In this document: positions 1-64,000 of the stretch, in pieces
How positions within the stretch are numbered: the stretch's first letter is position 1
Layout: the number at the start of each line of letters is the position of its first letter
Origin: Planctomycetota bacterium
GTDB taxonomy: Bacteria; Planctomycetota; UBA1135; UBA2386
DNA length: 64,000 bases
NCBI GenBank assembly: GCA_020848735.1
Contig: JADLHO010000170.1
Coordinates: 1 to 64,000, forward strand
Reading direction: 5' to 3'
The notes under the pieces: model-generated
What the model was told of the DNA's origin: nothing
Databases searched by the model: none
The model's input: only the letters and a program-made list of their open reading frames with translations
Program-made: the position numbers and the translations under genes

Positions 1-842
1 AGAACCGTGCCGCTGAAGCAGTCCACTTCGATCCCGTCCTGCCGCAACGTGTTCGACCCGCTCCCACAGCTCGGGTTGTAGCGCTGCCAGAGGCCTCCAC
101 GCAGTTGCGCGCGGCCGGCGATCACGACCGGGCCGGCCTGGTAGATCGCCGAGCGACCGAAAGCGCCGGGTTGCAGCGGCAGGCACTGACCGAGGCCGTC
201 GCCGCCGACGTGCGTGCCACCCACCATGCGCAAGAAGCTCCGGTCCTTGACCTCCACCGCTCCCGCAGAATCGCGACCACCAGCAAGACCCCGCGTCTGG
301 CAGTTCAGGAGCCACAGGTTGCTCTCGAAGCACCGCACCGCGACGTCCCAGGCCGTCACCCGGCAATCCACCATCACCACCCGGTGCGCGCGATACGGCG
401 TCACGGGAATTTGCCGCACCGTCAGATAGTCCAACTGCGACAACACGACTAGGCCGGGGCTGTTCGCGATCGAGGTGAAGATGTCCCCGCCGACCGCACG
501 CACCTCGAAGTTGCTGATCACGATGACCTCGTTCGCAGCGCACGAGATCCCCATCTGCGGATACAGCAGGACCACCTTGGGCGTGCCGAGCTCCCCCAGG
601 ATCCGCATCGGCCGCGTCAGTCCATTCGGAAGCTGATAGCCCTGCCCCGTCCCCCGCCGCACGAGGATCCGATCGTTGTCCGCCGCCGCCGCATACGCCG
701 ACGGCAGGTCCGGGTAATCCGCTCCGGCCGACATCGTGTCGTCTACCACCCAGGTCCGCTGCGCGGACAGCGGCAGCGCCAGCGCCATCGATGCGAACAG
801 GAGCAGCCAGATGGGCGCCGGCGTCGATGGGAAACCGAACAT
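1..842 (-). CDS. Secreted beta-helix-like protein, 5' part (runs off left edge)
   Basis: The reading frame starts with ATG at 842 and stays open to base 1, so at least 280 residues are present and the C-terminus lies outside the window. Residues 1-28 form a signal peptide (hydrophobic stretch IWLLLFASMALALPLSA, then AQR). The mature start, WVVDDTMSAGADYPDLPSAY, resembles the opening of right-handed parallel beta-helix proteins in which 'D..G..f.di..Ai..a..gD.I.v..G' introduces the solenoid; repeated short V/I-rich strands follow. A GGAGG Shine-Dalgarno sequence (852-856, minus strand) sits nine bases before the ATG. No catalytic residues can be assigned, so a surface or extracellular structural or carbohydrate-active role is only inferred. 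Confidence 0.75.
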   Translation of the reverse strand, partial: MFGFPSTPAPIWLLLFASMALALPLSAQRTWVVDDTMSAGADYPDLPSAYAAAADNDRILVRRGTGQGYQLPNGLTRPMRILGELGTPKVVLLYPQMGISCAANEVIVISNFEVRAVGGDIFTSIANSPGLVVLSQLDYLTVRQIPVTPYRAHRVVMVDCRVTAWDVAVRCFESNLWLLNCQTRGLAGGRDSAGAVEVKDRSFLRMVGGTHVGGDGLGQCLPLQPGAFGRSAIYQAGPVVIAGRAQLRGGLWQRYNPSCGSGSNTLRQDGIEVDCFSGTV

Positions 843-883
843 GGTCTTCGTCCTCCAGGGGAGAACCTGGCCTTGCCTGCGAA

Positions 884-1306
884 TCACGGTTGCCTCCACT
901 TCCAGATCCCGAGTGAGCCGGCGATGAAGAGCTCTTTGCGCGAGTCGCCGCCGGCGTCGAGGACCGCGATCGCATTGTTCACTCCGAGCGCACCGCGCAC
1001 CCAACTGCGGAACAAGATGTCGGAGGGGGCGAGCATCCCGCTGGCCGGGATGCGGAAGACGAAGAGGTCCCCTTCCAGGGTCGTCGCCACGAGCTCGTCG
1101 CCCGGCGAGCGCGCGTCTCCCGTGCCGGCCGCCTGAGCGCGGAATCGGCATCGACTGTCAAGCGAGCTCGAGGCAGGAGTTCGTGCCCTAGGCGAGAGCG
1201 TCTTCGCGGTGAAACCACACGACATAGTCTCCGGGGGTCGAGAGGACGATCCCCTGACTGTAGCTCCCGCCGGCCCGGGTGTTGATCCCTGCGGTGGATA
1301 GGGCCA
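884..1306 (-). pseudogene. Eroded C-terminal remnant of an FG-GAP/VCBS-type secreted protein
   Basis: Two protein-like fragments lie in different minus-strand frames. From about 1140 down to the stop at 884 the translation reads like the last blade of an FG-GAP propeller (GDELVATTLEGDLFVFRIP, later DAGGDSRKELFIAGSLGIW) and ends naturally. From 1306 to a stop at 1188 another frame gives a structured-looking segment, TPGDYVVWFHREDAL. No plausible start or continuous frame joins them, and the sequence between is random-looking. The simplest reading is an ancient exported FG-GAP protein gene broken by indels and deletion. Alternatively the 884-1225 frame (113 codons) is still expressed, but its first 30 residues do not look like protein. 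Confidence 0.45.
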
Positions 1307-1640
1307 TGGCGCGCGCGCCGGCAGGGGAACGTTGAGATCGGCCCGTTGTGGGCGACCGTGGGCTCAACGTCCGGAAAGTCGTCGCGAAGACGCGGGCACG
1401 CAGGCGCCCGATCGGCGCCAGCCAATCCAGCAACCGGGCCTTCCTGGGCGGAACGAAGCGCTGCCGCGGCAAGCGCCAGCTTGCGGCCACCGCCGCGATG
1501 GGTCGGTTGCACAGCATTTGGGTGCGGCGAATGTGGAGGCGACACGCGGTTCCACGCCGCAGCGATCGGGGCGCGCGGTGCCCTGCCAAGTGGCGAAGGT
1601 CCAGCCCCACGATCGCAGCGGGTCAGGACCAGGACCGCTC
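1307..1640. other. Intergenic stretch, no gene recognised
   Basis: About 330 bases between the eroded FG-GAP remnant and the BrkB-type gene. Open frames cross it on both strands, but their translations are rich in Arg, Pro and Ala with no motif. The right end holds the promoter-like TATCCT of the downstream gene. Confidence 0.5.
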
Positions 1641-1646
1641 TATCCT
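1641..1646 (+). promoter_or_regulatory. -10-like TATCCT, six bases before the BrkB gene start
   Basis: TATCCT at 1641-1646 is followed by six bases and then the ATG at 1653. If used as a -10 element the transcript would begin at or next to the A of the start codon (leaderless). No convincing -35 hexamer is visible. Confidence 0.4.
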
Positions 1647-1652
1647 GCCCGC

Positions 1653-2942
1653 ATGCGCCGCATCCTCGGCTTCCTCCGCTCGGGCCACTGGGACCTCGAG
1701 CTCCGCACCCGCGCGCTCCCGGAGCGGCTCGCGCTCGGCGGCCTCCGCATCGCCGCGCACACGCTGCGGCAGTACGGCGATCACCAGGTCGGCATCCGCG
1801 CTTCCGGACTGGCGCTCGTGACGCTGCTCTCGATCGTGCCCCTGCTCGCCGTCGCCTTCGCCATCGCGAGCGCGTTCGGGTTCCGCGAGAGCCTCGAGGG
1901 GCTGCTGGCGCGCAATACCCAGGGCCTGCCGGAGCACCTCGCGCAGGCGCTGCGCTGGATCGAGGAGCTGGTCCGCAACACGAGCTTCAAGGCCCTCGGC
2001 GGTGTCGGAACGGCGACGCTCGTCTGGACGAGCATCGCGCTCTTCTCGAGGGTCGAGGAGTCGCTCAACTTCACGTGGCGCACGCGCGGGCAACGAGCCT
2101 GGCTGCGCCGGGTGGCGAGCTTCCTGGCGCTCGTCCTGCTCGTGCCGGCCTTCATGGCCGGCGCGCTGGCCTTCGGCGCGGCGCTGGCGAGCGCGCCGCT
2201 CGTGGAGCGCCTGCGCCTCGAGCTGCCCTGGCTGATGCCGCTCTATGACGCCGGGCTCTGGCTCGTCCCGCACGTCATGGCGTGGATCGCATTGGCCGCG
2301 CTCTACAAATTCATGCCGGACACCGAAGTGCGCTGGCGCGCGGCCGTCCCCGCCGGCGTGATCGCCGGATCCTCGCTGCTCGCGATGCACGCGGTCTACG
2401 TGCGGTTCCAGATCGGCGTCGGGCAGAGCAATGCGATCTACGCGACGCTCGCGGCCCTGCCCCTGCTCCTCGTCTACCTGCAGCTCGCGTGGACGGTCGT
2501 GCTGCTCGGCGCGGAGCTCGGCTATGCGGTGCAGAACCTCCACGTGCTCGGTCCCGCGCGCGATCCCTCGCGGCTCCCCTTCGCATTGCGCGAACGACTC
2601 GCGTTGCGCCTCGTCGAGCGCACCGTCGCCGCCCACGAACGTGGCGACGGCCCGCTGCCGCTCACGGCGGAGGCGCAGGCGATCGACGTGCCCCGCGAAT
2701 GGCTCGAGCGCGTCGTCGACGAGCTCGAGCGCCATGCGATCCTCGTCCGCACCGCACAAGGCGGTGTGCTGCCGGGCCGGCCGGGCGCGCGGCTGTCGGT
2801 CGGCGACGTCGCCCTGGCCGTGCGCGGCGACCTCGACGCACGCCTCTCGGCCCGACTCGCCCTCTCGCCGCCGATCGAGCAGAGCCTCGCCCGCAGCCTG
2901 GAGGCCGGCCGTCGCGAAGCGGGACAGGCGTTCTCGACCTGA
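1653..2942 (+). CDS. YihY/BrkB-family inner membrane protein
   Basis: A 429-residue polytopic membrane protein of the YihY (BrkB/UPF0761) family. A first membrane helix lies at about residues 50-76, and further hydrophobic segments follow. The family signature ALYKFMPDTEVRWR is followed by the glycine/alanine-rich segment and the last helices (PLLLVYLQLAWTVVLLGAEL). The C-terminal 130 residues form a soluble winged-helix-like extension, as in many members. Family function is not settled; transport or envelope roles have been suggested. The ATG at 1653 was chosen because the frame upstream is arginine-rich and unlike protein, and because a -10-like hexamer ends six bases before it. Its stop is 12 bases from the convergent paralog gene. 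Confidence 0.88.
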   Translation: MRRILGFLRSGHWDLELRTRALPERLALGGLRIAAHTLRQYGDHQVGIRASGLALVTLLSIVPLLAVAFAIASAFGFRESLEGLLARNTQGLPEHLAQALRWIEELVRNTSFKALGGVGTATLVWTSIALFSRVEESLNFTWRTRGQRAWLRRVASFLALVLLVPAFMAGALAFGAALASAPLVERLRLELPWLMPLYDAGLWLVPHVMAWIALAALYKFMPDTEVRWRAAVPAGVIAGSSLLAMHAVYVRFQIGVGQSNAIYATLAALPLLLVYLQLAWTVVLLGAELGYAVQNLHVLGPARDPSRLPFALRERLALRLVERTVAAHERGDGPLPLTAEAQAIDVPREWLERVVDELERHAILVRTAQGGVLPGRPGARLSVGDVALAVRGDLDARLSARLALSPPIEQSLARSLEAGRREAGQAFST

Positions 2943-2954
2943 TCCCGCGCGCTC

Positions 2955-5165
2955 TCAGCGCACCTGCACGTGCATGCCGGCCGAGTTCACGAGCCCCAGC
3001 GCGTTCGCCGAGGGATCGATCCAGAGCCATTGCAGGTAGAGGTCGCCGATGAAGGCCGGCGCGTCGTTCAGCGGGATGTAGAGGATGGCGAGGCCCGCGC
3101 CGTTCGTCGGGGCGGAGAGCGTGAGGAGCGGGTCGGTCAGCATCACGCAGCCCGTCATGCCGATGACGTCGAGGGGCAGGTTGGTCGGCCCGATGCCGAT
3201 CGAGACGTAGCCCACCGAGTTGGCGGGGAGACCCTGCGCACTCACGTTGTAGAACTGGCTGCCCGCGAAGGGCGGATGACCGTCGCCGAGCACGGCATTG
3301 GAGCAGGAGCTGCCGTAGACGCTCGCCTGCGCGTCCTGCGCGTACTGGAACGTGCGGTGGTAGAGCACGTGGCCGGAGCCCGCGCTGGAGAACGCGACGT
3401 AGCCGGCGCTGAAGGTCGGCCGCTGCCCGCTGGGGAAGCTGCCGTCGAAGCAGACGAAGGGATCGAGGACGCCGACCGAGCTGCCCGTGCTGAAGAGCTC
3501 CTGCGACTCCACGACGCCACCCTGATAGCCGAGCCGTGCGACGCGGGCCGTGCGGAGCGGCGTCGAGGAGGTGCTCGTCTGCCAGGTCAGCGCCCAATGC
3601 GACTGCGTCGAATAGTCGTAGGCGAGTTCGCCGTTGGCGACGGTCGTGAGGAGACCGACCGACGAGACGGTGCGGACCGTGCCCGGGCTCACCGAGCCGG
3701 TGCTGATGTCGACGCGCTGGGCGCGCACGCGACGGCGCACGGTCAGCGAGTCGAAGTCGGTCCAGGTCGCGAGGAAGCGGCCGTTGTCGCCATCGACCCG
3801 CGGCGAGCCTGCCCCGGCCGGTGCGCCGATCGGGCCGATCGCATCGACGAGCAGGCTCGGGTGGACGTGGTAGGCCGTGCTCCCGTTGGTGTCGTCGGAG
3901 AGGAGCACGCACCAGGCCGAGGTGCCCGAGGCCGAGCGGCTGAGGGCCCATTGGTCGGTCGCGCGGACGATGTTGCGCGTCGAACCGAGCGCGACCGCCA
4001 CGGCGTCGATGACCTGCAGTTCCACACCGCCCGCATTGCCGCTCACCATCAGGCCCTCGTCGCCGCGGCGCCGACCGCCGACCTTCGGCGCCCGCGTGCC
4101 GGCGGTCCCGAACAGCAGCGTCCCCGGGGTCGGCGACGCATTGATCGTCACGACCTGCACGCGGGCCGCCGTGGTCGAAGTCGTCGGGAAGAAGCGCTCG
4201 AAGGCGACGAGCCATCGCCCGGCAGAGGCGACCTCCGCGGAGTCGACGCTGCGCGTCGACCAGCTCGTCGTCACGTCCTGGAAGATCAGCGGGCCGCCGG
4301 TGCCGTCCTCACGACACGCCGAGGCCCACATGTCCTGATCGGTCGTGGTGGTCTGCACCACCCACGCGTTGATCGCGAAGTTGGAGAAGGCCCCGGTCGA
4401 GCCGCACCAGGTCACGTCGGTCACGGCCGAGTTGCTCCCCACGACCCCGACCGCAGCGGTCAGCGGATCGATGGTGAGCGGATACACGGCCGCGGCGACG
4501 AAGGCCGCCGGGACGTGGAGGCGGATGCGCTCCCCATCGAAGCTGCTCGCCACGGGACTGCGCTTGCCCGCGGCGTCGAACGCGAGGGCCTCGCCGTAGC
4601 GGATCCGCTCCTGGCTGCCGAGGCGGAACGCGATCTCGCCGACGCGCGGTTCGCGACGTTCGGCCTGCAGGTTCGTGTCGAGGCGCCCGGTCACGACGAG
4701 CTCACCGTCGATCCCGGGGTGCCGATCCAGGACGAAGCTCTGCTCGACGCCGTCGATGCGTACGTCGTAGACCTCGCGCAGGGCGACCCCCGATCCGGAG
4801 GCGTCGGCCCCGGCCCCGAACTCGGTGACGTGCCGCTCCGGCGTCCAGCGCGTGCGCGCCTCGCCGAGCGCGAGCTGCTTGCCGCCAACGACGAGCGACT
4901 CCGTGGTCCAGCCCAGGCGCGGGTGCTCGGCCAGGTCCGCGGCGTAGGCGTAGAAGCGGAAGCCGTCGTGGAAGGACGCCTTCCAGGTCGGACCGGCCGA
5001 CCAGAGTCCATAGGCGCCGCCGACCGGGTCGTCGGGCTGCGTATGGATCGGCGCGAGATGGCGGCCGCTTTGCGGCGAGCGCTGCTCGGCGGGGGAAGGC
5101 GACTGCGAGACCGCGCCCGCGGCGAGGCCGGCGAGCGCGACGATGGGAAGGAACCGGGTATTCAT
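2955..5165 (-). CDS. Secreted beta-propeller-like protein, tandem paralog 1
   Basis: A 736-residue exported protein with a signal peptide at residues 1-20. The conserved N-terminal part holds HTQPDDPVGGAYGLW and WKASFHDGFRFYAYAADLAE, then AVYPLTIDPLT, a motif that often precedes propeller or Ig-like regions in exported bacterial proteins. A middle region repeats W-containing strands (RWLVAFERFF, GRFLATWTD, HWALTWQTS) that look like propeller blades. Residues about 617-736 form the C-terminal tail shared with other exported proteins in this window (LDVIGMTGCVML ... YLQWLWIDPSANALG). It is a clear duplicate of the gene just upstream (5234-7426). No enzyme motif is visible. The ATG at 5165 gives a clean signal peptide; the open frame upstream does not. 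Confidence 0.82.
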   Translation of the reverse strand: MNTRFLPIVALAGLAAGAVSQSPSPAEQRSPQSGRHLAPIHTQPDDPVGGAYGLWSAGPTWKASFHDGFRFYAYAADLAEHPRLGWTTESLVVGGKQLALGEARTRWTPERHVTEFGAGADASGSGVALREVYDVRIDGVEQSFVLDRHPGIDGELVVTGRLDTNLQAERREPRVGEIAFRLGSQERIRYGEALAFDAAGKRSPVASSFDGERIRLHVPAAFVAAAVYPLTIDPLTAAVGVVGSNSAVTDVTWCGSTGAFSNFAINAWVVQTTTTDQDMWASACREDGTGGPLIFQDVTTSWSTRSVDSAEVASAGRWLVAFERFFPTTSTTAARVQVVTINASPTPGTLLFGTAGTRAPKVGGRRRGDEGLMVSGNAGGVELQVIDAVAVALGSTRNIVRATDQWALSRSASGTSAWCVLLSDDTNGSTAYHVHPSLLVDAIGPIGAPAGAGSPRVDGDNGRFLATWTDFDSLTVRRRVRAQRVDISTGSVSPGTVRTVSSVGLLTTVANGELAYDYSTQSHWALTWQTSTSSTPLRTARVARLGYQGGVVESQELFSTGSSVGVLDPFVCFDGSFPSGQRPTFSAGYVAFSSAGSGHVLYHRTFQYAQDAQASVYGSSCSNAVLGDGHPPFAGSQFYNVSAQGLPANSVGYVSIGIGPTNLPLDVIGMTGCVMLTDPLLTLSAPTNGAGLAILYIPLNDAPAFIGDLYLQWLWIDPSANALGLVNSAGMHVQVR

Positions 5166-5167
5166 GA

Positions 5168-5206
5168 TGCGACGTGCGATCCGGGCAGCGCCCGGCGCAC
5201 GTCGCA
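5168..5206 (-). promoter_or_regulatory. Long hairpin directly before the paralog 1 start codon
   Basis: Bases 5168-5178 and 5196-5206 are perfectly complementary (11 bp), enclosing a second 6-bp stem (5181-5186 with 5190-5195), a two-base bulge and an AGC loop. The base of the hairpin is two nucleotides from the ATG at 5165. It could be a 5'-end stabiliser, a translation-limiting leader structure, or a terminator for the upstream paralog, although no T-run follows. Confidence 0.5.
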
Positions 5207-5233
5207 GCGCACAGGATTGTCGGCGGCTTTTCT

Positions 5234-7426
5234 TCAGCGCACCTGCACGTGCATGCCACGCGAGTTCACGAGGCCGAGCGCATTGGCCGAGGGATCGATC
5301 CACAGCCACTGCAGGTAGAGGTCGCCGATGAAGGCCGGCACGTCGTTCAGCGGGATGTAGAGGAGTGCGACGCCGGAGGCGTTCGTCGGGGCGGAGAGCG
5401 TGAGGATCGGGTCGGTGAGCATCACGCAGCCCGTCATGCCGATGACGTCGAGGGGGAGGTTCGTCGGGCCGACACCCACGGAGACGTAGGCGATCGAGTT
5501 CGCCGGCAGGACGCTCGCGTTGATGTTGTAGAACTGGCTTCCCGCGAAGGGCGGGTGACCGTCGCCGAGCACGGCGTTCGAGCACGAGCTGCCGTAGGTC
5601 GTCGCCTGGGCGTCGGGCGCGTATTGGAACGTGCGGTGGAAGGCGTTGTAGCCGGCGATCGCCTGGGTGTAGGCGGTGTAGCCGCAGCTGAAGCTCGGGC
5701 GCGTGCCGACGAGCAGATTGCCGTTGAAGCAGACGAAGGGGTCGATCCCGTCGACGGTCTGCGTGGTGGAGTAGAGCTCCTGCGACTCGACCGCTCCGCC
5801 CTGGTAGCCGAGGCGCGCCACGCGGGCGGTGCGCGTCAGCGAGGTCGAGGAGCTCGTGGTCCAGGTCACCGCCCAATGCGACTGGGTCGTGAAGTCGTAG
5901 GCGACCTCGCCATTGGTGAGGCCGTTCAGGAGCGAGACCGACGAGACCGTGCGCACGGTGCCGAGCGTGAACGTCGTGCCGGAGACGTCGAAGCGCTGGG
6001 CGCGCACGCGCCGCAACTGGGCCGCGGTGCTCAGATCGGTCCAGGTCGCGAGGAAGCGGCCATTGTCGCCATCGACCTGGGGCAGGCCGGCGCTGTTCGG
6101 CGCACCGAGATTGCCGCTGACGACGTGGATCGGGGTCGTGGCCGTCGAGGCGATCAGGTGGGCAGACGTGCTCCCGTTGGCGTAACCCGTGAGCACGCAC
6201 CAGGCCGAGGTGCCCGAGGCGGCGCGGCTGACCGACCAGCGATCGATGATCCCGGTGATATTGATCGTGCCCGCGAGCGCGACGCTGGCACAGTCGACGG
6301 TCTGCAGCCCGACGCTGAGGCCCCCGCCGTAGACGAGCAGCGCCACGGTGCCGTCGCGGCGCCCGCCGATGCGGGGCGCGATGGAGCCCGACGCGGCGAA
6401 GAGGGTCGTGCCCGAGTTGGCCGGCTGATACGCGATGTCGAGGACCTGCACGCGCGCCGCGATCGTGCTCGACGAGGCGAAGAAGCGCTCGAACGCGAAG
6501 ACCCAGCGGTTCGTCGCGACGACCTCCGTGGAGTCGATGGTTCGGGTCGACCAGGAGTTCGTCACGTCCTGGAAGGCATTGTGGCCGGTGCCGCCCGCCT
6601 CGGTGCAGGTGTAGGCGACGAGGTCCTGGTCGCTGGCCGAGGTCTGGACGATGAAGCCCGTGATCGCGGTCGTCGAGCCGACGAGCGTGCTGCCCGTCCA
6701 GGTCATCGCGAGGATCTTGGCATTGCTGCCGGCGAAGGTATGGACGGACGTGAGCGGGTCGATCGTGAGCGGATAGACGGCCTCGGCCACGAAGGCGGCC
6801 GGCACGTGCAGGGCGATGCGCTCGCCATCGAAGCTCGTCGCCACGGGCGTGCTGCGGCCGATCGCGTCGAAGGCCAGGGCCTCGCCATAGCGGATGCAGT
6901 CCTCGCCGCGGAGACGGAACTCCAGGGCACCCACGCGCGGTGCCTGCGCTTCGGCGCGGAGGTTGGTGTCGACGCGACCCGTCACGACCAGGTCACCCGC
7001 GAGCGCGGGGCGCAGGTCCAGCACGAAGCGCTGTTCGACGCCGTCGGCACGCACCTCGTAGACCTCGCGGAGCGCCGCGTACTCGGTGACGTGGCGGTCG
7101 GCGGTCCAGCTCGCACGCCCTTCGCCGAGCGGCAGGTCCTGGCCGCCGACGCTCAGCGACTCCGTGTTCCAGCCGAGCCGCGGGTGCTCCGCGAGCTCGG
7201 CGGCGTAGGCGTAGAAGCGGAAGCCGTCGTGGAACGAGGCCTTCCAGCTCGGACCCGCGGTCCAGACCCCGTAGGCGCCACCGATCGGATCGTCGACCTG
7301 GGTGTGGATCGGCGTCGGAGAACGCAGAACGGACGCGGCGGACGTCGGGGCCGGCGAGGGCTCCTGCGATCGCGCGGCGGAGAGCGCCGCGAGGGTCGCG
7401 GCCGTGACGGTGATGAGCGTGCGCAT
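5234..7426 (-). CDS. Secreted beta-propeller-like protein, tandem paralog 2
   Basis: A 730-residue exported protein with signal peptide MRTLITVTAATLAALSAARS. It matches its downstream neighbour along the full length: N-terminal HTQVDDPIGGAYGVW, AVYPLTIDPLT near residue 220, propeller-like strands (GRFLATWTD, HWAVTWTTS) and the same 120-residue tail (611-730). The 3' ends of the two genes are also highly similar in DNA, with identical runs of about 30 bases, so the duplication is recent or maintained by gene conversion. An AGAGGA Shine-Dalgarno-like sequence lies eight bases before the ATG at 7426. The function is unknown; a surface-exposed or extracellular structural protein is inferred. Confidence 0.82.
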   Translation of the reverse strand: MRTLITVTAATLAALSAARSQEPSPAPTSAASVLRSPTPIHTQVDDPIGGAYGVWTAGPSWKASFHDGFRFYAYAAELAEHPRLGWNTESLSVGGQDLPLGEGRASWTADRHVTEYAALREVYEVRADGVEQRFVLDLRPALAGDLVVTGRVDTNLRAEAQAPRVGALEFRLRGEDCIRYGEALAFDAIGRSTPVATSFDGERIALHVPAAFVAEAVYPLTIDPLTSVHTFAGSNAKILAMTWTGSTLVGSTTAITGFIVQTSASDQDLVAYTCTEAGGTGHNAFQDVTNSWSTRTIDSTEVVATNRWVFAFERFFASSSTIAARVQVLDIAYQPANSGTTLFAASGSIAPRIGGRRDGTVALLVYGGGLSVGLQTVDCASVALAGTINITGIIDRWSVSRAASGTSAWCVLTGYANGSTSAHLIASTATTPIHVVSGNLGAPNSAGLPQVDGDNGRFLATWTDLSTAAQLRRVRAQRFDVSGTTFTLGTVRTVSSVSLLNGLTNGEVAYDFTTQSHWAVTWTTSSSTSLTRTARVARLGYQGGAVESQELYSTTQTVDGIDPFVCFNGNLLVGTRPSFSCGYTAYTQAIAGYNAFHRTFQYAPDAQATTYGSSCSNAVLGDGHPPFAGSQFYNINASVLPANSIAYVSVGVGPTNLPLDVIGMTGCVMLTDPILTLSAPTNASGVALLYIPLNDVPAFIGDLYLQWLWIDPSANALGLVNSRGMHVQVR

Positions 7427-7543
7427 GGTTGGGTTCCTCTGTGAACCCCTTGGCAGCGCGCGGCCGACCCCGGAGCGCACAGGAACTTTCCTGGCGGCGC
7501 GTGCGGCCATGCGAATGCCCCGCCGCGAGCCCGGCTGCCCGGC

Positions 7544-9532
7544 TCAGTCCCGGGTGATCCGCAGGGCCAGGCCCCCGCCCGACCCGACGCGCACGCGCAG
7601 CACCTCGCCGGCGCTCACCGTGCGCTCCTCGACGGCCAGGCGGTTGGGATCGCCGTCGACCGCGTCGCCATCGCGCCAGAGCCGGAGCCGGTGCTCACCC
7701 TCGCCCAGGAACTGCAGCGGCACCGTGAGCTCGCGCGCCTCGCCCGCAGCGATCGCGCCGAGCCACCAGTCCTCGCCCTTGCGGCGCGCGGTGATGAGCA
7801 GCCGGCCGATCGCGGCATCGAGCACCCGGGTCTCGTCCCAGTAGGTCGGGACCGCGCGCACGAAGTCGAAGCCCGGCTGGTCGCGGTAGGCCGCGGGGTA
7901 GTCGGCGACCATCGGCGAGGGATTGTCGAGCACGACGTAGAGGGCGAGCTGGTGCGCGCGCGTGCCCAGCACGTTGGGTGCGATGCCGCGGGGCGCGAAG
8001 TCCTTCGGCAGCACCGCGCGGAAGCCGCCGAGGTGGTAGTCCATCGGTCCGGCGACGAGGCGCGTGAACGCCACCCGCAGCGTGTGCTCGGGCGTGCAGC
8101 GCGCCGACCACTTGAGGTACTCGAGATTGAGCGAGCCCTCGTGGTTCATCAGGTGCGGGAACGTGCGTTGCCAGCCGCTGGGCTTGTACATGCCGTGGAA
8201 ATGGACCAGCACGCGATGCCGCGCCGCGGCGCGGAGCACGGCCTCCGCGAACTCGACGGTGTCCTGGTCATCGCGGTCGAGGAAGTCGACCATCACGCCG
8301 GCCCAGCCGAGGCGGGCCAACGCCGCGAAGACCGCGTCTTCGCGACCGCGCACGACTCCATGGTGGACCCAGGTCCAGAGGCGCACGCCGCGCGCCGCGG
8401 CGTAGGCCGAGATCGCGGCCAGATCGAAGTCGGCCCGCGGCCGCGTCGCATCGGCGCTCGGATCGGGGAAGAGGCCCTTCTTCGACTGCACGTACCAGGG
8501 CGTGTCGGTCTCATCGGCGACGAGCGCGTGGAAGGCGATCTCGTTCGCCGCACACCAATCGATGTGCCGGCTCGCGGACGCCAGCGAGAGAGTCGGCTCC
8601 TCGCGTTCGGCCTCGAAGAGGTAACCGTTCCACCACGGCCAGGTGAGCTTGCCCGGACGCACCCAGGTCGCATCGAAGTCCGGCGGCTCACAGAGGCAGA
8701 ACAGGGTCTGGGACTCCAGCAGCGCGCCGAGGCGATCGGCGACGAGCACGACGCGCCAGGGGCTCGCGGCGGGCAGGGGACGCGCGACGATCGCGTCGCC
8801 CTCGCGCGGCGCGAACGCGGCGGCGAGTTCGCGTGACTCGCCGTCGCGTCGCAGCGACATCCCCGCCCAGCGCACGAGCGCGGCCTCGGTGATCGAGAGC
8901 ACCGGCCCGGAGTCCCGCGTGAGCGTGAGCGGCACGTCGAGGAGCTGTCCGGCGGGCAGTTCGGCGAACGGCGTCTCGCGCACCTCGTGCTCGTGCGAGG
9001 TGCGGAAGTGCTCGAGGAACTGCGTGTGGACGACGGGCTCGCCGGCGATCCCGAAGCTCGTGGACTCCGCGCTCAGCCGCAGCTCCGAGTGCCCGGGCGA
9101 CGCGGGCAGCTCGTAGCGGAAGGCGATGGCGTCGTCGTAGGCGCGGAGCACGAGGACCACGGGCTGGCGCTCCGCGGCGCGGCAGTTGACCCGCGCCTCG
9201 GCGAAGTGATCGCGCGCCTGCGCGGCCTTGCCGAAAGGCACCAGCACGAGCTCGTCGTGCGTGCGCCGCTCGAGCTCGCCCGCGGCGGCGCCGGCGAGCA
9301 GTTCCCCGTCGCCTTCGACCGCGAGACCCAGGCGCCCGGCGTCGAGCAAGGGCTTGCCGTCCAGCGCCAGCGACCAGCGCGGTGGCGCCGCGGTGCCCGC
9401 CGCGGGGAAGGCGACACGCAGCGCGATCCGCCCATTGGGCGAACTCAGCTCGATGGCCTGCGGCGCGCGGTCCTGCGCGGAGGCGAGCGGTGCGAACGCG
9501 GCAGCGACCAGCCCGAGGACGAGGGGACGCAT
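7544..9532 (-). CDS. Exported glycoside hydrolase family 97 (alpha-glucosidase/alpha-galactosidase type)
   Basis: A 662-residue protein with signal peptide MRPLVLGLVAAAFAPLASA. The order matches GH97 (SusB-like) enzymes: N-terminal beta-sandwich (IELSSPNGRIALRVAF), a central (beta/alpha)8 barrel with the hallmarks GVMVDFLDRDDQDTVEF, FHGMYKPSGWQRTFPHLM and NHEGSLNLEYLKW, and a C-terminal beta-sandwich. GH97 enzymes act on alpha-linked glucosides or galactosides by inverting or retaining mechanisms depending on the subgroup; the subgroup was not resolved here. The gene starts one base after the lexA stop codon, so the two are almost certainly co-transcribed, which is an odd pairing. Confidence 0.9.
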   Translation of the reverse strand: MRPLVLGLVAAAFAPLASAQDRAPQAIELSSPNGRIALRVAFPAAGTAAPPRWSLALDGKPLLDAGRLGLAVEGDGELLAGAAAGELERRTHDELVLVPFGKAAQARDHFAEARVNCRAAERQPVVLVLRAYDDAIAFRYELPASPGHSELRLSAESTSFGIAGEPVVHTQFLEHFRTSHEHEVRETPFAELPAGQLLDVPLTLTRDSGPVLSITEAALVRWAGMSLRRDGESRELAAAFAPREGDAIVARPLPAASPWRVVLVADRLGALLESQTLFCLCEPPDFDATWVRPGKLTWPWWNGYLFEAEREEPTLSLASASRHIDWCAANEIAFHALVADETDTPWYVQSKKGLFPDPSADATRPRADFDLAAISAYAAARGVRLWTWVHHGVVRGREDAVFAALARLGWAGVMVDFLDRDDQDTVEFAEAVLRAAARHRVLVHFHGMYKPSGWQRTFPHLMNHEGSLNLEYLKWSARCTPEHTLRVAFTRLVAGPMDYHLGGFRAVLPKDFAPRGIAPNVLGTRAHQLALYVVLDNPSPMVADYPAAYRDQPGFDFVRAVPTYWDETRVLDAAIGRLLITARRKGEDWWLGAIAAGEARELTVPLQFLGEGEHRLRLWRDGDAVDGDPNRLAVEERTVSAGEVLRVRVGSGGGLALRITRD

Positions 9533-9533
9533 C

Positions 9534-10142
9534 TCAGTTCAACTGCCGCCGCACTTCGACGACCCGGCCGAGCACGCGCACGCCGGCGGGGTCGAGGACG
9601 ATCGGCTCATAGCGCGGATTCGCCGGCTCGAGCACGACCTTGCCGCGACGCGCGCCGAGGCGCTTCACGGTGGCCTCGTCGCCGACGAGGGCGACGACGA
9701 TCGTGCCCTTCTGCTGCACCGGACCGCGCCGCACGATGACGAGATCGTCGGGCAGGATGCCGGCCTCGATCATGCTGTCGCCGCGCACGCGGAGCGCGAA
9801 GAGCTCGTCGGGCTTGTGACGGGACTCGACCAGGACCCAGCCGTCGGGGTTCTCGATCGCCTCGTGGAGTCGGCCGGCCTGCACGGTGCCGAGCACCGGG
9901 ACCTGCATCGCGCGCGCCTCGCCGCGGACACGTGGCAGGCGGTAGCTGCGGGCGAGGCCCGCGTCCTTCTCGAGGCGGCCCTCTGCGACCAGCGCATCGA
10001 GCTGCTTGCGCGCGGACTCGATCGCCGAGAAGCCCATCGCGTCCTTCACCTCGCGCACGGTCGGAACCGCGCCGCAGAGGATGCGATCGCGCACGAAGCG
10101 GAACACCTTGTCGCGCGTCTCACCGGGCGGAGTGAAGGCCAT
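9534..10142 (-). CDS. lexA: LexA repressor
   Basis: A 202-residue SOS repressor with a winged-helix DNA-binding domain (residues 1-70, including VPTVREVKDAMGF and ARKQLDALVAEGRL) and a C-terminal S24 self-cleavage domain. The Ala89-Gly90 cleavage site (GTVQAGRLHEA), the nucleophile Ser123 (RGDSMIEAGI) and the general base Lys160 (DEATVKRL) are all present, so RecA-stimulated autocleavage should work. The ATG at 10142 gives normal LexA length; the longer frame upstream reads into the divergent gene. A TTGACA/CAAGAT promoter lies immediately upstream, with a palindrome over its -10. It is followed after one base by a GH97 gene. Confidence 0.93.
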   Translation of the reverse strand: MAFTPPGETRDKVFRFVRDRILCGAVPTVREVKDAMGFSAIESARKQLDALVAEGRLEKDAGLARSYRLPRVRGEARAMQVPVLGTVQAGRLHEAIENPDGWVLVESRHKPDELFALRVRGDSMIEAGILPDDLVIVRRGPVQQKGTIVVALVGDEATVKRLGARRGKVVLEPANPRYEPIVLDPAGVRVLGRVVEVRRQLN

Positions 10143-10143
10143 G

Positions 10144-10159
10144 CCCGCGATCTTGCGGG
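10144..10159. promoter_or_regulatory. 16-bp palindrome over the lexA -10, candidate LexA operator
   Basis: CCCGC-N6-GCGGG is a perfect inverted repeat centred on the lexA -10 hexamer (10150-10155). A repressor bound here would block lexA transcription, so autoregulation is plausible. The sequence does not match the E. coli or the Firmicutes/Actinobacteria LexA box. Confidence 0.4.
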
Positions 10160-10177
10160 ACGGCGAGTCGCTGTCAA
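10150..10177 (-). promoter_or_regulatory. lexA promoter, TTGACA-16-CAAGAT
   Basis: On the minus strand a consensus TTGACA (10177-10172) is separated by 16 bases from CAAGAT (10155-10150). The start codon follows after seven bases, so a leaderless lexA transcript is likely. Confidence 0.55.
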
Positions 10178-10190
10178 CGTGCGTGCCCGC

Positions 10191-10196
10191 TACAAG
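10191..10196 (+). promoter_or_regulatory. -10-like TACAAG before the Gfo/Idh/MocA gene
   Basis: TACAAG at 10191-10196 is followed by seven bases and the ATG at 10204, the same geometry as at lexA, prfB and others in the window. No clear -35 hexamer is seen. It lies within the divergent lexA promoter region. Confidence 0.4.
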
Positions 10197-10203
10197 ACCG
10201 CGC

Positions 10204-11277
10204 ATGCGAAAGCTCCGCGTCCTCGTCGCCGGCTGCGGCAACATGGGGGCCTCCCACGCCCGCGCGTACCACGCCCTCGACGAGTTCGAGATCGTCGGCC
10301 TCGTCAGCCGCAAGCCCGAGAGCCGCGAGGCGCTCGCCAAGGAGCTCGGCGGCTACCCGACCTTCGCGGAGTACGGCGACGCGCTGCGCAGGACGAAGCC
10401 CGACGTGGTGTCGATCAACACCTACCCCGACACCCATGCGGCCTACGCCAAGGCCGCGCTCGCCGCGGGCTGCCATCTCTTCGTCGAGAAGCCGCTCGCG
10501 GAGACGGTCGCGGAGGCGCGCAGCATCGTGACGGCCGCGCAGCAGGCGAAGCGCAAGGTCGTGGTGGGCTACATCCTGCGCGTGCACCCGGCGTGGACGA
10601 AGTTCGTCGAGGTCGCGCAGACCCTCGGCAAGCCGCTCGTGATGCGGATGAACCTCAACCAGCAGAGCCGCGGGAAGAACTGGGCGACCCACAGGAGCCT
10701 GATGGACTCGATGTCGCCGATCGTCGACTGCGGCGTGCACTACGTCGACGTGATGTGCCAGATGACGCGCTCACGCCCGGTGCGCGTGCATGCGGTGAGC
10801 GCGCGGCTCACCGAGGAGCTGAAGCCCGGCATGTACAACTACGGGCAGCTGCAGGTCGCCTTCGAGGACGGCTCGGTGGGCTGGTACGAGGCCGGCTGGG
10901 GGCCGATGATGAGCGAGGTCGCCTACTTCGTGAAGGACGTGGTCGGCCCGAAGGGCTGCGCGTCGATCGTCGAGAAGGGCGGCGCCGAACGCGCCGGCGG
11001 CAGCGCCGACGTGGGCGCGCACACGAAGACGAACGCGATCCGCCTGCACCTCCAGGAGCGCGACGCGCGCGACGAGTTCGTGCACGCGGACCGCTTCATC
11101 GACACGGCCGACGAGCCCGACCACGACGGGCTCTGCCTGCGCGAGCAGCAATACCTGCTGCGCGCGATCCGCGAGGACCTGGATCTGAGCGCGCACCTGA
11201 ACGACGCGGTGGAGAGCCTGCGGGTGGTGCTGGCGGCGGACGAGTCCGCCCGCACGGGGCGCGTCGTCGCGCTGTGA
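10204..11277 (+). CDS. Gfo/Idh/MocA-family NAD(P)-dependent oxidoreductase
   Basis: A 357-residue sugar or polyol dehydrogenase-type protein. The N-terminal Rossmann fold has the nucleotide-binding motif AGCGNMGASHA (glycines 10-15), followed by the family motif HLFVEKPLAE with Lys96, the conserved catalytic-site lysine. The C-terminal alpha/beta domain contains a plausible substrate histidine region (DCGVHYVDVM). No signal peptide is present, so it should be cytoplasmic. The family oxidises or reduces cyclic polyols, sugars and amino sugars; the substrate cannot be read from sequence. It is transcribed divergently from lexA, 61 bases apart, and ends 218 bases before the next operon. Confidence 0.88.
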   Translation: MRKLRVLVAGCGNMGASHARAYHALDEFEIVGLVSRKPESREALAKELGGYPTFAEYGDALRRTKPDVVSINTYPDTHAAYAKAALAAGCHLFVEKPLAETVAEARSIVTAAQQAKRKVVVGYILRVHPAWTKFVEVAQTLGKPLVMRMNLNQQSRGKNWATHRSLMDSMSPIVDCGVHYVDVMCQMTRSRPVRVHAVSARLTEELKPGMYNYGQLQVAFEDGSVGWYEAGWGPMMSEVAYFVKDVVGPKGCASIVEKGGAERAGGSADVGAHTKTNAIRLHLQERDARDEFVHADRFIDTADEPDHDGLCLREQQYLLRAIREDLDLSAHLNDAVESLRVVLAADESARTGRVVAL

Positions 11278-11443
11278 GGGGAAGCCAGGCAGCCGCGGAG
11301 GAGGCGACCGATCGAGGTTCGTGGGGTCCCCGACCGGACGCCCGGTGCAGGCGCGGACCGGGTGGCGAAGAGGCAGGTGGAGGCGAGACGCCCCGCGGAA
11401 TGGACCCGTCCTGGATTCCCGGGATTGCGTTCCGCCGGCGACC

Positions 11444-11486
11444 GGGCCGGACGGTGAGGGGACCGTAGCTCCGTCCCCTCCGGCCC
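11444..11486 (+). promoter_or_regulatory. Hairpin just upstream of the ECF sigma gene
   Basis: GAGGGGAC (11456-11463) pairs with GTCCCCTC (11473-11480) around a nine-base loop, and GGGCCG (11444-11449) extends the stem with CGGCCC (11481-11486) after a bulge. The hairpin ends ten bases before the annotated start. It could be a regulatory leader structure or a terminator for the gene upstream. Confidence 0.3.
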
Positions 11487-11495
11487 CTGGCCATA

Positions 11496-12128
11496 ATGAC
11501 CCTCGTGTCCTCGCTCTCCCGATTGCTCGAGGCCGCGCGCGATGGCGACGAGATTGCGCGCGACGAGCTCTGCGCCCTCTGTCTCACCCGGGTGCAGGAG
11601 CTCGTCCATCGCCAGATCCAGCGGCGATTGCGGCGACCCGGACACGGTGCCCTGGCGCGCATGAGCACGGGCGACGTGGTGCAGGACGTGCTGCTCGAGG
11701 TCCTCCGCGGGATCGAACGCTGGGACGGCGACGACGACGAGGCCTTCATCGGTCTGCTCGCGACGCTCGTCGAGCATCGACTGGTCGATGCCGTGCGTCA
11801 TCACCAGGCGGCCTGCCGCGACGTGCGCCGGCACGACGCGGTCGGTCCGATGACCGCCGGAGCCGGCCACGAGGAGACGCCGTCGCTGCATGCGGCCGGC
11901 AACGAGGCGCGCGCGATCTACCGCGAGGTGCTCGCCAGCTTCGGCGATCGCGAACGCGCGCTCCTCGCGCTGCGCCTCGAGGACGAGCTCGAGTTCAAGG
12001 AGCTCGCGACACGTCTCGCCTATCCGTCTCCCGACGCGGCGCGCAAGGCCTTCCATTCGGCTCAGGCCAAGCTGCTGCTGCGGCTCCGGCAACGCGGCAT
12101 CGAGGCTCCGAAGGGAGAGCTGTCATGA
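11496..12128 (+). CDS. ECF-type RNA polymerase sigma factor (kinase-linked group)
   Basis: A 210-residue sigma-70 family protein with region 2 (LARMSTGDVVQDVLLEVLRGI) and region 4 (FGDRERALLALRLEDELEF, then a helix-turn-helix ending RLAYPSPDAARKAFHSAQAKL). The two are joined by a long variable linker (about residues 105-140). No anti-sigma gene follows; instead the stop overlaps the start of a Ser/Thr kinase by four bases (ATGA), the arrangement of kinase-linked ECF groups common in Planctomycetota. Activity is therefore likely set by phosphorylation (inference). A CATAAT hexamer overlaps the ATG, so a leaderless transcript using the GTG at 11505 is an alternative start. Confidence 0.82.
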   Translation: MTLVSSLSRLLEAARDGDEIARDELCALCLTRVQELVHRQIQRRLRRPGHGALARMSTGDVVQDVLLEVLRGIERWDGDDDEAFIGLLATLVEHRLVDAVRHHQAACRDVRRHDAVGPMTAGAGHEETPSLHAAGNEARAIYREVLASFGDRERALLALRLEDELEFKELATRLAYPSPDAARKAFHSAQAKLLLRLRQRGIEAPKGELS

Positions 12129-14680
12129 GCGGCAGCTCGGCTTCGAGCGATCGAGAGGATCAGCTCCAGGCGCTCGTCGCGACGGCGCTGGAGGCGCTCG
12201 AGCGCGGCGAGGAGCTGGACCCCGCGGAGCTCTGCGCACAGTGGCCGGACCTCGCCTCGGAGCTCGAGGCGGTCCTGGGACTCGGCGGGAACCTGCGCGC
12301 ACTCCACGTCGCGAGCCTGTCCGGCGAGACCCGGCTCGGCGAGACCATCGCCGGCCGCTATCGCATCGACGCCTGGCTCGGCCGCGGCGCCTCGGGCAGC
12401 GTGTTCCGCGCGCACGATCGCGAGCTGCGACGCGACGTCGCCCTCAAGCTGTTGCACGCGGACACGCTGATCGGACCGGCCGCGGAGGCGCGCTTCCTCC
12501 GCGAGGCCGAGCTTCTCGCGCAGCACGAGCACCGCCATCTCGTGCGCGTGTACGACCGCGGCTGCAGCGAGGACGGCACGCACTTCCTCGTCACGGAGCT
12601 GCTCGTCGGGATCGGGCTCGCCGAGGTGCTGGAGCGGATGCGCGCCGCGATGCCGGACGGCCCGAGCGCGAGCGGCTACGCCGATGCCTCGTGGCTCGCC
12701 GCGCGATTGCCGCAGGCGACGCTCGAGCGCAGCACGCTCCGCCAGTGCGTGCGCTGGATCGCCGAGCTCGGCGACGGCCTCGCCGTCGCGCATGCCAAGG
12801 GCGTGTTCCATCGCGACGTCAAGCCATCGAACGCGTTCGTGCGGGCCGATGGCAGCGCCGTGCTCCTCGACTTCGGGATCGCGGCGCGCGTCGGCGACGC
12901 CTCGCTCACGCTCCAGACGACCGTGCTCGGAACGCCGTGGTACATGGCGCCCGAACAGGCGCGGGGTCGCGTCGAGCCCACGCCCTCGCTCGACGTCTAC
13001 GGACTCGCCGCGACGCTCTACCACCTCGTCACCTTGCAGCCGCCCCACGGCGCGGGCCGCTCGGCGGAGGACCTCGAGGCGGTGCTCGCCGCCGCACGCG
13101 AGGGCGAGACGGTCTCTGCGACACGCTGGCATCCGGGACTGCCGCGCGATCTCGAGGCGATCCTCGATCGCGGCCTCGAGCCCGAGCCCGGCCGGCGCTA
13201 CGCCGACGTGCCGGCGCTCGTCGCGGACCTGCGCGCCTTCCTCGACCACCGCGCGGTCGCGGCGCGGCCGATCGGTGCGCTCGGACGAGCGTGGCGACGG
13301 ACGCGCCGACGCCCTGCGCGCGCACTCGCGACGGGGCTCGGGATCACGAGCCTCGCCCTGTTCGCGATCGCGTGGCCCCTCGCCTCCCGGGCGCGCGCGG
13401 AGGCCGACGCGCGCGAGGGCGAAGAGCTGCGTGCCCGGCTCGCCGCCGATCTCTGCATCGAGGGCTGGGCCGATCAACGCGCGCTCGTGCCGACCGCCGA
13501 GCGCGACTCGGCGATCCGCGAGCGCGATCGGCTCCTCGAACTCGACCCCGACGATCTCGCGATCCGTCTCCTGCGCGCGAGCGAGCGCCTCGACGCCGGC
13601 GAGCGCGCGGCGGCAGCCGCCGACTACGAGGCCATCGCGCGACGCACCGACAGTCCCTATCTGCGCGCCGTCGCCGCGCGCCATGCCGCCGCCGATTCGT
13701 CGCTCGCGGGCATCGCGGCCGTGCAGCTCGGCGGGCTGCCAGAGCCGCATTCGCCACAGGAGCGCTTCGTCGCCGGCTTCCATGCGCTCCGTGCGCGCGA
13801 CATCGAATCGGCTCTGACCTGGCTCGACGGCGCATCCGAACTGCTGCACGCCCGCGACCTGCGGCTGCTCGCGTTGCTCGGCGCGCGGCGCTGGGACGAC
13901 GCCGCACACGAGGCCCACGCGCTCGAGGTCCGCTACGGGAGATCGACGGCTCGCACGCGGCACACGCTCGCGGCGGCGGCGCTCGGCCAGCGCGAGTACG
14001 AGGCGGCGGCGACCTACGCACGCGACGCTCTCGCCCTGCGCCCCGATCGACACGGCCCCTGGAACAACCTCGGCTACGCGCTGCTGCGCCTCGCGAAGCT
14101 CGACGAGGCCAGGACGAGCTTCGAGCGCGCCGTCGCGATCCGCCCCTGGTTCGACAACAGCCGCGCGGGTCTCTGCCAGACGCTGCGCTCGCTCGAGGAC
14201 TTCACGGCGGCGCGCTCCGAGGCGCAGAAGCTCGGCGCGGTCTGGTGGCGTGAGTGGGAACTCGCGAACGTCGACCTCGCGGAGGCGATGGCCGCCCATC
14301 GCGCCGGCCGCATCGAGAACTGTCGTGAGCTGGCGAACGCCGCGGCGCTCCGCTTCGCCCACGTGCGCGACGATGCGTCCCCGGAGAACCAGAAGCGGAC
14401 GGCCGCACCGGCCTCCATCGCGTTCGCGGAGGCGCTGGCCGGCGAGCGCATCGCCGAGGCGCTCGAGCCCTTCCTGCGCGCCCTGCGCAGCGAGCCGCGC
14501 AATCCGAGCAGCCTGTTGAACCTCTGCGACTTGCTCGAGGGCGGGAGCGTCGATGGCGCCACGCTCGACCATCTGCGCCTCTGGATCTGCGAGCTCGCAC
14601 TCGACGCATCGCCCGACGACCTGCGCATCCAGGCGGCGAGGACGCGAGTCCTCGACTCGCTCCGTTCGAGGACCCGATGA
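12125..14680 (+). CDS. Membrane-anchored Ser/Thr protein kinase with TPR sensor region
   Basis: An 851-residue Hanks-type kinase. A short acidic N-terminal segment (residues 1-70) precedes the kinase domain: glycine loop GRGASGSVF (86-94), Lys108 in VALKLL, HRD with catalytic Asp231, DFG at 249-251 and GTPWYMAPEQ, all intact. One membrane helix follows at about residues 400-420. The remaining 430 residues, predicted to be outside the membrane, contain tetratricopeptide-like repeats (for example WNNLGYALLRLAKLDEARTS). The kinase is translationally coupled to the ECF sigma factor upstream and to a secreted protein downstream by 4-base overlaps, so a likely job is to sense an envelope or extracellular cue and phosphorylate the sigma factor. 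Confidence 0.9.
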   Translation: MSGSSASSDREDQLQALVATALEALERGEELDPAELCAQWPDLASELEAVLGLGGNLRALHVASLSGETRLGETIAGRYRIDAWLGRGASGSVFRAHDRELRRDVALKLLHADTLIGPAAEARFLREAELLAQHEHRHLVRVYDRGCSEDGTHFLVTELLVGIGLAEVLERMRAAMPDGPSASGYADASWLAARLPQATLERSTLRQCVRWIAELGDGLAVAHAKGVFHRDVKPSNAFVRADGSAVLLDFGIAARVGDASLTLQTTVLGTPWYMAPEQARGRVEPTPSLDVYGLAATLYHLVTLQPPHGAGRSAEDLEAVLAAAREGETVSATRWHPGLPRDLEAILDRGLEPEPGRRYADVPALVADLRAFLDHRAVAARPIGALGRAWRRTRRRPARALATGLGITSLALFAIAWPLASRARAEADAREGEELRARLAADLCIEGWADQRALVPTAERDSAIRERDRLLELDPDDLAIRLLRASERLDAGERAAAAADYEAIARRTDSPYLRAVAARHAAADSSLAGIAAVQLGGLPEPHSPQERFVAGFHALRARDIESALTWLDGASELLHARDLRLLALLGARRWDDAAHEAHALEVRYGRSTARTRHTLAAAALGQREYEAAATYARDALALRPDRHGPWNNLGYALLRLAKLDEARTSFERAVAIRPWFDNSRAGLCQTLRSLEDFTAARSEAQKLGAVWWREWELANVDLAEAMAAHRAGRIENCRELANAAALRFAHVRDDASPENQKRTAAPASIAFAEALAGERIAEALEPFLRALRSEPRNPSSLLNLCDLLEGGSVDGATLDHLRLWICELALDASPDDLRIQAARTRVLDSLRSRTR

Positions 14681-16125
14681 ACCGTCCCATCACGCGAACC
14701 ATCGCCCTGACCACGACGCTGCTGATCCCGTGCGGCGTCGCCCGCGCGCAGGAGGCCCATTCCGACGGCGGCGTGCTCGCGATCGCACACGGCTTCTCGG
14801 TCGATGGCGCGAGCGCCGTGCCGAATGCCGGACCGCAGTCGCTGCTCTTCGCACGTTCCGAGTTGTCTGCGGCACGACCCGACGACTGGCCGATCCCGCC
14901 CGGCCTGCCCGACTTCACGACGGTGCTCGACGGACTCGCGTTGGACGTCGACGCGTTCTCGATCGGCTACGACTACATCCAGTCGACACCGCTCGGCGTG
15001 GCGATCATCCCGCCCGGCCATTGGGCCGGCGTGACCTTCTCGGTGACGCGCGCGACGGTCGGCAGCGGTGGCGGCCGCATCGCCGAAGAGGTCGTGAGCC
15101 CCGGTGGGGCAGCCGGCGACGTGTTCCTCTACGTGCTCCCCGACAGCGCGCTGCCACCCGAACTCGTCGACCGCACGATGCGCAATCAGGACAGCCGCGA
15201 GATCAACATCGATGCACCGGGCGCGCCCGGCGACATCGACGCGCACGACATCTACGTCAGCCTCTTCTTCCACGAGAACCCCTGGCTCGTCCCGGCGCTG
15301 CCCTTCGTGTCCGTGTGGTTCTCCGTGCGCGATGCCTCGGTGCCCGCGGTGCCCGCCGCGTGGTGGGGCGCTGCACCCGCGAGCGGCGCGACCATCCTGC
15401 GCCGTGACTGGGTCGCCGGAGCCTGGTCGACGCCGTACCCCGCGTTCACGCCTGCCGATCTCGGACTCGAGGCGCTCGAGGACGTCGACGCGCTCGCGGT
15501 CGACGTGTTGCGCAGCCGGATGCTCTTCTCGACGACGCGACCGGCGGCCACGCCCGGTGCGCCGCTGCGCGACCCGGTGCTCTTCCATCAGATCGGCACG
15601 CTCGGCCACGTCGTCTACAAGACGGCGCGACTCACTCCGGTCAGCACGCGACTCGGCCTCGACGCCGCGGGCGGCATCGACGACGTGGACGGCATCTGCG
15701 CGCTCGATCCGGGTCCCGGCAGCCAACCGCGGCTCGATCGCCTCGTGGGCACGCCGCGGCAGGCGCTCGCGCCGTCCCTGCCGAGCCACCTCACCGCGAG
15801 CGTGTTGCGTCGGCTCGCCGCCTCGGGCACGCATGAGGAGTTCGTGAGCTACGCGAGCGGCTGGCCCCAGCCCGGGGTGCCGAGCAGCGGTGTGATCGCC
15901 TCGCTCGTGGCGTTGGGTGCGCCGAACAACCCCTACGTGGTCTGGTCGAACGCGCTGCGGCCGGATCCCGGCAGCCCCTACGTGGGCTTCGGCGGCCACC
16001 CGGCGCGAGCGACGCTCGCGATCCCGAACACGCCGAGCCTGCTGGGGCTCGACGTGTTCTTCCTCTGGGCGGCGCTCGATCCCACGCGGCTCGCGTTGAG
16101 CCTGCCGGTGGGGATCAAGATCTGA
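14677..16125 (+). CDS. Secreted protein of unknown function in the sigma/kinase operon
   Basis: A 482-residue exported protein with a signal peptide ending near residue 24 (CGVARAQ). The body is beta-rich and Pro/Asp-rich, with YDYIQSTPLGVAIIPPGHW, VWFSVRDASVPAVP and the segment GGIDDVDGICALDPG. No catalytic motif is recognised. Residues about 373-482 resemble the C-terminal tail of other exported proteins here (ATLAIPNTPSLLGLDVFFLW, then AALDP). Its ATG overlaps the kinase stop (ATGA), so the three genes form one translational unit; it may be the ligand, the sensed component or a target of the sigma/kinase system (inference). Confidence 0.75.
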   Translation: MNRPITRTIALTTTLLIPCGVARAQEAHSDGGVLAIAHGFSVDGASAVPNAGPQSLLFARSELSAARPDDWPIPPGLPDFTTVLDGLALDVDAFSIGYDYIQSTPLGVAIIPPGHWAGVTFSVTRATVGSGGGRIAEEVVSPGGAAGDVFLYVLPDSALPPELVDRTMRNQDSREINIDAPGAPGDIDAHDIYVSLFFHENPWLVPALPFVSVWFSVRDASVPAVPAAWWGAAPASGATILRRDWVAGAWSTPYPAFTPADLGLEALEDVDALAVDVLRSRMLFSTTRPAATPGAPLRDPVLFHQIGTLGHVVYKTARLTPVSTRLGLDAAGGIDDVDGICALDPGPGSQPRLDRLVGTPRQALAPSLPSHLTASVLRRLAASGTHEEFVSYASGWPQPGVPSSGVIASLVALGAPNNPYVVWSNALRPDPGSPYVGFGGHPARATLAIPNTPSLLGLDVFFLWAALDPTRLALSLPVGIKI

Positions 16126-16148
16126 GAGCGCGCGCGGCGCGCGCGATC
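16126..16148. terminator. GC hairpin between convergent genes, bidirectional terminator candidate
   Basis: GAGCGCGCGC (16126-16135) and GCGCGCGATC (16139-16148) form a 10-bp stem with one mismatch and a three-base loop, directly after the stop of the secreted protein gene and 15 bases before the stop of the convergent protease gene. There is no T-run, so it is not a classical intrinsic terminator. Confidence 0.4.
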
Positions 16149-16162
16149 TCGGGACCCGTCGA

Positions 16163-18241
16163 TCAGGAGCCGAGGCGGAGCTTGCCGCCGTTCGACAGCA
16201 AGGCACCGAGCGTGTTGGCGCCCGGGACGAGCACGACACCCTGCGCGTTGAGGATCGCGCCGGTGAGCGCGCTCACGTTCGGGATCGTGATCGACACCGA
16301 GCTCGTCGGCGTCGTCGCTGCCATCGGGAACCACGACTCGATCGAGGTGCGGAGCACGCAGCCCGGCGCGCCGATGGCGTCGAGGCTCACGGCCTGCTCG
16401 ATCACGCCGATGTTCATCGCCGCACCGATCACGCCGGCAGGGACGTTGTTCACGCCGAGCTGGATCGTCGTGCCGAGGCGCGGCGCCGCGCTCGCGAAGA
16501 TCGACAACGGCGTGCCGCCGCCACTCGCGAAGGGCACGCGCGCGCTGAGGTCGCTCGAGCCCGGATCGTTCGCGACGGCACCGCCGGAGTAGCCGGTGAG
16601 GCCGTCGAGCGGCGTGACCGTCGTGTAGCTCAGGAGGATGTTGCCGTTGCTGAAGATCTGCGCCTGGAAGGTGTTGAGGTTGCCCGTGCCGTACTCCGGC
16701 ACGCCCGCCCAGGTCACGACCGCCTTGCCGGGGAAGGTGTCGAAGTAGACGTCGCCGGCCGAGGCGGGATTGAGGTCGTCCCAGAACACCGCGAGGCGCG
16801 CGCCCTGTGCGAGGAACTCCGCGCTGCTCTCCGTGAAGTCGCTGGCCCAGCCGCCGCTCACGAGGCCGATCCAGCCGTTCGAGTCGACGTCGATGGCGTT
16901 CGTCGTGCCGACACCCGGCAGCGAGACGCTGAAGCCGAGCGCGAGCCCGGACGCGAGCTGATCGTCACCGAGGTTGAGGCCCGCGGCATAACCGGCCTCG
17001 AAGCAGTTGCTCGCACAGACGGAGACGTTCCACCCGCCGCTGCCGTTCGGGCTCAGGAGGAAGCTGCGACCGCTCAGGTCGTTGCCCGCCGAGAAGAGCT
17101 CGTAGAAGGTCGGCGGAATCGGGCAGCCGGCGCCGTAGGTGCTGAAGGTCGCGGGCGTGCCACCGCCGGCTCCGCCGGCCGCGGCGATCGCCGCCTGGAG
17201 ATCGCTGCGGTCGATGCGCGTGCCGCTGTTGCAGCCGCCGCTCGCCGTGCAACCACCGTGCGTGTGGATGCCGATCGCGTTGCCGGTGTTCTCGTGGAGG
17301 ATCGGCGAGCCGGAGTTGCCGCCGGTCGTGTCCGTCGCGTAGCAGAGCGAGGTCGCCGCGATCGTCGAGAGCGTGCCGACGTGCGTCGTCTGCGCCTGGT
17401 TGCGCACGCCCGTCGCGGTGCCGTAGCCCGTGATGCGGATGTTCTGGCCCGCGGTCGAACCCGGAACCGCGCCGAGCGTGTACCACTGGTTGCCGTTGCG
17501 CTGGGTCGGGAGCTGGCCGTGGCCCGTGTTCGGCAGCACGCGGCAGACGCGCCAGTCGGAGCCGACGCCGGCATTGAGGCCCGCCAGCTCGTTGTAGGGG
17601 TACTGGTCGGCCACGGCCGCGCGCACGATCGTGCCACCGGCCGTCGACTGCGGGACGTTGAACTCGATGATGCGCGTGCCGGTCGTGGTGCAGTGACCGG
17701 CGGTCAGCATGAGATCGGGTCCGATCATCCAGCCGGTGCAGCCGAGCCAGAGACGACCACCGCGGACGTCGGTGCTGAGCACGCGGTCGTCGACGCTGCC
17801 GCAGATCGAGCCCGGGACCACGGGCATGTCGATGCCGCGCGTGTAGCCGGTGACGAGCACGCGGTTGCCGCTGGTCTTCGGCGCCGCGACGAGTTCGAGG
17901 AGCAGGTCGTTGCCGTTGAAGAGCGCCGAGCCGTGACCCCAGTCGAGGACCGCGCGGCCGTCGAGCTCCTGGACCTCGCCGTCGACGGCGGCCCGGATGC
18001 GGAGGAAGGAACCCTCCGGCAGGCTGACGAAGCGGTCATCGAAGTGGAGCTGCATCCAGCTCGTGCTCGCCGGCAGGAAGCGATGGCTGAAGACGACGGC
18101 CGGCCGGTCGCCGGCGTTCGCCAGGTAGCCGGAGTCGACGTTCGCGTTCACGCGCAGCGACGGCGGCGGGGAAGGCGACTGGGCGACGAGCTGGGCCGCG
18201 GTCAGGGCGGCGAGACCGATGGAGAAGGAGAGACGGCTCAT
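16163..18241 (-). CDS. Exported trypsin-like (S1) serine protease with C-terminal tail domain
   Basis: A 692-residue exported protein with signal peptide at residues 1-20 (MSRLSFSIGLAALTAAQLVA). The S1 catalytic triad is complete: His183 in LTAGHC, Asp229 in GVGSDWRVC and Ser310 in TTGGNSGSPIL. Paired cysteines in this region suggest disulfides. Residues about 395-560 form a beta-rich domain resembling nidogen-like modules (SNGWIGLVSGGW, AVFWDDLNPASAGDVYFDTF). Residues 584-692 carry the C-terminal tail shared with other exported proteins here (LDAIGAPGCVL ... GANTLGALLSNGGKLRLG). It is likely an extracellular or surface endopeptidase. The start is set by the signal peptide. Confidence 0.88.
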   Translation of the reverse strand: MSRLSFSIGLAALTAAQLVAQSPSPPPSLRVNANVDSGYLANAGDRPAVVFSHRFLPASTSWMQLHFDDRFVSLPEGSFLRIRAAVDGEVQELDGRAVLDWGHGSALFNGNDLLLELVAAPKTSGNRVLVTGYTRGIDMPVVPGSICGSVDDRVLSTDVRGGRLWLGCTGWMIGPDLMLTAGHCTTTGTRIIEFNVPQSTAGGTIVRAAVADQYPYNELAGLNAGVGSDWRVCRVLPNTGHGQLPTQRNGNQWYTLGAVPGSTAGQNIRITGYGTATGVRNQAQTTHVGTLSTIAATSLCYATDTTGGNSGSPILHENTGNAIGIHTHGGCTASGGCNSGTRIDRSDLQAAIAAAGGAGGGTPATFSTYGAGCPIPPTFYELFSAGNDLSGRSFLLSPNGSGGWNVSVCASNCFEAGYAAGLNLGDDQLASGLALGFSVSLPGVGTTNAIDVDSNGWIGLVSGGWASDFTESSAEFLAQGARLAVFWDDLNPASAGDVYFDTFPGKAVVTWAGVPEYGTGNLNTFQAQIFSNGNILLSYTTVTPLDGLTGYSGGAVANDPGSSDLSARVPFASGGGTPLSIFASAAPRLGTTIQLGVNNVPAGVIGAAMNIGVIEQAVSLDAIGAPGCVLRTSIESWFPMAATTPTSSVSITIPNVSALTGAILNAQGVVLVPGANTLGALLSNGGKLRLGS

Positions 18242-18306
18242 GCAGGGATCCCGGGATTCGGATTCGAGCTGGTGAAGAGGTGGAGGAGCGGGGCAGTCGG
18301 CGGAAC

Positions 18307-18312
18307 AGGCTA
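18307..18312 (-). promoter_or_regulatory. -10-like TAGCCT upstream of the protease gene
   Basis: On the minus strand TAGCCT lies about 65 bases before the ATG at 18241. No -35 hexamer is evident. The region is shared with the divergent glycosyltransferase gene. Confidence 0.25.
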
Positions 18313-18411
18313 CCACGAGTCGCTCGGCTGCCGCCGCTCGCGTGACCGATGCTCGGCATCGCGAGAGATCGCGTGCGAGACCCGCGACGCGGCGATCGCG
18401 AAGATGCGCGG

Positions 18412-19425
18412 ATGCGCCTTCGACTGTGGATCGTGACCGATGCCCTGCAGCCACCGGCCCGCGGCAATGGCACCACCGTCGCGCGCTGGATCGATGGCCT
18501 GCGATCGCGCGGGCACGAACTCGCGATCCTCGAGCCCGGCCACACGGCACGCAGCTCCTGGGCTCCCGACGTGGTGCTCGGCTATCACGCCGAACGCTGT
18601 GGGCCCGCTGCCGTCGCGCTCGCGGCGCATTGCGGCGCGGCGAGCGCGATCGCCCTCGGTGGCACCGACCTGCTCGCGCTCGAGGACGGCAGCGGCCGTG
18701 CGGGACAAGGGGCCATCCGCCGCTGCGATCTCGTCGTCGGCGCGTTCCCGAGCTTCGGCGAGCGCCTCGCGGCGCTCGAGCTCGGCTCACCCGCCTACGC
18801 AGTCGTACGGCGCGGGGTGTTCCGCGACCCCGATCCGCCGCTCCCACGCGACCCGCGTCGACTCGAGATCGCGTTGCCGTCGGGCCTTCGCCGCGTGAAG
18901 GACCCGCTCTTCGCCATCGCGCGCTTCGCGGCACTGCGTGCGGCGGGGATCGACGCGCGGCTGCGCATCGTCGGCGCCGCACTCGAGGACGATCTCGCCC
19001 GCGCCGTGATCGACGCGGCGCGGGCGCTGCCGGGCATCGAGATCGGCCAGCGTCCGCCGGTCGCCATGGGTGCGCTGTACGCGCGGGCTCACGTCGTCTG
19101 GAACAGCTCGCTCCACGAAGGCGGCGCGAACGCGGTGCTCGAGGCGGCCGCGCTCGGCTGTGCCGTGCTGCTGCGCGACGTGCCGGGCAACCGCGAGCTC
19201 GCAGCGGAGAGCGGCTCGCCGGTCGCGCTGTTCCGCGACGACGCGACGTCGGTCGCCTTCCATCGCGCGTTGCTCTGCGAGTCCGCCGCGGATCGCGATG
19301 CACGACACGCGGCGAACGCGGCCTGGCTCGCGCGCTGGCACGATCCCGCCGACGAGATCGAAGACCTGGAGCGTGCGCTCCACGCCGCAGTCGCGGGGCG
19401 AGGCGGCGGTCCCCGCTCGCCTTGA
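18412..19425 (+). CDS. Glycosyltransferase, GT-B fold (GT4-like)
   Basis: A 337-residue protein with the layout of GT-B glycosyltransferases. The N-terminal domain begins LRLWIVTDALQPPARGNGTT, the usual acceptor-side glycine-rich loop. The C-terminal nucleotide-sugar domain has RVKDPLFAIARFAAL and the conserved donor-site segment SSLHEGGANAVLEAAALGC, with the glutamate typical of retaining GT4 enzymes. No membrane segment or signal peptide is visible, so it acts in the cytoplasm or peripherally. Sugar and acceptor are unknown. The ATG at 18412 was chosen because upstream in-frame codons are not protein-like. The gene stands alone between a protease gene and etfBA. Confidence 0.8.
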   Translation: MRLRLWIVTDALQPPARGNGTTVARWIDGLRSRGHELAILEPGHTARSSWAPDVVLGYHAERCGPAAVALAAHCGAASAIALGGTDLLALEDGSGRAGQGAIRRCDLVVGAFPSFGERLAALELGSPAYAVVRRGVFRDPDPPLPRDPRRLEIALPSGLRRVKDPLFAIARFAALRAAGIDARLRIVGAALEDDLARAVIDAARALPGIEIGQRPPVAMGALYARAHVVWNSSLHEGGANAVLEAAALGCAVLLRDVPGNRELAAESGSPVALFRDDATSVAFHRALLCESAADRDARHAANAAWLARWHDPADEIEDLERALHAAVAGRGGGPRSP

Positions 19426-19449
19426 ACGAAATCCACCCCTCCCTAGAGT
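19422..19449 (+). promoter_or_regulatory. etfBA promoter, TTGAAC-16-TAGAGT
   Basis: TTGAAC (19422-19427) and TAGAGT (19444-19449) are separated by 16 bases, the same spacing as the lexA and lamin-tail gene promoters. Transcription would start near 19456 and leave a leader of about 90 bases before etfB. Confidence 0.55.
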
Positions 19450-19545
19450 GTTCGGCCAAAACCGCGGGGCGGGCGCGTCCCCGGTCGCTCGTTCCAACCC
19501 TCGATTCCGCCAGCATTTCAGTCAGCAAGCCGGAGCCTGCACGAC

Positions 19546-20286
19546 ATGGAGATCATCGTCTGCATCAAGCGCGTCCCCGCGACCGACAGCAAGATCAAGG
19601 TCGGGGCGGACGGCCGCAGCATCGACCCGGCCGGCGTCGAGTTCGTGATGAACCCGTACGACGAGTACGCGGTCGAGCAGGGCATCCAGCTCAAGGAGAA
19701 GGCGGGCGCGGGCAACGTGACCGTGCTCACGCTCGGCGGGGCCGACGCGCAAAAGGAGCTGCGGCAGTGCCTCGCGATGGGCGCCGACAAGGCCGTGCTG
19801 CTCGATGACGGCGGCAAGCCCAACGATGCCTTCTCGACCGCGAAGATCGTCGCGGCGTGGATCAAGAGCGTGCCGCACGACCTCGTGCTCTGCGGGCGTC
19901 AGGCGGTGGACTTCGACGACAGCCAGTTCCCCGCGCGCGTCGCCACGCTGCTCGGCCTCGCCTGCACGACCGAGGTCGCGGCGCTGGCCCTCGACGGCAA
20001 GGTGTTCCGCGCCGAGCGCGACATCGAAGGCGGCCGCGAGGTCGTGAGCTGTCCCTTGCCGTGCGTGATCTCGTGCAGCAAGGGCCTGAACGAGCCGCGC
20101 TCGCCGAGCCTCAAGGGCATCATGGCCGCGAAGAAGAAGCCGCTCGACACCGTCGCGGCGAGCGCGGTCGACGCCGCGCTCGAGGTCGTGTCGCTCGCGC
20201 TGCCCCCGGAGCGCCCGCCGGGCAAGCTGCTCGCCGGCGTCGCCGAACTCGTCGCTGCGCTGCGCAGCGAAGCCAAGGTCATCTGA
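19546..20286 (+). CDS. etfB: Electron transfer flavoprotein beta subunit
   Basis: A 246-residue ETF beta subunit of normal length. The start MEIIVCIKRVPATDSKIKV, the NPYDEYAVEQGIQLKE segment, the adenine-nucleotide region (LTLGGADAQKELRQCLAMGADKA) and the ETF-beta signature around residues 120-150 (CGRQAVDFDDSQF, then ARVATLLGL) are all present. With EtfA it forms the soluble FAD/AMP-containing heterodimer that carries electrons from acyl-CoA and other dehydrogenases to the quinone pool through ETF-quinone oxidoreductase. Neither a dehydrogenase nor the oxidoreductase is encoded in the window. EtfA follows after 22 bases. Confidence 0.95.
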   Translation: MEIIVCIKRVPATDSKIKVGADGRSIDPAGVEFVMNPYDEYAVEQGIQLKEKAGAGNVTVLTLGGADAQKELRQCLAMGADKAVLLDDGGKPNDAFSTAKIVAAWIKSVPHDLVLCGRQAVDFDDSQFPARVATLLGLACTTEVAALALDGKVFRAERDIEGGREVVSCPLPCVISCSKGLNEPRSPSLKGIMAAKKKPLDTVAASAVDAALEVVSLALPPERPPGKLLAGVAELVAALRSEAKVI

Positions 20287-20308
20287 TCCCCGAGCGCAGG
20301 AACCCAAC

Positions 20309-21292
20309 ATGTCGAAGATCGTCGTCGTCGCGGACTCCCGCTCGGGCAAGGTGAAGAAGCCGACCCTCGAGGCGGTCGGAGCCGCAGTCGAGCTCGCCGG
20401 CAAGTGCGGCGGCAGCGTCATCGCGGTCGTCGCGGGTGCGGACAACGGGCCCGCCGTCGCGGAGCTCGCCAAGAGCGGCGCGGCGCAGGTCGTGTCCGTG
20501 AAGTCGCCCGCACTCGCCGCCTACAGCGGCGACGGCCACGCGAAGGCCATCCACGCGGAGCTCGGCAAGCTCGGAGCGAGCGTCGTGCTCATGCCGCACA
20601 CCGCGATGGGTCGCGACCTCGCACCCCGACTCGCGGCGCTGCTCGGCGCCGGCATGGTGAGCGATGCCACGGCCCTGCACTTCGAAGGCGGCCGCTTCGG
20701 CGCGACCAAGCCGGTCTATGCCGGCAAGGCCTACCGGAAGTACCTCGCGAAGACGGCGCCGTTCGTCGCGACCCTGCGGCCGAACGTCTTCGAGGCGAAG
20801 TCGGGCGGCCCCGCTGCGGTCACCGAGTCGGCCGCCGCCGTCGGCGCGGGCGATCTGCTCGCCGTCGTGAAGGAGCTCGTGCAGAGCGGCACCGACCGCG
20901 TGCCGCTGCAGGAGGCCCGGGTCATCGTCGCCGCCGGCCGCGGCATGAAGGGCCCCGAGCACTTCGGCCTCATCGAGGATCTCGCCGCGGCCTTCGGTCC
21001 GGGCGTCGCCGCCATCGGCGCCTCGCGCGCCATCGTCGACGCCGGCTGGCGCCCCCACCGCGAGCAGGTCGGGCAGACGGGCAAGGTCGTCGCCCCCCAG
21101 CTCTACTTCGCGATCGGGATCTCGGGCGCGATCCAGCACCTCGCCGGGATGCGGACCTCGCGCTACATCGTCGCGATCAACAAGGACGCCAATGCGCCGA
21201 TCTTCAAGGTCGCGCACTACGGGATCGTCGCGGACGCCTTCGAGGTGCTCCCCGCGCTGACCGCGGCGATCAAGGCGGCCGTCGCCCACTGA
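20309..21292 (+). CDS. etfA: Electron transfer flavoprotein alpha subunit
   Basis: A 327-residue ETF alpha subunit. The N-terminal domain (KIVVVADSRSGKVKKPTLEA) is followed by the FAD-binding C-terminal domain with ARVIVAAGRGMKGPEHFGLI, the signature GASRAIVDAGWRPHREQVGQ, then TGKVVAPQLYFAIGISGAIQ, and INKDANAPIF. This is the usual order and length, and the FAD-contacting residues are intact. An AGGA Shine-Dalgarno core (20298-20301) precedes the ATG by seven bases. It is co-transcribed with etfB. Confidence 0.95.
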   Translation: MSKIVVVADSRSGKVKKPTLEAVGAAVELAGKCGGSVIAVVAGADNGPAVAELAKSGAAQVVSVKSPALAAYSGDGHAKAIHAELGKLGASVVLMPHTAMGRDLAPRLAALLGAGMVSDATALHFEGGRFGATKPVYAGKAYRKYLAKTAPFVATLRPNVFEAKSGGPAAVTESAAAVGAGDLLAVVKELVQSGTDRVPLQEARVIVAAGRGMKGPEHFGLIEDLAAAFGPGVAAIGASRAIVDAGWRPHREQVGQTGKVVAPQLYFAIGISGAIQHLAGMRTSRYIVAINKDANAPIFKVAHYGIVADAFEVLPALTAAIKAAVAH

Positions 21293-21388
21293 GCAGGCGC
21301 CGGCGCAGGTCCGGTGCAGGTCGGCGTCCCGTTTTCGTACGACGCGTGAGGCTTGGCCGCGCGGCGAAGGTTCGGGCCGGCGTTCGGC

Positions 21389-21394
21389 TACTCT
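21389..21394 (+). promoter_or_regulatory. -10-like TACTCT upstream of the HEAT-repeat gene
   Basis: TACTCT lies 38 bases before the ATG at 21433 in otherwise very GC-rich DNA. No -35 hexamer at proper spacing is seen, so this is a weak call. Confidence 0.25.
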
Positions 21395-21432
21395 CCGCCG
21401 CCGCCGGCCCCGCTCGCTCGCCTCGAGGTCTC

Positions 21433-22920
21433 ATGTCGTCCCATGTCCTGCGCGGACCCCTGTCCGCGCTCTTCGGCCTTTGTCTCGCGCTCGCTCCCAT
21501 GGTCCCCGCCCAGGGCATCACCTGGGCGAGCACGCTGAACGGAGCACTCGACGCGGCCCGCGAGAAGGGCACGCTCGTCGTGATCGCGATCGTGATGCCC
21601 GGGGAGCGCGGCAGCGATGCGATGCTCGAGAAGCACTACCTCGACGCGAAGGTCGTCGAGCTCTCGAAGCACACGGTGAACGTGAAGCTCGTCGTCGGAC
21701 CCTCGGGCACGCCGCCCGAGGACGAGCGCATCGTCCGCGAGCGTTGGCTGAAGGTCGCCCCCGACGCACTGGTCGCCGCGCCCAACCACCTCTTCGTGAA
21801 GCCCGGTGAGCCCGGCTCCGACGGTGAGCTGCTGAGCTCCTTCGCCTACGAGGTCACGGCCGGACAGCTCGAATGGGCCTGGTCGGATGCGATCAAGAAG
21901 GTGAAGCCCGAGTTCGCGTGGACGCCCTCGGAGCGCGCGCGCCCGCCGGAGTCCCTGCTCTACGGCGCGGTCGCCGCCGACGGCACGACACCGGCGCCCA
22001 CGCCGCAGCAGGTCAAGCTCGCCATCAAGGAGCTGAAGGCCGGCGGCTGGGACTTCCAGAAGCGCGCGGCCAATTACCGCATCGTGCTCGCGAGCGAGGA
22101 TCCCGAGGCGCTGCGCTTCGGCCAACAGGAGATGCGCAATCTGCCCGGCGGCTTCCGCCGGATGGGACTGATGACGGTCGGCGCCGTCTCGCCGAAGGCG
22201 TGGCATGGCTTCGCGGAGAGCTTCCTCGAGGACCGCGATGCAGCGCTCCGCGAGGAGGCCGCGCGCACGCTGGAACAGCTCGCGGAGCCGAAGGCGCTCA
22301 AGGCGCTGCGCAAGCAATTCGGCGCGGAGGACGAGGAGTCCGTGCGCGGTCGATTGTTGCGCGCGATGGTCGCGTCGGCGCCGGGCGACAAGAGCGTCGT
22401 CAAGGACATCGAGAAGATCCTGACGAAGGACAAGAGCGCGCCGATGCGCCTGCAGGCGGCGATGGCCGCGGCGTCGATCGAGGATCGGGCGACGGCGCAG
22501 CGACTGCTGAAGCTCGCGCTCGGCGATGCCGCGGCGCACGTCCGCACGGCGGCGGCCTATGGAGTTGCCGCCCGTCGCGACGCGGAGATGAAGCCGGCCC
22601 TCGAACAGGTGAAGGGCAAGGAGAACGACCTCGAGGTCAGCCAGTGGTATGCGACCGCGCTCGAGATCGTCGACGGCGGCGACCTGCGCAAGTTCGAGCC
22701 CTTCGTGACGCAGGTCGTCGGCGACCGCACCCGGGCGCAGGCGGCGCAGGCGCTGCGCGACGCGATGGACTGGCGCAACCGGGGCCGGGACCGCGGCGAA
22801 GAGGGCGACGGCGCCGAGGACCCGACCGGCAAGCCCGGCGAGGGCAAGAAGGACGCCGGTGGCAGCGACGGCGCGGATGCGCCCGGCGGTCGTCGGCGCG
22901 GTGGAGACGGCGGGCGGTGA
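21433..22920 (+). CDS. Exported HEAT-repeat protein with thioredoxin-like N-terminal half
   Basis: A 495-residue protein with a signal peptide at residues 1-27 (ALFGLCLALAPMVPAQG). Residues about 30-150 (WASTLNGALDAAREKGTLVV, later ERWLKVAPDALVAAPNHLFV) are reminiscent of thioredoxin-like folds, but no CxxC pair is present. Residues about 250-420 are alpha-helical, with HEAT-like repeats (ALREEAARTLEQLAEPKALK, PMRLQAAMAAASIEDRATAQ, HVRTAAAYGVAARRDAEMKP). The last 50 residues are charged low-complexity sequence rich in Gly, Asp, Lys and Arg. A periplasmic protein-protein interaction role is inferred. The start follows from the signal peptide. Confidence 0.78.
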   Translation: MSSHVLRGPLSALFGLCLALAPMVPAQGITWASTLNGALDAAREKGTLVVIAIVMPGERGSDAMLEKHYLDAKVVELSKHTVNVKLVVGPSGTPPEDERIVRERWLKVAPDALVAAPNHLFVKPGEPGSDGELLSSFAYEVTAGQLEWAWSDAIKKVKPEFAWTPSERARPPESLLYGAVAADGTTPAPTPQQVKLAIKELKAGGWDFQKRAANYRIVLASEDPEALRFGQQEMRNLPGGFRRMGLMTVGAVSPKAWHGFAESFLEDRDAALREEAARTLEQLAEPKALKALRKQFGAEDEESVRGRLLRAMVASAPGDKSVVKDIEKILTKDKSAPMRLQAAMAAASIEDRATAQRLLKLALGDAAAHVRTAAAYGVAARRDAEMKPALEQVKGKENDLEVSQWYATALEIVDGGDLRKFEPFVTQVVGDRTRAQAAQALRDAMDWRNRGRDRGEEGDGAEDPTGKPGEGKKDAGGSDGADAPGGRRRGGDGGR

Positions 22921-22935
22921 GGCGCACGGCGGCGC

Positions 22936-22941
22936 TATGCT
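22936..22941 (+). promoter_or_regulatory. -10-like TATGCT before the 89-residue protein gene
   Basis: TATGCT at 22936-22941 ends 15 bases before the ATG at 22957, so a very short leader would result. The same hexamer in a similar context occurs upstream of the GT2 gene at 48593. Confidence 0.35.
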
Positions 22942-22956
22942 CCCGCGCCGCACGCC

Positions 22957-23226
22957 ATGGGCCTCATCAACTGGATCTTCGACTTCTACCAGCAGTCCCG
23001 GATCGAACGTCTGCGTGACGAGATCGCGCTCCGTTCGAACCAGCCGCAGCGCAGCACCATCGACGTCGACCGCCTGGAGCGCGCGATCGGTGAGCTGGCG
23101 CTCGCGGTGAAGACCGTCCAACGTCTCGCCGTCGAGAAGGGCCTCTGCTCGGCGGCCGAGTTCCAGCGCAAGCTGGAGCAGATCGACGCCGAGGACGGGC
23201 AGCGCGACGGTCGCTCGACCCTGTGA
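22957..23226 (+). CDS. Small coiled-coil protein of unknown function
   Basis: An 89-residue acidic, helical protein, MGLINWIFDFYQQ, followed by RIERLRDEIALR and a long heptad-like helix (VDRLERAIGELALAVKTVQ). The hydrophobic, amphipathic first 12 residues could touch the membrane, but there is no signal peptide. The family is not recognised. Its own -10-like element upstream and its protein-like composition argue that it is real. Confidence 0.6.
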   Translation: MGLINWIFDFYQQSRIERLRDEIALRSNQPQRSTIDVDRLERAIGELALAVKTVQRLAVEKGLCSAAEFQRKLEQIDAEDGQRDGRSTL

Positions 23227-23356
23227 GCCCCGCGCCGCGTCCCGCTGTGGGACCTCCCATGCCGTGGAATCCCGCGCGTCGCGGCGAGACGTCGCGCCCC
23301 CCGACAGCCGCCCGCGGTGAAGGGCAGCCCTCGCCCTCGTCGATCCTGAGCGTGGA

Positions 23357-24451
23357 ATGAAGATCGTCAACGTCGTCGGAGCGCGCCCGAACTTCATGAA
23401 GGTCGCGCCCATCATGGAGGCCTACCGACGGGCCCCCGAATTGCGGCCGATGCTCGTCCACACCGGCCAGCACTACGACGAGCGGATGAGCGATCTGTTC
23501 TTCCGCGAGCTCGGCATGCCGAAGCCCGACGTGAACCTCGAGGTCGGGTCGGGCAGCCACGCGAAGCAGACCGCCGACATCATGGTCCGCTTCGAGCCGG
23601 TGATGCTGGAGCACAAGCCCGACGCGGTGCTCGTCGTCGGCGATGTGAACAGCACCATCGCCTGCGGCATGGTCGCGGTGAAACTCGGCATCAAGCTGAT
23701 CCACGTCGAGGCGGGTCTGCGCAGCGGTGACCGCTCGATGCCCGAGGAGATCAACCGCCTCCTCACCGACTCGATCAGCGACCTCCTGTTCTGCACGGAG
23801 CGCAGCGGGATGGAGAACCTCGCCCGCGAGGGCGTGTCGCCGCAGCGCTGCCACATGGTCGGCAACTGCATGGTCGACACGCTGCTGAAGAACATCGCGC
23901 GGGCCAGGCAGTCCGACGTCCTGAAGCGCCTCGAACTGGACGAGCGCAGCTACGTCGTCGTCACCCTGCACCGGCCGTCGAACGTCGACGATCCCGCGGC
24001 GCTCGCGCGCCTGCTCGATGTGTTCGAGGTCGTGCAGAAGGACTTCCGCATCGTGTTCCCCGTGCATCCGCGAACGCGCCAGCGCCTGGGCCAGGACGGA
24101 CTGAAGCAGCGCGTCGATGCGATGGGCAACCTCATGCTCCTCGAGCCGGCGGGCTACCTCGACTTCGTGCGGCTCTGCGAGGCCAGCCGCCTCGTGCTCA
24201 CCGACTCGGGCGGCATCCAGGAGGAGACCACGATCATGCGGGTGCCGTGCATCACGCTGCGGGACAACACCGAGCGCCCCGTCACCTGCGAGATCGGCAC
24301 GAACCAGCTCGTGGGCAACGATCCGCAGCGCGTGCTCGGCGCCTACCGGAAGGTCCTGAGCGGCGAGGCCGGGCACGGCTCGGTGCCACCGCTCTGGGAC
24401 GGTCGCGCCGCCGAGCGGATCGTCGAGATCGTGCGCCGCGGCCGCTTCTGA
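23357..24451 (+). CDS. wecB: UDP-N-acetylglucosamine 2-epimerase (non-hydrolysing)
   Basis: A 364-residue WecB/MnaA-type epimerase that interconverts UDP-GlcNAc and UDP-ManNAc, the entry point to ManNAc- and ManNAcA-containing surface polymers. Hallmarks are all present: GARPNFMKVAPIMEA, HTGQHYDERMSDLFF, HVEAGLRSGDRSMPEEINR, then LLTDSISDLLFC, and TDSGGIQEETTIMRVPCITL, then RDNTERP. The catalytic-site Asp, Glu and His residues known for the family lie within these motifs. It is a cytoplasmic enzyme. It sits next to a convergent glycosyltransferase gene and a flippase gene, consistent with a surface polysaccharide locus. Confidence 0.93.
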   Translation: MKIVNVVGARPNFMKVAPIMEAYRRAPELRPMLVHTGQHYDERMSDLFFRELGMPKPDVNLEVGSGSHAKQTADIMVRFEPVMLEHKPDAVLVVGDVNSTIACGMVAVKLGIKLIHVEAGLRSGDRSMPEEINRLLTDSISDLLFCTERSGMENLAREGVSPQRCHMVGNCMVDTLLKNIARARQSDVLKRLELDERSYVVVTLHRPSNVDDPAALARLLDVFEVVQKDFRIVFPVHPRTRQRLGQDGLKQRVDAMGNLMLLEPAGYLDFVRLCEASRLVLTDSGGIQEETTIMRVPCITLRDNTERPVTCEIGTNQLVGNDPQRVLGAYRKVLSGEAGHGSVPPLWDGRAAERIVEIVRRGRF

Positions 24452-24469
24452 TCCGCGGACCGCGCGCGC

Positions 24470-25717
24470 TCACGCCAGCACGCGCAGGAGCGGTGCGAAG
24501 CTCGTCGCCGGGACGTGCAGCGACGACGGCGCCAGATCCGCGGGGCGCCCTGCGGCGACCTGCGCGAGCACGCGCGCCGCGCCCTCGGTCTCCGCATGGG
24601 TGAAGCACCAGGCGGCGCCGCTGGTCTCCTCCACGATGCGCCACGCATCGCCGCGCTCGCCCAGGAAGAGCACCGGCCGCCTCGCCATCAGGTAGTCGTA
24701 GAGCTTGCCCGGAACGAAGATCTGGTCCGCCGGATCGGGGCTGTTGACCAGCAAGAGGGCGTCCATCGCCGCCATCGTGCGCAGCGCGTCGCCGTAACCC
24801 AGCAGGTCATGGCGCACGACGCGGACACGGACGGTCTCGGGCACCGCGGCGAGGTCCTCGTCGAGGAGACGCTTCGACTCGCCGCTGTCGCAGTAGACGT
24901 GGGCCGTGAGCTTCGCGAGCGCGTCGGGCGCGAGCCTCGCCATCGCATCCAGCACCGGGCGCATGCGTCGGCGCGGGAAGATCGTCCCGAAGAACCCGAG
25001 GTGGGCACCGGGGCCGAGCTGCACCCGGGGGCCGAGCTGCGCGATGCGATCTCCGAGCTCGTAGTCCGCGGTGTTGCGCATCAGCTCGACGCGCAGGCCC
25101 GCGATGTCCCCCATCGTCGTCCGGAACGACGCCAGGGCGTCCTCGGTGTTGAGGAAGAGGACGTCCGCCTTCGCGAGGATGCGCCGCTCCTTCGCGCTCA
25201 CCGCGCGCCGCAACCGCTCGCTCTTCGACTGACGCCAGGTGTTCCCCGAGAGCAGATCCCGGTAGTCGACGACGATGCGGATGCCGGGGCAGCGGCGGCG
25301 CAGGCGCGGCACGGCGGCGAGCTGCCCGTGCGGACCGCAGCAGAGCAGGACGGCATCGAGTCCCTCGCGACGGACGATCTCCGGAAGCTGCCGCCGCAGG
25401 CGACGCGCCCACTCGACGTGGCGATCGAAGACCGGCCAGAGATCGGGGAGCTTGAAGATCACCGTGCGGACGACCTTCTCGACGAAGCCGTTCGCGGTGC
25501 GATCGACGAGGTTGATGCCGCCGAGGCCGTGGACGACCACCGCGGGCGGGGTCACGGCCTCGAGCGTCGCGTCGCGCTTCTCGAGCGCCTTCGGGTCGAG
25601 CGTGACCCAGTGGACCGAGTGCCCGGCGCGCATCAGCTCACGGGTGAGGCGCAGGACGCGGTGGGATGCGACGGCGGGCTGCGGCGGCGCGAAGTAACTG
25701 ACGATCGCGATCTTCAC
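24470..25717 (-). CDS. Glycosyltransferase, GT4-like (GTG start)
   Basis: A 415-residue GT-B glycosyltransferase. It begins VKIAIVSYFAPPQPAVASHR, the typical N-terminal loop of WbuB-like GT4 enzymes, continues with LCCGPHGQLAAVPRLRRRCP and DYRDLLSG, and has a donor domain with HLGFFGTIFPRRR, VRVVRHDLLGYGDALRTMAA and FVPGKLYDYLMARRPVLFLG, the last being the GT4 donor-binding segment. The GTG at 25717 was chosen as the only in-frame start adjoining the first beta strand; there is no in-frame ATG nearby. It is divergent from the Wzx-like flippase gene and convergent with wecB, so it probably builds a polysaccharide repeat unit. Confidence 0.85.
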   Translation of the reverse strand: MKIAIVSYFAPPQPAVASHRVLRLTRELMRAGHSVHWVTLDPKALEKRDATLEAVTPPAVVVHGLGGINLVDRTANGFVEKVVRTVIFKLPDLWPVFDRHVEWARRLRRQLPEIVRREGLDAVLLCCGPHGQLAAVPRLRRRCPGIRIVVDYRDLLSGNTWRQSKSERLRRAVSAKERRILAKADVLFLNTEDALASFRTTMGDIAGLRVELMRNTADYELGDRIAQLGPRVQLGPGAHLGFFGTIFPRRRMRPVLDAMARLAPDALAKLTAHVYCDSGESKRLLDEDLAAVPETVRVRVVRHDLLGYGDALRTMAAMDALLLVNSPDPADQIFVPGKLYDYLMARRPVLFLGERGDAWRIVEETSGAAWCFTHAETEGAARVLAQVAAGRPADLAPSSLHVPATSFAPLLRVLA

Positions 25718-25777
25718 GGCTACGGAAGGACCGATGACATGGCCGATCGAGGAATCACCTCGGCGCGAGGGGCAGGG

Positions 25778-25787
25778 ATAGTAGCCT
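25778..25787. promoter_or_regulatory. Overlapping divergent -10-like elements
   Basis: TACTAT on the minus strand (25783-25778) and TAGCCT on the plus strand (25782-25787) overlap by two bases between the divergent glycosyltransferase and flippase genes. Only one direction could be served at a time, which would tie expression of the two genes together. No -35 elements are obvious. Confidence 0.35.
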
Positions 25788-25835
25788 CGCGCCTGCGCGA
25801 CGCACCGAGCTCTTTCGGCGTCGCGACCCGGCCGC

Positions 25836-27356
25836 ATGAGCGCCCTCCGAACCTTCGCCCGCAACATCGTCAGCAACTGGGCCGGCGTGCTCGTCAACGC
25901 CGTCATCGCCTTCGAGCTGACGCCGTTCGTCGAGTCGCGGCTGGGCGGATCCGCCTGGGGCCTGTGGGGTCTCCTGATCTCCTGCACGGGCTACTACGGC
26001 CTGCTGGACCTCGGCATCCGCTCGGCGGTCGCACAGTACGTGACGCGCTACCTCGCGAAGGGCGATCACGACGGCGTCCGGCGCACGATCAACACGGCGC
26101 TGATGATCCTGCTCGCGGCCGCGCTGGCCCTCGTGCCGGTCATCCTGCTGGTCGCGTGGTTCGCGCCGTCGATCTTCACGATCCACGGCGTCGACGACGA
26201 CACCGCCCGCCTGCTCTTCGCGGTCGTCGGCGCGGGGGTCGCGATCAACCTGCCGCTGACGATCTTCCAGACGGCCACCTACGCGCGGCAGCGCTTCGAC
26301 CTCGCGCAGGGCATCGGCATCACGCAGCGGATCGTCGCCGCCGGTCTGACGGTCTGGGCCCTGCACGCGGGGTATGGGCTCGTCGGGATGTCGGTCATCC
26401 ACCTCGGCTGCAACCTCGGCGCCAACCTCGTCCACGTCCGGCTGTCCTACCGGCTGTTGCCCGGCCTCGCGCTGTCGCGGCACGCCTTCAGCCGCGACTC
26501 GATGCGCGAGCTGTTCGGCTTCAGCCTCTGGAACGTGCTGATCAACGCCGCGGACCAGGTGTCCGTGCATGCGAGTGCGCTGATCATCGCCATCGTGCTG
26601 TCCGACACGGCGCTCGCGCACTTCAACATGGGCGCGATCCTCGTGCCGTACGCGCTCCAGCTCGTGAACTCGATCGCGTGGACGCTGACCCCGCAGGCGA
26701 CCTCGCTCGATGCGCGTGGCGATCACGAGGCGACCCGCAACCTGTTCCTCGGCGGCACGCGCGCGATCGTCGCGTTCTCGGCGATCCTCATCGGCGGGAT
26801 CGCGATGCTCGGCGACGAGCTGCTGCAGCTCTGGGTCGACGCGAAGTACACCGACGGCAAGGACTACGTCTCGAGCGGCACCATCCTGGTGGTGCTGACC
26901 TTCGGGACGCTGTTCCGCGCGATCCCGACGACGGCGAAGCAGATCTGCTTCGGGCTGCGCGAGGTGCGCTTCCTGGCACGCGTCACCGCCTTCGAGGCGA
27001 GTGCCAACATCCTGCTCACCGTCGTGCTGGTCTGGCGGTACGGCATCCTCGGCGCGGCGATCGCGAACACCGCGTCGGTGGCGCTGACGCAGCTCTGGAT
27101 GATCCCGGCCTTCGTCGTGCGTCGGATCGGGGTGAGCTGGTTGGCTTCGCTCCGCGTGCTGTTCGCCGGCGGCATCGTGCTGGCGACCATCCCGGCGATC
27201 GATCTGCTCGCGGCGCAGGTCGTGGGCGCGGACACCTGGTCGGGCTTCCTCGTGCGCGTGGCGATGGTCGGCGTACCCGCGACCGCGCTCGCCCTCTTCG
27301 CGGGCACGACGCCGCAGGAGAAGGAGCGCCTGCTCCGCCGCTTCCGTCGGGCGTGA
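25836..27356 (+). CDS. Polysaccharide flippase, Wzx-like (MOP superfamily)
   Basis: A 506-residue integral membrane protein with about 12-14 hydrophobic helices and the order of MOP-superfamily lipid-linked oligosaccharide flippases. The N-terminal FARNIVSNWAGVLVNAVIAF, later GYYGLLDLGIRSAVAQYVTR and central ELFGFSLWNVLINAADQ are typical of Wzx/RfbX proteins. It would move undecaprenyl-linked repeat units from the inner to the outer leaflet of the cytoplasmic membrane. It lies beside wecB and a GT4 gene. A polymerase (Wzy) and a chain-length regulator are not visible in the window. Confidence 0.85.
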   Translation: MSALRTFARNIVSNWAGVLVNAVIAFELTPFVESRLGGSAWGLWGLLISCTGYYGLLDLGIRSAVAQYVTRYLAKGDHDGVRRTINTALMILLAAALALVPVILLVAWFAPSIFTIHGVDDDTARLLFAVVGAGVAINLPLTIFQTATYARQRFDLAQGIGITQRIVAAGLTVWALHAGYGLVGMSVIHLGCNLGANLVHVRLSYRLLPGLALSRHAFSRDSMRELFGFSLWNVLINAADQVSVHASALIIAIVLSDTALAHFNMGAILVPYALQLVNSIAWTLTPQATSLDARGDHEATRNLFLGGTRAIVAFSAILIGGIAMLGDELLQLWVDAKYTDGKDYVSSGTILVVLTFGTLFRAIPTTAKQICFGLREVRFLARVTAFEASANILLTVVLVWRYGILGAAIANTASVALTQLWMIPAFVVRRIGVSWLASLRVLFAGGIVLATIPAIDLLAAQVVGADTWSGFLVRVAMVGVPATALALFAGTTPQEKERLLRRFRRA

Positions 27357-27369
27357 GGCGAGCGGTCGG

Positions 27370-28053
27370 TCAGCCGCGCTCGCCGAAGATCGCGCTGCCG
27401 ACGCGCACCAGCGTCGAACCGGCGCCGATCGCGGCCTCGAGGTCGCCGCTCATCCCGAGGCTGAGGATCGGCAGGGGCATGCCGAGTCGGTCGGCGAGTC
27501 GGGTGTGCGCCTCCGCGACGGACGAGAAGACCGGCGACGGATCGCCGACCAGCGGCCCCATGGCCATCGTGCCGCGCAGGCGCAGCACGCCGCTGCGGAC
27601 CACCGCGTCGGCGAGGGCCGGCAACCCGGCGAGCGGACAACCGTGCTTGCTCGCCTCGCCGGTCGCGTCGGCCTGCACGAGCACGTCCAGCGTGCGGCCT
27701 CGCGCGGCGCAGAGCTCCGCGAGGCGCTCGACGAGCTTCTCGCGGTCCACGGAGTGCACGAGTGCGAGGTCCGGCACGTCGAGGAGCGCCGCGACCTTGT
27801 TGGTCTGGAGGCTGCCGATCATGTGCCAGCGGAGGCCGCGCCCCGCGAACGCCGCGGCCTTGGGCGCGAGCTCCTGTACGCGGTTCTCGCCGAACTCGAG
27901 CTGCCCCGCGGCAACTGCCTCCTGCACGGCCGCCGCGGGATGCGTCTTGCTGACGGCGAGCAGGGCCACCTGGGTGGGGTCACGGCCGACCCGCGCGCAG
28001 ACCTCGGCGATGCGCCGCCGCACCCCGGCGAGACGTTCGGCGATCGCGCTCAT
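27370..28053 (-). CDS. yggS: YggS/PROSC-family PLP homeostasis protein
   Basis: A 227-residue single-domain PLP-binding barrel protein. Lys36 in LLAVSKTHP is the Schiff-base lysine; FGENRVQE, WHMIGSLQTNK, LDVLVQADATGEASKHGC, GTMAMGP and LSLGMSGDLEAAIGAGSTLV are family signatures. The family has no known catalytic activity and is thought to buffer and deliver pyridoxal phosphate. It is the last gene of a four-gene operon with prfB, purH and a hypothetical gene, 16 bases after the previous stop. The stop is 13 bases from the convergent flippase gene. Confidence 0.92.
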   Translation of the reverse strand: MSAIAERLAGVRRRIAEVCARVGRDPTQVALLAVSKTHPAAAVQEAVAAGQLEFGENRVQELAPKAAAFAGRGLRWHMIGSLQTNKVAALLDVPDLALVHSVDREKLVERLAELCAARGRTLDVLVQADATGEASKHGCPLAGLPALADAVVRSGVLRLRGTMAMGPLVGDPSPVFSSVAEAHTRLADRLGMPLPILSLGMSGDLEAAIGAGSTLVRVGSAIFGERG

Positions 28054-28069
28054 CGTTCGCCCACGCCCC

Positions 28070-28429
28070 TCACTCGTCCCAGTGGGCGGTCAGCGGACCC
28101 GGGAAGAGCCGCCGGCCGCGCGCGAGCAGGAGCGCGCGGTCCTCGAAGTCGTGGAAGTTCGTGAGCAGGACATCGAAGACGTCGTACTCATCGACGAGTC
28201 CCGCCCAGGCCACGAGTGCCGCCTGCACGCGCGAGTCCCCGCGATGCCGTTCGCCGATCTCGCGGCAGACCTTGTTCACGAAGTTCCGCGACTCGTTGCG
28301 GAAGGTGTCGGGCTGCGCGGCCGCGGGATCGATGCCGAACGACTCGAGGAGCTCGTTGCGGTACTCGGTGCCGATCTGCGCGAGCGATGCGCCGAGGAGC
28401 ACGCTCTGCGAAGCCTCGTGGACGTTCAT
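28070..28429 (-). CDS. Hypothetical 119-residue protein between purH and yggS
   Basis: A small soluble protein without signal peptide or membrane helix, beginning MNVHEASQSVLLGASLAQIG and containing TFRNESRNFVNKVCREIGER and LLTNFHDFEDRALLLARGRR. It is predicted to be mostly helical. The family was not recognised. Spacing of 12 bases after purH and 16 before yggS places it inside the operon, and codon use resembles its neighbours, so it is very likely expressed. Confidence 0.7.
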   Translation of the reverse strand: MNVHEASQSVLLGASLAQIGTEYRNELLESFGIDPAAAQPDTFRNESRNFVNKVCREIGERHRGDSRVQAALVAWAGLVDEYDVFDVLLTNFHDFEDRALLLARGRRLFPGPLTAHWDE

Positions 28430-28441
28430 GCGCCGCGGTCC

Positions 28442-30025
28442 TCAGTGCCGGAAGTGCCGGACCCCGGTGAAGACCATCGCGATGCCGACGCGATCCGCCG
28501 CGGCGATGACCTCGTCGTCGCGCTTGCTGCCTCCGGGCTGGATCACGGCGCCGATGCCCGCGGCGAGGGCGGCCTCGAGACCGTCGGCGAAGGGGAAGAA
28601 CGCATCCGACGCGAGGACGGCGCCGCGGGACTGCGTGCCAGCCTTCTCCACCGCGATGCGCACGGAGTCGATACGGCTCATCTGGCCGGCGCCGACGCCG
28701 CAGGTCGCCAGCGCGCCGTCGTCGGTGCGTCGTGCGAGCACGATCGCGTTCGACTTCACGTGCTTGCAGACCCGCCAGGCGAACGCGAGGACCGCCGACT
28801 CCGCGCTGCTCGGCGGCCGCCGCGTGACCGTGACGAGGTCCTGGGACGACGCGGCGGGGGCATCGGAGTCCTGGACGAGGAATCCGCCCGAGACCATGCG
28901 CACGGTGGGAATCGAGCGCGTGTCGGGCAGCGTGCCGAGGTCGAGCACACGCACGTTGCGGCCCCACTTCGCCGCGCCGAGGGTCGCGATCGCGTCGGCT
29001 TCGATGCCGGGAGCGACGATCGCTTCGACGAAGGTGCCGCGCTCCACCATCGCCGCGGCCGTGCTCGCGCTCAGCGGGCGGTTCGTCGCGATGATCCCGC
29101 CGTAGGCGCTGACCGGGTCGGCGGCCAGCGCGGCGAGGAACGCGCCCGTGGGCGTCGGCGCCGTCGCCGTGCCGCACGGGTTGTTGTGCTTCACGATCAC
29201 GAAGGCCGGCTCCGCGAACTCGAGGGCGAGGCCCAGCGCCGCGTCGAGGTCGAGCAGGTTGTTGTAGCTGAGCTCCTTGCCGCCCAACTGCCGCGCGCGG
29301 GCGAGCGAGGCCCCGACCGCGTCGGGATCCGCGTAGAGCGCCGCGGACTGATGCGGGTTCTCGCCGTAGCGGAGGCCCTGCATGCGGGCACCCGCGAGCG
29401 CGAAGAACTCGCCGTAGCGCGCTTCGCCGGGTTCGTGCGCCCGTTCGTCGTCGAACCACCGCGCGATCGCGACGTCGTAGGCCGCGGTGTGCGCGAAGGC
29501 CTTGCCGGCGAGTCGCCGCAGGAGCGGCTTCGGCGAGGCCTGGGACTCCGCGCGGAGCGCGGCGAGCACCGACGGGTAGTCGGCCGGATCGACGACGACG
29601 GCCACCGACTCGTGGTTCTTCGCCGCGCTGCGCAGCATCGACGGCCCGCCGATGTCGATGTTCTCCACGATCTCGTCGCGCGTCACCCCGGGTCGCCGGA
29701 GCGTCTCGCGGAACCGGTAGAGATTCACCGCGACGACGTCGATGGGGTCGATCCCATGCGCGGCCATCGCCGCGCGGTCCTCCGCGCGATGACGGCGTGC
29801 CAGCAGGCCGCCGTGCACCTTCGGATGCAGCGTCTTCACGCGGCCGTCCATCATCTCGGGGAAGCCCGTGTAGCTCGCGACCTCGGTCGCCGGCACGCCG
29901 GCCTGCTCGAGCACGCGGAAGGTGCCGCCGGTCGAGAGGATCGAGAAGCCGAGCTCGACGAGCCCGCGCGCGAACTCGACCACGCCGGTCTTGTCCGTCA
30001 CGGAGATCAACGCGCGTCGCTGCAT
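28442..30025 (-). CDS. purH: Bifunctional AICAR transformylase/IMP cyclohydrolase
   Basis: A 527-residue PurH of usual length, catalysing the last two steps of IMP synthesis in the cytoplasm. The N-terminal cyclohydrolase domain (about residues 1-195) has ALISVTDKTGVVEFARGL, LSTGGTFRVLEQAG, VKTLHPKVHGGLLARR, then VVAVNLYRF and ENIDIGGPSMLRSAAKN. The transformylase domain has LRYGENPHQSAALY, the catalytic Lys-His pair in IVKHNNPCGTA, then SAYGGIIATNRPLS and the C-terminal ASDAFFPFADGLEAALAAGI. All known key residues appear intact. It follows prfB by 17 bases. Confidence 0.96.
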   Translation of the reverse strand: MQRRALISVTDKTGVVEFARGLVELGFSILSTGGTFRVLEQAGVPATEVASYTGFPEMMDGRVKTLHPKVHGGLLARRHRAEDRAAMAAHGIDPIDVVAVNLYRFRETLRRPGVTRDEIVENIDIGGPSMLRSAAKNHESVAVVVDPADYPSVLAALRAESQASPKPLLRRLAGKAFAHTAAYDVAIARWFDDERAHEPGEARYGEFFALAGARMQGLRYGENPHQSAALYADPDAVGASLARARQLGGKELSYNNLLDLDAALGLALEFAEPAFVIVKHNNPCGTATAPTPTGAFLAALAADPVSAYGGIIATNRPLSASTAAAMVERGTFVEAIVAPGIEADAIATLGAAKWGRNVRVLDLGTLPDTRSIPTVRMVSGGFLVQDSDAPAASSQDLVTVTRRPPSSAESAVLAFAWRVCKHVKSNAIVLARRTDDGALATCGVGAGQMSRIDSVRIAVEKAGTQSRGAVLASDAFFPFADGLEAALAAGIGAVIQPGGSKRDDEVIAAADRVGIAMVFTGVRHFRH

Positions 30026-30042
30026 GGTGTCGCCTCCCGCGC

Positions 30043-31147
30043 TCAGTCCTTGACCCGCACGCCCTTGAGCCAGGCCTCGATGAACTTGTCGAGGTCACCG
30101 CCGAGCACGCTGTCGACGTTCGAGGTCTCCACGCCCGTGCGCAGGTCCTTGACCATCTGGTAGGGCTGGAGGACGTAGCTGCGGATCTGGTTGCCCCAGC
30201 TGATGGCACCACGCTCGCCGTAGAACTTCGCGAGCTCCTCCTTCCGCTTCGCTTCCTCGAGCTGGTAGAGCTTGCTCTTCAGCACCTTCATCGCGAGGGC
30301 GCGGTTCTTGTGCTGGCTGCGCTCCTGCTGGCACGAGACCACGACCCCGGACGGGATGTGGGTGATGCGGATCGCGGACTCGGTCTTGTTGACGTGCTGA
30401 CCACCCGCACCGCTCGAGCGGAACGTGTCGACCCGCAGGTCCTTGTCGTCGATGACGATCTCGATGTCGTCGTCGAGCTCCGGGATGACCTCGAGCGAGG
30501 CGAACGAGGTCTGCCGGCGCGCCTGCCCATCGAAGGGCGAGATGCGCACGAGGCGGTGCACGCCCTGCTCGGCACGCAGTCGTCCGTAGGCGTAGGGTCC
30601 CTTGATGAGATAGGTCACCGAGCGGATGCCGGCTTCCTCACCGCGCTGGAAGTCCTGCTCCTCGACGTCGAAGCCGTGGTCCTCCGCCCAGTGGACGTAC
30701 ATCTTCGCGAGCATCTCGGCCCAGTCCTGGGCATCGATGCCACCGGCGCCGGGTGCGATCGTGATGATCGCGTTCTTGGCGTCATGCTCGCCGCTGAGCA
30801 TCACCTGGAACTCGAGGGCATCGAGCGTGTGCGTCATCTCGACCAGCAGCTTGTCGAGGTCCGAGACGACGCTGTCCGGGTCCTCCTCTCCGAGTTCGAG
30901 GACGACCTGCGCGTCCTCGGTCAGCTTCTGGACGCGATCGAGCGGGTCGACGATGGAGCCGAGCTTGCGCTTCTCCTGGACGGTGGCCTGGGCCGCCTCC
31001 TGACGGTCCCAGAAGCCCGGCTGACTCATCTTGTGGTCGATGCCACGGAGCTCACGGTGCTTGGCTTCGTAGTCAAAGACTCACCTTGAGCTGCTGCACG
31101 CGGCGTTCGATGTCGCGGATCTTCTGGCGGTGCCCGTCGAGGTTCAT
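30043..31147 (-). CDS. prfB: Peptide chain release factor 2, programmed +1 frameshift
   Basis: RF2 is encoded in two overlapping frames. The first runs from ATG 31147 through 24 codons to a UGA stop (31075-31073); the second continues at GAC (31074) to the stop at 30043, giving 367 residues, almost exactly the E. coli length. The join reads LKVSL then DYEAKHRELRGIDHK, typical of RF2 domain 1. The stop-recognition tripeptide SPF (RISPFDGQARRQ) and the GGQ peptidyl-hydrolysis motif (SSGAGGQHVNKTES) are intact. RF2 reads UGA and UAA, so low RF2 promotes the frameshift and raises its own synthesis. It is the first gene of the prfB-purH-hypothetical-yggS operon, with a -10-like element seven bases before the ATG. 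Confidence 0.95.
31072..31087 (-). promoter_or_regulatory. prfB +1 frameshift signal (SD-like element, CTT TGA C)
   Basis: On the minus strand AAGGTG is followed by three bases and then CTT-TGA-C, the same layout as the E. coli prfB site (purine-rich SD-like element, 3-nt spacer, CUU UGA C). The peptidyl tRNA can slip from CUU to UUU while RF2-dependent termination at UGA is slow. The position after codon 24 matches known prfB genes. Confidence 0.93.
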
Positions 31148-31154
31148 CGGGCGG

Positions 31155-31182
31155 AACGTAGCACGCGCCGGGTCGCGGACAA
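31155..31182 (-). promoter_or_regulatory. prfB promoter candidate, TTGTCC-16-TACGTT
   Basis: On the minus strand TTGTCC (31182-31177) and TACGTT (31160-31155) are 16 bases apart; the ATG follows seven bases after the -10. The geometry equals that of the lexA promoter and predicts a leaderless prfB mRNA. Confidence 0.45.
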
Positions 31183-31455
31183 ACGCCTCGATCTCCGGCT
31201 TCGATTTCGTCTCACTCACGAAGCTGCGCTGGCAACGCCTGCGCGCCCGCGGAGACCGCGAGTCGGGGTGAGGACCGCCGAAGCGAGTCGCCGAGCGAGC
31301 CGAGAATGCCCTTGTCGCGACGCGCTCGCGCGCTCGCTCGCTCCGGACCAGTCCGGGGCGGAACGGAACACTGGAGGGGGAAGCCGCGGCGGGGAGATTC
31401 GCCGACTTCGATCCTTTGCCTGCAGTCCTGCTGCGGTTTCCCTCCACCTTTCGCG
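31183..31455. other. Intergenic region upstream of prfB, no gene recognised
   Basis: Together with the promoter this makes a 308-base stretch between prfB and the membrane protein gene. It contains short GC-rich direct repeats (runs of GCTCGC and GCGAG around 31315-31340) but no convincing frame, RNA or terminator. Confidence 0.4.
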
Positions 31456-32313
31456 CTAGCCGGCGACGTCGCGCGAGGCGACGCGGCGCGCGCTGACCGT
31501 GAGGCCGACCCACACGGCGATCCCGAGCGAGACGCCGACCTGCGAGACGAGCGCCGCAGCCGCGAGTCGTCCGCGCACCTCGAGCAGGGCCACGGTCGCC
31601 TCGCCGATCCCGAAGGCGAGGCCGAGCCAGAGCGCGAGCCAGAGCGCGAGGATCAGGGTCGTCCGCAGAGGCTGCGTCGCACAGCGCCAGAGCGCGACCG
31701 AGATGCCGACCAGCGCGGAGCGACGGCCGTTCGCCGCGAGCCAGGCCATCGCGACCTTGGCGACGAAGAGCAACGCGAGGAAGGCCGCGCCGCGACCGAG
31801 GTCGAACGCGTGCAGCAGGTGCAGCCAACGCACGGTGAACGGTCCGAGCTCGAAGGCGACGGCGCCGGGCTCGCGGTCGTAGAGCCAGCGATGCCGGAGC
31901 GCGTGGTCGGCGGCCTCGAGACCCCAGCCGAGCAGCAGGGCAAGCAACCCGAACACGACGAACACGCGCAGGTTGGTGAGGAACCCCGCCGCACCGGCGA
32001 TCAGGAACTGGCGGAACGGCCGCCGCCCGGTCACGCCGACGTAGCCGAGGATGCCGCCGGTGAAGAACACGCCGAGGATCAGCGCGAGGGCGAGCGAGGC
32101 CCCGAGTTCCACGGACAGGCCCGCGAGCAGCTCGCCGTCGGCGGGCAGGACCGTCGGCGATCGGAAGCGCGGCGCATGCGGCGCCGCCGCGTCGCCCGCC
32201 GCGAGCGCCGCCGCGACCGCGATCGCCGTGACGACGACCCAGAGACACGCGAGCACGCGCGGCGCGAGCAGCGCGGACCAGAGGGCGAGGGCGACGTCAC
32301 GGAAGGCGTTCAT
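31456..32313 (-). CDS. Polytopic membrane protein of unknown function
   Basis: A 285-residue protein with about six hydrophobic helices (for example VLACLWVVVTAIAVAAALAA, LALALILGVFFTGGILGYVG, VFVVFGLLALLLGWGL, LILALWLALWLGLAFGIG). The layout is similar to uncharacterised membrane proteins sometimes found next to peptidase or lipid genes; no family is assigned. The ATG at 32313 is eight bases after the stop of the M1 peptidase gene, so the two are likely co-transcribed. Confidence 0.75.
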   Translation of the reverse strand: MNAFRDVALALWSALLAPRVLACLWVVVTAIAVAAALAAGDAAAPHAPRFRSPTVLPADGELLAGLSVELGASLALALILGVFFTGGILGYVGVTGRRPFRQFLIAGAAGFLTNLRVFVVFGLLALLLGWGLEAADHALRHRWLYDREPGAVAFELGPFTVRWLHLLHAFDLGRGAAFLALLFVAKVAMAWLAANGRRSALVGISVALWRCATQPLRTTLILALWLALWLGLAFGIGEATVALLEVRGRLAAAALVSQVGVSLGIAVWVGLTVSARRVASRDVAG

Positions 32314-32321
32314 CGTCCGGT

Positions 32322-34580
32322 TCAGCCGATGAAGGCCGCGAACACGAGACGCACCTGCGTCTGCAGCAGCGTGCGGAGGGCGACGTAGAGGCCGGGCCGA
32401 CGATCGGGCTCGGCGACCCAGACGTTGTCGCCGAGTTCGGCATCGAGGACGTGCGTGCCGACGAGTCCATCGTCGGCCTCGATCGCCCCGCCGTCGCCGC
32501 CCGTCCCGGTCGGCGGATCGATCCAGACCTCGAGCAGGCGGCCGAGCGGACCGGTCTCGTCGCGGGCGCCGAAGCGGAACGACCACCAGAGCGCGGGATC
32601 CTCGCGCTCGATGCTCCGCCAGAGCGGTGCGTCGCGCCCCTCGAAGCGGAAGCGGATGCGGACGTCCTCCCGCAGCGTGCCGTCGCTCCGCACCGTCACC
32701 ACCCGGTCCTCGCCGCGCCCATCGGCGGGCGACACCGAGTGCACCGCGTAGTCGAGCACCGCCCCGGCCTCGGTCGCCTTGCGGAAGAAGCTCGCGGCGT
32801 CCTCGCCGCAGTCGCGCGCCAGCGCCGCCACGAAGTCGGCGCCCGTGGGGTGCGCGAAGCGCGTCTCGGCGTGGAAGCGCCGCAGGAAGGCCCAGAAGCG
32901 CTCCCGACCGACCATGCGTTCGAGCTGCCGCAGCAGCGTCGCCGGCCGCTCGTAGGCGTTCACGTGGTAGCCCTCGCGCGAATGCATCCGCCAGCCGGCG
33001 TCGGTCATCGCGTCGGGGTTCGCCAGCGCGACGAAGCGCGCGCGATCCGCCCACTCGGGGTGAGCCGCGACCTCGCGGAAGCCGCTGAGGGAGGGTTGCT
33101 CGAAGAGGAGCGTCAGCAGCGGCGAACGCGGGATGAGGGTCCCGTCGAAGTGATTCGCCGCCGCCCACGCGCGGACCGGTTCCGGTGCGAAGCGGGCGAA
33201 CGGGAGCACGCCGTAGTCCTGCAGAGGCGCGGCCGGCAGGGTCCGCGCCTGCACCGCCGCCACCTGCAGCGGGCCGTAGGCGGTCGTGCGCACGGGCCGA
33301 CGCGTCTCGCCGTAGGCCAACACCTGCGCGCGGCTCTCGGCGAAGGAATTGATGCCCTCATCGAGCCAGGGCTCACGCACCTCGTCGTTCGCGCTCAACG
33401 CGTACCAGTACTGATGCCCGAACTCGTGGATCGTCACGCTCTCGGGGCTCGCGCGGCGCGGATGCAGGACGAGCTCGGTGCCACAGGTGATCAGCATGGG
33501 GTACTCCATGCCGCCGCCGAGGCTCCTGCCGAGCGCGTCGCTGCCGGGATCGACGAGGGTCAACGTGTCGAAGGGCCAGGGCCCGAAGCGCAGGCCGTAG
33601 AACTCGATCGCGGTGCGCGCGGCATCGAAGTGGCGGCGCACCTGCTCCTCGCTCGCGTGCTCCGGTTGCAGGAGCAGGCGCAGCTCGAGCTTCGGGAGTC
33701 CGAAGCTCGCCGGATCCGCGCCGAGGTGGCGGGCGATCGCGGGCGCCAGTCCGCTCGGGTCGTCGACCGCACGCCGCCCCTCGAAGGTCTCCCGGCGCTC
33801 GATGAAGTCCGGGTCCGCGACCCACGCGAAGTCATGGACGTCCGCCGCGGTGAAACGCAGAACGCGCCGGCCGAGTTCGGTCTGGTCCTGCACGGGGCGA
33901 CCGCCGGTCGCGCCGACGACGAAGCCCGCGGGCACGTCGAGGGTCACGTCGAAGCTCGCGAAGTCGGCGAAGAACTCGGTGTGCGCGTGGAACTGGTGGC
34001 AGTTCCAACGCGCTGCGCCGTCGACGGACTCGAGCACGCCGGGCTTCGGGAACCAGTGCATGCAGAAGAAGCCGTCGTCGGGCAACCAACCGGCGCGGCG
34101 GTAGGCCTTCGGTGCGCGCGCGACGAAGCGGGTCTCGAGGACCAGCGACGCGCCGCCGGGCAGCGGCTGGGGGAGCGGCACGCGCAGCACGGTGAGGTCG
34201 GCGGCGTTGCCGTCGTCGGGTTGCACGAACTCCGCGCTCAGGGGGCTGCGCTGGGTGCCGTCGACCAGCTCGAGTCCGGTGAGATCGATGCCGCCGTACT
34301 CGTCGTCGCGCCAGAGGGCTCGGAACTCGGGACCGGCCTCGCGCATGAAGCTCGTGTCCGGCCCGCGGAACGCATTCCAGTAGAGATGGAGACGGAGCTC
34401 GTCGACGGCGTGCGGCGTGACGTTGCGCCACAGGATGCGCTGGCTGCCCTCGATGCGACGCGCGTCGGCGTCGAGCCGCGCGCTCATCGTGTACTCGACC
34501 ACGCGCGGACTGACCGCGGGGAACTGCTGGGTGCTCGCGAGCCCGCTCAGGATCGCGATGCTGGCGAGGGCTCGGCGCAT
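32322..34580 (-). CDS. Exported M1-family (gluzincin) metallopeptidase
   Basis: A 752-residue protein with a short signal peptide (MRRALASIAILSGLAST). The N-terminal beta domain and catalytic domain follow the M1 aminopeptidase order. The zinc site HEFGH is at 385-389 (VTIHEFGHQYWYAL) with the third ligand Glu408 in LDEGINSFAE, exactly 18 residues later. The exopeptidase signature is GGGMEYPMLI, where classical M1 enzymes have GAMEN, so cleavage specificity may differ. The C-terminal 200 residues are helical then beta-rich. It is probably a periplasmic or outer-surface peptidase. A TACACT -10-like element lies 15 bases before the ATG. Confidence 0.9.
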   Translation of the reverse strand: MRRALASIAILSGLASTQQFPAVSPRVVEYTMSARLDADARRIEGSQRILWRNVTPHAVDELRLHLYWNAFRGPDTSFMREAGPEFRALWRDDEYGGIDLTGLELVDGTQRSPLSAEFVQPDDGNAADLTVLRVPLPQPLPGGASLVLETRFVARAPKAYRRAGWLPDDGFFCMHWFPKPGVLESVDGAARWNCHQFHAHTEFFADFASFDVTLDVPAGFVVGATGGRPVQDQTELGRRVLRFTAADVHDFAWVADPDFIERRETFEGRRAVDDPSGLAPAIARHLGADPASFGLPKLELRLLLQPEHASEEQVRRHFDAARTAIEFYGLRFGPWPFDTLTLVDPGSDALGRSLGGGMEYPMLITCGTELVLHPRRASPESVTIHEFGHQYWYALSANDEVREPWLDEGINSFAESRAQVLAYGETRRPVRTTAYGPLQVAAVQARTLPAAPLQDYGVLPFARFAPEPVRAWAAANHFDGTLIPRSPLLTLLFEQPSLSGFREVAAHPEWADRARFVALANPDAMTDAGWRMHSREGYHVNAYERPATLLRQLERMVGRERFWAFLRRFHAETRFAHPTGADFVAALARDCGEDAASFFRKATEAGAVLDYAVHSVSPADGRGEDRVVTVRSDGTLREDVRIRFRFEGRDAPLWRSIEREDPALWWSFRFGARDETGPLGRLLEVWIDPPTGTGGDGGAIEADDGLVGTHVLDAELGDNVWVAEPDRRPGLYVALRTLLQTQVRLVFAAFIG

Positions 34581-34595
34581 CGGAGGGCGGCGCGC

Positions 34596-34601
34596 AGTGT
34601 A
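34596..34601 (-). promoter_or_regulatory. -10-like TACACT before the M1 peptidase gene
   Basis: TACACT on the minus strand ends 15 bases before the ATG at 34580, in the 50-base gap after the HTH gene. No -35 hexamer is recognised. Confidence 0.3.
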
Positions 34602-34630
34602 GGCGGCGGGCGCGAGCGCGGGCTGCGGTC

Positions 34631-35053
34631 TCAACCGCGGTGGCCGGCGGCCGCCGCCTGCACCTCGGCGCGACGGCGTGCGGCGGTCGCACAGGCGCCG
34701 TAGGCCTTGAGCCGGTTGTAGAGGGTCTTGGTGTCGATCCCGAGCAGCTTCGCGGCGCGCGTCTTGTTGCCGCCGGTCGACGCGAGCACCCGGAGGATGT
34801 GGCGCTTCTCGATCTCGGCGAGCGGCGTGCGGAGCAGTTCGCCTTGCGGATCCGATTCGGCGGCGAGGCGCCTCAGCGTGCTCGAGTCCTCCACGAGGAC
34901 GAAGTCGAAGTTGCTGCCCTCGAGTCGGCCGCGCAGGTCGTCGATCGTCTCGCAGGTCGAGACCAGACATCCCCAGTCACTGGTTCGGGAGACGAGGGAC
35001 GCTGACCTGGGATCGCGGGGGGAGAAGACGAGAAGGCGCTTGCCGATGGACAT
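34631..35053 (-). CDS. Fis-type helix-turn-helix regulator with degenerate receiver-like N-terminus
   Basis: A 140-residue protein. Residues 1-65 (KRLLVFSPRDPRSASLVSRT, later FDFVLVEDSSTLRRL) have the strand/helix rhythm of a receiver domain but only about half its length and no clear phospho-acceptor Asp with its Lys partner. Residues about 80-125 are a Fis/NtrC-type HTH (LAEIEKRHILRVLASTGGN, then KTRAAKLLGIDTKTLYNRLK). NtrC-class proteins use this domain for DNA binding, but the AAA+ sigma-54 activation domain is absent, so this is a small DNA-binding regulator. AGGAG (35064-35060) is a good Shine-Dalgarno sequence. A 14-bp palindrome lies upstream. Confidence 0.78.
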   Translation of the reverse strand: MSIGKRLLVFSPRDPRSASLVSRTSDWGCLVSTCETIDDLRGRLEGSNFDFVLVEDSSTLRRLAAESDPQGELLRTPLAEIEKRHILRVLASTGGNKTRAAKLLGIDTKTLYNRLKAYGACATAARRRAEVQAAAAGHRG

Positions 35054-35183
35054 CGGAATCTCCTGAGCTGTCGATGGAGGGCGACGGGGGCCAGTCGCCG
35101 GCCGCGCGGTCGAGGGGTCGAGCGTGTCGTGGACCGCAGGGTGCGCGGACTACGAACGAGACGATCGAGGACCTGGAACTAGT

Positions 35184-35197
35184 CGGAAATATTTCCG
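35184..35197. promoter_or_regulatory. AT-rich 14-bp palindrome, candidate operator
   Basis: CGGAAATATTTCCG is a perfect inverted repeat and one of the most AT-rich short stretches in this region. It lies about 130 bases before the start of the Fis-type regulator gene and after the lipoprotein stop, where a promoter is expected. Autoregulation by the downstream HTH protein is an inference. Confidence 0.45.
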
Positions 35198-35317
35198 GGC
35201 CGGACCGCCTCGCGCGCGCATGACGCCACGGCCGCGCACGCCGTCGACCGCGGAGGAGCCGGCCTCGCGGAGCGCTCGACGGCGGGGGCGAGCACCGCAC
35301 AAGTCGCGGCACGAACG

Positions 35318-36244
35318 CTACTTGGAGACCGTGCCCCCCGCATTGGGGGGCACGCTTCGACTCGGGATCGACAGCCAGCCGCTGTGGAGTTCGAGACGGA
35401 CGCTCGGCCCCCCGCGCCCGACGCGACCTCGACAGCGGTGGCCCTCGCCCTCGGCGAGGACCGGCAGGCCGAAGCCATTGCGGATGCCCAGCTTGCCCAC
35501 GGCGCTCTTCGTGACGGCCGCGTCGAGCTCGAAGTCGCCGTCCGCGGGCAGATCGATCTGCAACGATGGACCGTTGGTCCGGAGCTGCACGCCTTCCGCG
35601 GCGAGTTCGTCGACGCGCGCCACGATCGCGCCGCCGCTGAGGGTCGGGCGCTCCGGGTCACCCGACTGCGCGACGAGCGCCCCGCGGTGACCGACGACGA
35701 AGACCTTCCCGTCGAGAGTCGCGATGTCGGCGGAGGCCTGCGTGTCGCGCACGACCAGCTCGCCGAGGCCGGTCCGCAGCTTCACGGGAGCCTTGCGCGA
35801 GCGCGCCTCCAGCGTGCCCCGCTGCGTCGCGACGTCGATCGCCAACCCGGCCGGCAGGGACAGATACGCGCGGAAGATGATCGCCGACCGGGCGGGGTCG
35901 ACGCCCGCGGGCGCACTCGGGGTCGCGAACTCGTAGACGCCGGGCTCCTCGGTCGGCCGGAGTTCCGGGACGAAGCGGATCGCGGCAAGGGCCTCGAAGT
36001 CGTCGGGATCCGCGGCGCTCCGGCGGAGGCGGCCCTCGATGCGGAGCGACCGCTCGCCCTCGTGGGTCCCCACCGTGATGTCGCCGAGCGCCACACGGAC
36101 GCGGAGGGCCGTCATCGCCTCGGGCAGCTCGAGGCTGGTGGTGACGTCCGTGTCGAGCGAGTCGACGCCGCAGCCCGCAGCGCCGGCGAGCGACGCGATG
36201 GCGAGCCAGCGAACGCGGCGAGGGACGGACGACCGGTGGCGCAT
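35318..36244 (-). CDS. Lipoprotein with adhesin-like beta-solenoid domain (DUF4097-like)
   Basis: A 308-residue lipoprotein: signal peptide with lipobox LAGAAGC, so Cys25 would be lipidated. The mature part repeats short alternating strands (LRVRVALGDITVGTHEGE, LRTGLGELVVRDTQASADIA, VQLRTNGPSLQIDLPADGDF) resembling DUF4097 putative-adhesin repeats, which form beta-solenoids. It is probably anchored in the outer or inner membrane facing the periplasm. It is transcribed divergently from the Cys-repeat protein/ECF/anti-sigma genes and may belong to the same envelope function. TAGGAT lies eight bases before its ATG. Confidence 0.78.
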   Translation of the reverse strand: MRHRSSVPRRVRWLAIASLAGAAGCGVDSLDTDVTTSLELPEAMTALRVRVALGDITVGTHEGERSLRIEGRLRRSAADPDDFEALAAIRFVPELRPTEEPGVYEFATPSAPAGVDPARSAIIFRAYLSLPAGLAIDVATQRGTLEARSRKAPVKLRTGLGELVVRDTQASADIATLDGKVFVVGHRGALVAQSGDPERPTLSGGAIVARVDELAAEGVQLRTNGPSLQIDLPADGDFELDAAVTKSAVGKLGIRNGFGLPVLAEGEGHRCRGRVGRGGPSVRLELHSGWLSIPSRSVPPNAGGTVSK

Positions 36245-36252
36245 GGCCGGGC

Positions 36253-36258
36253 ATCCTA
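36253..36258 (-). promoter_or_regulatory. -10-like TAGGAT before the lipoprotein gene
   Basis: TAGGAT on the minus strand ends eight bases before the ATG at 36244, again predicting a leaderless or near-leaderless transcript. No -35 is clear. Confidence 0.35.
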
Positions 36259-36489
36259 GCCCGGGTCATGGCCCCCGCCGCCCGCGCCTCGGTTCCAGCC
36301 ACGGCATCGTCCGGACCGAAGCCAGGCTGCGACGCGGCCGCGGGTACCGGGACGAGCTCCCTGGTCGCGACCGGAGTTCGCCCGCGAGCGGCGCGTTGGG
36401 CGCCCCTCGGACCGGTACCGTGGAGCTCGGGCTCGCGGCCGGACACCCGTCGCCGACGCGACCCCGATCGAAACACGAGGAACCACACG

Positions 36490-37584
36490 ATGAAGACCAT
36501 GCTGCCCTTCGCCGCCGGACTCTGCCTTGCCGTCGCGGCCCCGCTCGCCCGCGCCCAGGAGAAGCCGGGTATCGACCCCAGCCTGAGCCAGGAGATCCGG
36601 AAGATCGTGCGTGAGGAGCTCCGCCGCGCGATGAGCGAGATGCACGGGCAGCCGGCCGCGGTGGCCGAGGCGGTCGAGGAAGCCGTGCCGGTGCAGGGGC
36701 ACCGCATCGTGATGCGCAAGGGCCAGCAGATCGACGTCGCGAACCCGCGGGTCCGCGTGCTCGTCCAGGGCGGCGACGATGCGGAAGGCGGTGGACACGG
36801 CAACGGCACCGGCCACCACGTCGTCGTGCGGGGCCAGAAGCTCGAGGTCGCCGGCGATGCGCCGGCGAAGTCGCCCCGCGTCTTCCACCTCCATGACGGC
36901 AAGTTGGTCGAGGTCGAGGGCGGCCACGGCGCGATGTTCGTCGTTCCGGGCCACGCGACCGTGGAAGGCAAGCCGCTGCCGAAGGCCATCGAGGTCCGCC
37001 GCGCGGGCACCAAGGCCCAGGCGGGCGCCAAGAAGTCGAAGGGCACGGTCGTCGCTCTCGACGACGTGACCGAGGGCCAGCCGATCGCGGTCGAAGTCGA
37101 GGGCATCCTCGCCGAGGTGCGGGAGCAGCTCGACGAGATCGAGACCGTCGAGCTCGAGAACATCGCCGAGCAGATCAAGTCGATCGAGGGCGAGCTCGAG
37201 GGCGTCAAGATCGAGTTGCCCAAGATCGACACGACCGAGCTGCGCGGCAAGCTGCTCGAGGTGATCCACGGCCAGGAGGGCGCGCCGAAGGCGATGATCC
37301 TCCGCACGAAGAAGACCAGCGCCGAGGCGAAGGACTGCGAAGGCTGCACGGAGACCTGCACCGAGGCATGCACCGAGGCGTGCACCGAGGCGTGCACCGA
37401 GGCGTGCACCGAGGCGTGCACCGAGGCGAAGGCCGCCACGGAGTGCTGTGAGGAGAAGGCCGCGACCGAGTGCTGCGAGGGCGCCAAGGCCATCGAAGTG
37501 AAGACCAAGGCCGCGCCGACGCAGACGATCTTCGTGGCGCCGAAGGCCACCGCGAAGCCGAAGGCCGCCGGCAAGATCATGTGA
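36490..37584 (+). CDS. Exported coiled-coil protein with Cys-Thr-Glu-Ala repeats
   Basis: A 364-residue exported protein with signal peptide MKTMLPFAAGLCLAVAAPLA. A helical segment (IRKIVREELRRAMSEM) is followed by a Val/His-rich region with GHRIVMRKGQQIDV and HGAMFVVPGHATVEGK, and a long acidic coiled coil (about residues 205-255). Residues 283-329 contain 12 cysteines: CTET, then six perfect CTEA units, then two ECC pairs. Such regular cysteines in an exported protein suggest metal binding or disulfide cross-linking (inference). The C-terminus is Lys/Ala-rich. GAGGAA (36478-36483) is a Shine-Dalgarno sequence. An ECF sigma gene follows after 51 bases. Confidence 0.78.
   Translation: MKTMLPFAAGLCLAVAAPLARAQEKPGIDPSLSQEIRKIVREELRRAMSEMHGQPAAVAEAVEEAVPVQGHRIVMRKGQQIDVANPRVRVLVQGGDDAEGGGHGNGTGHHVVVRGQKLEVAGDAPAKSPRVFHLHDGKLVEVEGGHGAMFVVPGHATVEGKPLPKAIEVRRAGTKAQAGAKKSKGTVVALDDVTEGQPIAVEVEGILAEVREQLDEIETVELENIAEQIKSIEGELEGVKIELPKIDTTELRGKLLEVIHGQEGAPKAMILRTKKTSAEAKDCEGCTETCTEACTEACTEACTEACTEACTEAKAATECCEEKAATECCEGAKAIEVKTKAAPTQTIFVAPKATAKPKAAGKIM
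37345..37428 (+). repeat. Seven 12-bp tandem units encoding CTEA
   Basis: Seven in-frame 12-base units of the type TGCACCGAGGCG. Unit 1 is divergent (encodes CTET), unit 2 differs in its last base, and units 3-7 are identical. DNA identity beyond what the protein needs suggests recent slippage expansion and a copy number likely to vary between strains. Confidence 0.95.
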
Positions 37585-37635
37585 TGGGTGCGGCCGGGAG
37601 GCCGCACCGACTTGAGGTCCGAGTCCACCCCTGCC

Positions 37636-38193
37636 ATGCGAAACCAATCCGTGACGGCACCCGATCCGCTCGCGCTGGTTGCATTCAATCGCGCTGTCGC
37701 AGAGCACTCGGACGGCCTGAAGACCTTCGCCACGCGCATGCTCGGCGACTCGCTCGCCGCCGAGGACGTCGCACAGGACGCGTTCCTCGCGCTCTATCGG
37801 CATCTCGAGCAGATCCCGACGCCGGCCTTCAGGCCCTGGCTCTACCGGGTTGCCCGCAACCTCTGCCTCGATCAGCTCCGACGCCGCCGCTTCAAGCTGC
37901 GGCTCTTCCGCGACCTCGAGAAGGACGACGACAACCCGATGGTTCCCGTCGACCCCAGCGGCGGGACCCCCGACCAGATCGCCGAGGCCCGCGAGTCGCA
38001 GCAGCAGATCGAGGCGGCGATCGAGAAGATCCCCCCCCGTTTCCGCGAGGTGTTCCTGCTCTGTGAGCTGCAGGGCCTCAGCTACGAGGACGCCTCGGCG
38101 ATCCTCGGTTGTCCCGTGAAGACCATTTCGACTCGCCTCTTCCGAGCCCGACAGCGTTTCCGCGCCGCATTGGGCGACGCGGTGAAGGTGTGA
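37636..38193 (+). CDS. ECF-type RNA polymerase sigma factor
   Basis: A 185-residue ECF sigma factor of standard length. Region 2 has FATRMLGDSLAAEDVAQDAF and LYRHLEQIPTPAFRPWLYRV, then ARNLCLDQLRRRR; region 4 has IPPRFREVFLLCELQGLSYE and the HTH DASAILGCPVKTISTRLFRA, then RQRFR. The ATG at 37636 gives a normal N-terminus; a GTG at 37588 would add 16 unlikely residues. A membrane anti-sigma candidate follows five bases after the stop, and a Cys-repeat exported protein precedes it, so this is a conventional ECF/anti-sigma system, unlike the two kinase-linked ECFs in the window. Confidence 0.9.
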   Translation: MRNQSVTAPDPLALVAFNRAVAEHSDGLKTFATRMLGDSLAAEDVAQDAFLALYRHLEQIPTPAFRPWLYRVARNLCLDQLRRRRFKLRLFRDLEKDDDNPMVPVDPSGGTPDQIAEARESQQQIEAAIEKIPPRFREVFLLCELQGLSYEDASAILGCPVKTISTRLFRARQRFRAALGDAVKV

Positions 38194-38198
38194 ACCCC

Positions 38199-39395
38199 AT
38201 GGATCGCAAGCGACTCGAACAGGAGCTCTCGCTCCACCTCGACGGACGCCTGCCGAGCGGGCGACGCGAGCGTCTCCTGGACACGCTCGACGACGACGCC
38301 GACGCGGCGCGTCTGCTCGCCGAAATGGAGCACGCCCAGGTACTCGCGCGCTCCTTGCCGAACTCCACGGTCGGCGCCGGATTCACCGAAGACCTCTGGC
38401 AGCGGATCCGCTCCGGCGAAGGGACTCCCGACGCCGTCTTCCGCGAGCCGCTGCCCTGGATCGTCAAGGCGCGCTACGTGCTCACCGGTGCCGCCGCCGC
38501 GGCGATCATGCTCGTCGCCGCGAGTCTCGCGGCCGACGCGTTCCGCGAGCCCGCGGACGTCGATCCCGCACCGCAGGACACTCAGGTCGCGCGCGTCGAA
38601 GCGCCGGTCTCCGACCAGGCCGGAAACGCGCCGATCGCACGGACCGAGGCGGTCGACGTCGCGGACGAGAAGGACCTCGCCTCCCCGCCCGGTCTCTACC
38701 CGATCTCCGCGTTCTCGGTCGCCCAGGCCGGCCAGGACGCCTGTCTCCAGGCCGTGCGTGATCTCAAGCACCGCGCGCCGGGAGTCGCGGAACGACTGGG
38801 CCGCGATGAGTTGCGCAACGTGGTCGTCGACATCGAACCGGTGGTCGAGCGCGCGCGCGGCTCCACGCGCGTGATCCGCTGGCTGCAGGACGAGCGCATG
38901 ATCCAGCTGCCGTCCGACTTCGACGTGGCGCTCACCTTGACCGAGCGCATCATCGGGCGCATCGCGCGCGCGCATGCGGAGAACGACTCGGTGCAGTTCC
39001 GCGTCGCGGTCGACGACATCCAGCAGCTCGACGTCGAACCCCTGCACCGCAACTTCGACGTCGTCTGCTGCAGCGACACGAGTGAATTCCTCGAGCGCCT
39101 GAAGAACGAGTTCGTCCGCGACCCCGACATGCGACGGACGATCCGCGTCCGCGTGATGGGGGGCACGACCCTGCGCGAGGGCTTTGCGCTCTTCGGCGAC
39201 CCGCTCGAGCCGATGGCCCCCTTCGGCCTGATCGAACTCGGCCCGCAGGGATCGCTGCGCATCGAGGCGATGACCCTCGAGCACGGCGGCGGACAGCGTC
39301 TCCACGTGATCCGCTCCACCGAGGGCAGCCCGCTCGACTCGACGCTACCGCGGCGGCTCGAACCGCGCGCGACGAAGGGCCAGCGCGGCAACTGA
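38199..39395 (+). CDS. Single-pass membrane protein, anti-sigma factor candidate
   Basis: A 398-residue protein. The cytoplasmic N-terminus (DRKRLEQELSLHLDGRLPSG, then RRERLLDTLDDDADAARLLAEM) has the 'L..yLDGeL...' layout of anti-sigma domains but lacks the zinc-binding HxxxCxxC. A membrane helix lies at about residues 100-122 (VLTGAAAAAIMLVAASLAAD). The large outer part of about 270 residues (VERLGRDELRNVVVDIEPVV, ALTLTERIIGRIARAHAEND) is not recognised and may be the sensor. The ATG at 38199 is five bases after the sigma stop; a GTG at 38190 overlapping that stop is an alternative start. Confidence 0.75.
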   Translation: MDRKRLEQELSLHLDGRLPSGRRERLLDTLDDDADAARLLAEMEHAQVLARSLPNSTVGAGFTEDLWQRIRSGEGTPDAVFREPLPWIVKARYVLTGAAAAAIMLVAASLAADAFREPADVDPAPQDTQVARVEAPVSDQAGNAPIARTEAVDVADEKDLASPPGLYPISAFSVAQAGQDACLQAVRDLKHRAPGVAERLGRDELRNVVVDIEPVVERARGSTRVIRWLQDERMIQLPSDFDVALTLTERIIGRIARAHAENDSVQFRVAVDDIQQLDVEPLHRNFDVVCCSDTSEFLERLKNEFVRDPDMRRTIRVRVMGGTTLREGFALFGDPLEPMAPFGLIELGPQGSLRIEAMTLEHGGGQRLHVIRSTEGSPLDSTLPRRLEPRATKGQRGN

Positions 39396-39401
39396 CGCCC
39401 G

Positions 39402-40112
39402 TCAATCGCGCGGCAAGCGGCGCATCGCGCGCTGCGGCTGCGCGAGCGGCCATGCCAGCAGCATGCCGGCGATGAAGCCGCCGGCGTGAGCCCACCACGC
39501 GACGCCGCCGGCTCCGTCCGGGCCCAGCGATCCCTGCAGGATCTGGATCCCGAACCAGATGCCGAGGAAGACGAACGCGGGCCAGACCGCGGTCAGGAAG
39601 ATCCAGCCGAGCGGGATCAGGGTGAGCACGTGCGCACGCGGGAACAGCACCACGTAGGCGCCGAGCACGCCGCTCACCGCGCCGGAGGCGCCGATCATCG
39701 GCTGGCCGTAGGCCGGATCGGCCAGGATCTGCGAGGCGAGCGCGGCGGCACCCGACGCGAAGTACAGGACGAGGTAGCGGAATCGGCCGAGCCGATCCTC
39801 GACGTTGTCGCCGAAGACCCAGACGAACCACATGTTGCCGAGGATGTGCAGCCAGCCGCCGTGCAACCACATGTGCGTCAGCGCGCGCAGCACGCGACGA
39901 CCATCGTCGTCGACCGGCGGGATCAGACCATCGGGCGCGCGGATCACCGACGGCTCGGCGCCGCTGTAATGGAAGGCGACGGCGCCGTAGCGCGTGACGG
40001 CGTCCTCGAGCTGGCCCGACGTCAGGATGAAGATCAGCGCATTGACCGCGATGATCGCGACCGACACGACCGGGAATCGCTGCGTCGGATTGATGTCGCG
40101 GAGCGGGATCAT
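39402..40112 (-). CDS. Rhomboid-family intramembrane serine protease
   Basis: A 236-residue membrane protein with six or so helices. The rhomboid core is intact: HGGWLHILGNMWFVWVFG (loop 1 and helix 2), the nucleophile Ser143 in IGASGAVSGVLGAY, and the partner His209 in WWAHAGGFIAGMLL. Rhomboids cleave within transmembrane helices of substrate proteins; the substrate here is unknown. Its ATG overlaps the stop of the large hydrolase gene by four bases, and its stop is six bases from the convergent anti-sigma candidate. Confidence 0.92.
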   Translation of the reverse strand: MIPLRDINPTQRFPVVSVAIIAVNALIFILTSGQLEDAVTRYGAVAFHYSGAEPSVIRAPDGLIPPVDDDGRRVLRALTHMWLHGGWLHILGNMWFVWVFGDNVEDRLGRFRYLVLYFASGAAALASQILADPAYGQPMIGASGAVSGVLGAYVVLFPRAHVLTLIPLGWIFLTAVWPAFVFLGIWFGIQILQGSLGPDGAGGVAWWAHAGGFIAGMLLAWPLAQPQRAMRRLPRD

Positions 40113-42763
40113 CGGCTGCGCAGTGCCGCGTCGATGTCGGCGAAGGGGATCGGGTCCGCGCTCCGCTGCAGACGAGCACCACACGCCGCATCGACGACCG
40201 ACCAGCTCGCCTCGTCCGGCGCATTGCCGAGCAGGAGCCGCGAGGCCCGCGACGCGTACGCCGCGTCCGGGAGATCGGCGTGCAGCAGCACGCGCGCGAG
40301 CCGCGGTCGACGCGGACCGCTCGCCCAGCTCGCCCCGAGCTCGGGCGCAACCAGCACCGCGATGCGCGGGTCGAGCGCCGCGGCGAGCAGGGCCGACGCA
40401 CCGGTCCAGCCGTGCGCGAGCACGGCGACGCGTCCGAGTCCCTGGGTCGCGGCGAAGTCGAGCAACGCCCAAAGGTCGCGCACGGCGAGCTGCCCTTCGT
40501 CGAGGCCGTAGAAGCGGCCGTGCAGATCGCGCCAGCGCGCACCGCGATCGAGTTCTCCGGAGTAGCGGAGGTCGGCGAGCAGCACGGTGATGCCGTCGGC
40601 CCTCAGTTTCGCGATCCGCTCGCCGAACAGCTCCGCGGCGGCGCTCTTCCCGTCCGGGTGCGTGACGATCACGCAGCGGGCGCCGAACTCGCGATCGGCG
40701 CGCGCGAGCAGCACGGGCAATGCGAGGTCCGCATCGGCCGGCACCAGCCACTTCTGCCAGTCCGGTCCCGTGCCGTCGCCGGCGAGCTGGACCGCGGGAC
40801 CGCGCGGCGTCGCACCGGTCACCGGGGCCTCGAGGAGTCGGCGCAATCGCGCTCGGATCGACTCCGCCGCCCCGTCGCGCGCGAGCGCCTCCGCGCTCGG
40901 CGCCGGCCGCCCGAGCCGGATCGTGAACTCGGCCGCGATCGCACCGAGGTCGGCGGGCACGCCCTTCGCGTCGAGTGCGCGCAGCGAGCGCGGGTCCTCC
41001 GTGGCGACATCCGTCTCCTCGATCGTCCGCGAGGGATCCGCCACACCCTGGAGGTGCCTCGCGAAGAACGCGTACATCGGATTGCGCATCTCGCGGTCGT
41101 AATCGTGGCCCTTCTGCCATTGGCGCACCGCCACCGCATCGCGCGCGCCGAACGTCTCGTAGACGGCCGCGATCTCGGGGAAGCCGCGCTCGGGGAACTC
41201 ACGCGTCCAATCCCCGCTGACGGTGAGGTAGAGCTGCGGCCGCGGCGCGAAGGCGGCACCCATGATCGGCATGTCGGTCACGCGCACGAGGTGGGGCACG
41301 TGGTTGCAATGACAATGCGGACCGTCCGTGCCCAGGATCTCGTGCAGGTGACAGGCCATGACCGCCGGGACGGTGGCGGCGAGCCCCGCATCCAACGCGG
41401 CGAGGTAATACGTCTGCTGTCCGCCGCCGGAGGCGCCGGTGCAGCCGATCCGCGTCGCATCGACCTCGGGCAGGGAGCGCAGCAGCTCGAGGCCGCGGAG
41501 ATCGCTCCAGATCATCGCGGAGAGCGGTGTCAGTCCGAGGCGATCGTCGTCGACGTGCACGCTGTCGACCGCGAGCACGACGAAGCCCATGCGGGCGAGC
41601 ACGATGCAACGGCTCTGCACGACGGGATGCGTCGCGCCGCCGCTCCAATGACCGTGAGGACAGAGCACCGCGGCGCGCCTGCCGCCCGCGCTCTCGACGG
41701 TCGGACGATAGAGCCAGCCGCTCGCGTGCCAGCCGTCGAAGGCGGCCCAATACACGCGGGTGACGCGCCAGCCGTCGCGTTCGAGCGTGCCGCCCTCGCG
41801 GACATCGAGCGCGAGCGAGGGTGTGGATCGCGCGAAGTCCGTCGCCGCCGCGTCGACGAGTCCGCTCAGCGGGGAGGCCCCGCCGTCGAGCGTCGTTCCG
41901 GAGTAGGGCGCGGGCCAGAGGCCGAGGGCGTCCTGCACGAGCGCCCGCACGCGGGAGGCCGTGGTCCGGGCATCGTCCGCGTCGCGCGCGACCGGGGCAC
42001 GGCGCACGCGCTGCCGATCGTTCCACGCCTCCAGGGCGCGATCCGCCTCGTGGGGCGCGAGCACGCGCGTGCCCGCGAGTCGTTTGCGCTCCGCGGCCAG
42101 GCCCTGCGGCACGTCGCGCTTCAACGCGACCTCGCGGATCTCGCCGAGGAAGGCCTGTCGGACGTTCGGATCCAGGTTGTCGCCGAGTCGCAGCGCCGGC
42201 GCAGGCGAACCCTCGAAGCCCATGGGAAGCGCCTGCTCGCTCTCGAGCCGGCCGTCGACGAGCAATGCAATGCGCGGCGGGTCCGGTTCGAAGACCGCGT
42301 CGAGGCGATGCCAACGGCCATCGTCGATACGCGAGCGCGATTCCGCGCGGGCCTGCTGCCAGCACCAGGGTTCGAAGGACACGTGGCCCTCGCGCCGCCC
42401 GATCACGAGGCTGTAGTGCACGACGCCGCCCTCGCGGCACATCAAAGGCGTCGCGAAGGCGCCGCGTTCGGTGCGCAGCTCGAGCGAGAGCGTGAAGGCC
42501 CGCCGTGCATCCGCGCCGAGCCGAGCATCGGCGGGGATCGTCGCCTTGCCACCGGGTTCGACGAAACGCAGCGCGCCTTCGGCGAGCGACACCTTGCCCT
42601 CGAGCGCCAGCGCCGGGCCCGGGACGTCCGGATAGAGAACACGCGCCGCCTCGGCTTCGACCGCCACGCGCCAGACCGCATCGTCCTGCGCTCGCGCCGC
42701 GAAGACGACCAGTGCGAATGGGGCGAAGAGCGTGAGGAGCATACGGAAACGGACGGCGCGCAT
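40109..42763 (-). CDS. Large exported hydrolase: LamG-like plus two alpha/beta-hydrolase domains
   Basis: An 884-residue exported protein. After a signal peptide (RMLLTLFAPFALVVFAARA), residues about 40-230 form a concanavalin/LamG-like module (FTLSLELRTERGAFATPLMC, RIDDGRWHRLDAVFEPDPPR). Residues about 300-640 form an acetyl-xylan-esterase-like alpha/beta hydrolase with nucleophile Ser445 in GCTGASGGGQQ and a His near GHDYDREMRNP. The last 200 residues look like a second alpha/beta hydrolase (VTHPDGKSAAAELFGERIAK), but at the elbow where GxSxG is expected the sequence is AHGWTGA, so it is probably inactive. A carbohydrate ester is the likely substrate (inference). TACCAT lies seven bases before the ATG. 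Confidence 0.8.
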   Translation of the reverse strand: MRAVRFRMLLTLFAPFALVVFAARAQDDAVWRVAVEAEAARVLYPDVPGPALALEGKVSLAEGALRFVEPGGKATIPADARLGADARRAFTLSLELRTERGAFATPLMCREGGVVHYSLVIGRREGHVSFEPWCWQQARAESRSRIDDGRWHRLDAVFEPDPPRIALLVDGRLESEQALPMGFEGSPAPALRLGDNLDPNVRQAFLGEIREVALKRDVPQGLAAERKRLAGTRVLAPHEADRALEAWNDRQRVRRAPVARDADDARTTASRVRALVQDALGLWPAPYSGTTLDGGASPLSGLVDAAATDFARSTPSLALDVREGGTLERDGWRVTRVYWAAFDGWHASGWLYRPTVESAGGRRAAVLCPHGHWSGGATHPVVQSRCIVLARMGFVVLAVDSVHVDDDRLGLTPLSAMIWSDLRGLELLRSLPEVDATRIGCTGASGGGQQTYYLAALDAGLAATVPAVMACHLHEILGTDGPHCHCNHVPHLVRVTDMPIMGAAFAPRPQLYLTVSGDWTREFPERGFPEIAAVYETFGARDAVAVRQWQKGHDYDREMRNPMYAFFARHLQGVADPSRTIEETDVATEDPRSLRALDAKGVPADLGAIAAEFTIRLGRPAPSAEALARDGAAESIRARLRRLLEAPVTGATPRGPAVQLAGDGTGPDWQKWLVPADADLALPVLLARADREFGARCVIVTHPDGKSAAAELFGERIAKLRADGITVLLADLRYSGELDRGARWRDLHGRFYGLDEGQLAVRDLWALLDFAATQGLGRVAVLAHGWTGASALLAAALDPRIAVLVAPELGASWASGPRRPRLARVLLHADLPDAAYASRASRLLLGNAPDEASWSVVDAACGARLQRSADPIPFADIDAALRSR

Positions 42764-42770
42764 GCGGACG

Positions 42771-42776
42771 ATGGTA
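42771..42776 (-). promoter_or_regulatory. -10-like TACCAT before the large hydrolase gene
   Basis: TACCAT on the minus strand ends seven bases before the ATG at 42763, the same spacing as at lexA and prfB. The -35 region is not evident. Confidence 0.35.
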
Positions 42777-42831
42777 ATGCCTCTCCCATCGTTTGCCGCG
42801 GTCTCTTCTCGACACCGCCCGATCCCATGCG

Positions 42832-42859
42832 TTGACAGGTCACCGGGCGCATCTATCGT
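42832..42859 (+). promoter_or_regulatory. Promoter TTGACA-16-TATCGT for the lamin-tail protein gene
   Basis: A consensus TTGACA (42832-42837) and TATCGT (42854-42859) are 16 bases apart. Transcription would start near 42866, leaving a leader of about 60 bases. Confidence 0.6.
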
Positions 42860-42926
42860 CGCCTGCCACGCTCGGGTGCCCTGCCTCCCGACTCCGCTCC
42901 CTGCTCCATCCGTTTCGAGGACCGAC

Positions 42927-44657
42927 ATGAGTTTCGTCCGTTCGCCCGCCCTGCTCCTCGGTGTCGCGCTCGTCGCATTGCCGAGCCTCGCGACCTCCCA
43001 GGTCGTGATCAACGAGTTCCAATATGACGACGAGAGCACCGACGATCGCGAGTTCGTCGAGCTCTACAACGCCGGCACCTCCGCGGTGGACATCTCCGGC
43101 TGGACGCTCGAGGCGTACGACGAGAACACGCCGAACGCCTTCTACACGATCCCGCCGAGCACCATCCTCGCACCCGGGGCCTTCTGGGTCCTCGGCGCCT
43201 CGACGGTCGCGAACGTCAACCAGGTGGTCGGCATCCAGGACCTCTGGCAGAACGACCAGGAGACGCTGGAGCTCTTCGACGCGTCGCACGTGCGCCAGGA
43301 CTTCGTGTGCTACGAGGTGAACAAGGCCCGCTTCGTGCTGCCGGCCTACGCCGAGGGCGAGGGTCTCTGGGGCAACTTCCAGAGCAACCTGCACACGTCG
43401 ATCATCGAGTCGAGCTGGTCGCGTCTGCGCGACGGCTACGACACGAACGACAACGGCCGCGACTTCCGCATCATCACGCAGACGCCGGGCGCCTCGAACA
43501 ACCGCGCGAACCTCGCGCCGCTCTTCGAGAACTTCGACGCGATCGCCGTGGACTCGCCGATCCCGAACTGGGGTGGCTCGTTCAAGCCGCCGTTCGCCAT
43601 CGACCCGACGCAGCTCAGCGCGCAGAACCCGAACCCGATCCCCGCGTCGCCGGTCGGCGGCAACGCGATGATCATGTGGGACAGCGTCGGCGGCGGTAAC
43701 TACTCGATGCTGCTCACCGACGTCTCGGACGAGATCGACTTCGAGGCCTACGTCTACTTCGACGCGACGCCGCGTCCCGCCGGCGAGTACGAGACCTGGT
43801 CGCTGGTCGTCCAGGGCGGCAGCTGCTCGTTCCACAATCACCCCGACCCGACCGGCTCGCTCGGCGGCGCCGTTCCCTTCACCGCGAACGGCAACACGGG
43901 CGTGGGCTGGATCTACCACGTCACCTCGTCGGGTGGCACGCTCTTCCTCGTCGACCACAACAACGGTGGCTGGGGCGCCACGGCGCAGTCGCAGCCGACC
44001 ATCCTCGGTCAGATCACGATCACGAGCGGCGTGAACGACGGCTGGCAGCGCCTGCGCCTGCTGGCGACCAAGAACCTCGCCGAGGGCTACTTCGGCGGCA
44101 CGCTCGGCCAGCTCGACGGCACCCGTTTCGCGGCCCCGATCGTCGGCAAGCCGGGTGGCATCGCCGTCGGCTACCGCGAGCTCATGGTCAACAACGGCGC
44201 CACGCGGCCGTTCACCGCCGACTTCGTGGTCGTCCGCACGAACACCGCCTCGGTGTCGAACTTCGGCAATGCGACCCCGACCTCGACCGCCACGCCGTCG
44301 ATCGCGGCGGACAGCTTCCCGATCCTCGGCAACGTGAACTTCGGGGTCAGCGCCTCGAACGTCCCGGCGAACTCCGCGATCGCGATGCTGATCGGTTTCT
44401 TCCAGATCATCCCGCCGACGGACCTGACGATCCTCGGCGCGCAGCCCGGCTCGTCGATCCACGTCACGCCCGACCTCGCGGTCACCGTGCTGACGAACGG
44501 CTCCGGCGTCGGCTCGCTGCCGCTCGCACTCCCGGCCACGCCGGCACTCGCGGGAGCACCGCTCTTCTTCCAGGCCTTCGCGATCGACCCGGCTCTGCCC
44601 TATCCGGCGCTGCCGATCGCCCAGACCGGCGGCCTGAAGTGCGTGCTCGGCAACTGA
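42927..44657 (+). CDS. Secreted lamin-tail-domain protein with C-terminal tail domain
   Basis: A 576-residue exported protein; the signal peptide ends near residue 24 (LPSLATS). Residues about 25-150 form a lamin-tail domain (VVINEFQYDDESTDDREFVE, then LYNAGTSAVDISGWTLE), an Ig-like fold common in secreted bacterial proteins. The middle is beta-rich, similar to LamG-type sandwiches (DGWQRLRLLATKNLAEGYFG). Residues 462-576 are the tail shared with other exported proteins here (FPILGNVNFGVSASNVPANS, later LPATPALAGAPLFFQAFAID). No enzyme site is visible; a surface or extracellular matrix role is inferred. A consensus promoter upstream and a strong hairpin downstream make it monocistronic. Confidence 0.85.
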   Translation: MSFVRSPALLLGVALVALPSLATSQVVINEFQYDDESTDDREFVELYNAGTSAVDISGWTLEAYDENTPNAFYTIPPSTILAPGAFWVLGASTVANVNQVVGIQDLWQNDQETLELFDASHVRQDFVCYEVNKARFVLPAYAEGEGLWGNFQSNLHTSIIESSWSRLRDGYDTNDNGRDFRIITQTPGASNNRANLAPLFENFDAIAVDSPIPNWGGSFKPPFAIDPTQLSAQNPNPIPASPVGGNAMIMWDSVGGGNYSMLLTDVSDEIDFEAYVYFDATPRPAGEYETWSLVVQGGSCSFHNHPDPTGSLGGAVPFTANGNTGVGWIYHVTSSGGTLFLVDHNNGGWGATAQSQPTILGQITITSGVNDGWQRLRLLATKNLAEGYFGGTLGQLDGTRFAAPIVGKPGGIAVGYRELMVNNGATRPFTADFVVVRTNTASVSNFGNATPTSTATPSIAADSFPILGNVNFGVSASNVPANSAIAMLIGFFQIIPPTDLTILGAQPGSSIHVTPDLAVTVLTNGSGVGSLPLALPATPALAGAPLFFQAFAIDPALPYPALPIAQTGGLKCVLGN

Positions 44658-44702
44658 GAGCCCACTCCCGAGGAAGCGTGCGTCGAGCGCGCTGATTCGG
44701 CC

Positions 44703-44730
44703 ACGGGCGCGATCCTCGGATCGCGCCCGT
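44703..44730 (+). terminator. Perfect 12-bp hairpin after the lamin-tail gene
   Basis: ACGGGCGCGATC (44703-44714) and GATCGCGCCCGT (44719-44730) form a perfect 12-bp stem with a CTCG loop, 45 bases after the stop codon. No T-run follows, so termination would be non-canonical, or the hairpin protects the 3' end. Confidence 0.6.
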
Positions 44731-44764
44731 TGCACGTACGCAGCCCGCGTGCTCCAAACGCGAC

Positions 44765-45940
44765 GTGCTCGGCGATCGCTCGCAGTTCGACGACCTCCTC
44801 GGCGTCGCCTACCTGAACCACGCGGCGATGTCGCCGCCGAGCCGCGCCGTGCGCGACGCCTGCGCGGCGATGCTCGACGAGTACGCGAGGCGTGGGGCCG
44901 CGGCCTGGCCCCGACAGCTCGAATCGCGTGAGCGACTGCGCGCGCGACTCGCCCGCATGCTCGGCGCGAGTCCGCCCGAGCTCGGTCTCGTCCCCGGCAC
45001 GGGCCACGCGATCACGATGGTCGCCACCGCGATCCGCTGGCGGCCGAAGGAGCGGCTCATCCTGCTGCGCGGCGAGTTCCCCGCGAACGTCACGCCTTGG
45101 TTGCGCGTGGCCGAGCGCTTCGAGCTCGAGCCGGTGTTCCTCGACGCGGACGCCTTCGCCCCGGGTGGCGATGGCCTGGCGTCGCTCGGCCGCGAACTCG
45201 CGCGCGGCGCGCGGCTGCTCGCGGTGAGCGCGGTCCAGTTCCAGACCGGGCTGCGGATGCCGCTCGAGGCCATCGCCGCGCTCTGCCGCGCCGCCGGCAC
45301 GCAGGTCTTCGTGGACGCCATCCAGGCGCTCGGCTGCACGCCGCTCGACGTCCGCGCGCTCGGCATCGACGACCTCGCCGCCGGCGGCCACAAGTGGCTG
45401 ATGGGCATCGAGGGCACGGCCTGCCTTTGGATCCGCGACGAGCGCCTCGCGGAGCTCGATCCTCTCGTGGCGAGCTGGCTGAGCCACGAGGACGGCCTCG
45501 GCTTCCTCTTCGAGGGCGCCGGCCGGCTGCGCTACGACCGCCCGCTGCGTCGGCGCGCCGACGTCTTCGAGATCGGCGTCACCAATGCCCTCGGCTTCGC
45601 CGCTCTCGACGCATCGACCGCCCTGCTGGAGTCGATCGGAATCGCCGCGATCGAGCGGCACGTGGCTGCGATCCTCGACGCGCTCGAGCCGGGCTTCGTC
45701 GCGCGCGGCTTCGTGTCGGCGCGGCGGCCCGAGCCGGCAGCGCGCTCCGGCATCCTCGCGCTGACACCGCCGACCCACGTGGGTCTCGGCGAGCTCGCGC
45801 GGGCCTTGGGCGAGCGCGGGATCGCGGTGGCGACCCCCGACGGCCACCTGAGACTCTCGCCGCACTGGCCGAACGATCTCTCCCAGGTGCCGCAGGTCTT
45901 CGCCGCGCTCGACGACGCGCTGCGCTCGCTCAACGCCTGA
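44765..45940 (+). CDS. Class V aminotransferase-like PLP enzyme (GTG start)
   Basis: A 391-residue fold-type I PLP protein of the class V (NifS/isopenicillin-N-epimerase-like) group. It shows YLNHAAMSPPSRAVRDACAA at the N-terminus, GTGHAITMVATAIRW in the cofactor phosphate region, SAVQFQTGLRMPLEAIAALC, VFVDAIQALGCTPLDVR with the pyridine-ring Asp, and the Schiff-base Lys210 in AAGGHKWLMGIEG. There is no conserved Cys loop of true cysteine desulfurases, so a lyase, epimerase or aminotransferase role is more likely; the substrate is unknown. The GTG at 44765 is the farthest sensible start. Its 3' end overlaps the convergent lipoprotein gene by 11 bases. Confidence 0.85.
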   Translation: MLGDRSQFDDLLGVAYLNHAAMSPPSRAVRDACAAMLDEYARRGAAAWPRQLESRERLRARLARMLGASPPELGLVPGTGHAITMVATAIRWRPKERLILLRGEFPANVTPWLRVAERFELEPVFLDADAFAPGGDGLASLGRELARGARLLAVSAVQFQTGLRMPLEAIAALCRAAGTQVFVDAIQALGCTPLDVRALGIDDLAAGGHKWLMGIEGTACLWIRDERLAELDPLVASWLSHEDGLGFLFEGAGRLRYDRPLRRRADVFEIGVTNALGFAALDASTALLESIGIAAIERHVAAILDALEPGFVARGFVSARRPEPAARSGILALTPPTHVGLGELARALGERGIAVATPDGHLRLSPHWPNDLSQVPQVFAALDDALRSLNA

Positions 45941-46469
45941 GCAGCTCGGTCACCTGCGGCTCGAGCTTGGTGAGGCCGCAGGCCTTGCCGATCGCGAGCG
46001 ACTCCTCCGCCGAGCGCTTCTCGATCGAGCGCGCGCGGAGCGCCATGAGTGCGCCGACCCGATTGCTGCTCCCGCAGCAGACGAGCGTCGCGCCGCCGGA
46101 CGCGCGCAGGGCCTCGTCGAGGGCGCGCACCTTGTCGTCGGTCAGGTCGGCGGCACCCGACACGGGGATGCGGACGATGCGCAGGCCGAGGGCGGCGGCG
46201 CGCTGCTCCTCCCAACCGGTGCCGGGTTCGTTGGCGGGTCGCAGGGAGATGACGTCGGTGATGCCGGCCGACGGCAGGGCGTCGAACTGGGCCTCGGTCG
46301 GTTGACCGGAGCAGTGGACCGCGGGCATCGGCGACGAGCCGTTGGCGATGCCGAGTTCGGCGAAGGACTTGGAGGGCGCGGGAGCCGGAGCGGCACCGCA
46401 GGCGGCCAGCGTGAGGACCAGGGCGGCGGACCGGAACGAGCGGCCCGATGGGCAGAACGGGATCTTCAT
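45930..46469 (-). CDS. Lipoprotein with DUF442/dual-specificity phosphatase-like domain
   Basis: A 179-residue lipoprotein: the signal peptide ends in LTLAACG, with Cys24 as the lipidation site. The mature part resembles the phosphatase-like family attached to beta-lactamase-hydrolase proteins (SGQPTEAQFDALPSAGITDV, then ISLRPANEPG). The P-loop CX5R is present as Cys131 to Arg137 (VCCGSSNRVGA), though the usual His before Cys is Val-Cys. It may therefore be a periplasmic phosphatase of low or altered activity. The final 11 bases overlap the convergent aminotransferase gene. Confidence 0.8.
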   Translation of the reverse strand: MKIPFCPSGRSFRSAALVLTLAACGAAPAPAPSKSFAELGIANGSSPMPAVHCSGQPTEAQFDALPSAGITDVISLRPANEPGTGWEEQRAAALGLRIVRIPVSGAADLTDDKVRALDEALRASGGATLVCCGSSNRVGALMALRARSIEKRSAEESLAIGKACGLTKLEPQVTELLRR

Positions 46470-46582
46470 GACGGCACAGAGGATCCTCCGGGGACGCTCG
46501 GACGTCCAATCGCGGGTCTTCCCCGCCGCGGCTCCGCGCCGGGAGCCGGGTACCCTGCGATCCCAAGCACCCGTCTCCGGCG

Positions 46583-46588
46583 TAGGGT
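46583..46588 (+). promoter_or_regulatory. -10-like TAGGGT upstream of the metalloprotease gene
   Basis: TAGGGT lies 60 bases before the ATG at 46649; a second candidate, TACCCT, occurs about 30 bases further upstream. Neither has a clear -35. Confidence 0.2.
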
Positions 46589-46648
46589 CCGACCCCTGCG
46601 ACGGCGAATCCGCCCGCCGCTCCGTCCCTGCCGTCCCGCTCGCGAACG

Positions 46649-48373
46649 ATGCTCCAACCGAACCTCCTGACGACCGCCACCCTCGCGGTCTGCGCCGCCT
46701 TCGCCGCCCGTTCCGTCTCCGCGCAAGCTCCCACACCGCGACCCGCACCCCAGTGGTTGCTCAACGCGTACGACGTGAGCGACGGCACCGTGCAGGACCT
46801 GTCGATCCCGTCCCTGCGCGAGCGCTTCCAGTTCCAGGTCGTGCTCGGCGACGCCACCGTCACGGTCGACCTCGACCCGAACGACATCCGCACCCTCGAT
46901 TTCGCGCTCTTCGTCGACGACGGCACGCGCCTCACCCGCCTGCCCACGCCGGCGGCGGTCACGTTCATCGGCAAGGTGCTCGGCCACCCGCACTCGACGG
47001 TCGCCGCGAGCATCGTCGACCGCAAGCTGCAGGCACTGGTCCGGCTCGATGACGACGCGAGCCTCATCTGGGGCATCGAGTCGGTCGCCGCCGTCGATCC
47101 GCAGGCGCCGATCGCGGATCACCTGGTGTACCGCAGCGACGACTCGACCCGGCAGCAGGCTCATTGCGGCACGACCCACCCGCATTGGCACGCCATCGGC
47201 GGGCCGGGGACCGACGCCCGCAAGGAAGCCGAGATCGCGTGTGATGCCGATCTCGAGTTCTACCAGCGCAATGGCTCCAACGTCGTGCAGACGACGAACA
47301 CGATCACGTCGATCGTCAACGGCATCGACGTGATCTACCAGCGCGACGTCGACGTGCAGTACGTGATCCGCCAGATCATCGTGCGCACGACCGCGGTCTA
47401 CGTGAACAACGACATGGGTGCGCTCCTGGGCGAGTTCGCCTCCCGCTGGAACGGCAACCACGGCGGTGTCCCGCGCGACCTCGCGCACCTCTTCACGGGC
47501 AAGGGCGGCTTCGGTGGCGTGGTGGGCATCGCCTACGTCGGCGTCGTCTGCGACCTCGGCAGCGCCTACGGCGTGTCGAAGGCGTTCTCGAACTTCACGA
47601 CGAACGTCGGACTCGTCGCGCACGAGACCGGTCACAACTGGAACGCCCCGCACTGCGACGGCATCAACCCCTGCTACATCATGTGCTCGGGCCTCGGCGG
47701 CTGTAATGGCAACCTGACGCTGTTCGACCCGAGCACGGCCGGCGTGATCACGTCGTTCAAGAACTCGCGCGGCTGCCTCGCGACCCCGCCCGTGGTCCCC
47801 GTCATCGGCGGCATCTCGCCCAGCAGCGCCGCCGTGCTGCCCAGCAGCGCCATCACGCTCACGGGCACCGGCTTCTCCGGGGTGACAACGGTCACGGTCG
47901 GCACCACGCCGGTGACGCCCTACCAGGTCACCGACACGCAGGTGCGCTTCCAGTCGCCCCTGCCGACGACGCTCGGGACGGTCGCCGTACGAGTGACCAA
48001 TCCGGCGGGCACGAGCAACGCGGTCAACCTCACGCTGAACGCTGCCAATCCACCGGTCTACCTCGCGCCGGCGCTCGCGACCGGCGGCGTCGTGCTCCCG
48101 CTCCAGTGGGCCGGCGATCCCAGCGACGTCTGCGTCCTGCTCGCCTCGTTCAACGACGCCACCACGATCCCGATCGGCGCGTTCAACCTGCTCGCCAACA
48201 ACTTCGTCCTCGCGGTGGCGCCGGCCGACAGCGTCGGCCACAAGGCGTTGGGCTACGCGATCCCGTCGATCTCGCTGTCGGGACTCGTGATGCGCTCGCA
48301 GGTGGTGTTCCTCGACGAGACGTCGCTCGGCCTCAACTCGATCTCGTCGATCATCCTCACGACGTTCCTCTGA
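46649..48373 (+). CDS. Exported M12B-like metalloprotease with IPT/TIG domain
   Basis: A 574-residue exported protein with a signal peptide ending near residue 26 (ARSVSAQ). The N-terminal part has the reprolysin propeptide-like strand (RFQFQVVLGDATVTVDLDPN). The catalytic domain carries the metzincin site HETGHNWNAPH (His325, Glu326, His329, His335) and a Met-turn (CYIMCSGLGG), typical of bacterial adamalysin-like (M12B) proteases. An IPT/TIG Ig-like domain follows (ISPSSAAVLPSSAITLTGTG). Residues about 474-574 are a divergent form of the C-terminal tail found in other exported proteins here. It is likely an extracellular zinc endopeptidase. Confidence 0.88.
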   Translation: MLQPNLLTTATLAVCAAFAARSVSAQAPTPRPAPQWLLNAYDVSDGTVQDLSIPSLRERFQFQVVLGDATVTVDLDPNDIRTLDFALFVDDGTRLTRLPTPAAVTFIGKVLGHPHSTVAASIVDRKLQALVRLDDDASLIWGIESVAAVDPQAPIADHLVYRSDDSTRQQAHCGTTHPHWHAIGGPGTDARKEAEIACDADLEFYQRNGSNVVQTTNTITSIVNGIDVIYQRDVDVQYVIRQIIVRTTAVYVNNDMGALLGEFASRWNGNHGGVPRDLAHLFTGKGGFGGVVGIAYVGVVCDLGSAYGVSKAFSNFTTNVGLVAHETGHNWNAPHCDGINPCYIMCSGLGGCNGNLTLFDPSTAGVITSFKNSRGCLATPPVVPVIGGISPSSAAVLPSSAITLTGTGFSGVTTVTVGTTPVTPYQVTDTQVRFQSPLPTTLGTVAVRVTNPAGTSNAVNLTLNAANPPVYLAPALATGGVVLPLQWAGDPSDVCVLLASFNDATTIPIGAFNLLANNFVLAVAPADSVGHKALGYAIPSISLSGLVMRSQVVFLDETSLGLNSISSIILTTFL

Positions 48374-48592
48374 GTTCGCGTCGCATCGCGCGGCAGCGCC
48401 GGAGCGAGCGACGGCGGCACGGATCCGCAGGCACCGGATCGGACCGTCGGCGCGGTCGGGCCGATCCGGCTCAGCCCCCCGCGCTCGGTTCCAGCCCGGG
48501 CTCCCCCGCGTCCGAAACCCTGCTCGCGCGCACCCGTCCCCGATCGGCCGGACGGGGCGCACGCCGCACATCGGAGTCGAGGATCCGTTGGC

Positions 48593-48598
48593 TATGCT
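48593..48598 (+). promoter_or_regulatory. -10-like TATGCT before the polysaccharide operon
   Basis: TATGCT overlaps the ATG at 48594. If it is the -10 element, translation must start downstream, which supports the ATG at 48639 for the GT2 gene. The same hexamer precedes the gene at 22957. Confidence 0.35.
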
Positions 48599-48638
48599 CC
48601 CCCCCGCCGCGCGCGATGCAGCGCGCGACCAGAAGAAG

Positions 48639-49589
48639 ATGCTCGCCACGGACCGGAACCAGTCCCACTCCGATTCGCGCCTGACCTTGAGCCCCGCGCC
48701 CGTCGTCTCGATCGGTCTTCCCGTCTACAACGGGGAACGCTATCTCGCCAAGACGCTGGACGCCCTGCTCGCGCAGTCCTTCCGCGACTTCGAGATCGTC
48801 ATCTCCGACAACGCGTCGACCGATGCGACGCCGAGGATCTGCCGCGACGCCGCGCTCCGCGACCCGCGGATCCGCTACCACCGCCAGTCGACCAATCTCG
48901 GCGCCGCCGCGAACTACAACCACGTCTTCGCCCTCGCCCGCGGTCGCTACTTCCGCTGGAACGCGGCCGACGACTTCGTCGCGCCGCACGCCCTCGGGCA
49001 CTGCGTGGAGTTCCTGCGGGCGCATCCCGAGTTCGTGCTCGCCTACCCGCAGACGAAGATCATCGACGCGGAGGGTCGCGAGCTCGAAGACTACGACGAC
49101 GGGCTCGACCTCCGCGACCCGTCGGTGACGCACCGGATCGACGTCGTGCTCCAGCGCACCAAGGAGTGCAACGCGGTCTTCGGCCTGATCGACGCCGAGC
49201 GCCTGCGGCAGACGCAGCTGATCGGCCGCTTCGTCGGCTCCGACCACATCCTCCTCTTCGAGCTCGCGCTGCGCGGCCCGTTCGCCGAGCTACCGGGCTC
49301 CTGGTTCTATCGCCGCACGCACGAGGCCGCGTCGAGCGCCGACAAGAGCGCGGAGCGCCAACGCGAGTTCTACGACCCGCGGAACGAGGATGCGGAGTTC
49401 CTCAAGAGCTGCCACGAGCGCACGCGACGGCACTTCCGCGAGGCCTTCGCCGCCGTGCGTCGCACGCGGCTCCCCTTCTTCACCCGTCTGCGCTGCCTCT
49501 GGACCGTGTTCCGCATCGGCATCGCGTCGCGGCGCCACATGATCGAGGAGTTCCGGCGCGCACGGCTCGCGAGCGGGAGCACGCGGTGA
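48639..49589 (+). CDS. Family 2 glycosyltransferase
   Basis: A 316-residue GT-A glycosyltransferase: VVSIGLPVYNGERYLAKTLD, ALLAQSFRDFEIVISDNAST, GRYFRWNAADDFVAPHALGH (the DxD-like metal site), then an acceptor domain. There is no membrane helix. The start is a choice between ATG 48594, which overlaps a promoter-like hexamer, and ATG 48639, which follows an AGAAGAAG purine tract; the latter is preferred. It overlaps the ABC permease gene by four bases (GTGA) and is the first gene of the polysaccharide export/regulation operon. Confidence 0.85.
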   Translation: MLATDRNQSHSDSRLTLSPAPVVSIGLPVYNGERYLAKTLDALLAQSFRDFEIVISDNASTDATPRICRDAALRDPRIRYHRQSTNLGAAANYNHVFALARGRYFRWNAADDFVAPHALGHCVEFLRAHPEFVLAYPQTKIIDAEGRELEDYDDGLDLRDPSVTHRIDVVLQRTKECNAVFGLIDAERLRQTQLIGRFVGSDHILLFELALRGPFAELPGSWFYRRTHEAASSADKSAERQREFYDPRNEDAEFLKSCHERTRRHFREAFAAVRRTRLPFFTRLRCLWTVFRIGIASRRHMIEEFRRARLASGSTR

Positions 49590-50398
49590 CGCACGCGACG
49601 GCCCACACGCCGTTCGGCGGCAAGGAGCTCTGGGCCTATCGGGAGCTGTTCTGGTTCCTGGTCTGGCGCGACGTGAAGGTCCGCTACAAGCAGACGCTCT
49701 TCGGTGCCGCCTGGGCCGTGCTGCAACCCGTCATGACGATGGTCGTCTTCCTGTTCATCGGGAAGCTCGCCGCGCTGTCGACGGAAGGACTGCCCGCGCC
49801 CGTCTTCTGGCTCGCGGCCCTCGTGCCGTGGACCTACTTCGCCAACGCCCTCAACGGCGCCGGGCAGAGCCTCGTCGCCAACTCGCAGCTGCTCACCAAG
49901 GTCTGGTTCCCCCGCATCACGCTGCCGGCCGCACCCGTGCTGGCCGGGCTCGTCGACCTTTGCATCGCGACGCTCGTGCTGCTGGTGGTGATCCTCGCCT
50001 ACGGCATCGTGCCCTCGCCGCTCGTGCTGATCTGGCCGCTGCTCGTGCTGGCCACCGCGGCGACCGCGCTCGGCTTCGGTCTGATCGCCGCGGCGCTGAA
50101 CGTGCGCTACCGGGACGTGAAGTACGCGCTGCCCTTCCTCGTGCAGTTCTGGATGTTCGCGTCGCCGGTGCTCTGGTCGTGGGACGAGGCGCGCAATCTC
50201 GAGTCACCGGCGCTGCGCGTGGCCCTCACGCTGAATCCGATGTGCGGGCTGATCGATGCCTTCCGTGGCTCGCTCGTCGGCGCCGGGAGCATCGACTGGA
50301 CCGCCCTCGCGGTGTCGCTCGTGACCGCGGTGATCGTCCTCGCCGTGGGGCTGCGCTGGTTCCACCGCACCGAACGCGCGTTCGCGGACCTGGTGTGA
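49586..50398 (+). CDS. Polysaccharide ABC exporter permease (Wzm/TagG-like)
   Basis: A 270-residue ABC-2 type permease with six predicted membrane helices and the usual O-antigen/teichoic-acid exporter motifs: ELFWFLVWRDVKVRYKQTLF near the N-terminus, then GAAWAVLQPVMTMVVFLFIG, later ALNVRYRDVKYALPFLVQFW and the final helix VTAVIVLAVGLRWFHRTERA. It exports a preassembled, lipid-linked polysaccharide across the cytoplasmic membrane with the ATPase encoded seven bases downstream. It starts with GTG, overlapping the GT2 stop. Confidence 0.92.
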   Translation: MTHATAHTPFGGKELWAYRELFWFLVWRDVKVRYKQTLFGAAWAVLQPVMTMVVFLFIGKLAALSTEGLPAPVFWLAALVPWTYFANALNGAGQSLVANSQLLTKVWFPRITLPAAPVLAGLVDLCIATLVLLVVILAYGIVPSPLVLIWPLLVLATAATALGFGLIAAALNVRYRDVKYALPFLVQFWMFASPVLWSWDEARNLESPALRVALTLNPMCGLIDAFRGSLVGAGSIDWTALAVSLVTAVIVLAVGLRWFHRTERAFADLV

Positions 50399-50405
50399 AG
50401 CTGCC

Positions 50406-51665
50406 ATGACGACGGCCATCTCGGTTCGCGGCCTCGGCAAGCGCTACCGCCTCGGCGAGCATCTCGGCGAGACGATGCTGCGCGAGGCGATCGCCAGGCT
50501 GTTCCGTCGCCCCGCGCGCGCCCCCGACGCATCGCGCGAGCTCTGGGCGCTGCGCGACGTCTCGTTCGACGTGCAGCAGGGCGAGGTCGTCGGCCTCGTC
50601 GGCCGGAACGGCGCCGGCAAGAGCACGCTGCTCAAGGTGCTCTCGCGCATCACGTATCCGACGATGGGTTCCATCGCGGTCGCCGGTCGTCTCGCCTCGC
50701 TGCTCGAGGTCGGCACGGGCTTCCACGACGAACTCAGCGGCCGCGAGAACATCTACCTCAACGGTTCGATCCTCGGCATGCGTCGGCGCGAGATCGACGC
50801 GCGCCTCGACGACATCGTCGCCTTCAGCGGCGTCGAGCGATTCCTCGACACGCCGATCAAGCGCTACTCGAGTGGCATGCGCCTGCGACTCGGTTTCGCC
50901 GTCGCGGCGCATCTCGATCCGGAGATCCTGCTCGTCGACGAGGTGCTCGCCGTCGGCGACGCGGAGTTCCAACGCAAGTGCCTGGACGCGATGTCGGAGC
51001 TGCGCTCCGGCGGCCGCACGGTGCTCTTCGTCTCGCACAACATGGCGGCGGTCGAGAACCTCTGCTCGCGGGCGCTGTGGATCGACGGCGGCACGGTGCG
51101 CCAGGACGGCAAGGCCACGGACGTGATCCGTGCCTACCTCGCGACCTTCGGCAGCGGCGGCGGCACGCGCATCGATCTCAAGGACCGCGACAACCGCCGC
51201 GGCGACGGTCGCATCCGCTTCACGGGCATCGAGGTGCTCGATACCGACGGCAACCCGCTCCCGCTCGTCCGGGCCGGCGACGCGTTGAAGCTCCGCCTCG
51301 CCTTCGACGTCGGCGAGCGCATCGAGGAGCCGCACTTCGGGGTCGAGATCCACACCGACCTCGGCACGCGGGTCACGGAGATGAGCACCTGGGGCTGCGG
51401 TCACGAGATCCCGGTGCTCGAGCCGGGCGCGGGCACGCTCGACCTCGACATCACGATGCTCAACCTGATGCCCGGTCGCTACCACGTGTCGCTCTGGGCG
51501 GAGCGGCCGGGGCCGGTGCACTTCGACGTGCTCGATCGCTGTGCGGTGATCGACGTCGAGACGTCCAACTACTACGGCTCGGGCCGCGGCATCGACGGCA
51601 AGCTCGGCGTCGTCTTCCTGCCGTGCCGATGGACGAGCGGCACGCCGGCGACGCGCGCGACGTGA
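50406..51665 (+). CDS. Polysaccharide ABC exporter ATPase with C-terminal glycan-binding domain (Wzt-like)
   Basis: A 419-residue protein. The N-terminal ATPase domain has Walker A GRNGAGKST, the signature YSSGMRLRLGFA, Walker B ILLVDEVLAVGD and the H-loop VSHNM. Residues about 260-410 are a beta-sandwich (GIEVLDTDGNPLPLVRAGDA, NLMPGRYHVSLWAERPG) like the carbohydrate-binding C-terminal domain of Wzt, which recognises the finished end of the exported polymer. This implies chain termination by a capped or modified end before export. The stop overlaps the GT4 start (GTGA). Confidence 0.93.
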   Translation: MTTAISVRGLGKRYRLGEHLGETMLREAIARLFRRPARAPDASRELWALRDVSFDVQQGEVVGLVGRNGAGKSTLLKVLSRITYPTMGSIAVAGRLASLLEVGTGFHDELSGRENIYLNGSILGMRRREIDARLDDIVAFSGVERFLDTPIKRYSSGMRLRLGFAVAAHLDPEILLVDEVLAVGDAEFQRKCLDAMSELRSGGRTVLFVSHNMAAVENLCSRALWIDGGTVRQDGKATDVIRAYLATFGSGGGTRIDLKDRDNRRGDGRIRFTGIEVLDTDGNPLPLVRAGDALKLRLAFDVGERIEEPHFGVEIHTDLGTRVTEMSTWGCGHEIPVLEPGAGTLDLDITMLNLMPGRYHVSLWAERPGPVHFDVLDRCAVIDVETSNYYGSGRGIDGKLGVVFLPCRWTSGTPATRAT

Positions 51666-52897
51666 CCATCGCCTTCGTCAATCAGCCCTGGAATCCCTTC
51701 CTGCCCCCCGTGCAGGGCGGGTCGATCGCGATCTGGAACGACCGCGTCGCGCGCGTGCTGGCCGAGGATCCGACGATGCGGGTCGTCCTGCTCGGCGGGA
51801 CGAAGGAACCGCGCATGGTGAGCCGCACCGACGGCCGCCTCGCCTTCCGCGCCGTGCCCCTGCGCTACGGGCCGAAGCTCGAACGGTGGCGCGCACGCCT
51901 CGGGCTCGACCGGGATCCGCGCTCACCGCGGCTGCTCGCGCCGTCGGTCTACGCATCCTTCGCGCGGCGCGTGCTGCGCGTCGCCGTCGCCGAGGACCCA
52001 CGCGTGCTCCACGTGCACAACCTCGCCCAGCTCCTGCCGATCGCGCGCACCCTGCTGCCGCGCGCGCGGCTCGTGCTGCACATGCACTGCGAGTGGCTCT
52101 CGCAGCTCGATGCCGCCTGGATGTACGGACTCGCGCGCCACGCCGATGCGATCGTCGGCTGCAGCGAGCACGTGACCGCGACGATCCGCGCCGCACACCC
52201 GGGACTCGCCGCGCGCTGCGTCGCCGTGCCCGACGGCGTCGACGTCGCGAGCTTCGCACCGCGGCCCACGCCGCGCGGCGGACGGCGCATCGTGCTCTTC
52301 GTCGGGCGCATCTCCCCCGAGAAGGGCCTGCACGTCCTGTTGCCCGCGTTCGCGAGGCTCTGCGCCGACCGCGACGATCTCGAGCTCCACATCGCCGGCC
52401 CCGATGCGACGACGCCGCAGGCGATCCTCGTCGACCTCGCGCTCGAACCCCGCGTACGCGCGCTCGCGCGCTGGTACGAAGGCGACTACCTCGCCGCGCT
52501 CCGTGCACAGGCCGCGCCCCTCGGCGACCGCGTACGCTTCCTCGGCACCGTCCCCCAGGACCAGCTGCCGGACTGCTACGCGCGCGCCAGCGTCGTCGTG
52601 CAACCCTCGCTGTACGAGTCGTTCGGCATGCCGATCATCGAGGCGATGGCGTGCGAGCGGGCCGTCGTCGCCTGTCGCGCCGGCGGCATGACGGAGCTCG
52701 TCGACGACGGCGAGGACGGCCTGCTGGTCGAACCGGACGATGCCGTCGCGCTGGCCGATGCGCTGGCATCGCTGCTCGACGACGACGCGCGGCGCACGCG
52801 CCTCGCCGCCGCGGGTCTGCGCAAGGCGCGGGCGCGCTTCGCCTGGGAGCACGTGGCGCGCGCGGTGCGTGCGGTGCACGAGGGGGAGCGTCCATGA
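51662..52897 (+). CDS. Family 4 glycosyltransferase
   Basis: A 411-residue GT-B enzyme. Features are the N-terminal acceptor loop (FVNQPWNPFLPPVQGGS), VLHVHNLAQLLPIARTLLPR, the linker VAVPDGVDVASFAP, the donor-domain start RRIVLFVGRISPEKGLHVLL and the catalytic segment QPSLYESFGMPIIEAMACER, then AVVACRAGGMTELV with the retaining-mechanism glutamates. It starts with GTG overlapping the ABC ATPase stop; an ATG at 51629 would add 11 residues. The stop overlaps the LmbE-type deacetylase (ATGA). It is part of the polysaccharide assembly set. Confidence 0.92.
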   Translation: MTIAFVNQPWNPFLPPVQGGSIAIWNDRVARVLAEDPTMRVVLLGGTKEPRMVSRTDGRLAFRAVPLRYGPKLERWRARLGLDRDPRSPRLLAPSVYASFARRVLRVAVAEDPRVLHVHNLAQLLPIARTLLPRARLVLHMHCEWLSQLDAAWMYGLARHADAIVGCSEHVTATIRAAHPGLAARCVAVPDGVDVASFAPRPTPRGGRRIVLFVGRISPEKGLHVLLPAFARLCADRDDLELHIAGPDATTPQAILVDLALEPRVRALARWYEGDYLAALRAQAAPLGDRVRFLGTVPQDQLPDCYARASVVVQPSLYESFGMPIIEAMACERAVVACRAGGMTELVDDGEDGLLVEPDDAVALADALASLLDDDARRTRLAAAGLRKARARFAWEHVARAVRAVHEGERP

Positions 52898-53790
52898 GCC
52901 TCACGTGGCGCGAGCGCTGGGCGGCGCGGCTGGATGCCCGGCTGCTCCGCGCGTCGCGACCGCTCGGGGACGCGGACCTCGCGCGCAGGACCCTGGTCCT
53001 CGCGCCGCACCCCGACGACGAGACGCTCGGCTGCGGCGGCACGATCGCCCGCCTGCGCGCGCTCGGCACGCAGGTCACCGTCGTGGTCGCCGCCGACGGC
53101 AGCCGCTCGCACCGCCACCTCATGCCCGTCGACGAACTGCGCGCGCGACGCGACGCGGAACTGCTCGCCGCCTGCGGCGAGCTGGGAGTCGGAGCGAGCG
53201 ACGTCGTGCGGCTCGGCATCGAGGACGGCACCCTGCGCGAGCACGTCGCGGCGATCGCCGACGCGGTCGCGACCCTCGTGCGCGAGCGCGGGATCGAGCG
53301 GCTCTGCATGCCCGTCGCCGCCGAGCGGATCGCCGACCATGTCGCGGTGCACGCCGCGGGTCGTGCCGTGGTACAGCGGTTGGCCGCGTTGCAGGTCTTC
53401 GAGTACCCCGTGTGGTTCTGGCACGTGTGGCCCTTCGTCCATCCGGAGGCCTACGGCGTGCGTGCGCGCCTCCGCGCCGCGCGCGAGTCCCTCGCGGCCT
53501 GGCGGGGTCTGCATCGCCTCGACCGCCGCGTCGAGCTCGGCCCGGCGAGGGCTCTCAAGCTGAACGCACTCGCCCGGCACGAGACGCAGACGCGGCGCGT
53601 GGTGGACGACCCGCGCTGGGCCACGTTGTCCGACGTCGCCGAGGGGAGCTGGCTCGCTCGCCTCCTCGGTCCCAACGAGTTCTTCGCGGTGACCGAGCCC
53701 AGGTTCGACGCGCAGACGGCGCAAGCACGCGACGAAGCCCCGGCCCCGCGACCGGACGATCCGGATATGGTCCGGCGACGCGCGACATGA
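52894..53790 (+). CDS. LmbE/PIG-L-family zinc N-deacetylase
   Basis: A 298-residue PIG-L-type deacetylase. The zinc-binding motif APHPDDETLGCGGTIARLRA and the second His region (ERIADHVAVHAAG) are intact. The family removes N-acetyl groups from GlcNAc-containing lipids and glycoconjugates; in this operon it likely deacetylates a sugar of the exported polymer or its lipid carrier (inference). It overlaps the GT4 gene upstream and the ECF sigma gene downstream by four bases each, so the enzyme is a physical bridge between biosynthesis and regulatory genes. Confidence 0.88.
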   Translation: MSLTWRERWAARLDARLLRASRPLGDADLARRTLVLAPHPDDETLGCGGTIARLRALGTQVTVVVAADGSRSHRHLMPVDELRARRDAELLAACGELGVGASDVVRLGIEDGTLREHVAAIADAVATLVRERGIERLCMPVAAERIADHVAVHAAGRAVVQRLAALQVFEYPVWFWHVWPFVHPEAYGVRARLRAARESLAAWRGLHRLDRRVELGPARALKLNALARHETQTRRVVDDPRWATLSDVAEGSWLARLLGPNEFFAVTEPRFDAQTAQARDEAPAPRPDDPDMVRRRAT

Positions 53791-54428
53791 CCGACCCGCA
53801 CATCGAGGACCCTGAACTCGTCGAGCGACTGCGCCGCGGCGACAAGGATGCACTGGCGACGCTCTTCGCCCAGCACCGGGAGCGGCTGCGGCGGATGGTC
53901 GAGTTCCGGCTGCATCCGCGCATCGCGCGTCGGATCGACCCGGACGATGTCCTGCAGGACGCCTGGCTCGACGCGGTCCTCCGCATCGAGAGCTTCGCGC
54001 AGCAGCGCGACCCATCGGTCTATCTGTGGCTGCGGCTCATCGTCGGCCAGACCATGATCGACCTGCACCGACGTCACATCGGGGCGCAGATGCGCGACGC
54101 GCGTCACGAGGTCCATCTCGGAGGAAGGGGCGGGCCCGCGATGTCGTCCGAGGCGATCTCGTTCCATCTCTCGGGGGGACTGACCTCACCGAGCAATGCG
54201 GCGGCGCGCGCCGAGCAGGCGAACCTGCTGCGCGAGGTCCTCGATCAGATGGACGACATCGACCGGGAGATCCTCGTGCTGCGGCATCTCGAGGAGCTGA
54301 CGAACTCCGAGGTCAGCAAGCTGCTCGGACTCCAACCGACGGCCGCGAGCAACCGCTACGTGCGCGCGTTGACCCGCCTCAAGGGCCTGCTGGCCGACAA
54401 GCCGGGACTGCACGATCCGGGCGCGTGA
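53787..54428 (+). CDS. ECF-type RNA polymerase sigma factor (kinase-linked group)
   Basis: A 213-residue sigma factor: region 2 (IARRIDPDDVLQDAWLDAVL, then YLWLRLIVGQTMIDLHRRH), a long linker with HEVHLGGRGGPAMSSEAISF, and region 4 (IDREILVLRHLEELTNSEVS, then KLLGLQPTAASNRYVRALTR). The linker and the association with a downstream kinase match the planctomycete kinase-linked ECF type, in which phosphorylation of the sigma factor rather than a classical anti-sigma factor is expected to control activity. Its ATG overlaps the LmbE stop, so it is translated with the polysaccharide genes. The kinase starts 28 bases later. Confidence 0.88.
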   Translation: MTDPHIEDPELVERLRRGDKDALATLFAQHRERLRRMVEFRLHPRIARRIDPDDVLQDAWLDAVLRIESFAQQRDPSVYLWLRLIVGQTMIDLHRRHIGAQMRDARHEVHLGGRGGPAMSSEAISFHLSGGLTSPSNAAARAEQANLLREVLDQMDDIDREILVLRHLEELTNSEVSKLLGLQPTAASNRYVRALTRLKGLLADKPGLHDPGA

Positions 54429-54456
54429 CGGCGCGACGGACGACGAGGCGATCGAC

Positions 54457-57400
54457 ATGACCGACCCGAGCGAAGAGCTGGATCCCCTCGAACGCCTGAT
54501 GGAGGAGTTCACGCGGGCCGTCCGGGCGGGCAAGGCGGTCGACGTGGAGGACTGGGCGCAACGGCACCCGGAGCAGGCCGACGTGATCCGCGAGCTGTTC
54601 CCCGCGATCCTCGCCGTCGAGGGCATGAAGTCCGGCAGCGATGCCGCGCGCACGCCACGCCCGGCATTCAACTTCGTCGATCGGCTCGGCGACTACCGCA
54701 TCGTCGCCGAGGTGGGACGCGGCGGCATGGGCGTCGTCTACGAGGCGGAGCAGGAGTCGCTCGGACGGCGGGTCGCCGTGAAGGTCCTGCCGCCGATGCG
54801 CGACGAGAGGCGCGTGCAGCGCTTCGAGCGCGAGGCGCGCACGGCGGCGCGGCTCCACCACACGAACATCGTCCCGATCTTCGGCGTGGGCGAGCACGAG
54901 GGCTGGCACTACTACGTGATGCCCCTGATCCGCGGCGTCGGACTCGACGCGGTGCTCGGCGCCCTGCGCGGCACGCGCCACGAGCCGCACCCGAGCGCCG
55001 TGCGCCGCATCGCCGAGCTCACGCCGCAGGAAGCGGCGAAGGGGCTGCAGACCGGGCGCTTCCGCCCCATCACGCGCGGCTCCGGCTCGGGCGACGCACT
55101 CGCTTCGGCGAGCGGTCCGGACTCCGAGGCGGCGGCGGTGATCGACGCGGAGGCGCATGGGTCCGGCGAGCTGCGCCCGGCGTCCGCCACCCCACGGCTC
55201 CCGGCGTCCGACGAGCCGGGTGCGGACGCGACCGTGTACTGGCACAGCGTCGCCGAGATCGCGCGTCAGGTCGCGGCGGCCCTCGGCTATGCGCATGCCC
55301 AGGGCGTGCTCCACCGCGACGTGAAGCCCGGCAACCTGCTGCTCGATGCGCACGGGGTCGTCTGGGTGACCGACTTCGGGCTCGCGAAGGCGATCGGCAC
55401 CGACGAGCTGACGATGTCGGGCGACCTCGTCGGCACGCTGCAGTACATGGCCCCCGAGCAGCTGCACGGGCGCTACGACGCGCGCACGGATGTGTACGGC
55501 CTGGGGCTCGTGCTCTACGAGCTGCTCACGCTGCAGCCCGCGTTCAGCGATCCCGAGCGCGGCAGCCTGCTGAAGAAGGTCGAGCAAGGTCGGCCGACGC
55601 GGCCGAGCCTGCTGCGTCCGGGCATCCCGCGCGATCTCGAGACGATCGTCCTCCTCGCTCTGCAACCCGACCCGACGCACCGCTATCAGACGGCCGCCGA
55701 CCTCGCGGACGATCTGCAGCGCTTCCTCGAGGATCGACCCGTGCGCGCGCGGCGGGCGAACGCGGTGGAGCACGCCTGGCGCTGGTGCCGCCGCAACCGC
55801 CTCGTCGCCAGTCTCGCGGCGGTCGCGATGATCAGCCTGCTCGCGGCGCTGGTCACGGGCTGGAGCGGATACGTGTCGACGCGTGACACGCTGGCCGTCG
55901 CGAAGGTCGCACGCGACGACGCGACGCGGAACTTCGCGCTCGCCAAGAAGGTGCTCGAGAACCTGTTCGACACCGCGGCCGGTCCCGACGAGTTCGAGCT
56001 CGTCGTCGACGAGGCGAGCGGCGAGGCCTCGCTGGAGTGGGTGCAACCGACGCAGCCCTCGCCCGAGACCGCGGCCATGCTCGAGACGCTGCTGCGCTTC
56101 TACGACGAGTTCGCGGCGCAGAACGCCGACGCGACCGACATGCGTCTCGAGATCGCGCACGCACATCGACGTGCGGGCGAACTCTACGCGCGGCTCCTGC
56201 GGACGGCGGAAGCGGACAAGGCCTTCGCACGCTCGCTCGAGCTCTTCCGCGAGCTCGACGCCGGTTCACGCACGCATGCGACCACGATCGCCGCGATCCA
56301 CAACCGCATGGGACGGGTCGCCCTCGACGCGAACGACGCCGAGCGCGCCCGCAGCGCCGCCGCCGCCGCCATCGCGGCGATCGACACGCTGAGCTCGCGA
56401 CCCGCACGCTTCGAGCGCGCGCGGGCGCACGAGCTCGTCGCCGGCACGATCCGCAAGGCGCCGCTCGACGAGCGCGAGCTGCGCGCACAGCAGCCCGATC
56501 GCGGTGCGCGCCGCGGCCCGCCCGGGAGCGAGCCGCGCGAAGGCCGCGAACCGGCGCGCAGGAATCCGCAGGACGGCCCGCGTGCGGATCGACCGCCGCG
56601 CGAGGAGCTGCCGGAGCCGATCGACTCGTCGGATCGCAACCGCCTGCTCGTCGAGCTGCGCACGGCGTGGGAACTCGATCAGCAGCTCACGCAGGAGGCC
56701 CCCGAGAACCCGGCCTACCAGGCCGCCGCGGCGCGCACGACGCGCTACTACGCGTGGGCGCTCGAGCGCAGTGCGCTGCCGCAGGAGCGGCTCGAACGGC
56801 GGCGCGTCCTCGAGGCGGAGATCCGGCGACTGGAGGCGCTCGCCACGCACGATGCGAAGCCCATCAACCAGCTCCGCCTGGCGCAGTCGTACCTCGCCCT
56901 GCTGCCCACGCCGCTGCCCCTGCTGCGCGGCCTCGCGCAGGCCGCGGAGTCGAAGCTCGTCGAACGCCTCGACGCGAAGCTGATCGAGCGCGTCGATCAA
57001 GCCGTCGCCATCGCCGAACGCCTGCTCGCGCGCGAGCCCGACGAAGCCGAGTACCGCTGGCTCTTCGGCGTCGCCGTGACCGAGCGCTCGCGCATCGATC
57101 TCGAGGCCGGACGCACGCCCGACCTGGATCGCCTCCGCAAGGCGGTCGAGATCCTCGCCGAGACGCGAATCGAATCGCGCATCGACGTGCAGCGTCGCCT
57201 CGCGGCCGGCGCGACCCTCGTGCGCGCGCTCCAGGCCAGCGGCGACACCGACGCCACCGCCCAGGAGCTGCAGCGCACGTTCGGCTTCCTCGAAGCCCTG
57301 CCGGCCCGCGGCACTCGCCGCGGCGCACCCGGACGCAGTGGCGTCGAGCCCTTGGGCAGCGGCCGCCCCTTGGACCCCATGGACCGCGAACACGTCGAAG

Positions 57401-57513
57401 GCGAGTTCCGGCGCCGCTTCGAGGAGCTCGGCATCGACGTGAGTTCACCGGAGGTCGGTCGCGCGATGCGGCGATTCCTCGACGCCCGGGAACGGCAGCG
57501 GCCCCCGCGCTGA
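54457..57513 (+). CDS. Membrane-anchored Ser/Thr protein kinase with inserted segment
   Basis: A 1018-residue Hanks-type kinase. An acidic N-terminal segment (LERLMEEFTRAVRAGKAVDV ... IRELFPAILAVEGM) typical of planctomycete kinases precedes the kinase domain: glycine loop GRGGMGVVY (88-96), Lys109, catalytic Asp288 (HRDVKPGN), DFG 306-308. Between the alpha-D region and the catalytic loop, residues about 172-262 are an insertion of low-complexity sequence absent from normal kinases. One membrane helix (449-473) is followed by about 540 residues with helical, TPR-like repeats and a Pro/Arg-rich linker near 690-720. It probably phosphorylates the adjacent ECF sigma factor in response to an envelope signal (inference). 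Confidence 0.9.
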   Translation: MTDPSEELDPLERLMEEFTRAVRAGKAVDVEDWAQRHPEQADVIRELFPAILAVEGMKSGSDAARTPRPAFNFVDRLGDYRIVAEVGRGGMGVVYEAEQESLGRRVAVKVLPPMRDERRVQRFEREARTAARLHHTNIVPIFGVGEHEGWHYYVMPLIRGVGLDAVLGALRGTRHEPHPSAVRRIAELTPQEAAKGLQTGRFRPITRGSGSGDALASASGPDSEAAAVIDAEAHGSGELRPASATPRLPASDEPGADATVYWHSVAEIARQVAAALGYAHAQGVLHRDVKPGNLLLDAHGVVWVTDFGLAKAIGTDELTMSGDLVGTLQYMAPEQLHGRYDARTDVYGLGLVLYELLTLQPAFSDPERGSLLKKVEQGRPTRPSLLRPGIPRDLETIVLLALQPDPTHRYQTAADLADDLQRFLEDRPVRARRANAVEHAWRWCRRNRLVASLAAVAMISLLAALVTGWSGYVSTRDTLAVAKVARDDATRNFALAKKVLENLFDTAAGPDEFELVVDEASGEASLEWVQPTQPSPETAAMLETLLRFYDEFAAQNADATDMRLEIAHAHRRAGELYARLLRTAEADKAFARSLELFRELDAGSRTHATTIAAIHNRMGRVALDANDAERARSAAAAAIAAIDTLSSRPARFERARAHELVAGTIRKAPLDERELRAQQPDRGARRGPPGSEPREGREPARRNPQDGPRADRPPREELPEPIDSSDRNRLLVELRTAWELDQQLTQEAPENPAYQAAAARTTRYYAWALERSALPQERLERRRVLEAEIRRLEALATHDAKPINQLRLAQSYLALLPTPLPLLRGLAQAAESKLVERLDAKLIERVDQAVAIAERLLAREPDEAEYRWLFGVAVTERSRIDLEAGRTPDLDRLRKAVEILAETRIESRIDVQRRLAAGATLVRALQASGDTDATAQELQRTFGFLEALPARGTRRGAPGRSGVEPLGSGRPLDPMDREHVEGEFRRRFEELGIDVSSPEVGRAMRRFLDARERQRPPR

Positions 57514-57556
57514 TCCACGGGTCCGGCCACGGCGTGCGATGGTCGCATGCGCCGCG

Positions 57557-57562
57557 TAGCCT
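57557..57562 (+). promoter_or_regulatory. -10-like TAGCCT before the fucU gene
   Basis: TAGCCT ends six bases before the ATG at 57569, the leaderless geometry seen elsewhere in the window. The intervening CAAGAG could alternatively act as a weak Shine-Dalgarno sequence. Confidence 0.35.
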
Positions 57563-57568
57563 CAAGAG

Positions 57569-58006
57569 ATGCTGATCGGCATCCCCTCGGTGATCGGACC
57601 CGAGCTCCTCGCCGTGCTCTCGCGCATGGGTCACGGCGACGAGCTCGTGCTCGCCGATGCACACTTCCCCGGTGAGAGCATCGCGCAGCGGCTGCTGCGC
57701 TGCGACGGCGTCCGCATCGCACCGCTCCTCGACGGCATCTGCCGTCTCTTCCCCCTCGATGCCTACGTCTCGGAGCCCGTCGTCATGATGGCGGCGGTGC
57801 CCGGCGACACGCTCGATCCCGCGGTCGAAGCCAGCTACCGCCAGGCGATCGAGCGCTGGCAGCCCGGCCGCGCGCGCATCCAACGCCTCGAGCGCTTCGC
57901 GTTCTACGAACGCACACGTGGCGCGTTCGCGGTCGTCATGACCGGCGAGCTCGCGAAGTACGGCAACGTGATCCTCAAGAAGGGCCTGGTCGAGGGCACG
58001 GCGTGA
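57569..58006 (+). CDS. fucU: RbsD/FucU-family sugar mutarotase
   Basis: A 145-residue FucU-type protein. The start MLIGIPSVIGPELLAVLSRM, then GHGDELVLADAHFP, and the C-terminal FAVVMTGELAKYGNVILKKG are diagnostic; the active-site His and Tyr positions of FucU lie in these motifs. It equilibrates alpha and beta anomers of L-fucose or a related sugar. It overlaps an aldehyde dehydrogenase gene by four bases (GTGA), which hints at fucose or rhamnose breakdown through lactaldehyde, but the isomerase, kinase and aldolase are not in the window. Confidence 0.88.
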   Translation: MLIGIPSVIGPELLAVLSRMGHGDELVLADAHFPGESIAQRLLRCDGVRIAPLLDGICRLFPLDAYVSEPVVMMAAVPGDTLDPAVEASYRQAIERWQPGRARIQRLERFAFYERTRGAFAVVMTGELAKYGNVILKKGLVEGTA

Positions 58007-59460
58007 CCGGGCGCGCGAGGCATCCCGGGCGGGAGCTCGGCGACGCGCATCCGGCCTGGCTCGCCGGCCGACCGCTGCGGCGTGACTCGCTGCTCGAGGT
58101 GCTCGACAAGTTCACCGGCGAACCCGCGGGCAGCGTGGTCCGCGCGGCGCGCGAAGACGTCGCGGCGGCGATCGATGCGGCGCACGACGCCGCGACGGCG
58201 ATGCGACGGCTGCCGGCCTGGCGGCGCCGCGACTGCCTGCTGCACGTCGTGCAGCGGCTGATCGAGCGCAGCGAGGACTGCGCGCGCGTGCTCGCGATCG
58301 AGGTCGGCAAGCCCCTGCGCGACGCCCGCAACGAGGTCGCGCGCGCCATCGACACGTTCCGGCTCGCCGCCGAGGAGGCGACGCGCATCGTCGGCGAGGA
58401 GCTGCCGCTCGACGTCTCCCCACGCGGCGAAGGCCTGGCGGGCATCGTGCGACGCGTGCCCGTCGGCCCCTGTGCCCTGATCACGCCGTTCAACTTCCCG
58501 CTCAATCTCGTCGCCCACAAGGTCGGGCCGGCACTCGCGGCCGGCTGCCCGTTCGTGCTGAAGCCCGCGTCGTCGACACCGCGTTCGGCGCTGATCGTCG
58601 CCGAGCTCCTCGCCGAGACCGAGCTGCCGCCGGGCAGCTTCAGCGTGCTGCCCTGCACGAGCGAGGCCGCCGCGCCGCTCGTCGACGACGAGCGCATGCG
58701 GCTGCTCTCGTTCACGGGCTCCGCGGCCGTCGGTTGGAACCTGCGCGCTCGGGCCGCGCGCAAGCGGCACGTGACGCTCGAACTCGGCGGCAACGCGGCG
58801 TGCATCGTCGACGACGGGGTCGACGTGGCCCACGCCGCGGCGCGCATCGTGAGCGGCGCCTTCCAGCAGGCCGGTCAGAGCTGCATCAGCGTCCAGCGCA
58901 TCCTCGTGCATCGCCGGGTGTCCGACGCGTTGCGCGAGGCGTTGATCGCCCGTGCGAACACGCTGCGCTGCGGAGATCCGCTCGACGAGGCCACGGAGCT
59001 CGGGCCGCTGGTCTCGGTGCAGGACGCGCGGCGCATCGAGGCCGTCGTCGCGGCGGCGCTCGCCCGCGGCGCGCGCCTGCTCTGCGGTGGCGTGCGCGAC
59101 GGTGCGTGCTTCGCGCCGACCTTGCTCGAGGGCGTCCCCGACGACGCGGACGCCGCCTGCGAGGAGGTCTTCGGTCCGCTCGCGACGTTCGAGGTCTTCG
59201 ACGAGTTCGACGCCGCGCTGCGCCGGACCAATGCGAGCCGGTACGGATTGCAGGCCGGCGTCTTCACCAACGACCTCGCCCACGCGATGCGCGCCTTCGA
59301 CGAGCTCGAGGTCGGTGGGGTCATCGTCGGCGACATCCCGTCGCTACGGGTCGATGCGATGCCGTACGGCGGCGCGAAGGACTCGGGCGTCGGTCGCGAG
59401 GGCGTGCGCTACGCGATCGCCGAGATGACCGAACCGCGGCTGCTCGTGCTGAGACGCTGA
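58003..59460 (+). CDS. Aldehyde dehydrogenase family protein (GTG start)
   Basis: A 485-residue NAD(P)-dependent aldehyde dehydrogenase. Motifs: ITPFNFPLNLVAHKVGPALA, the Rossmann-type SFTGSAAVGWNLRARAA, general base Glu260 in LELGGNA, catalytic Cys294 in GQSCISVQRI, and EEVFGPLATFEVF. The QSCISVQR context resembles lactaldehyde/glyceraldehyde and methylglyoxal-type dehydrogenases more than CoA-acylating enzymes. Coupled to fucU, lactaldehyde oxidation to lactate is a reasonable guess. It is a cytoplasmic enzyme. The GTG start at 58003 overlaps the fucU stop. Confidence 0.9.
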   Translation: MTGRARHPGRELGDAHPAWLAGRPLRRDSLLEVLDKFTGEPAGSVVRAAREDVAAAIDAAHDAATAMRRLPAWRRRDCLLHVVQRLIERSEDCARVLAIEVGKPLRDARNEVARAIDTFRLAAEEATRIVGEELPLDVSPRGEGLAGIVRRVPVGPCALITPFNFPLNLVAHKVGPALAAGCPFVLKPASSTPRSALIVAELLAETELPPGSFSVLPCTSEAAAPLVDDERMRLLSFTGSAAVGWNLRARAARKRHVTLELGGNAACIVDDGVDVAHAAARIVSGAFQQAGQSCISVQRILVHRRVSDALREALIARANTLRCGDPLDEATELGPLVSVQDARRIEAVVAAALARGARLLCGGVRDGACFAPTLLEGVPDDADAACEEVFGPLATFEVFDEFDAALRRTNASRYGLQAGVFTNDLAHAMRAFDELEVGGVIVGDIPSLRVDAMPYGGAKDSGVGREGVRYAIAEMTEPRLLVLRR

Positions 59461-59493
59461 GTTCCCGCCTTCGCCGGTGCGTGCGGACCCGCG

Positions 59494-59499
59494 TAGAGT
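59494..59499 (+). promoter_or_regulatory. -10-like TAGAGT before the M14-like pair
   Basis: TAGAGT, identical to the etfBA -10, ends 12 bases before the ATG at 59512. A weak TTCGCC lies 18 bases upstream of it. Confidence 0.4.
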
Positions 59500-59511
59500 G
59501 CGGCCCCTCGC

Positions 59512-61083
59512 ATGCGCACGCTCCTCCTCGTCTCGCTCCTCGCGACGGCAGCCGTCGCCCAGGAGCCGGGTGCCCGTCTCGCCGCGATCTGTTCCGGATC
59601 CGGCGGGATCGCACGTCTCGGCACGCTCGGCGTCGGACTCGGTGGCCGCGGCATCCACGTCGTGACCATCGCGACGGATGGGCCGCTCGCCGAGAGTGAA
59701 CGACCCGCGATCCTGGTCGTCGCCGGTGCCGACGGCAGCTCGGACCTCGGCACGGAGCTCGCGATCGCGCACGTCGAGCATCTCGTGCGCGACCATCGCG
59801 CGGGTCACGCCGCGACCCGTGCGCTGCTCGCCGAGCGCGTGATCCACGTCGTGCCGCTGCTGAATCCCGACGGCGCCGCGCTGGGCCGGCCGGGGAACGC
59901 CCGCGCCCTCGATCTCGATCGCGACGGTCGCAACGACGAGGACGGTCCGCGCGACCTCGATGGCGACGGCGTCGTCGCGCAGATGCGGTGGCCGGACGTC
60001 GACGGCGAGTGGCTCGTCGATCCGAACGACCCCCGCTTCATGCGCAGGGCGGATCGCAAGGCCGGCGAGCGCGGGACGCACTCGATCTCGATCGAGTGTG
60101 CGGATCAGGACGGCGACGAGGCACGCGGCGAGGACCCCGGCCGCGGCGTGGCGATCGCGCGGAACTTCGCGCAACGCCACACGGAGTTCGACCGCGAGGC
60201 CGGCCCCTTCCCGATGAGCGAGCCGGAGACCCGCGCACTCGCCGAGTTCGTGCTGGCCCGCCGCAACATCGCGATGGCGATCGTGTGGGATCGCGACGAC
60301 GTGCTCCTCGCCACGCCGAAGGCCGGTCAGGAGCGCGCGCGAGTCCAGTTCGACGGCATCCACGCCGACGACGTCGCCCTCTACGAGCGCGTCGGCAAAC
60401 TCTATCGCGAGCGCACGCGGCGCAGCGGCGAGTCCTCGCCGCGCATGGACGGCAGCGTGTGGTCGTGGCTCTACGCCCAGCTCGGCATCCCGACCTTCGC
60501 TTCCGACGTCTGGCGGGTCCCGCGAGGCGGCAAGGAGGGCGAGGTGACGATCAGCGACGATCTCGCGCGGAGCCGCGCCTGCGAGGCGGCGGGAAAGGGC
60601 TTCGTCGCCTGGCATCCACATCGACACCCTCAGCTCGGCGACGTGGAGATCGGCGGCTTCGTGACCGGCCGCGACCACGAGCTCTGCACGCAGGACGAGC
60701 GCAGCACCGTGTTCGCCGCACACCACGGCTTCCTCCTCGAGCTCGCGGCGATGGGCCCGAAGGTGTCGATCCGGAGCTTCACGACGCGCGAGCTCGACGG
60801 TGGCGCGGTGCGCGTCGAGGCGGTCGTCGTGAACGACGGCGACTGGCCGACGCTCTGCGGCATGGCGTCGCACACGCGACGCTACGTGACCGGGCGCGTG
60901 AAGCTCGCGCTCGGCGACGCGCAGCTCCTCGCGGGTGATGCACAGCAGACGCTGCCCGAGCTCGACGCGCTCGGCGGCAAGCACGAATTCGGGTGGATCG
61001 TGACCGGCAAGCCCGGCACCAGGCTCGCGCTGGAGATCGCGCTCGAACCGGCCGGCAAGGACCGCAAGGAGGTGACGCTGTGA
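59512..61083 (+). CDS. Exported M14 carboxypeptidase-like protein, catalytic residues lost
   Basis: A 523-residue exported protein with signal peptide MRTLLLVSLLATAAVA. It aligns with the M14 peptidase encoded directly downstream, including the Asp-rich insert (LDLDRDGRNDEDGPRDLDGD). However the zinc motif HGNE of the neighbour is replaced by DGSS (residues 74-77), the third zinc His is Asp (WDRDD) and the catalytic Glu is Asp (FASDVW). It should therefore not bind zinc or cleave peptides and is best read as a pseudoenzyme, perhaps a partner or regulator of the active paralog. Its stop overlaps the next gene by four bases. Confidence 0.82.
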   Translation: MRTLLLVSLLATAAVAQEPGARLAAICSGSGGIARLGTLGVGLGGRGIHVVTIATDGPLAESERPAILVVAGADGSSDLGTELAIAHVEHLVRDHRAGHAATRALLAERVIHVVPLLNPDGAALGRPGNARALDLDRDGRNDEDGPRDLDGDGVVAQMRWPDVDGEWLVDPNDPRFMRRADRKAGERGTHSISIECADQDGDEARGEDPGRGVAIARNFAQRHTEFDREAGPFPMSEPETRALAEFVLARRNIAMAIVWDRDDVLLATPKAGQERARVQFDGIHADDVALYERVGKLYRERTRRSGESSPRMDGSVWSWLYAQLGIPTFASDVWRVPRGGKEGEVTISDDLARSRACEAAGKGFVAWHPHRHPQLGDVEIGGFVTGRDHELCTQDERSTVFAAHHGFLLELAAMGPKVSIRSFTTRELDGGAVRVEAVVVNDGDWPTLCGMASHTRRYVTGRVKLALGDAQLLAGDAQQTLPELDALGGKHEFGWIVTGKPGTRLALEIALEPAGKDRKEVTL

Positions 61084-62816
61084 AGCACGTGCTCCGGAAG
61101 ACGCTGTCGTTCGTCGCCACCCTCGCGATCCTGGGCCAGGCACCGCTGCCCGCCCAACGCAACGACGAGCCCAAGCTCGCGATCCAGTGGAACCGCTTCT
61201 ACGACGCCGACGAGCTCGTGGTGTTGATGAACCGGATGCGCGACGCCTGGCCGCGCTTCGTCACCATGCGCTCGCTCGGCAAGAGCTGGGAGGGCCGCGA
61301 GCTCTGGATGATCGTCGTGAACAACCCGGCGACGGGTGAGCACCACTCGAAGCCCGCGATGTACACGGACGCGAACATCCACGGCAACGAGGTCCAGGGC
61401 GGCGAGGCGAACCTCTACCTCGTCTGGTACCTCATGGAGAACTACGGCAAGGTCGCGCGCATCACCGAGCTCGTCGACCGCGCGGCCTTCTACGTGGTGC
61501 CGACGGTGAACGTCGACGGGCGAGCGGCGTGGTTCCGCGAGGCGAACAACGCGTCCTCGCAGCGCGCCCCGCGCAAGCCGTTCGACGACGACCGCGACGG
61601 CCTGCTCGACGAGGACGGCCCCAACGATCTCGACGGCGACGGCCATCTGACCCAGATGCGCAAGCGCGTCCCGCCGGGCGAAGGGGACTGGCGTGAGTCG
61701 GAGACGCAGCCCGGCCTCCTCGAGCGCGTGCCGCAGGGTCAGAAGGGGGACTTCCTCCTGCTCGGCAGCGAGGGCATCGACGACGACGGCGACGGCCGCA
61801 TCAACGAGGACGGCCCCGGCTTCTACGACATGAACCGCAACTGGCCGAGCGGTTGGAACCCGAGCTACCTGCAGGGTGGCGCCGGCGAGTATCCGCTCTC
61901 GCATCCCGAGACGCGCGCGATCGCGGACTTCATCCTCGCGCACCGGAACATCGCCGGCGTCCAGGCCTTCCACAATGCGGGCGGGATGATCCTGCGCGGG
62001 CCGGGGGTCGCGGAGTACGGCGAATACCCGTCCCCGGACGTCGCGGTCTACGACGCGCTCGGCCGCGACGGCGAGTTCATGCTGCCCTTCTACCGTTACA
62101 TGGTCATCCACAAGGACCTGTACTCGGTCTCGGGCGGCTTCGTGAACTGGACCTACGAGGGTCTCGGCATCTTCTCGTTCACGAACGAGATGTGGTCCGA
62201 CGCGCGGCTCATGCAGAAGCAGGACGCGCGCCTCTCGGAGACGGATCGCGCGCGGTGGAACGACCTCCTGCTCTTCGGCGACGGCCGGACGCCGTGGACG
62301 AAGGTGCAACACCCGCTGTACGGCGAGATCGAGGTCGGCGGCTCGCGCAAGTTCATCGGCCGCACGCCGCCGAGCTGGCTCATCGAGGAGGAGCTGCACC
62401 GCAACGCGGCCTTCGTCGCGCACCATGCCTGGCACATGCCCCTCGTCACCCTCGAGGACCTCGTCGTGCGCCCGGCACCCGGCGGCCTGCACTACGTCGA
62501 CGTCACCGTGCGGAACCATCGCAAGCTCCCGACCCGCTCGGCGCTGGCGGCGGCCCGCGCGATCGGCATCCCCGACACCCTGCGGTTCGAGGGAGCCGGA
62601 CTGAGCGTCGTCGCCGGCGGTGAACCGACCGATCGCTTCCGTCTCGAACGCATCACGCTCCAGGAGCGCGACCCCGCGACCCTCCGCGCGGAGCGCGGTG
62701 TTCCCGGCGAGGGTGAATGGCGCGCGCGCTGGATCGTGTCGGGCACGGGTCGTTTCTCGATCCACTACCGCGCGGAGAAGGCGAAGGCCGCGACGCTCGA
62801 AGGCGCGATCGACTGA
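61080..62816 (+). CDS. Exported M14-family zinc carboxypeptidase (GTG start)
   Basis: A 578-residue exported peptidase with a signal peptide (TLSFVATLAILGQAPLPAQ). The M14 active site is complete: His101 and Glu104 in IHGNEVQGGE, His298 in AFHNAGGM, and the catalytic Glu370 in FTNEMW. Two Asp-rich, EF-hand-like loops (DDDRDGLLDEDGPNDLDGDG and GIDDDGDGRINEDGPG) probably bind calcium, as in related bacterial M14 proteins. The C-terminal part holds a beta-sandwich. It starts with GTG overlapping the stop of the inactive paralog, so the two proteins are made together, likely in the periplasm or outside the cell. Confidence 0.9.
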   Translation: MKHVLRKTLSFVATLAILGQAPLPAQRNDEPKLAIQWNRFYDADELVVLMNRMRDAWPRFVTMRSLGKSWEGRELWMIVVNNPATGEHHSKPAMYTDANIHGNEVQGGEANLYLVWYLMENYGKVARITELVDRAAFYVVPTVNVDGRAAWFREANNASSQRAPRKPFDDDRDGLLDEDGPNDLDGDGHLTQMRKRVPPGEGDWRESETQPGLLERVPQGQKGDFLLLGSEGIDDDGDGRINEDGPGFYDMNRNWPSGWNPSYLQGGAGEYPLSHPETRAIADFILAHRNIAGVQAFHNAGGMILRGPGVAEYGEYPSPDVAVYDALGRDGEFMLPFYRYMVIHKDLYSVSGGFVNWTYEGLGIFSFTNEMWSDARLMQKQDARLSETDRARWNDLLLFGDGRTPWTKVQHPLYGEIEVGGSRKFIGRTPPSWLIEEELHRNAAFVAHHAWHMPLVTLEDLVVRPAPGGLHYVDVTVRNHRKLPTRSALAAARAIGIPDTLRFEGAGLSVVAGGEPTDRFRLERITLQERDPATLRAERGVPGEGEWRARWIVSGTGRFSIHYRAEKAKAATLEGAID

Positions 62817-63019
62817 GACCCTCACGCTTCGTCCCACTCAACCTGCGTTGGCATCGCGACGATCTTGGGGCTCCTGACTCAGGGGCTTCCCCTGCCCGTG
62901 CCGATCGGGTTCAATACTCGGCCTTCGAAGTCGCGCGTGGCTCGTCAATGCGTCGCACCGCACACCGCGTCGCCTGCGGCTTCGACCCCCCCCACCTGCA
63001 TACCCACCGAGGCACGCCC

Positions 63020-63271
63020 ATGAAGATCAGCGAAAACCGTCGTCTCCGCGGCGAGAAGAAGGCTCTTGCCCGCCACGAGCACCTGGAGACCCAGAATTCG
63101 CGCTTCGAGAAGCGATACCTCGAATACGCCCGGGCGATCGCCGAGGGCGAGTCCTCGGCCGGGAAGATCGACTTCACGAAGCTCGAACTCGTCCTGAAGC
63201 AGGCCGGGAAGACGACCAACGACCTCCAGGCCAAGGTCGCCGAGATCCGCAAGGAACTCGCCGGCTCCTGA
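63020..63271 (+). CDS. Small helical protein of unknown function
   Basis: An 83-residue, highly charged and helical protein (MKISENRRLRGEKKALARHE, later IDFTKLELVLKQAGKTTNDL) without signal peptide or membrane segment. The family is not recognised. The ATG at 63020 was chosen because the 100 in-frame codons upstream cross the previous gene's end and look non-coding. The 200 bases before it contain AT-richer patches (for example around 62910) where a promoter may lie, but no clear hexamers. Confidence 0.65.
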   Translation: MKISENRRLRGEKKALARHEHLETQNSRFEKRYLEYARAIAEGESSAGKIDFTKLELVLKQAGKTTNDLQAKVAEIRKELAGS

Positions 63272-63290
63272 GAGCCGCCAGCGCCCGCCC

Positions 63291-63689
63291 TCAGCCGCGC
63301 GGGCGGGTCCGCAGGGCGACCAGCACGCAGGGTCCGCCCGCGATCAGCGTGAGGCCGAGCTCCCCCGCCCGCCGGATCGCCGCCTCGCTCTCCGCCCCGG
63401 GCTGCATCCAGAGGCGCCGGATGCCCTTGCGGGCCGCGCTCTCCACGATCTGCTCGGTCACCTTCGGCGGCGTGATGATCGAGAGCGCCTCGACCCCATC
63501 CGGCAGCTGTTCGACCGTCGCGACGCAGGTCTGTCCTTCGATCGCGCTCTCGCGAGGGTTGATCGGGATGGCCTCGTAGCCGTGGGCGAGCAGGTCGACG
63601 AGGACCCTGTTGCCGTACTTCTCGGGGTCCTTCGAGGCGCCGGCGACGCCGATGCGCCGACAGGCGAGGAACTCTGCGATCGCGTCCAT
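63291..63689 (-). CDS. CoA-binding domain protein (YccU-like)
   Basis: A 132-residue single-domain Rossmann protein of the YccU CoA-binding family: IGVAGASKDPEKYGNRVLVD, VDLLAHGYEAIPINPRESAI, LSIITPPKVTEQIVESAARK and LWMQPGAES. The fold is that of the CoA-binding domain of succinyl-CoA synthetase alpha, without catalytic partner domains, so a CoA-sensing or binding role is likely but unproven. It starts 10 bases after the stop of the glycosyltransferase fragment upstream on the same strand and ends 19 bases from the convergent small gene. Confidence 0.9.
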   Translation of the reverse strand: MDAIAEFLACRRIGVAGASKDPEKYGNRVLVDLLAHGYEAIPINPRESAIEGQTCVATVEQLPDGVEALSIITPPKVTEQIVESAARKGIRRLWMQPGAESEAAIRRAGELGLTLIAGGPCVLVALRTRPRG

Positions 63690-63699
63690 CGGCGAGAGG

Positions 63700-64000
63700 C
63701 TAGCCCCGCCCGCGGTCGCGTGGCAGAGGCAGCGCGAGACCGGCGCGCAGACCGCGGAGCCAGTGCGGCAGGAAGCGCAGGCTGCGGGACAACACGACGC
63801 CGAGGAGCGGCCGCAGCAGGATCGCGGTCGCGAAGAAGCAGAGGCGCTGCGGCCACGCGAGGCGCTTGCGCGCGAAGTAGACCTTGCCCCGCGCGATCTG
63901 CTCGAGCTGCCTCGCCCGCATCCCGGCGAGGAGCGGTGGATCGTCGCGCTGGGAGCCGCCTTCGTGATGGCGGCAGCTCGCCGCGGTGGTGATCACGAGG
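63700..64000 (-). CDS. C-terminal end of a family 2 glycosyltransferase (runs off right edge)
   Basis: The frame is open to base 64000 and ends at 63700, leaving about 99 residues. ITTAASCRHHEGGSQRDDPP resembles the conserved 'HHEG.S' acceptor-side region found near the end of TagA/GT2-type transferases, followed by a basic, hydrophobic tail (PQRLCFFATAILLRPLLGVV). The start lies outside the window. It is read together with the CoA-binding gene downstream. Confidence 0.6.
   Translation of the reverse strand, partial: LVITTAASCRHHEGGSQRDDPPLLAGMRARQLEQIARGKVYFARKRLAWPQRLCFFATAILLRPLLGVVLSRSLRFLPHWLRGLRAGLALPLPRDRGRG

Follow-up and report, generated by a model that had tools for sequence, protein, structure and literature searches.

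To our knowledge, little is understood of how planctomycetes move proteins over the outer membrane and deliver them to the cell surface. A sequence-only reading of a 64-kb stretch of a Planctomycetota genome (the window, meaning the whole stretch analysed) picked out six exported proteins that it described as unrelated in their N-terminal parts and similar in their C-terminal segment, here called the tail. The locus raises the question of whether the tail is one domain family, how far it extends beyond the window, and whether it delivers the proteins that carry it.

Tail carriers in the window

The proteins and their tails are arranged in the window as follows.

2955..5165, minus strand: exported protein, 736 aa, with signal peptide and no detected Pfam domain; tail carrier and paralog of 5234..7426
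2958..3338 (profile match 2961-3338), minus strand: C-terminal tail domain, ~126 aa; AlphaFold model with pLDDT 91.9
5234..7426, minus strand: exported protein, 730 aa; 64% identical to 2955-5165, its tandem paralog
5237..5614 (profile match 5240-5614), minus strand: C-terminal tail domain; 87% identity to the tail of 2955-5165
14677..16125, plus strand: exported protein, 482 aa, with a divergent tail
15766..16122, plus strand: divergent tail region; significant part ~15901-16110
16163..18241, minus strand: exported trypsin-like protease, 692 aa, with tail
16166..16567, minus strand: C-terminal tail domain; profile match E 2.6e-33
42927..44657, plus strand: exported lamin-tail-domain protein, 576 aa, with tail
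44244..44654, plus strand: C-terminal tail domain, by tail profile; AlphaFold model with pLDDT 95.7
46649..48373, plus strand: exported M12B-type metalloprotease with TIG domain; C-terminus unsupported as a tail-family member

The coordinates first read for the six genes are correct, with all starts reproduced by an independent simple gene caller, and we add that 2955-5165, 5234-7426 and 16163-18241 lie on the minus strand. A profile built from 31 tails strongly matches the four proteins in which the tail had looked clear (2955, 5234, 16163 and 42927; E 1.6e-36 to 2.6e-33). The two tails judged weaker fared differently. The 14677 protein can be counted in the family on a weak yet significant match (hhalign probability 91%, E 9e-7), and its C-terminus ranks 1 of 102 C-termini compared, 100 of which came from genes without a tail call. 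Two C-termini from such genes rank just under it, one of which (C170:64758-66047) a second profile also identifies as a weak tail. Membership of the 46649 protein is unsupported, its C-terminus scoring E 0.11, ranking 13 of 102 and being absent from the HMM hits. Nor are the six N-terminal parts all unrelated, since 2955 and 5234 are tandem paralogs with 64% identity overall, 59% in the N-terminal parts and 87% in the tails.

A C-terminal domain family across the genome

The tail is a real domain family that is nearly always C-terminal. Its profile matches at least 150 places genome-wide, with the best 150 candidates scored; genome searches scored no more than the top 150, 69 or 10 candidates in each genome, so that counts are lower bounds. 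A 403-kb sample picked independently of tails, consisting of contig starts, many of them from short contigs, contained 18 tails and 0 reversed decoys, a pattern far beyond chance. Extrapolation from these 18 gives ~290 tails per genome (95% CI 171–455); the window genome is a MAG with 89.3% completeness and 6.92% contamination.

The match ends at most 7 residues before the stop codon in 135 of the 150 profile matches and 32–44 residues before it in another 11, leaving about four of 150 internal (C88, C201 and C7, with C54 appearing frame-broken). All 39 tails from 18 named loci end within 24 residues of the stop, as do 26/26 tails from other genomes within 5 residues, the latter taken from 18 stretches of 14 other genomes chosen for their profile matches. 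Two tails never occurred in one ORF (0/163 ORFs; 0/173 in a second set).

One tail family on many cargos

Clustering by sequence divides 146 N-terminal parts into 46 clusters and places 145 of their 146 tails in one. Thirty-four of the N-terminal clusters are singletons, and the two largest hold 44 and 41 of the 146 proteins. Among 816 strongly similar tail pairs, 546 lack any N-terminal similarity. A Pfam scan of 147 N-terminal parts, out of 148 before a single short one was dropped, identified proteases, FG-GAP and Kelch propellers, a sulfatase, a nuclease and cytochromes; the first 25 of 44 and first 25 of 40 families include S8, M14, M64, FG-GAP, Kelch, Vps10, LTD, sulfatase, endonuclease I and cytochrome c7. 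The tail is the more conserved part in 94 of 188 paralog pairs, and tails therefore evolve no slower than their cargo. The slower evolution expected of a recognition signal is absent, and nothing points to a recognition surface under unusual constraint.

Signal peptides on tail proteins

Profile hits are mostly signal-peptide proteins, not the cytoplasmic proteins that would speak against the export module first proposed: of 145 tail genes whose start is intact, 133 encode a signal peptide, and a simple in-house caller, used with an equally simple in-house gene caller, finds none in the other 12. The proportion is lower in neighbouring genes (139/271, P 2e-18) and in other genes of the 403-kb sample (99/237, P 1e-24), by Fisher tests that ignore common descent. 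With multi-membrane-span proteins excluded on both sides, the comparison is 131/145 tail genes against 79/237 other sample genes; within the sample itself, a signal peptide is present in 11/14 tail genes. These counts omit truncated genes (13 tail and 70 other; in the sample, 4 tail and 19 other). Because roughly one in two neighbouring genes likewise encodes a signal peptide, an export-rich genomic location accounts for part of the enrichment. Among signal-peptide proteins, lipoprotein signals are rarer on tail proteins than on other sample genes (7/131 vs 15/79, P 0.002) or neighbouring genes (7/133 vs 18/139, P 0.035), a deficit given little weight because the crude lipobox rule also fires on some probable ordinary signal peptides.

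Predicted fold and a conserved cysteine pair

AlphaFold models of the tails from the 2955 and 42927 proteins (pLDDT 91.9 and 95.7), ~126–138 aa in length and 29% identical to each other, are similar Ig-like β-sandwiches when compared without superposition, and the different folds that would have divided the family do not appear. Both models finish in a β-strand, with no terminal helix. Cys13 and Cys68 co-occur, with both present in 107 tails, neither in 13 and only one in 16 (P 1e-9), which suggests that they form a disulfide. Of 42 rows prepared, 37 were used in one analysis and 23 in another.

Foldseek searches against the PDB gave best E values of 1.2e-3 and 6e-3 for the two models, and the VIA structure search gave best Z scores of 8.3 and 8.1, among tied generic rows. 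Only generic folds were matched, namely those of adhesins, MG/Ig domains and some carbohydrate-binding domains. The predicted fold resembles Ig, alpha-2-macroglobulin MG and bacterial adhesin extender domains (Z ~8, ~2.5–3 Å over ~90–100 residues), but the match is to a generic fold at 5–20% identity in the listed rows, and function does not follow from it. T9SS CTD structures are not among the rows listed, a listing that excludes nothing.

Comparison with known families and sorting systems

Scans of 31 and 37 tails, two sets with 4 window tails in common, gave no convincing match in Pfam, NCBIfam or PDB-sequence families. The picture drawn from sequence alone, of secreted proteins that are otherwise unrelated but share a C-terminal module with no known sorting motif, holds up at an estimated 290 copies per genome in place of six.

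In its working the tail appears to be most like the C-terminal domains of type IX secretion, but it is not one by sequence. T9SS CTDs are described in PMC4804311 and PMC12618676 as C-terminal Ig-like β-sandwiches of weak sequence conservation on unrelated Sec-exported cargos. The tail shares this predicted architecture and diverse Sec-exported cargo with the type A CTD (TIGR04183 / PF18962 Por_Secre_tail), and differs in its somewhat larger size, its conserved cysteine pair, some internal copies and the lack of a profile match: T9SS CTD models (TIGR04183/TIGR04131/PF18962-type) match 0/31 tails at E ≤ 1 and 0/37 at E ≤ 0.1. PEP-CTERM proteins, according to PMC1569441, likewise comprise diverse signal-peptide proteins with a common C-terminus in many copies per genome. 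Unlike PEP-CTERM, the tail is modelled as a folded domain ending in a β-strand and not a transmembrane helix, 37 of 67 tail genomes lack an exosortase match, and the PEP-CTERM profile matches none of the 31 and 37 tails. The same two sets contain no Pfam or NCBIfam match to an LPXTG/sortase anchor, and the models lack a terminal helix. T9SS, PEP-CTERM and LPXTG are unsupported as the tail's sorting system by profile, model or genome tests.

The bacterial pre-peptidase C-terminal domain (PF04151, PPC) and the NCBIfam 'choice-of-anchor' domains resemble the tail in being placed at the C-terminal end of secreted proteins or close to it. PPC is separate from the tail and occurs in 2/77 cargo parts; choice-of-anchor D gives one weak, non-significant match in 37 tails (E 0.0088). 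Among the matches listed, the titles and abstract openings of open-licence planctomycete literature on sorting, secretion or exosortase contain no description of the tail domain.

Distribution and candidate partners

Tail homologs at E ≤ 1e-8 occur in 57 of 61 genomes of the order, the other four giving weak matches only, and in 67 of 392 genomes of the phylum. No partner protein was found among SprA_N and Por_Secre_tail in the 61 genomes or exosortase in the 392. SprA_N is matched in 0/61 genomes, by a search without a positive control (no control genome gave a match), and Por_Secre_tail in 1/61, by one match at E 5e-6. C25 peptidase, present in 20/61 genomes (16/47 tail-rich, 4/14 tail-poor), is unrelated to tail number. 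Exosortase is present in 43/47 tail-rich and 3/14 tail-poor genomes of the order (P 9e-7), an association absent across the 392 phylum genomes (30/67 tail genomes vs 128/325 others, P 0.42); no tail lies within the 19.9 kb surrounding the window genome's own exosortase (L220). On these grounds we reject exosortase as the tail's partner.

Possible roles of the tail

We infer that the tail serves in sorting, secretion or anchoring. We put at about even the chance that it is a folded, probably disulfide-stabilised Ig-like C-terminal delivery tag common to many Sec-exported proteins. Cargo would cross the inner membrane via Sec, the tail would fold in the periplasm, and a dedicated envelope or surface partner would recognise the folded tail, which would carry the cargo over the outer membrane and/or retain it at the surface, as a T9SS CTD does. 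A candidate route is secretin-based (T2SS-like); secretins were detected in all 61 genomes searched and so cannot discriminate tail-rich from tail-poor ones. The alternative candidate is an undescribed translocon or surface receptor. A delivery tag is disfavoured by the presence of the tail on only ~12% of the sample's signal-peptide genes (11/90), and by the frequent use of Ig-like domains for binding, not sorting; the internal copies count against a strict C-terminal signal, which would show none. The wider proposal, somewhat less likely than not, is that Planctomycetota own an undescribed T9SS-analogous export/attachment system, in which an outer-membrane or surface machine would read a folded Ig-like C-terminal tag on hundreds of proteins per genome.

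It is possible, if on balance doubtful, that the tail has no part in translocation and instead binds surface or matrix, as an anchor or carbohydrate-binding module that holds cargo to the cell's own coat, exopolysaccharide or a substrate after a general route out of the periplasm. Ig-like folds commonly bind, the generic PDB matches include adhesins, MG/Ig and some carbohydrate-binding domains, the cargo comprises extracellular-type enzymes and propellers, and internal copies are tolerated; a weak resemblance to choice-of-anchor D is seen in one tail of 37, and exosortase, an EPS-linked gene family according to PMC1569441, tracks tail-rich genomes within the order. That last link is gone phylum-wide, however, and a plain binding module would be expected more often in tandem or at either end of a protein than the 0/163 duplicated and ~4/150 internal tails allow. 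An ordinary structural or folding-aid domain, duplicated along with exported proteins and without a targeting role, would explain why tails diverge as fast as their cargo, and the N-terminal clusters of 44 and 41 point to many copies from whole-gene duplication; we consider it unlikely, as the 34 singletons and 46 clusters sharing one tail family indicate repeated joining of the tail to unrelated proteins, in nearly every case at one and the same end. A true type IX targeting domain, diverged past recognition in sequence, would account for the matching architecture of Sec signal peptide, C-terminal Ig-like β-sandwich of ~100–130 aa and unrelated cargos, but is very improbable given the SprA_N, Por_Secre_tail and CTD-model results, the indifferent spread of C25 peptidase, and the finding of T9SS only in Bacteroidetes in PMC4793230.

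Whichever role applies, the tail domain marks out many candidate cargo proteins, by estimate 290 per genome here, and does so in several lineages of the phylum. It provides a seed ready for HMM building and a fold predicted with confidence, which turn the matter into a testable question, namely what binds the tail, and it could help annotators to recognise probable extracellular proteins in which no other domain is known.

Tail-bearing proteins of the window

The sequence-only reading placed a similar C-terminal tail on six exported proteins with otherwise unrelated sequences. All six proteins are present, with the same starts from an independent simple gene caller, and three of them lie on the minus strand. 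The tail stands on five and is not supported on the sixth.

2955-5165: clear tail, tandem paralog of 5234-7426
5234-7426: clear tail, tandem paralog of 2955-5165
14677-16125: weak but significant tail (hhalign E 9e-7; rank 1 among 102 C-termini)
16163-18241: clear tail
42927-44657: clear tail
46649-48373: C-terminus at rank 13 among 102, not distinct from controls

Because the first two proteins are paralogs, the claim of unrelated cargos fails for that pair, and the window contains four independent cargos, counting the paralogs once beside a trypsin-like protease, a lamin-tail protein, and the protein at 14677. The same contig carries two further tail proteins outside the window, one weak (64758-66047, iE 6e-7) and one clear (76078-79074, iE 2e-20). 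Exported GH97, M1-like, and M14 enzymes in the window (7547-9532, 32325-34580, 59512-61080, and 61089-62813) have no tail match, so the tail is not universal among exported enzymes. Sigma-70-region (ECF-like) genes adjoin Ser/Thr kinase genes at 11661-14677 and 53895-57510; the former pair is located just upstream of 14677, the weak-tail gene.

Copy number and position of the tail

A single-tail query matched 74 places in the window's genome (E<=0.01), and a 31-tail profile matched at least 150 at the same threshold (best 150 of 447 first-look candidates). A sample drawn without regard to tails, for which two series each took one contig in fifteen and used its first 20 kb (or the whole), with the window's contig left out (36 stretches, 402,830 bases), contained 18 tail ORFs at iE<1e-3, against none among its reversed ORFs (best 0.073). 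Scaled to the genome, this corresponds to ~288 tails (95% CI 171-455).

The tail is overwhelmingly terminal. In the window's genome, 135/150 profile matches end within 7 residues of the stop, as do all 18 sample tails within 22 residues, 39/39 tails from 18 named loci within 24 (16 titled Planctomycetota or Planctomycetia, two 'bacterium' alone), and 26/26 within 5 in 18 stretches from 14 other genomes, chosen for their matches. Eleven of the 150 (loci L103, L140, L069, L138, L143, L135, L131, L064, L100, L148, and L123) end 32-44 residues before the stop, each followed by a similar extra segment that is possibly one more β-hairpin. The remaining four, on contigs C7, C54, C88, and C201, lie further inward. 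The C7 tail sits early in its reading frame, ahead of a region we take to be Vps62-like; the stretch after the C54 tail opens like what is presumably a calcineurin-type phosphoesterase, then reads as frame-broken, and just downstream a different frame contains a second match to the tail. C88 and C201 have other sequence downstream. Two tails never occurred in one ORF among those checked in the window's genome and the 18 named loci.

Export and cargo

The expectation that such proteins are exported was borne out: by a simple test, under which several negative tail genes look like misplaced starts, 133/145 tail genes with an intact start encode a signal peptide, compared with 139/271 adjoining genes and 99/237 other sample genes. 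With proteins having at least two further membrane spans uncounted, the figures are 131/145 versus 79/237; within the sample alone, 11/14 tail genes score positive (P 0.001). The excess is significant in all comparisons.

N-terminal parts of 146 proteins fall into 46 clusters, 34 of them singletons, whereas all but one of their tails group in a single cluster (145). A Pfam scan of 147 N-terminal parts found, among the families listed, FG-GAP (15), Kelch (13 with PF24681), and S8 (at least 6), with single or few cases of M14, M64, beta-lactamase (PF00144), sulfatase, endonuclease I, GHL10, LTD, PPC, LamG, Vps10, and multihaem cytochrome.

Conservation and predicted fold

Conservation is strongest mostly at glycines, prolines, and leucines, and also at C13 (79%), C68 (87%), Q108 (93%), and S/T124 (98%). 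The two cysteines co-occur far above chance (107 tails have both, 13 neither, and 16 are discordant; P 1e-9 by a test that ignores relatedness). A disulfide would fit this pairing and, if formed, would imply folding outside the cytoplasm. AlphaFold2 models of two window tails, 29% identical, reached pLDDT 91.9 and 95.7 and are alike by strand order (10 and 11 strands), in keeping with the proposed common fold. Among PDB structures, the matches listed are all of a generic kind, from Ig-like and macroglobulin-like domains (Foldseek E 1.2e-3 at best, Z at most 8.3).

The tail may also be new, as first suspected: in scans of 31 plus 37 tails none matched a Pfam, NCBIfam, or PDB-sequence entry convincingly, the nearest family being choice-of-anchor D (E 0.0088, 1/37 tails). 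Titles and abstract starts among the literature matches listed for planctomycete sorting, secretion, and exosortase contain no description of it.

Distribution and candidate machinery

In the order set, each of the 61 genomes (that of the window and those of 60 relatives) has a match at E<=1e-5, and 57 have one at E<=1e-8; G040, G044, G053, and G056 are doubtful, with no match at E<=1e-8 in the phylum search. Copies number at least 45-69 in each of 47 genomes, where 69 is the most that could be scored, and 1-9 in each of the other 14 (families f5 and f8). Two kinds of tail protein, with lengths near 560-600 and 614-621 residues, recur in f5 (L222-L232) and might be core cargo. Across the phylum, with the best ten candidates scored per genome, E<=1e-8 is reached in 67/392 genomes. 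Among the carriers with names are NC_groundwater_1891_Pr3_B-0.1um_70_9, Prado171, and Co_bin.47.

Exosortase occurs in 46/61 order genomes, in 43/47 tail-rich versus 3/14 tail-poor ones, but this link fails across the phylum (30/67 tail genomes versus 128/325 others).

Secretins are present in 61/61 order genomes, SprA_N of the T9SS in 0/61 (a search without a positive control), Por_Secre_tail in 1/61 (its Bacteroides control matched below the cut-off), and C25 peptidases in 20/61, unrelated to tail number. We consider it very unlikely that the tail is the targeting domain of a true but diverged T9SS. A structural domain with no further role is improbable, if somewhat less so. A pure binding or anchoring module, with which a generic Ig-like fold is compatible, is a serious possibility and the second likeliest reading. 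The likeliest, to which we give about an even chance, is that the tail is a delivery or attachment tag. A similar line of reasoning led to PEP-CTERM (PMC1569441), whose partner came to light through phylogenetic profiling.

Follow-up and report, generated by a model that had tools for sequence, protein, structure and literature searches.

A lineage-specific exported cysteine-rich protein encoded behind the predicted promoter of an envelope ECF sigma factor in a planctomycete family

RESULTS

An exported Cys-rich protein is encoded in front of an ECF sigma/anti-sigma pair.

The DNA analyzed here (the window) is a 64-kb stretch from the genome of an uncultured planctomycete (6.44 Mb in 277 contigs; 89% complete). 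The closest sigma factors with named hosts belong to uncultured Planctomycetota. The features of the locus and its neighbors are as follows.

35318 to 36244, minus strand: divergent predicted lipoprotein, conserved upstream neighbor, with no Pfam match
36373 to 36397, plus strand: GGAGTTC-N14-CGTT, a predicted ECF-type promoter upstream of the Cys gene; the sole match in the 64-kb window
36490 to 37584, plus strand: exported Cys-rich protein, 364 residues; an ORF with homologues in G001, G011, G018, and G023 and a partial homologue in G017
36490 to 36555, plus strand: signal peptide, residues 1 to 22, ending ARA/Q, read by eye from the sequence
36577 to 36642, plus strand: post-signal helix, residues 30 to 51, with the motif R...[IV]REE...A, from the alignment and the model (pLDDT about 70)
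37336 to 37476, plus strand: Cys array, 12 Cys in residues 283 to 329, with CTEA repeats and two ECC pairs
37587 to 37608, plus strand: hairpin with a 9-bp stem and no T run, between the Cys gene and the sigma gene
37636 to 38193, plus strand: ECF sigma factor, 185 residues, from Pfam
38199 to 39395, plus strand: membrane anti-sigma factor, 398 residues, with homologues in 34 of 34 family genomes
38709 to 39158, plus strand: predicted extracytoplasmic four-helix bundle of the anti-sigma factor, residues 171 to 320, with vicinal Cys290-Cys291
39402 to 40112, minus strand: convergent rhomboid protease, downstream neighbor (Pfam Rhomboid, 1.7e-36)

The Cys gene is separated from the sigma gene by 51 bases, and the sigma gene is separated from the anti-sigma gene by five bases. 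This gene order, an exported protein followed by an ECF sigma factor and then a membrane anti-sigma factor, agrees with an earlier sequence-only reading of the window.

The signal peptide of the Cys protein, assigned by eye as were all signal peptides in this study, is MKTMLPFAAGLCLAVAAPLARA/Q. The protein contains 13 Cys, and the claim that 12 of them fall within 47 residues proved exact (residues 283 to 329); the spacings among these 12 are 3, 4, 4, 4, 4, 4, 4, 9, 1, 8, and 1. Tandem Repeats Finder reported a 12-bp unit repeated 7.4 times at 37341 to 37428 with a score of 141, the top score of the 22 arrays in the window. When read in the TGC frame, the array opens with a CTET unit (TGCACGGAGACC), which is followed by a CTEA unit carrying GCA as a synonymous change and then by five identical CTEA units. 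The description of the 12-bp repeats as identical therefore holds for the five CTEA units and fails for the CTET unit and the unit with the synonymous change. Two ECC pairs, also described previously, follow the CTEA units. Among 262 predicted neighbor proteins, the background level of Cys was 1.1%, and densities above six Cys per 50 residues were restricted to the Cys-protein family.

Searches of Pfam and NCBIfam assigned the Cys protein to no family above the cutoffs, and the matches from a sequence search of the PDB were all weak, involving designed coiled coils and unrelated proteins. AlphaFold produced no fold for the Cys region, and the model of the protein (pLDDT 36) was not used for a fold search; the post-signal helix was the sole mature region modeled with any confidence. 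Of the coiled coil that had been proposed, a helix at residues 208 to 235 was weakly predicted (pLDDT about 44) and nothing beyond it. The gene is considered real because homologues are present at the same place in five other genomes.

The sigma factor is conserved throughout the family, and its partner in the window is a membrane anti-sigma factor without the zinc motif.

The sigma factor matched Sigma70_r2 (residues 21 to 85; 4e-19) and Sigma70_r4_2 (residues 123 to 174; 1e-16), both above the Pfam cutoffs. Regions 2 and 4 are thus present without region 3, as in ECF (sigma-70 group IV) factors. Its three Cys are scattered (residues 77, 143, and 159).

Conservation was assessed in 34 family genomes, one per species, with the window genome designated G000. 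These are drafts, mostly metagenome derived, and genes in the relatives were called with a simple codon model made for this analysis. The sigma factor was found in all 34 genomes at 64 to 90% identity, and so was the anti-sigma factor. The surroundings of the pair are conserved as well, with the divergent predicted lipoprotein upstream and then a Fis-type regulator.

The anti-sigma factor has a single TM at about residues 93 to 115. Its N-terminal predicted helices (residues 3 to 14, 20 to 32, and 34 to 52; pLDDT over 90) make up the anti-sigma domain, and its gene adjoins the sigma gene, an arrangement characteristic of the ASDI group. The sequence-only reading had called this protein a candidate non-zinc membrane anti-sigma factor with a 270-residue outer domain. 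The former was confirmed: with one TM and no Hx3Cx2C motif, the protein lies outside the zinc-binding anti-sigma (ZAS) group. The outer part covers residues 116 to 398, with a confident structure limited to the four helices of residues 171 to 320 (pLDDT over 90). A fold search with the anti-sigma factor returned generic four-helix bundles only (best E value, 0.1), which were given no weight, and no significant match in the PDB. An N-terminal anti-sigma domain on a one-TM protein is also found in ASDI proteins (PMC7406223); the unmatched outer bundle of four helices, with its clade-specific Cys-Cys pair, distinguishes this protein from them.

The Hx3Cx2C motif was present in 25 of 29 aligned anti-sigma homologues and absent from the window protein and those of G001, G007, and G015; the G011 homologue scored above the PF13490 cutoff. 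Most simply, these sequences suggest that the zinc motif was lost once, in the clade of G015, G007, G000, and G001. Mixed zinc and non-zinc members are already known in the ASDI group (PMC7406223). The idea that the loss of zinc is tied to the Cys protein was considered and rejected, as this loss is most simply a single event and some zinc-type genomes also encode the Cys protein.

The vicinal Cys290-Cys291 pair in the outer bundle (window positions 39066 to 39071) was found in six of the 29 aligned homologues, which are six of the seven members of one clade, and nowhere else. This pair is a possible thiol sensor. A connection between it and the Cys protein was likewise rejected, as the two do not track.

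The convergent rhomboid gene is found in the zinc-loss clade, where G001, G007, and G015 have a similar gene at the position that it occupies in G000; the rhomboid might be a protease that cuts the anti-sigma factor. In the zinc-type clade (loci L040 to L064), the gene behind anti-sigma usually encodes an exported protein of roughly 600 residues, and the one such protein tested (L047:6554-8458) contains HEAT and VWA domains.

The Cys gene is present in a few lineages and evolves quickly.

The position upstream of sigma (the slot) was assembled in 32 family genomes; G021 and G033 were left out of the count. The Cys protein was found in six of these 32 genomes, always directly upstream of sigma: it is complete in G000, G001, G011, G018, and G023, and in G017 only a fragment is present, at the edge of a contig. 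Gene maps showed that the remaining 26 genomes keep the sigma/anti-sigma pair without the Cys gene. The lipoprotein gene comes next in 21 of these noncarriers, and the slot of the other five (G004, G009, G013, G014, and G015) encodes a different protein. The only one of these tested, at locus L036, matched Asp_protease_2 in Pfam (1.7e-22) and is of a TPR/retropepsin-like type; an FVVDTGA-type motif is also visible in the slot proteins of G009, G014, and G015. The slot loci with this TPR/aspartyl-protease-type protein are L035, L036, L037, and L039, in which it lies outside the sigma promoter described below.

A profile search of 154 genomes of the order found no homologue of the Cys protein away from the slot, and a search of the class returned the same set. 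A weak match in G142 was dropped, as its only common feature was a helix after a TM. In the sigma/anti-sigma tree, the carriers occupy three separate places, and therefore the Cys gene must have undergone several losses or gains.

Alignment of the five complete proteins showed two features common to all: a signal peptide end AQ and the post-signal helix with R...[IV]REE...A. The tails differ, with CTEACTEA in the window protein, CCEACCEACK in G001, ECCEAAKEAAECCEVAK in G011, ECEECEAECEEECEEEECC in G018, and CCEACTLPCC in G023. The four other complete proteins contain 7 to 10 Cys per 50 residues, and thus the density of Cys is conserved across homologues while the spacing is variable. The view that the CTEA repeat is the essential feature of the protein was not supported by the comparison: among family genomes the repeat is confined to the window species, and the relative in the same genus has KDAEDCCEACCEACKSASCC in place of the array. 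Judged from these sequences, the exact CTEA repeat is a recent, species-level detail. The sequence-only reading had proposed to look for relatives that keep the operon without the repeat; the 26 genomes that keep the pair without the gene indicate that the array is dispensable.

A predicted sigma promoter precedes the Cys gene.

When 29 upstream regions were searched blindly for spaced words, GGAGT-N16-CGTC was recovered in 18 of them, compared with at most five for any word pair in shuffled sequences. The relaxed form, GGAGTT-N14..16-CGT, was found ahead of the operon in 24 of 29 family genomes (Markov expectation, 0.045), and the controls, the reversed motif and the opposite strand, gave 0 of 29 each. 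This distribution is consistent with the own promoter of an ECF factor. In four of the five genomes without the relaxed motif (G009, G013, G014, and G015), the region tested was that upstream of the protease-type gene; in these genomes the motif, as a one-base variant in G009, lies between the protease-type gene and sigma, directly before sigma. The remaining genome, G007, carries GGAGTAA as a variant. In G000, G001, G011, G018, and G023, the motif is ahead of the Cys gene, and none is present between the Cys gene and sigma. Therefore, the Cys gene is inside the predicted sigma promoter and the protease-type gene is outside it. Control of the Cys gene by its own sigma factor, as suggested in the sequence-only reading, is supported by this predicted promoter, which precedes the Cys gene in the five readable genomes and directly precedes sigma elsewhere. 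The Cys protein is probably made only when sigma is switched on.

The intergenic hairpin is GC rich and comes after the stop codon of the Cys gene; its region has a folding energy of −28 kcal/mol (z about −2). Hairpins at the same place have a different sequence in G001, are weaker in G011, and are absent in G018 and G023; the statistics are modest (z about −2, −1, and −1.4). The hairpin could reduce read-through into sigma or protect the Cys message, so that more effector than sigma would be made. Rfam gave no match in the 35- to 40-kb region of the window.

Other predicted targets of the sigma factor are envelope genes.

The exact motif recurs in ten genomes of the zinc-type clade before an operon encoding a GldA-like ABC ATPase, an ABC2/ABC_transp_aux permease, and a DUF4340 protein, in that order. 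It lies about 190 to 230 nucleotides upstream (G018:C33, G019:C20, G017:C173, G023:C503, and six more; L209 to L212), and an eleventh genome, G011, has the relaxed motif before this operon. The nearest ABC ATPase homologues in the clade of the window (L216 to L221) have no motif, and GGAGTT-type matches occur near more distant ABC ATPase paralogues (L222 to L225).

In G000 and G001, the motif is found 120 and 30 nucleotides, respectively, before a gene for a membrane-anchored CarboxypepD_reg protein of 998 and 994 residues (G000:C112:62948-66085; homologues L207, L208, and L241 to L260) with six to seven repeats. At least 28 of the 34 family genomes encode this protein, often on the same contig as sigma, and the relaxed motif was present in 15 of 22 of its upstream regions (Markov mean, 0.14). 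A degenerate pattern searched genome-wide in G000 and G001 gave 9 and 8 matches, the same as the controls (9 and 8), and so only the two sites common to both genomes were trusted. From these predicted sites, the core regulon looks like one of envelope maintenance. No metal transport gene was seen in the predicted regulon, and thus a metal signal is not indicated.

DISCUSSION

Our preferred reading, a tentative one, is that the operon is an autoregulated ECF unit of an envelope regulon and that the Cys protein is a sigma-driven thiol or metal sink. On the sequence evidence, the Cys protein belongs to a conserved envelope regulon, as a member that is driven by sigma and specific to certain lineages, and a role as an effector fits better than one as a sensor. 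From the promoter position, the gene order, the family distribution, and a Cys density that is conserved without conserved spacing, we infer the following series of steps. In one family of planctomycetes, the ECF sigma/anti-sigma unit would control a small conserved envelope regulon, and in a few lineages, that of the window among them, a gene for an exported thiol-rich protein lies between the predicted sigma promoter and the sigma gene. A signal at the envelope would free sigma from the membrane anti-sigma factor, and the freed sigma would transcribe its own operon, such that synthesis of the Cys protein would come first and keep pace with that of sigma. Once exported, the protein, in which about ten Cys lie close together among Glu residues and His occurs at other positions, would act as a periplasmic or surface thiol buffer that takes up a thiophilic metal or an oxidant.

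A structural role is possible but less probable, in which intermolecular disulfides of the tail would build or strengthen an envelope layer when sigma is active. Cys-rich, cross-linked wall proteins are known in planctomycetes. The predicted regulon is of an envelope type, with the large CarboxypepD_reg repeat protein and the Gld-like ABC/DUF4340 operon, and Cys spacing drifts freely while density is kept, both of which are consistent with cross-linking. However, the Cys protein has no known cross-linking domain and no Pfam match, its gene is missing in the 26 genomes that have the sigma pair, and a Glu-rich stretch with Cys at regular i,i+4 positions would fit metal thiolates as well. Against the sink, tails with CC and CxxxC would allow disulfide cross-links just as readily. 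The sink is favored over the cross-linker by little, because the envelope regulon slightly favors the latter and the regular CxxxC/CC pattern in a Glu-rich tail favors the former.

It is improbable that the Cys protein instead meets the outer bundle of the anti-sigma factor and tunes the release of sigma by redox state or metal, as CnrX does for CnrY. The two proteins are encoded in one operon and predicted to share one compartment, and a vicinal Cys290-Cys291 pair is present in the outer domain of the window clade; however, 26 genomes keep the pair of regulators but have no Cys protein, and the Cys-Cys pair is present in G007, G013, G014, and G015, which have no Cys protein, and missing in the carriers G011, G018, and G023. 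The 26 genomes that keep the pair alone also make a required-sensor role for the Cys protein unlikely. CnrX, by comparison, is the dedicated sensor of CnrYXH.

About as improbable is the idea that the tail arose by low-complexity drift and serves no specific function, with the gene a passenger of the promoter. Its absence from most family genomes, its rapid divergence, and the five identical units, which suggest slippage, would be explained by drift, but dense Cys has been kept in three separate branches of the tree, compared with about 1% Cys elsewhere in these loci. A RiPP precursor of the bufferin/MNIO kind, in which the Cys would be enzymatically changed into a metal chelator, is very unlikely: exported Cys-containing products are known beside ECF/anti-sigma pairs, as for gigPABT with rpoQ-rsqA (PMC10304878), but the 89% complete window genome contains no MNIO enzyme (PF05114), for which control genomes were positive, no Pfam precursor family was matched, and 364 residues is long for such a precursor.

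Among known systems, the closest arrangements are gigPABT/rpoQ-rsqA and CnrYXH, and the closest chemistry would be that of copper storage proteins and metallothioneins; several features that define these systems are lacking here. As in CnrYXH and NccYXH, a (predicted) periplasmic protein is encoded with an ECF sigma and an anti-sigma factor; unlike CnrX, which is a required partner conserved with its anti-sigma factor, the Cys protein is absent from 26 family genomes that have the pair. In Cupriavidus metallidurans, the copper- and gold-induced GigP is exported and has 4 Cys in 72 residues (PMC10304878), and both loci have an exported Cys protein beside an ECF sigma/membrane anti-sigma pair. 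However, the gig genes run divergently from rpoQ, with different partner genes and no proven control by RpoQ, whereas the Cys gene described here is inside the sigma operon; the window protein is also larger than GigP and unrelated to it, and the window genome has no MNIO enzyme.

The copper storage proteins Csp1 and Csp3 carry many Cys inside a helical protein, and Csp1 is predicted to be exported (PMC10155185). The window protein differs in that Pfam gives it no Csp match and its Cys region is not predicted to form a helix bundle. In CorE-type copper sigma factors, a Cys-rich domain is fused to sigma and there is no linked anti-sigma factor (PMC3107203). A Cys-rich stretch is linked to an ECF sigma factor here too, but on a separate protein, and the window sigma has only its three scattered Cys. 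The many Cys of the window protein, in CC/CxxC/CxxxC spacing, would be compatible with a metallothionein-like metal buffer.

These results provide a sequence-defined ECF regulon for an uncultured planctomycete family, with a promoter motif, envelope targets, and a lineage-specific Cys-rich effector. The role of Cys-rich exported envelope proteins is testable in this family because the promoter, the partners, and natural genomes with and without the gene are known. More speculatively, and with rather low confidence, the Cys proteins may represent a new family, exported, rich in thiols, and quick to evolve, that planctomycetes place directly under the control of an envelope ECF sigma factor as an inducible thiol shield in which Cys density is selected and which possibly feeds back on the vicinal Cys sensor of the anti-sigma factor. 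The CTEA array itself illustrates the speed at which such a thiol tail can be remade.
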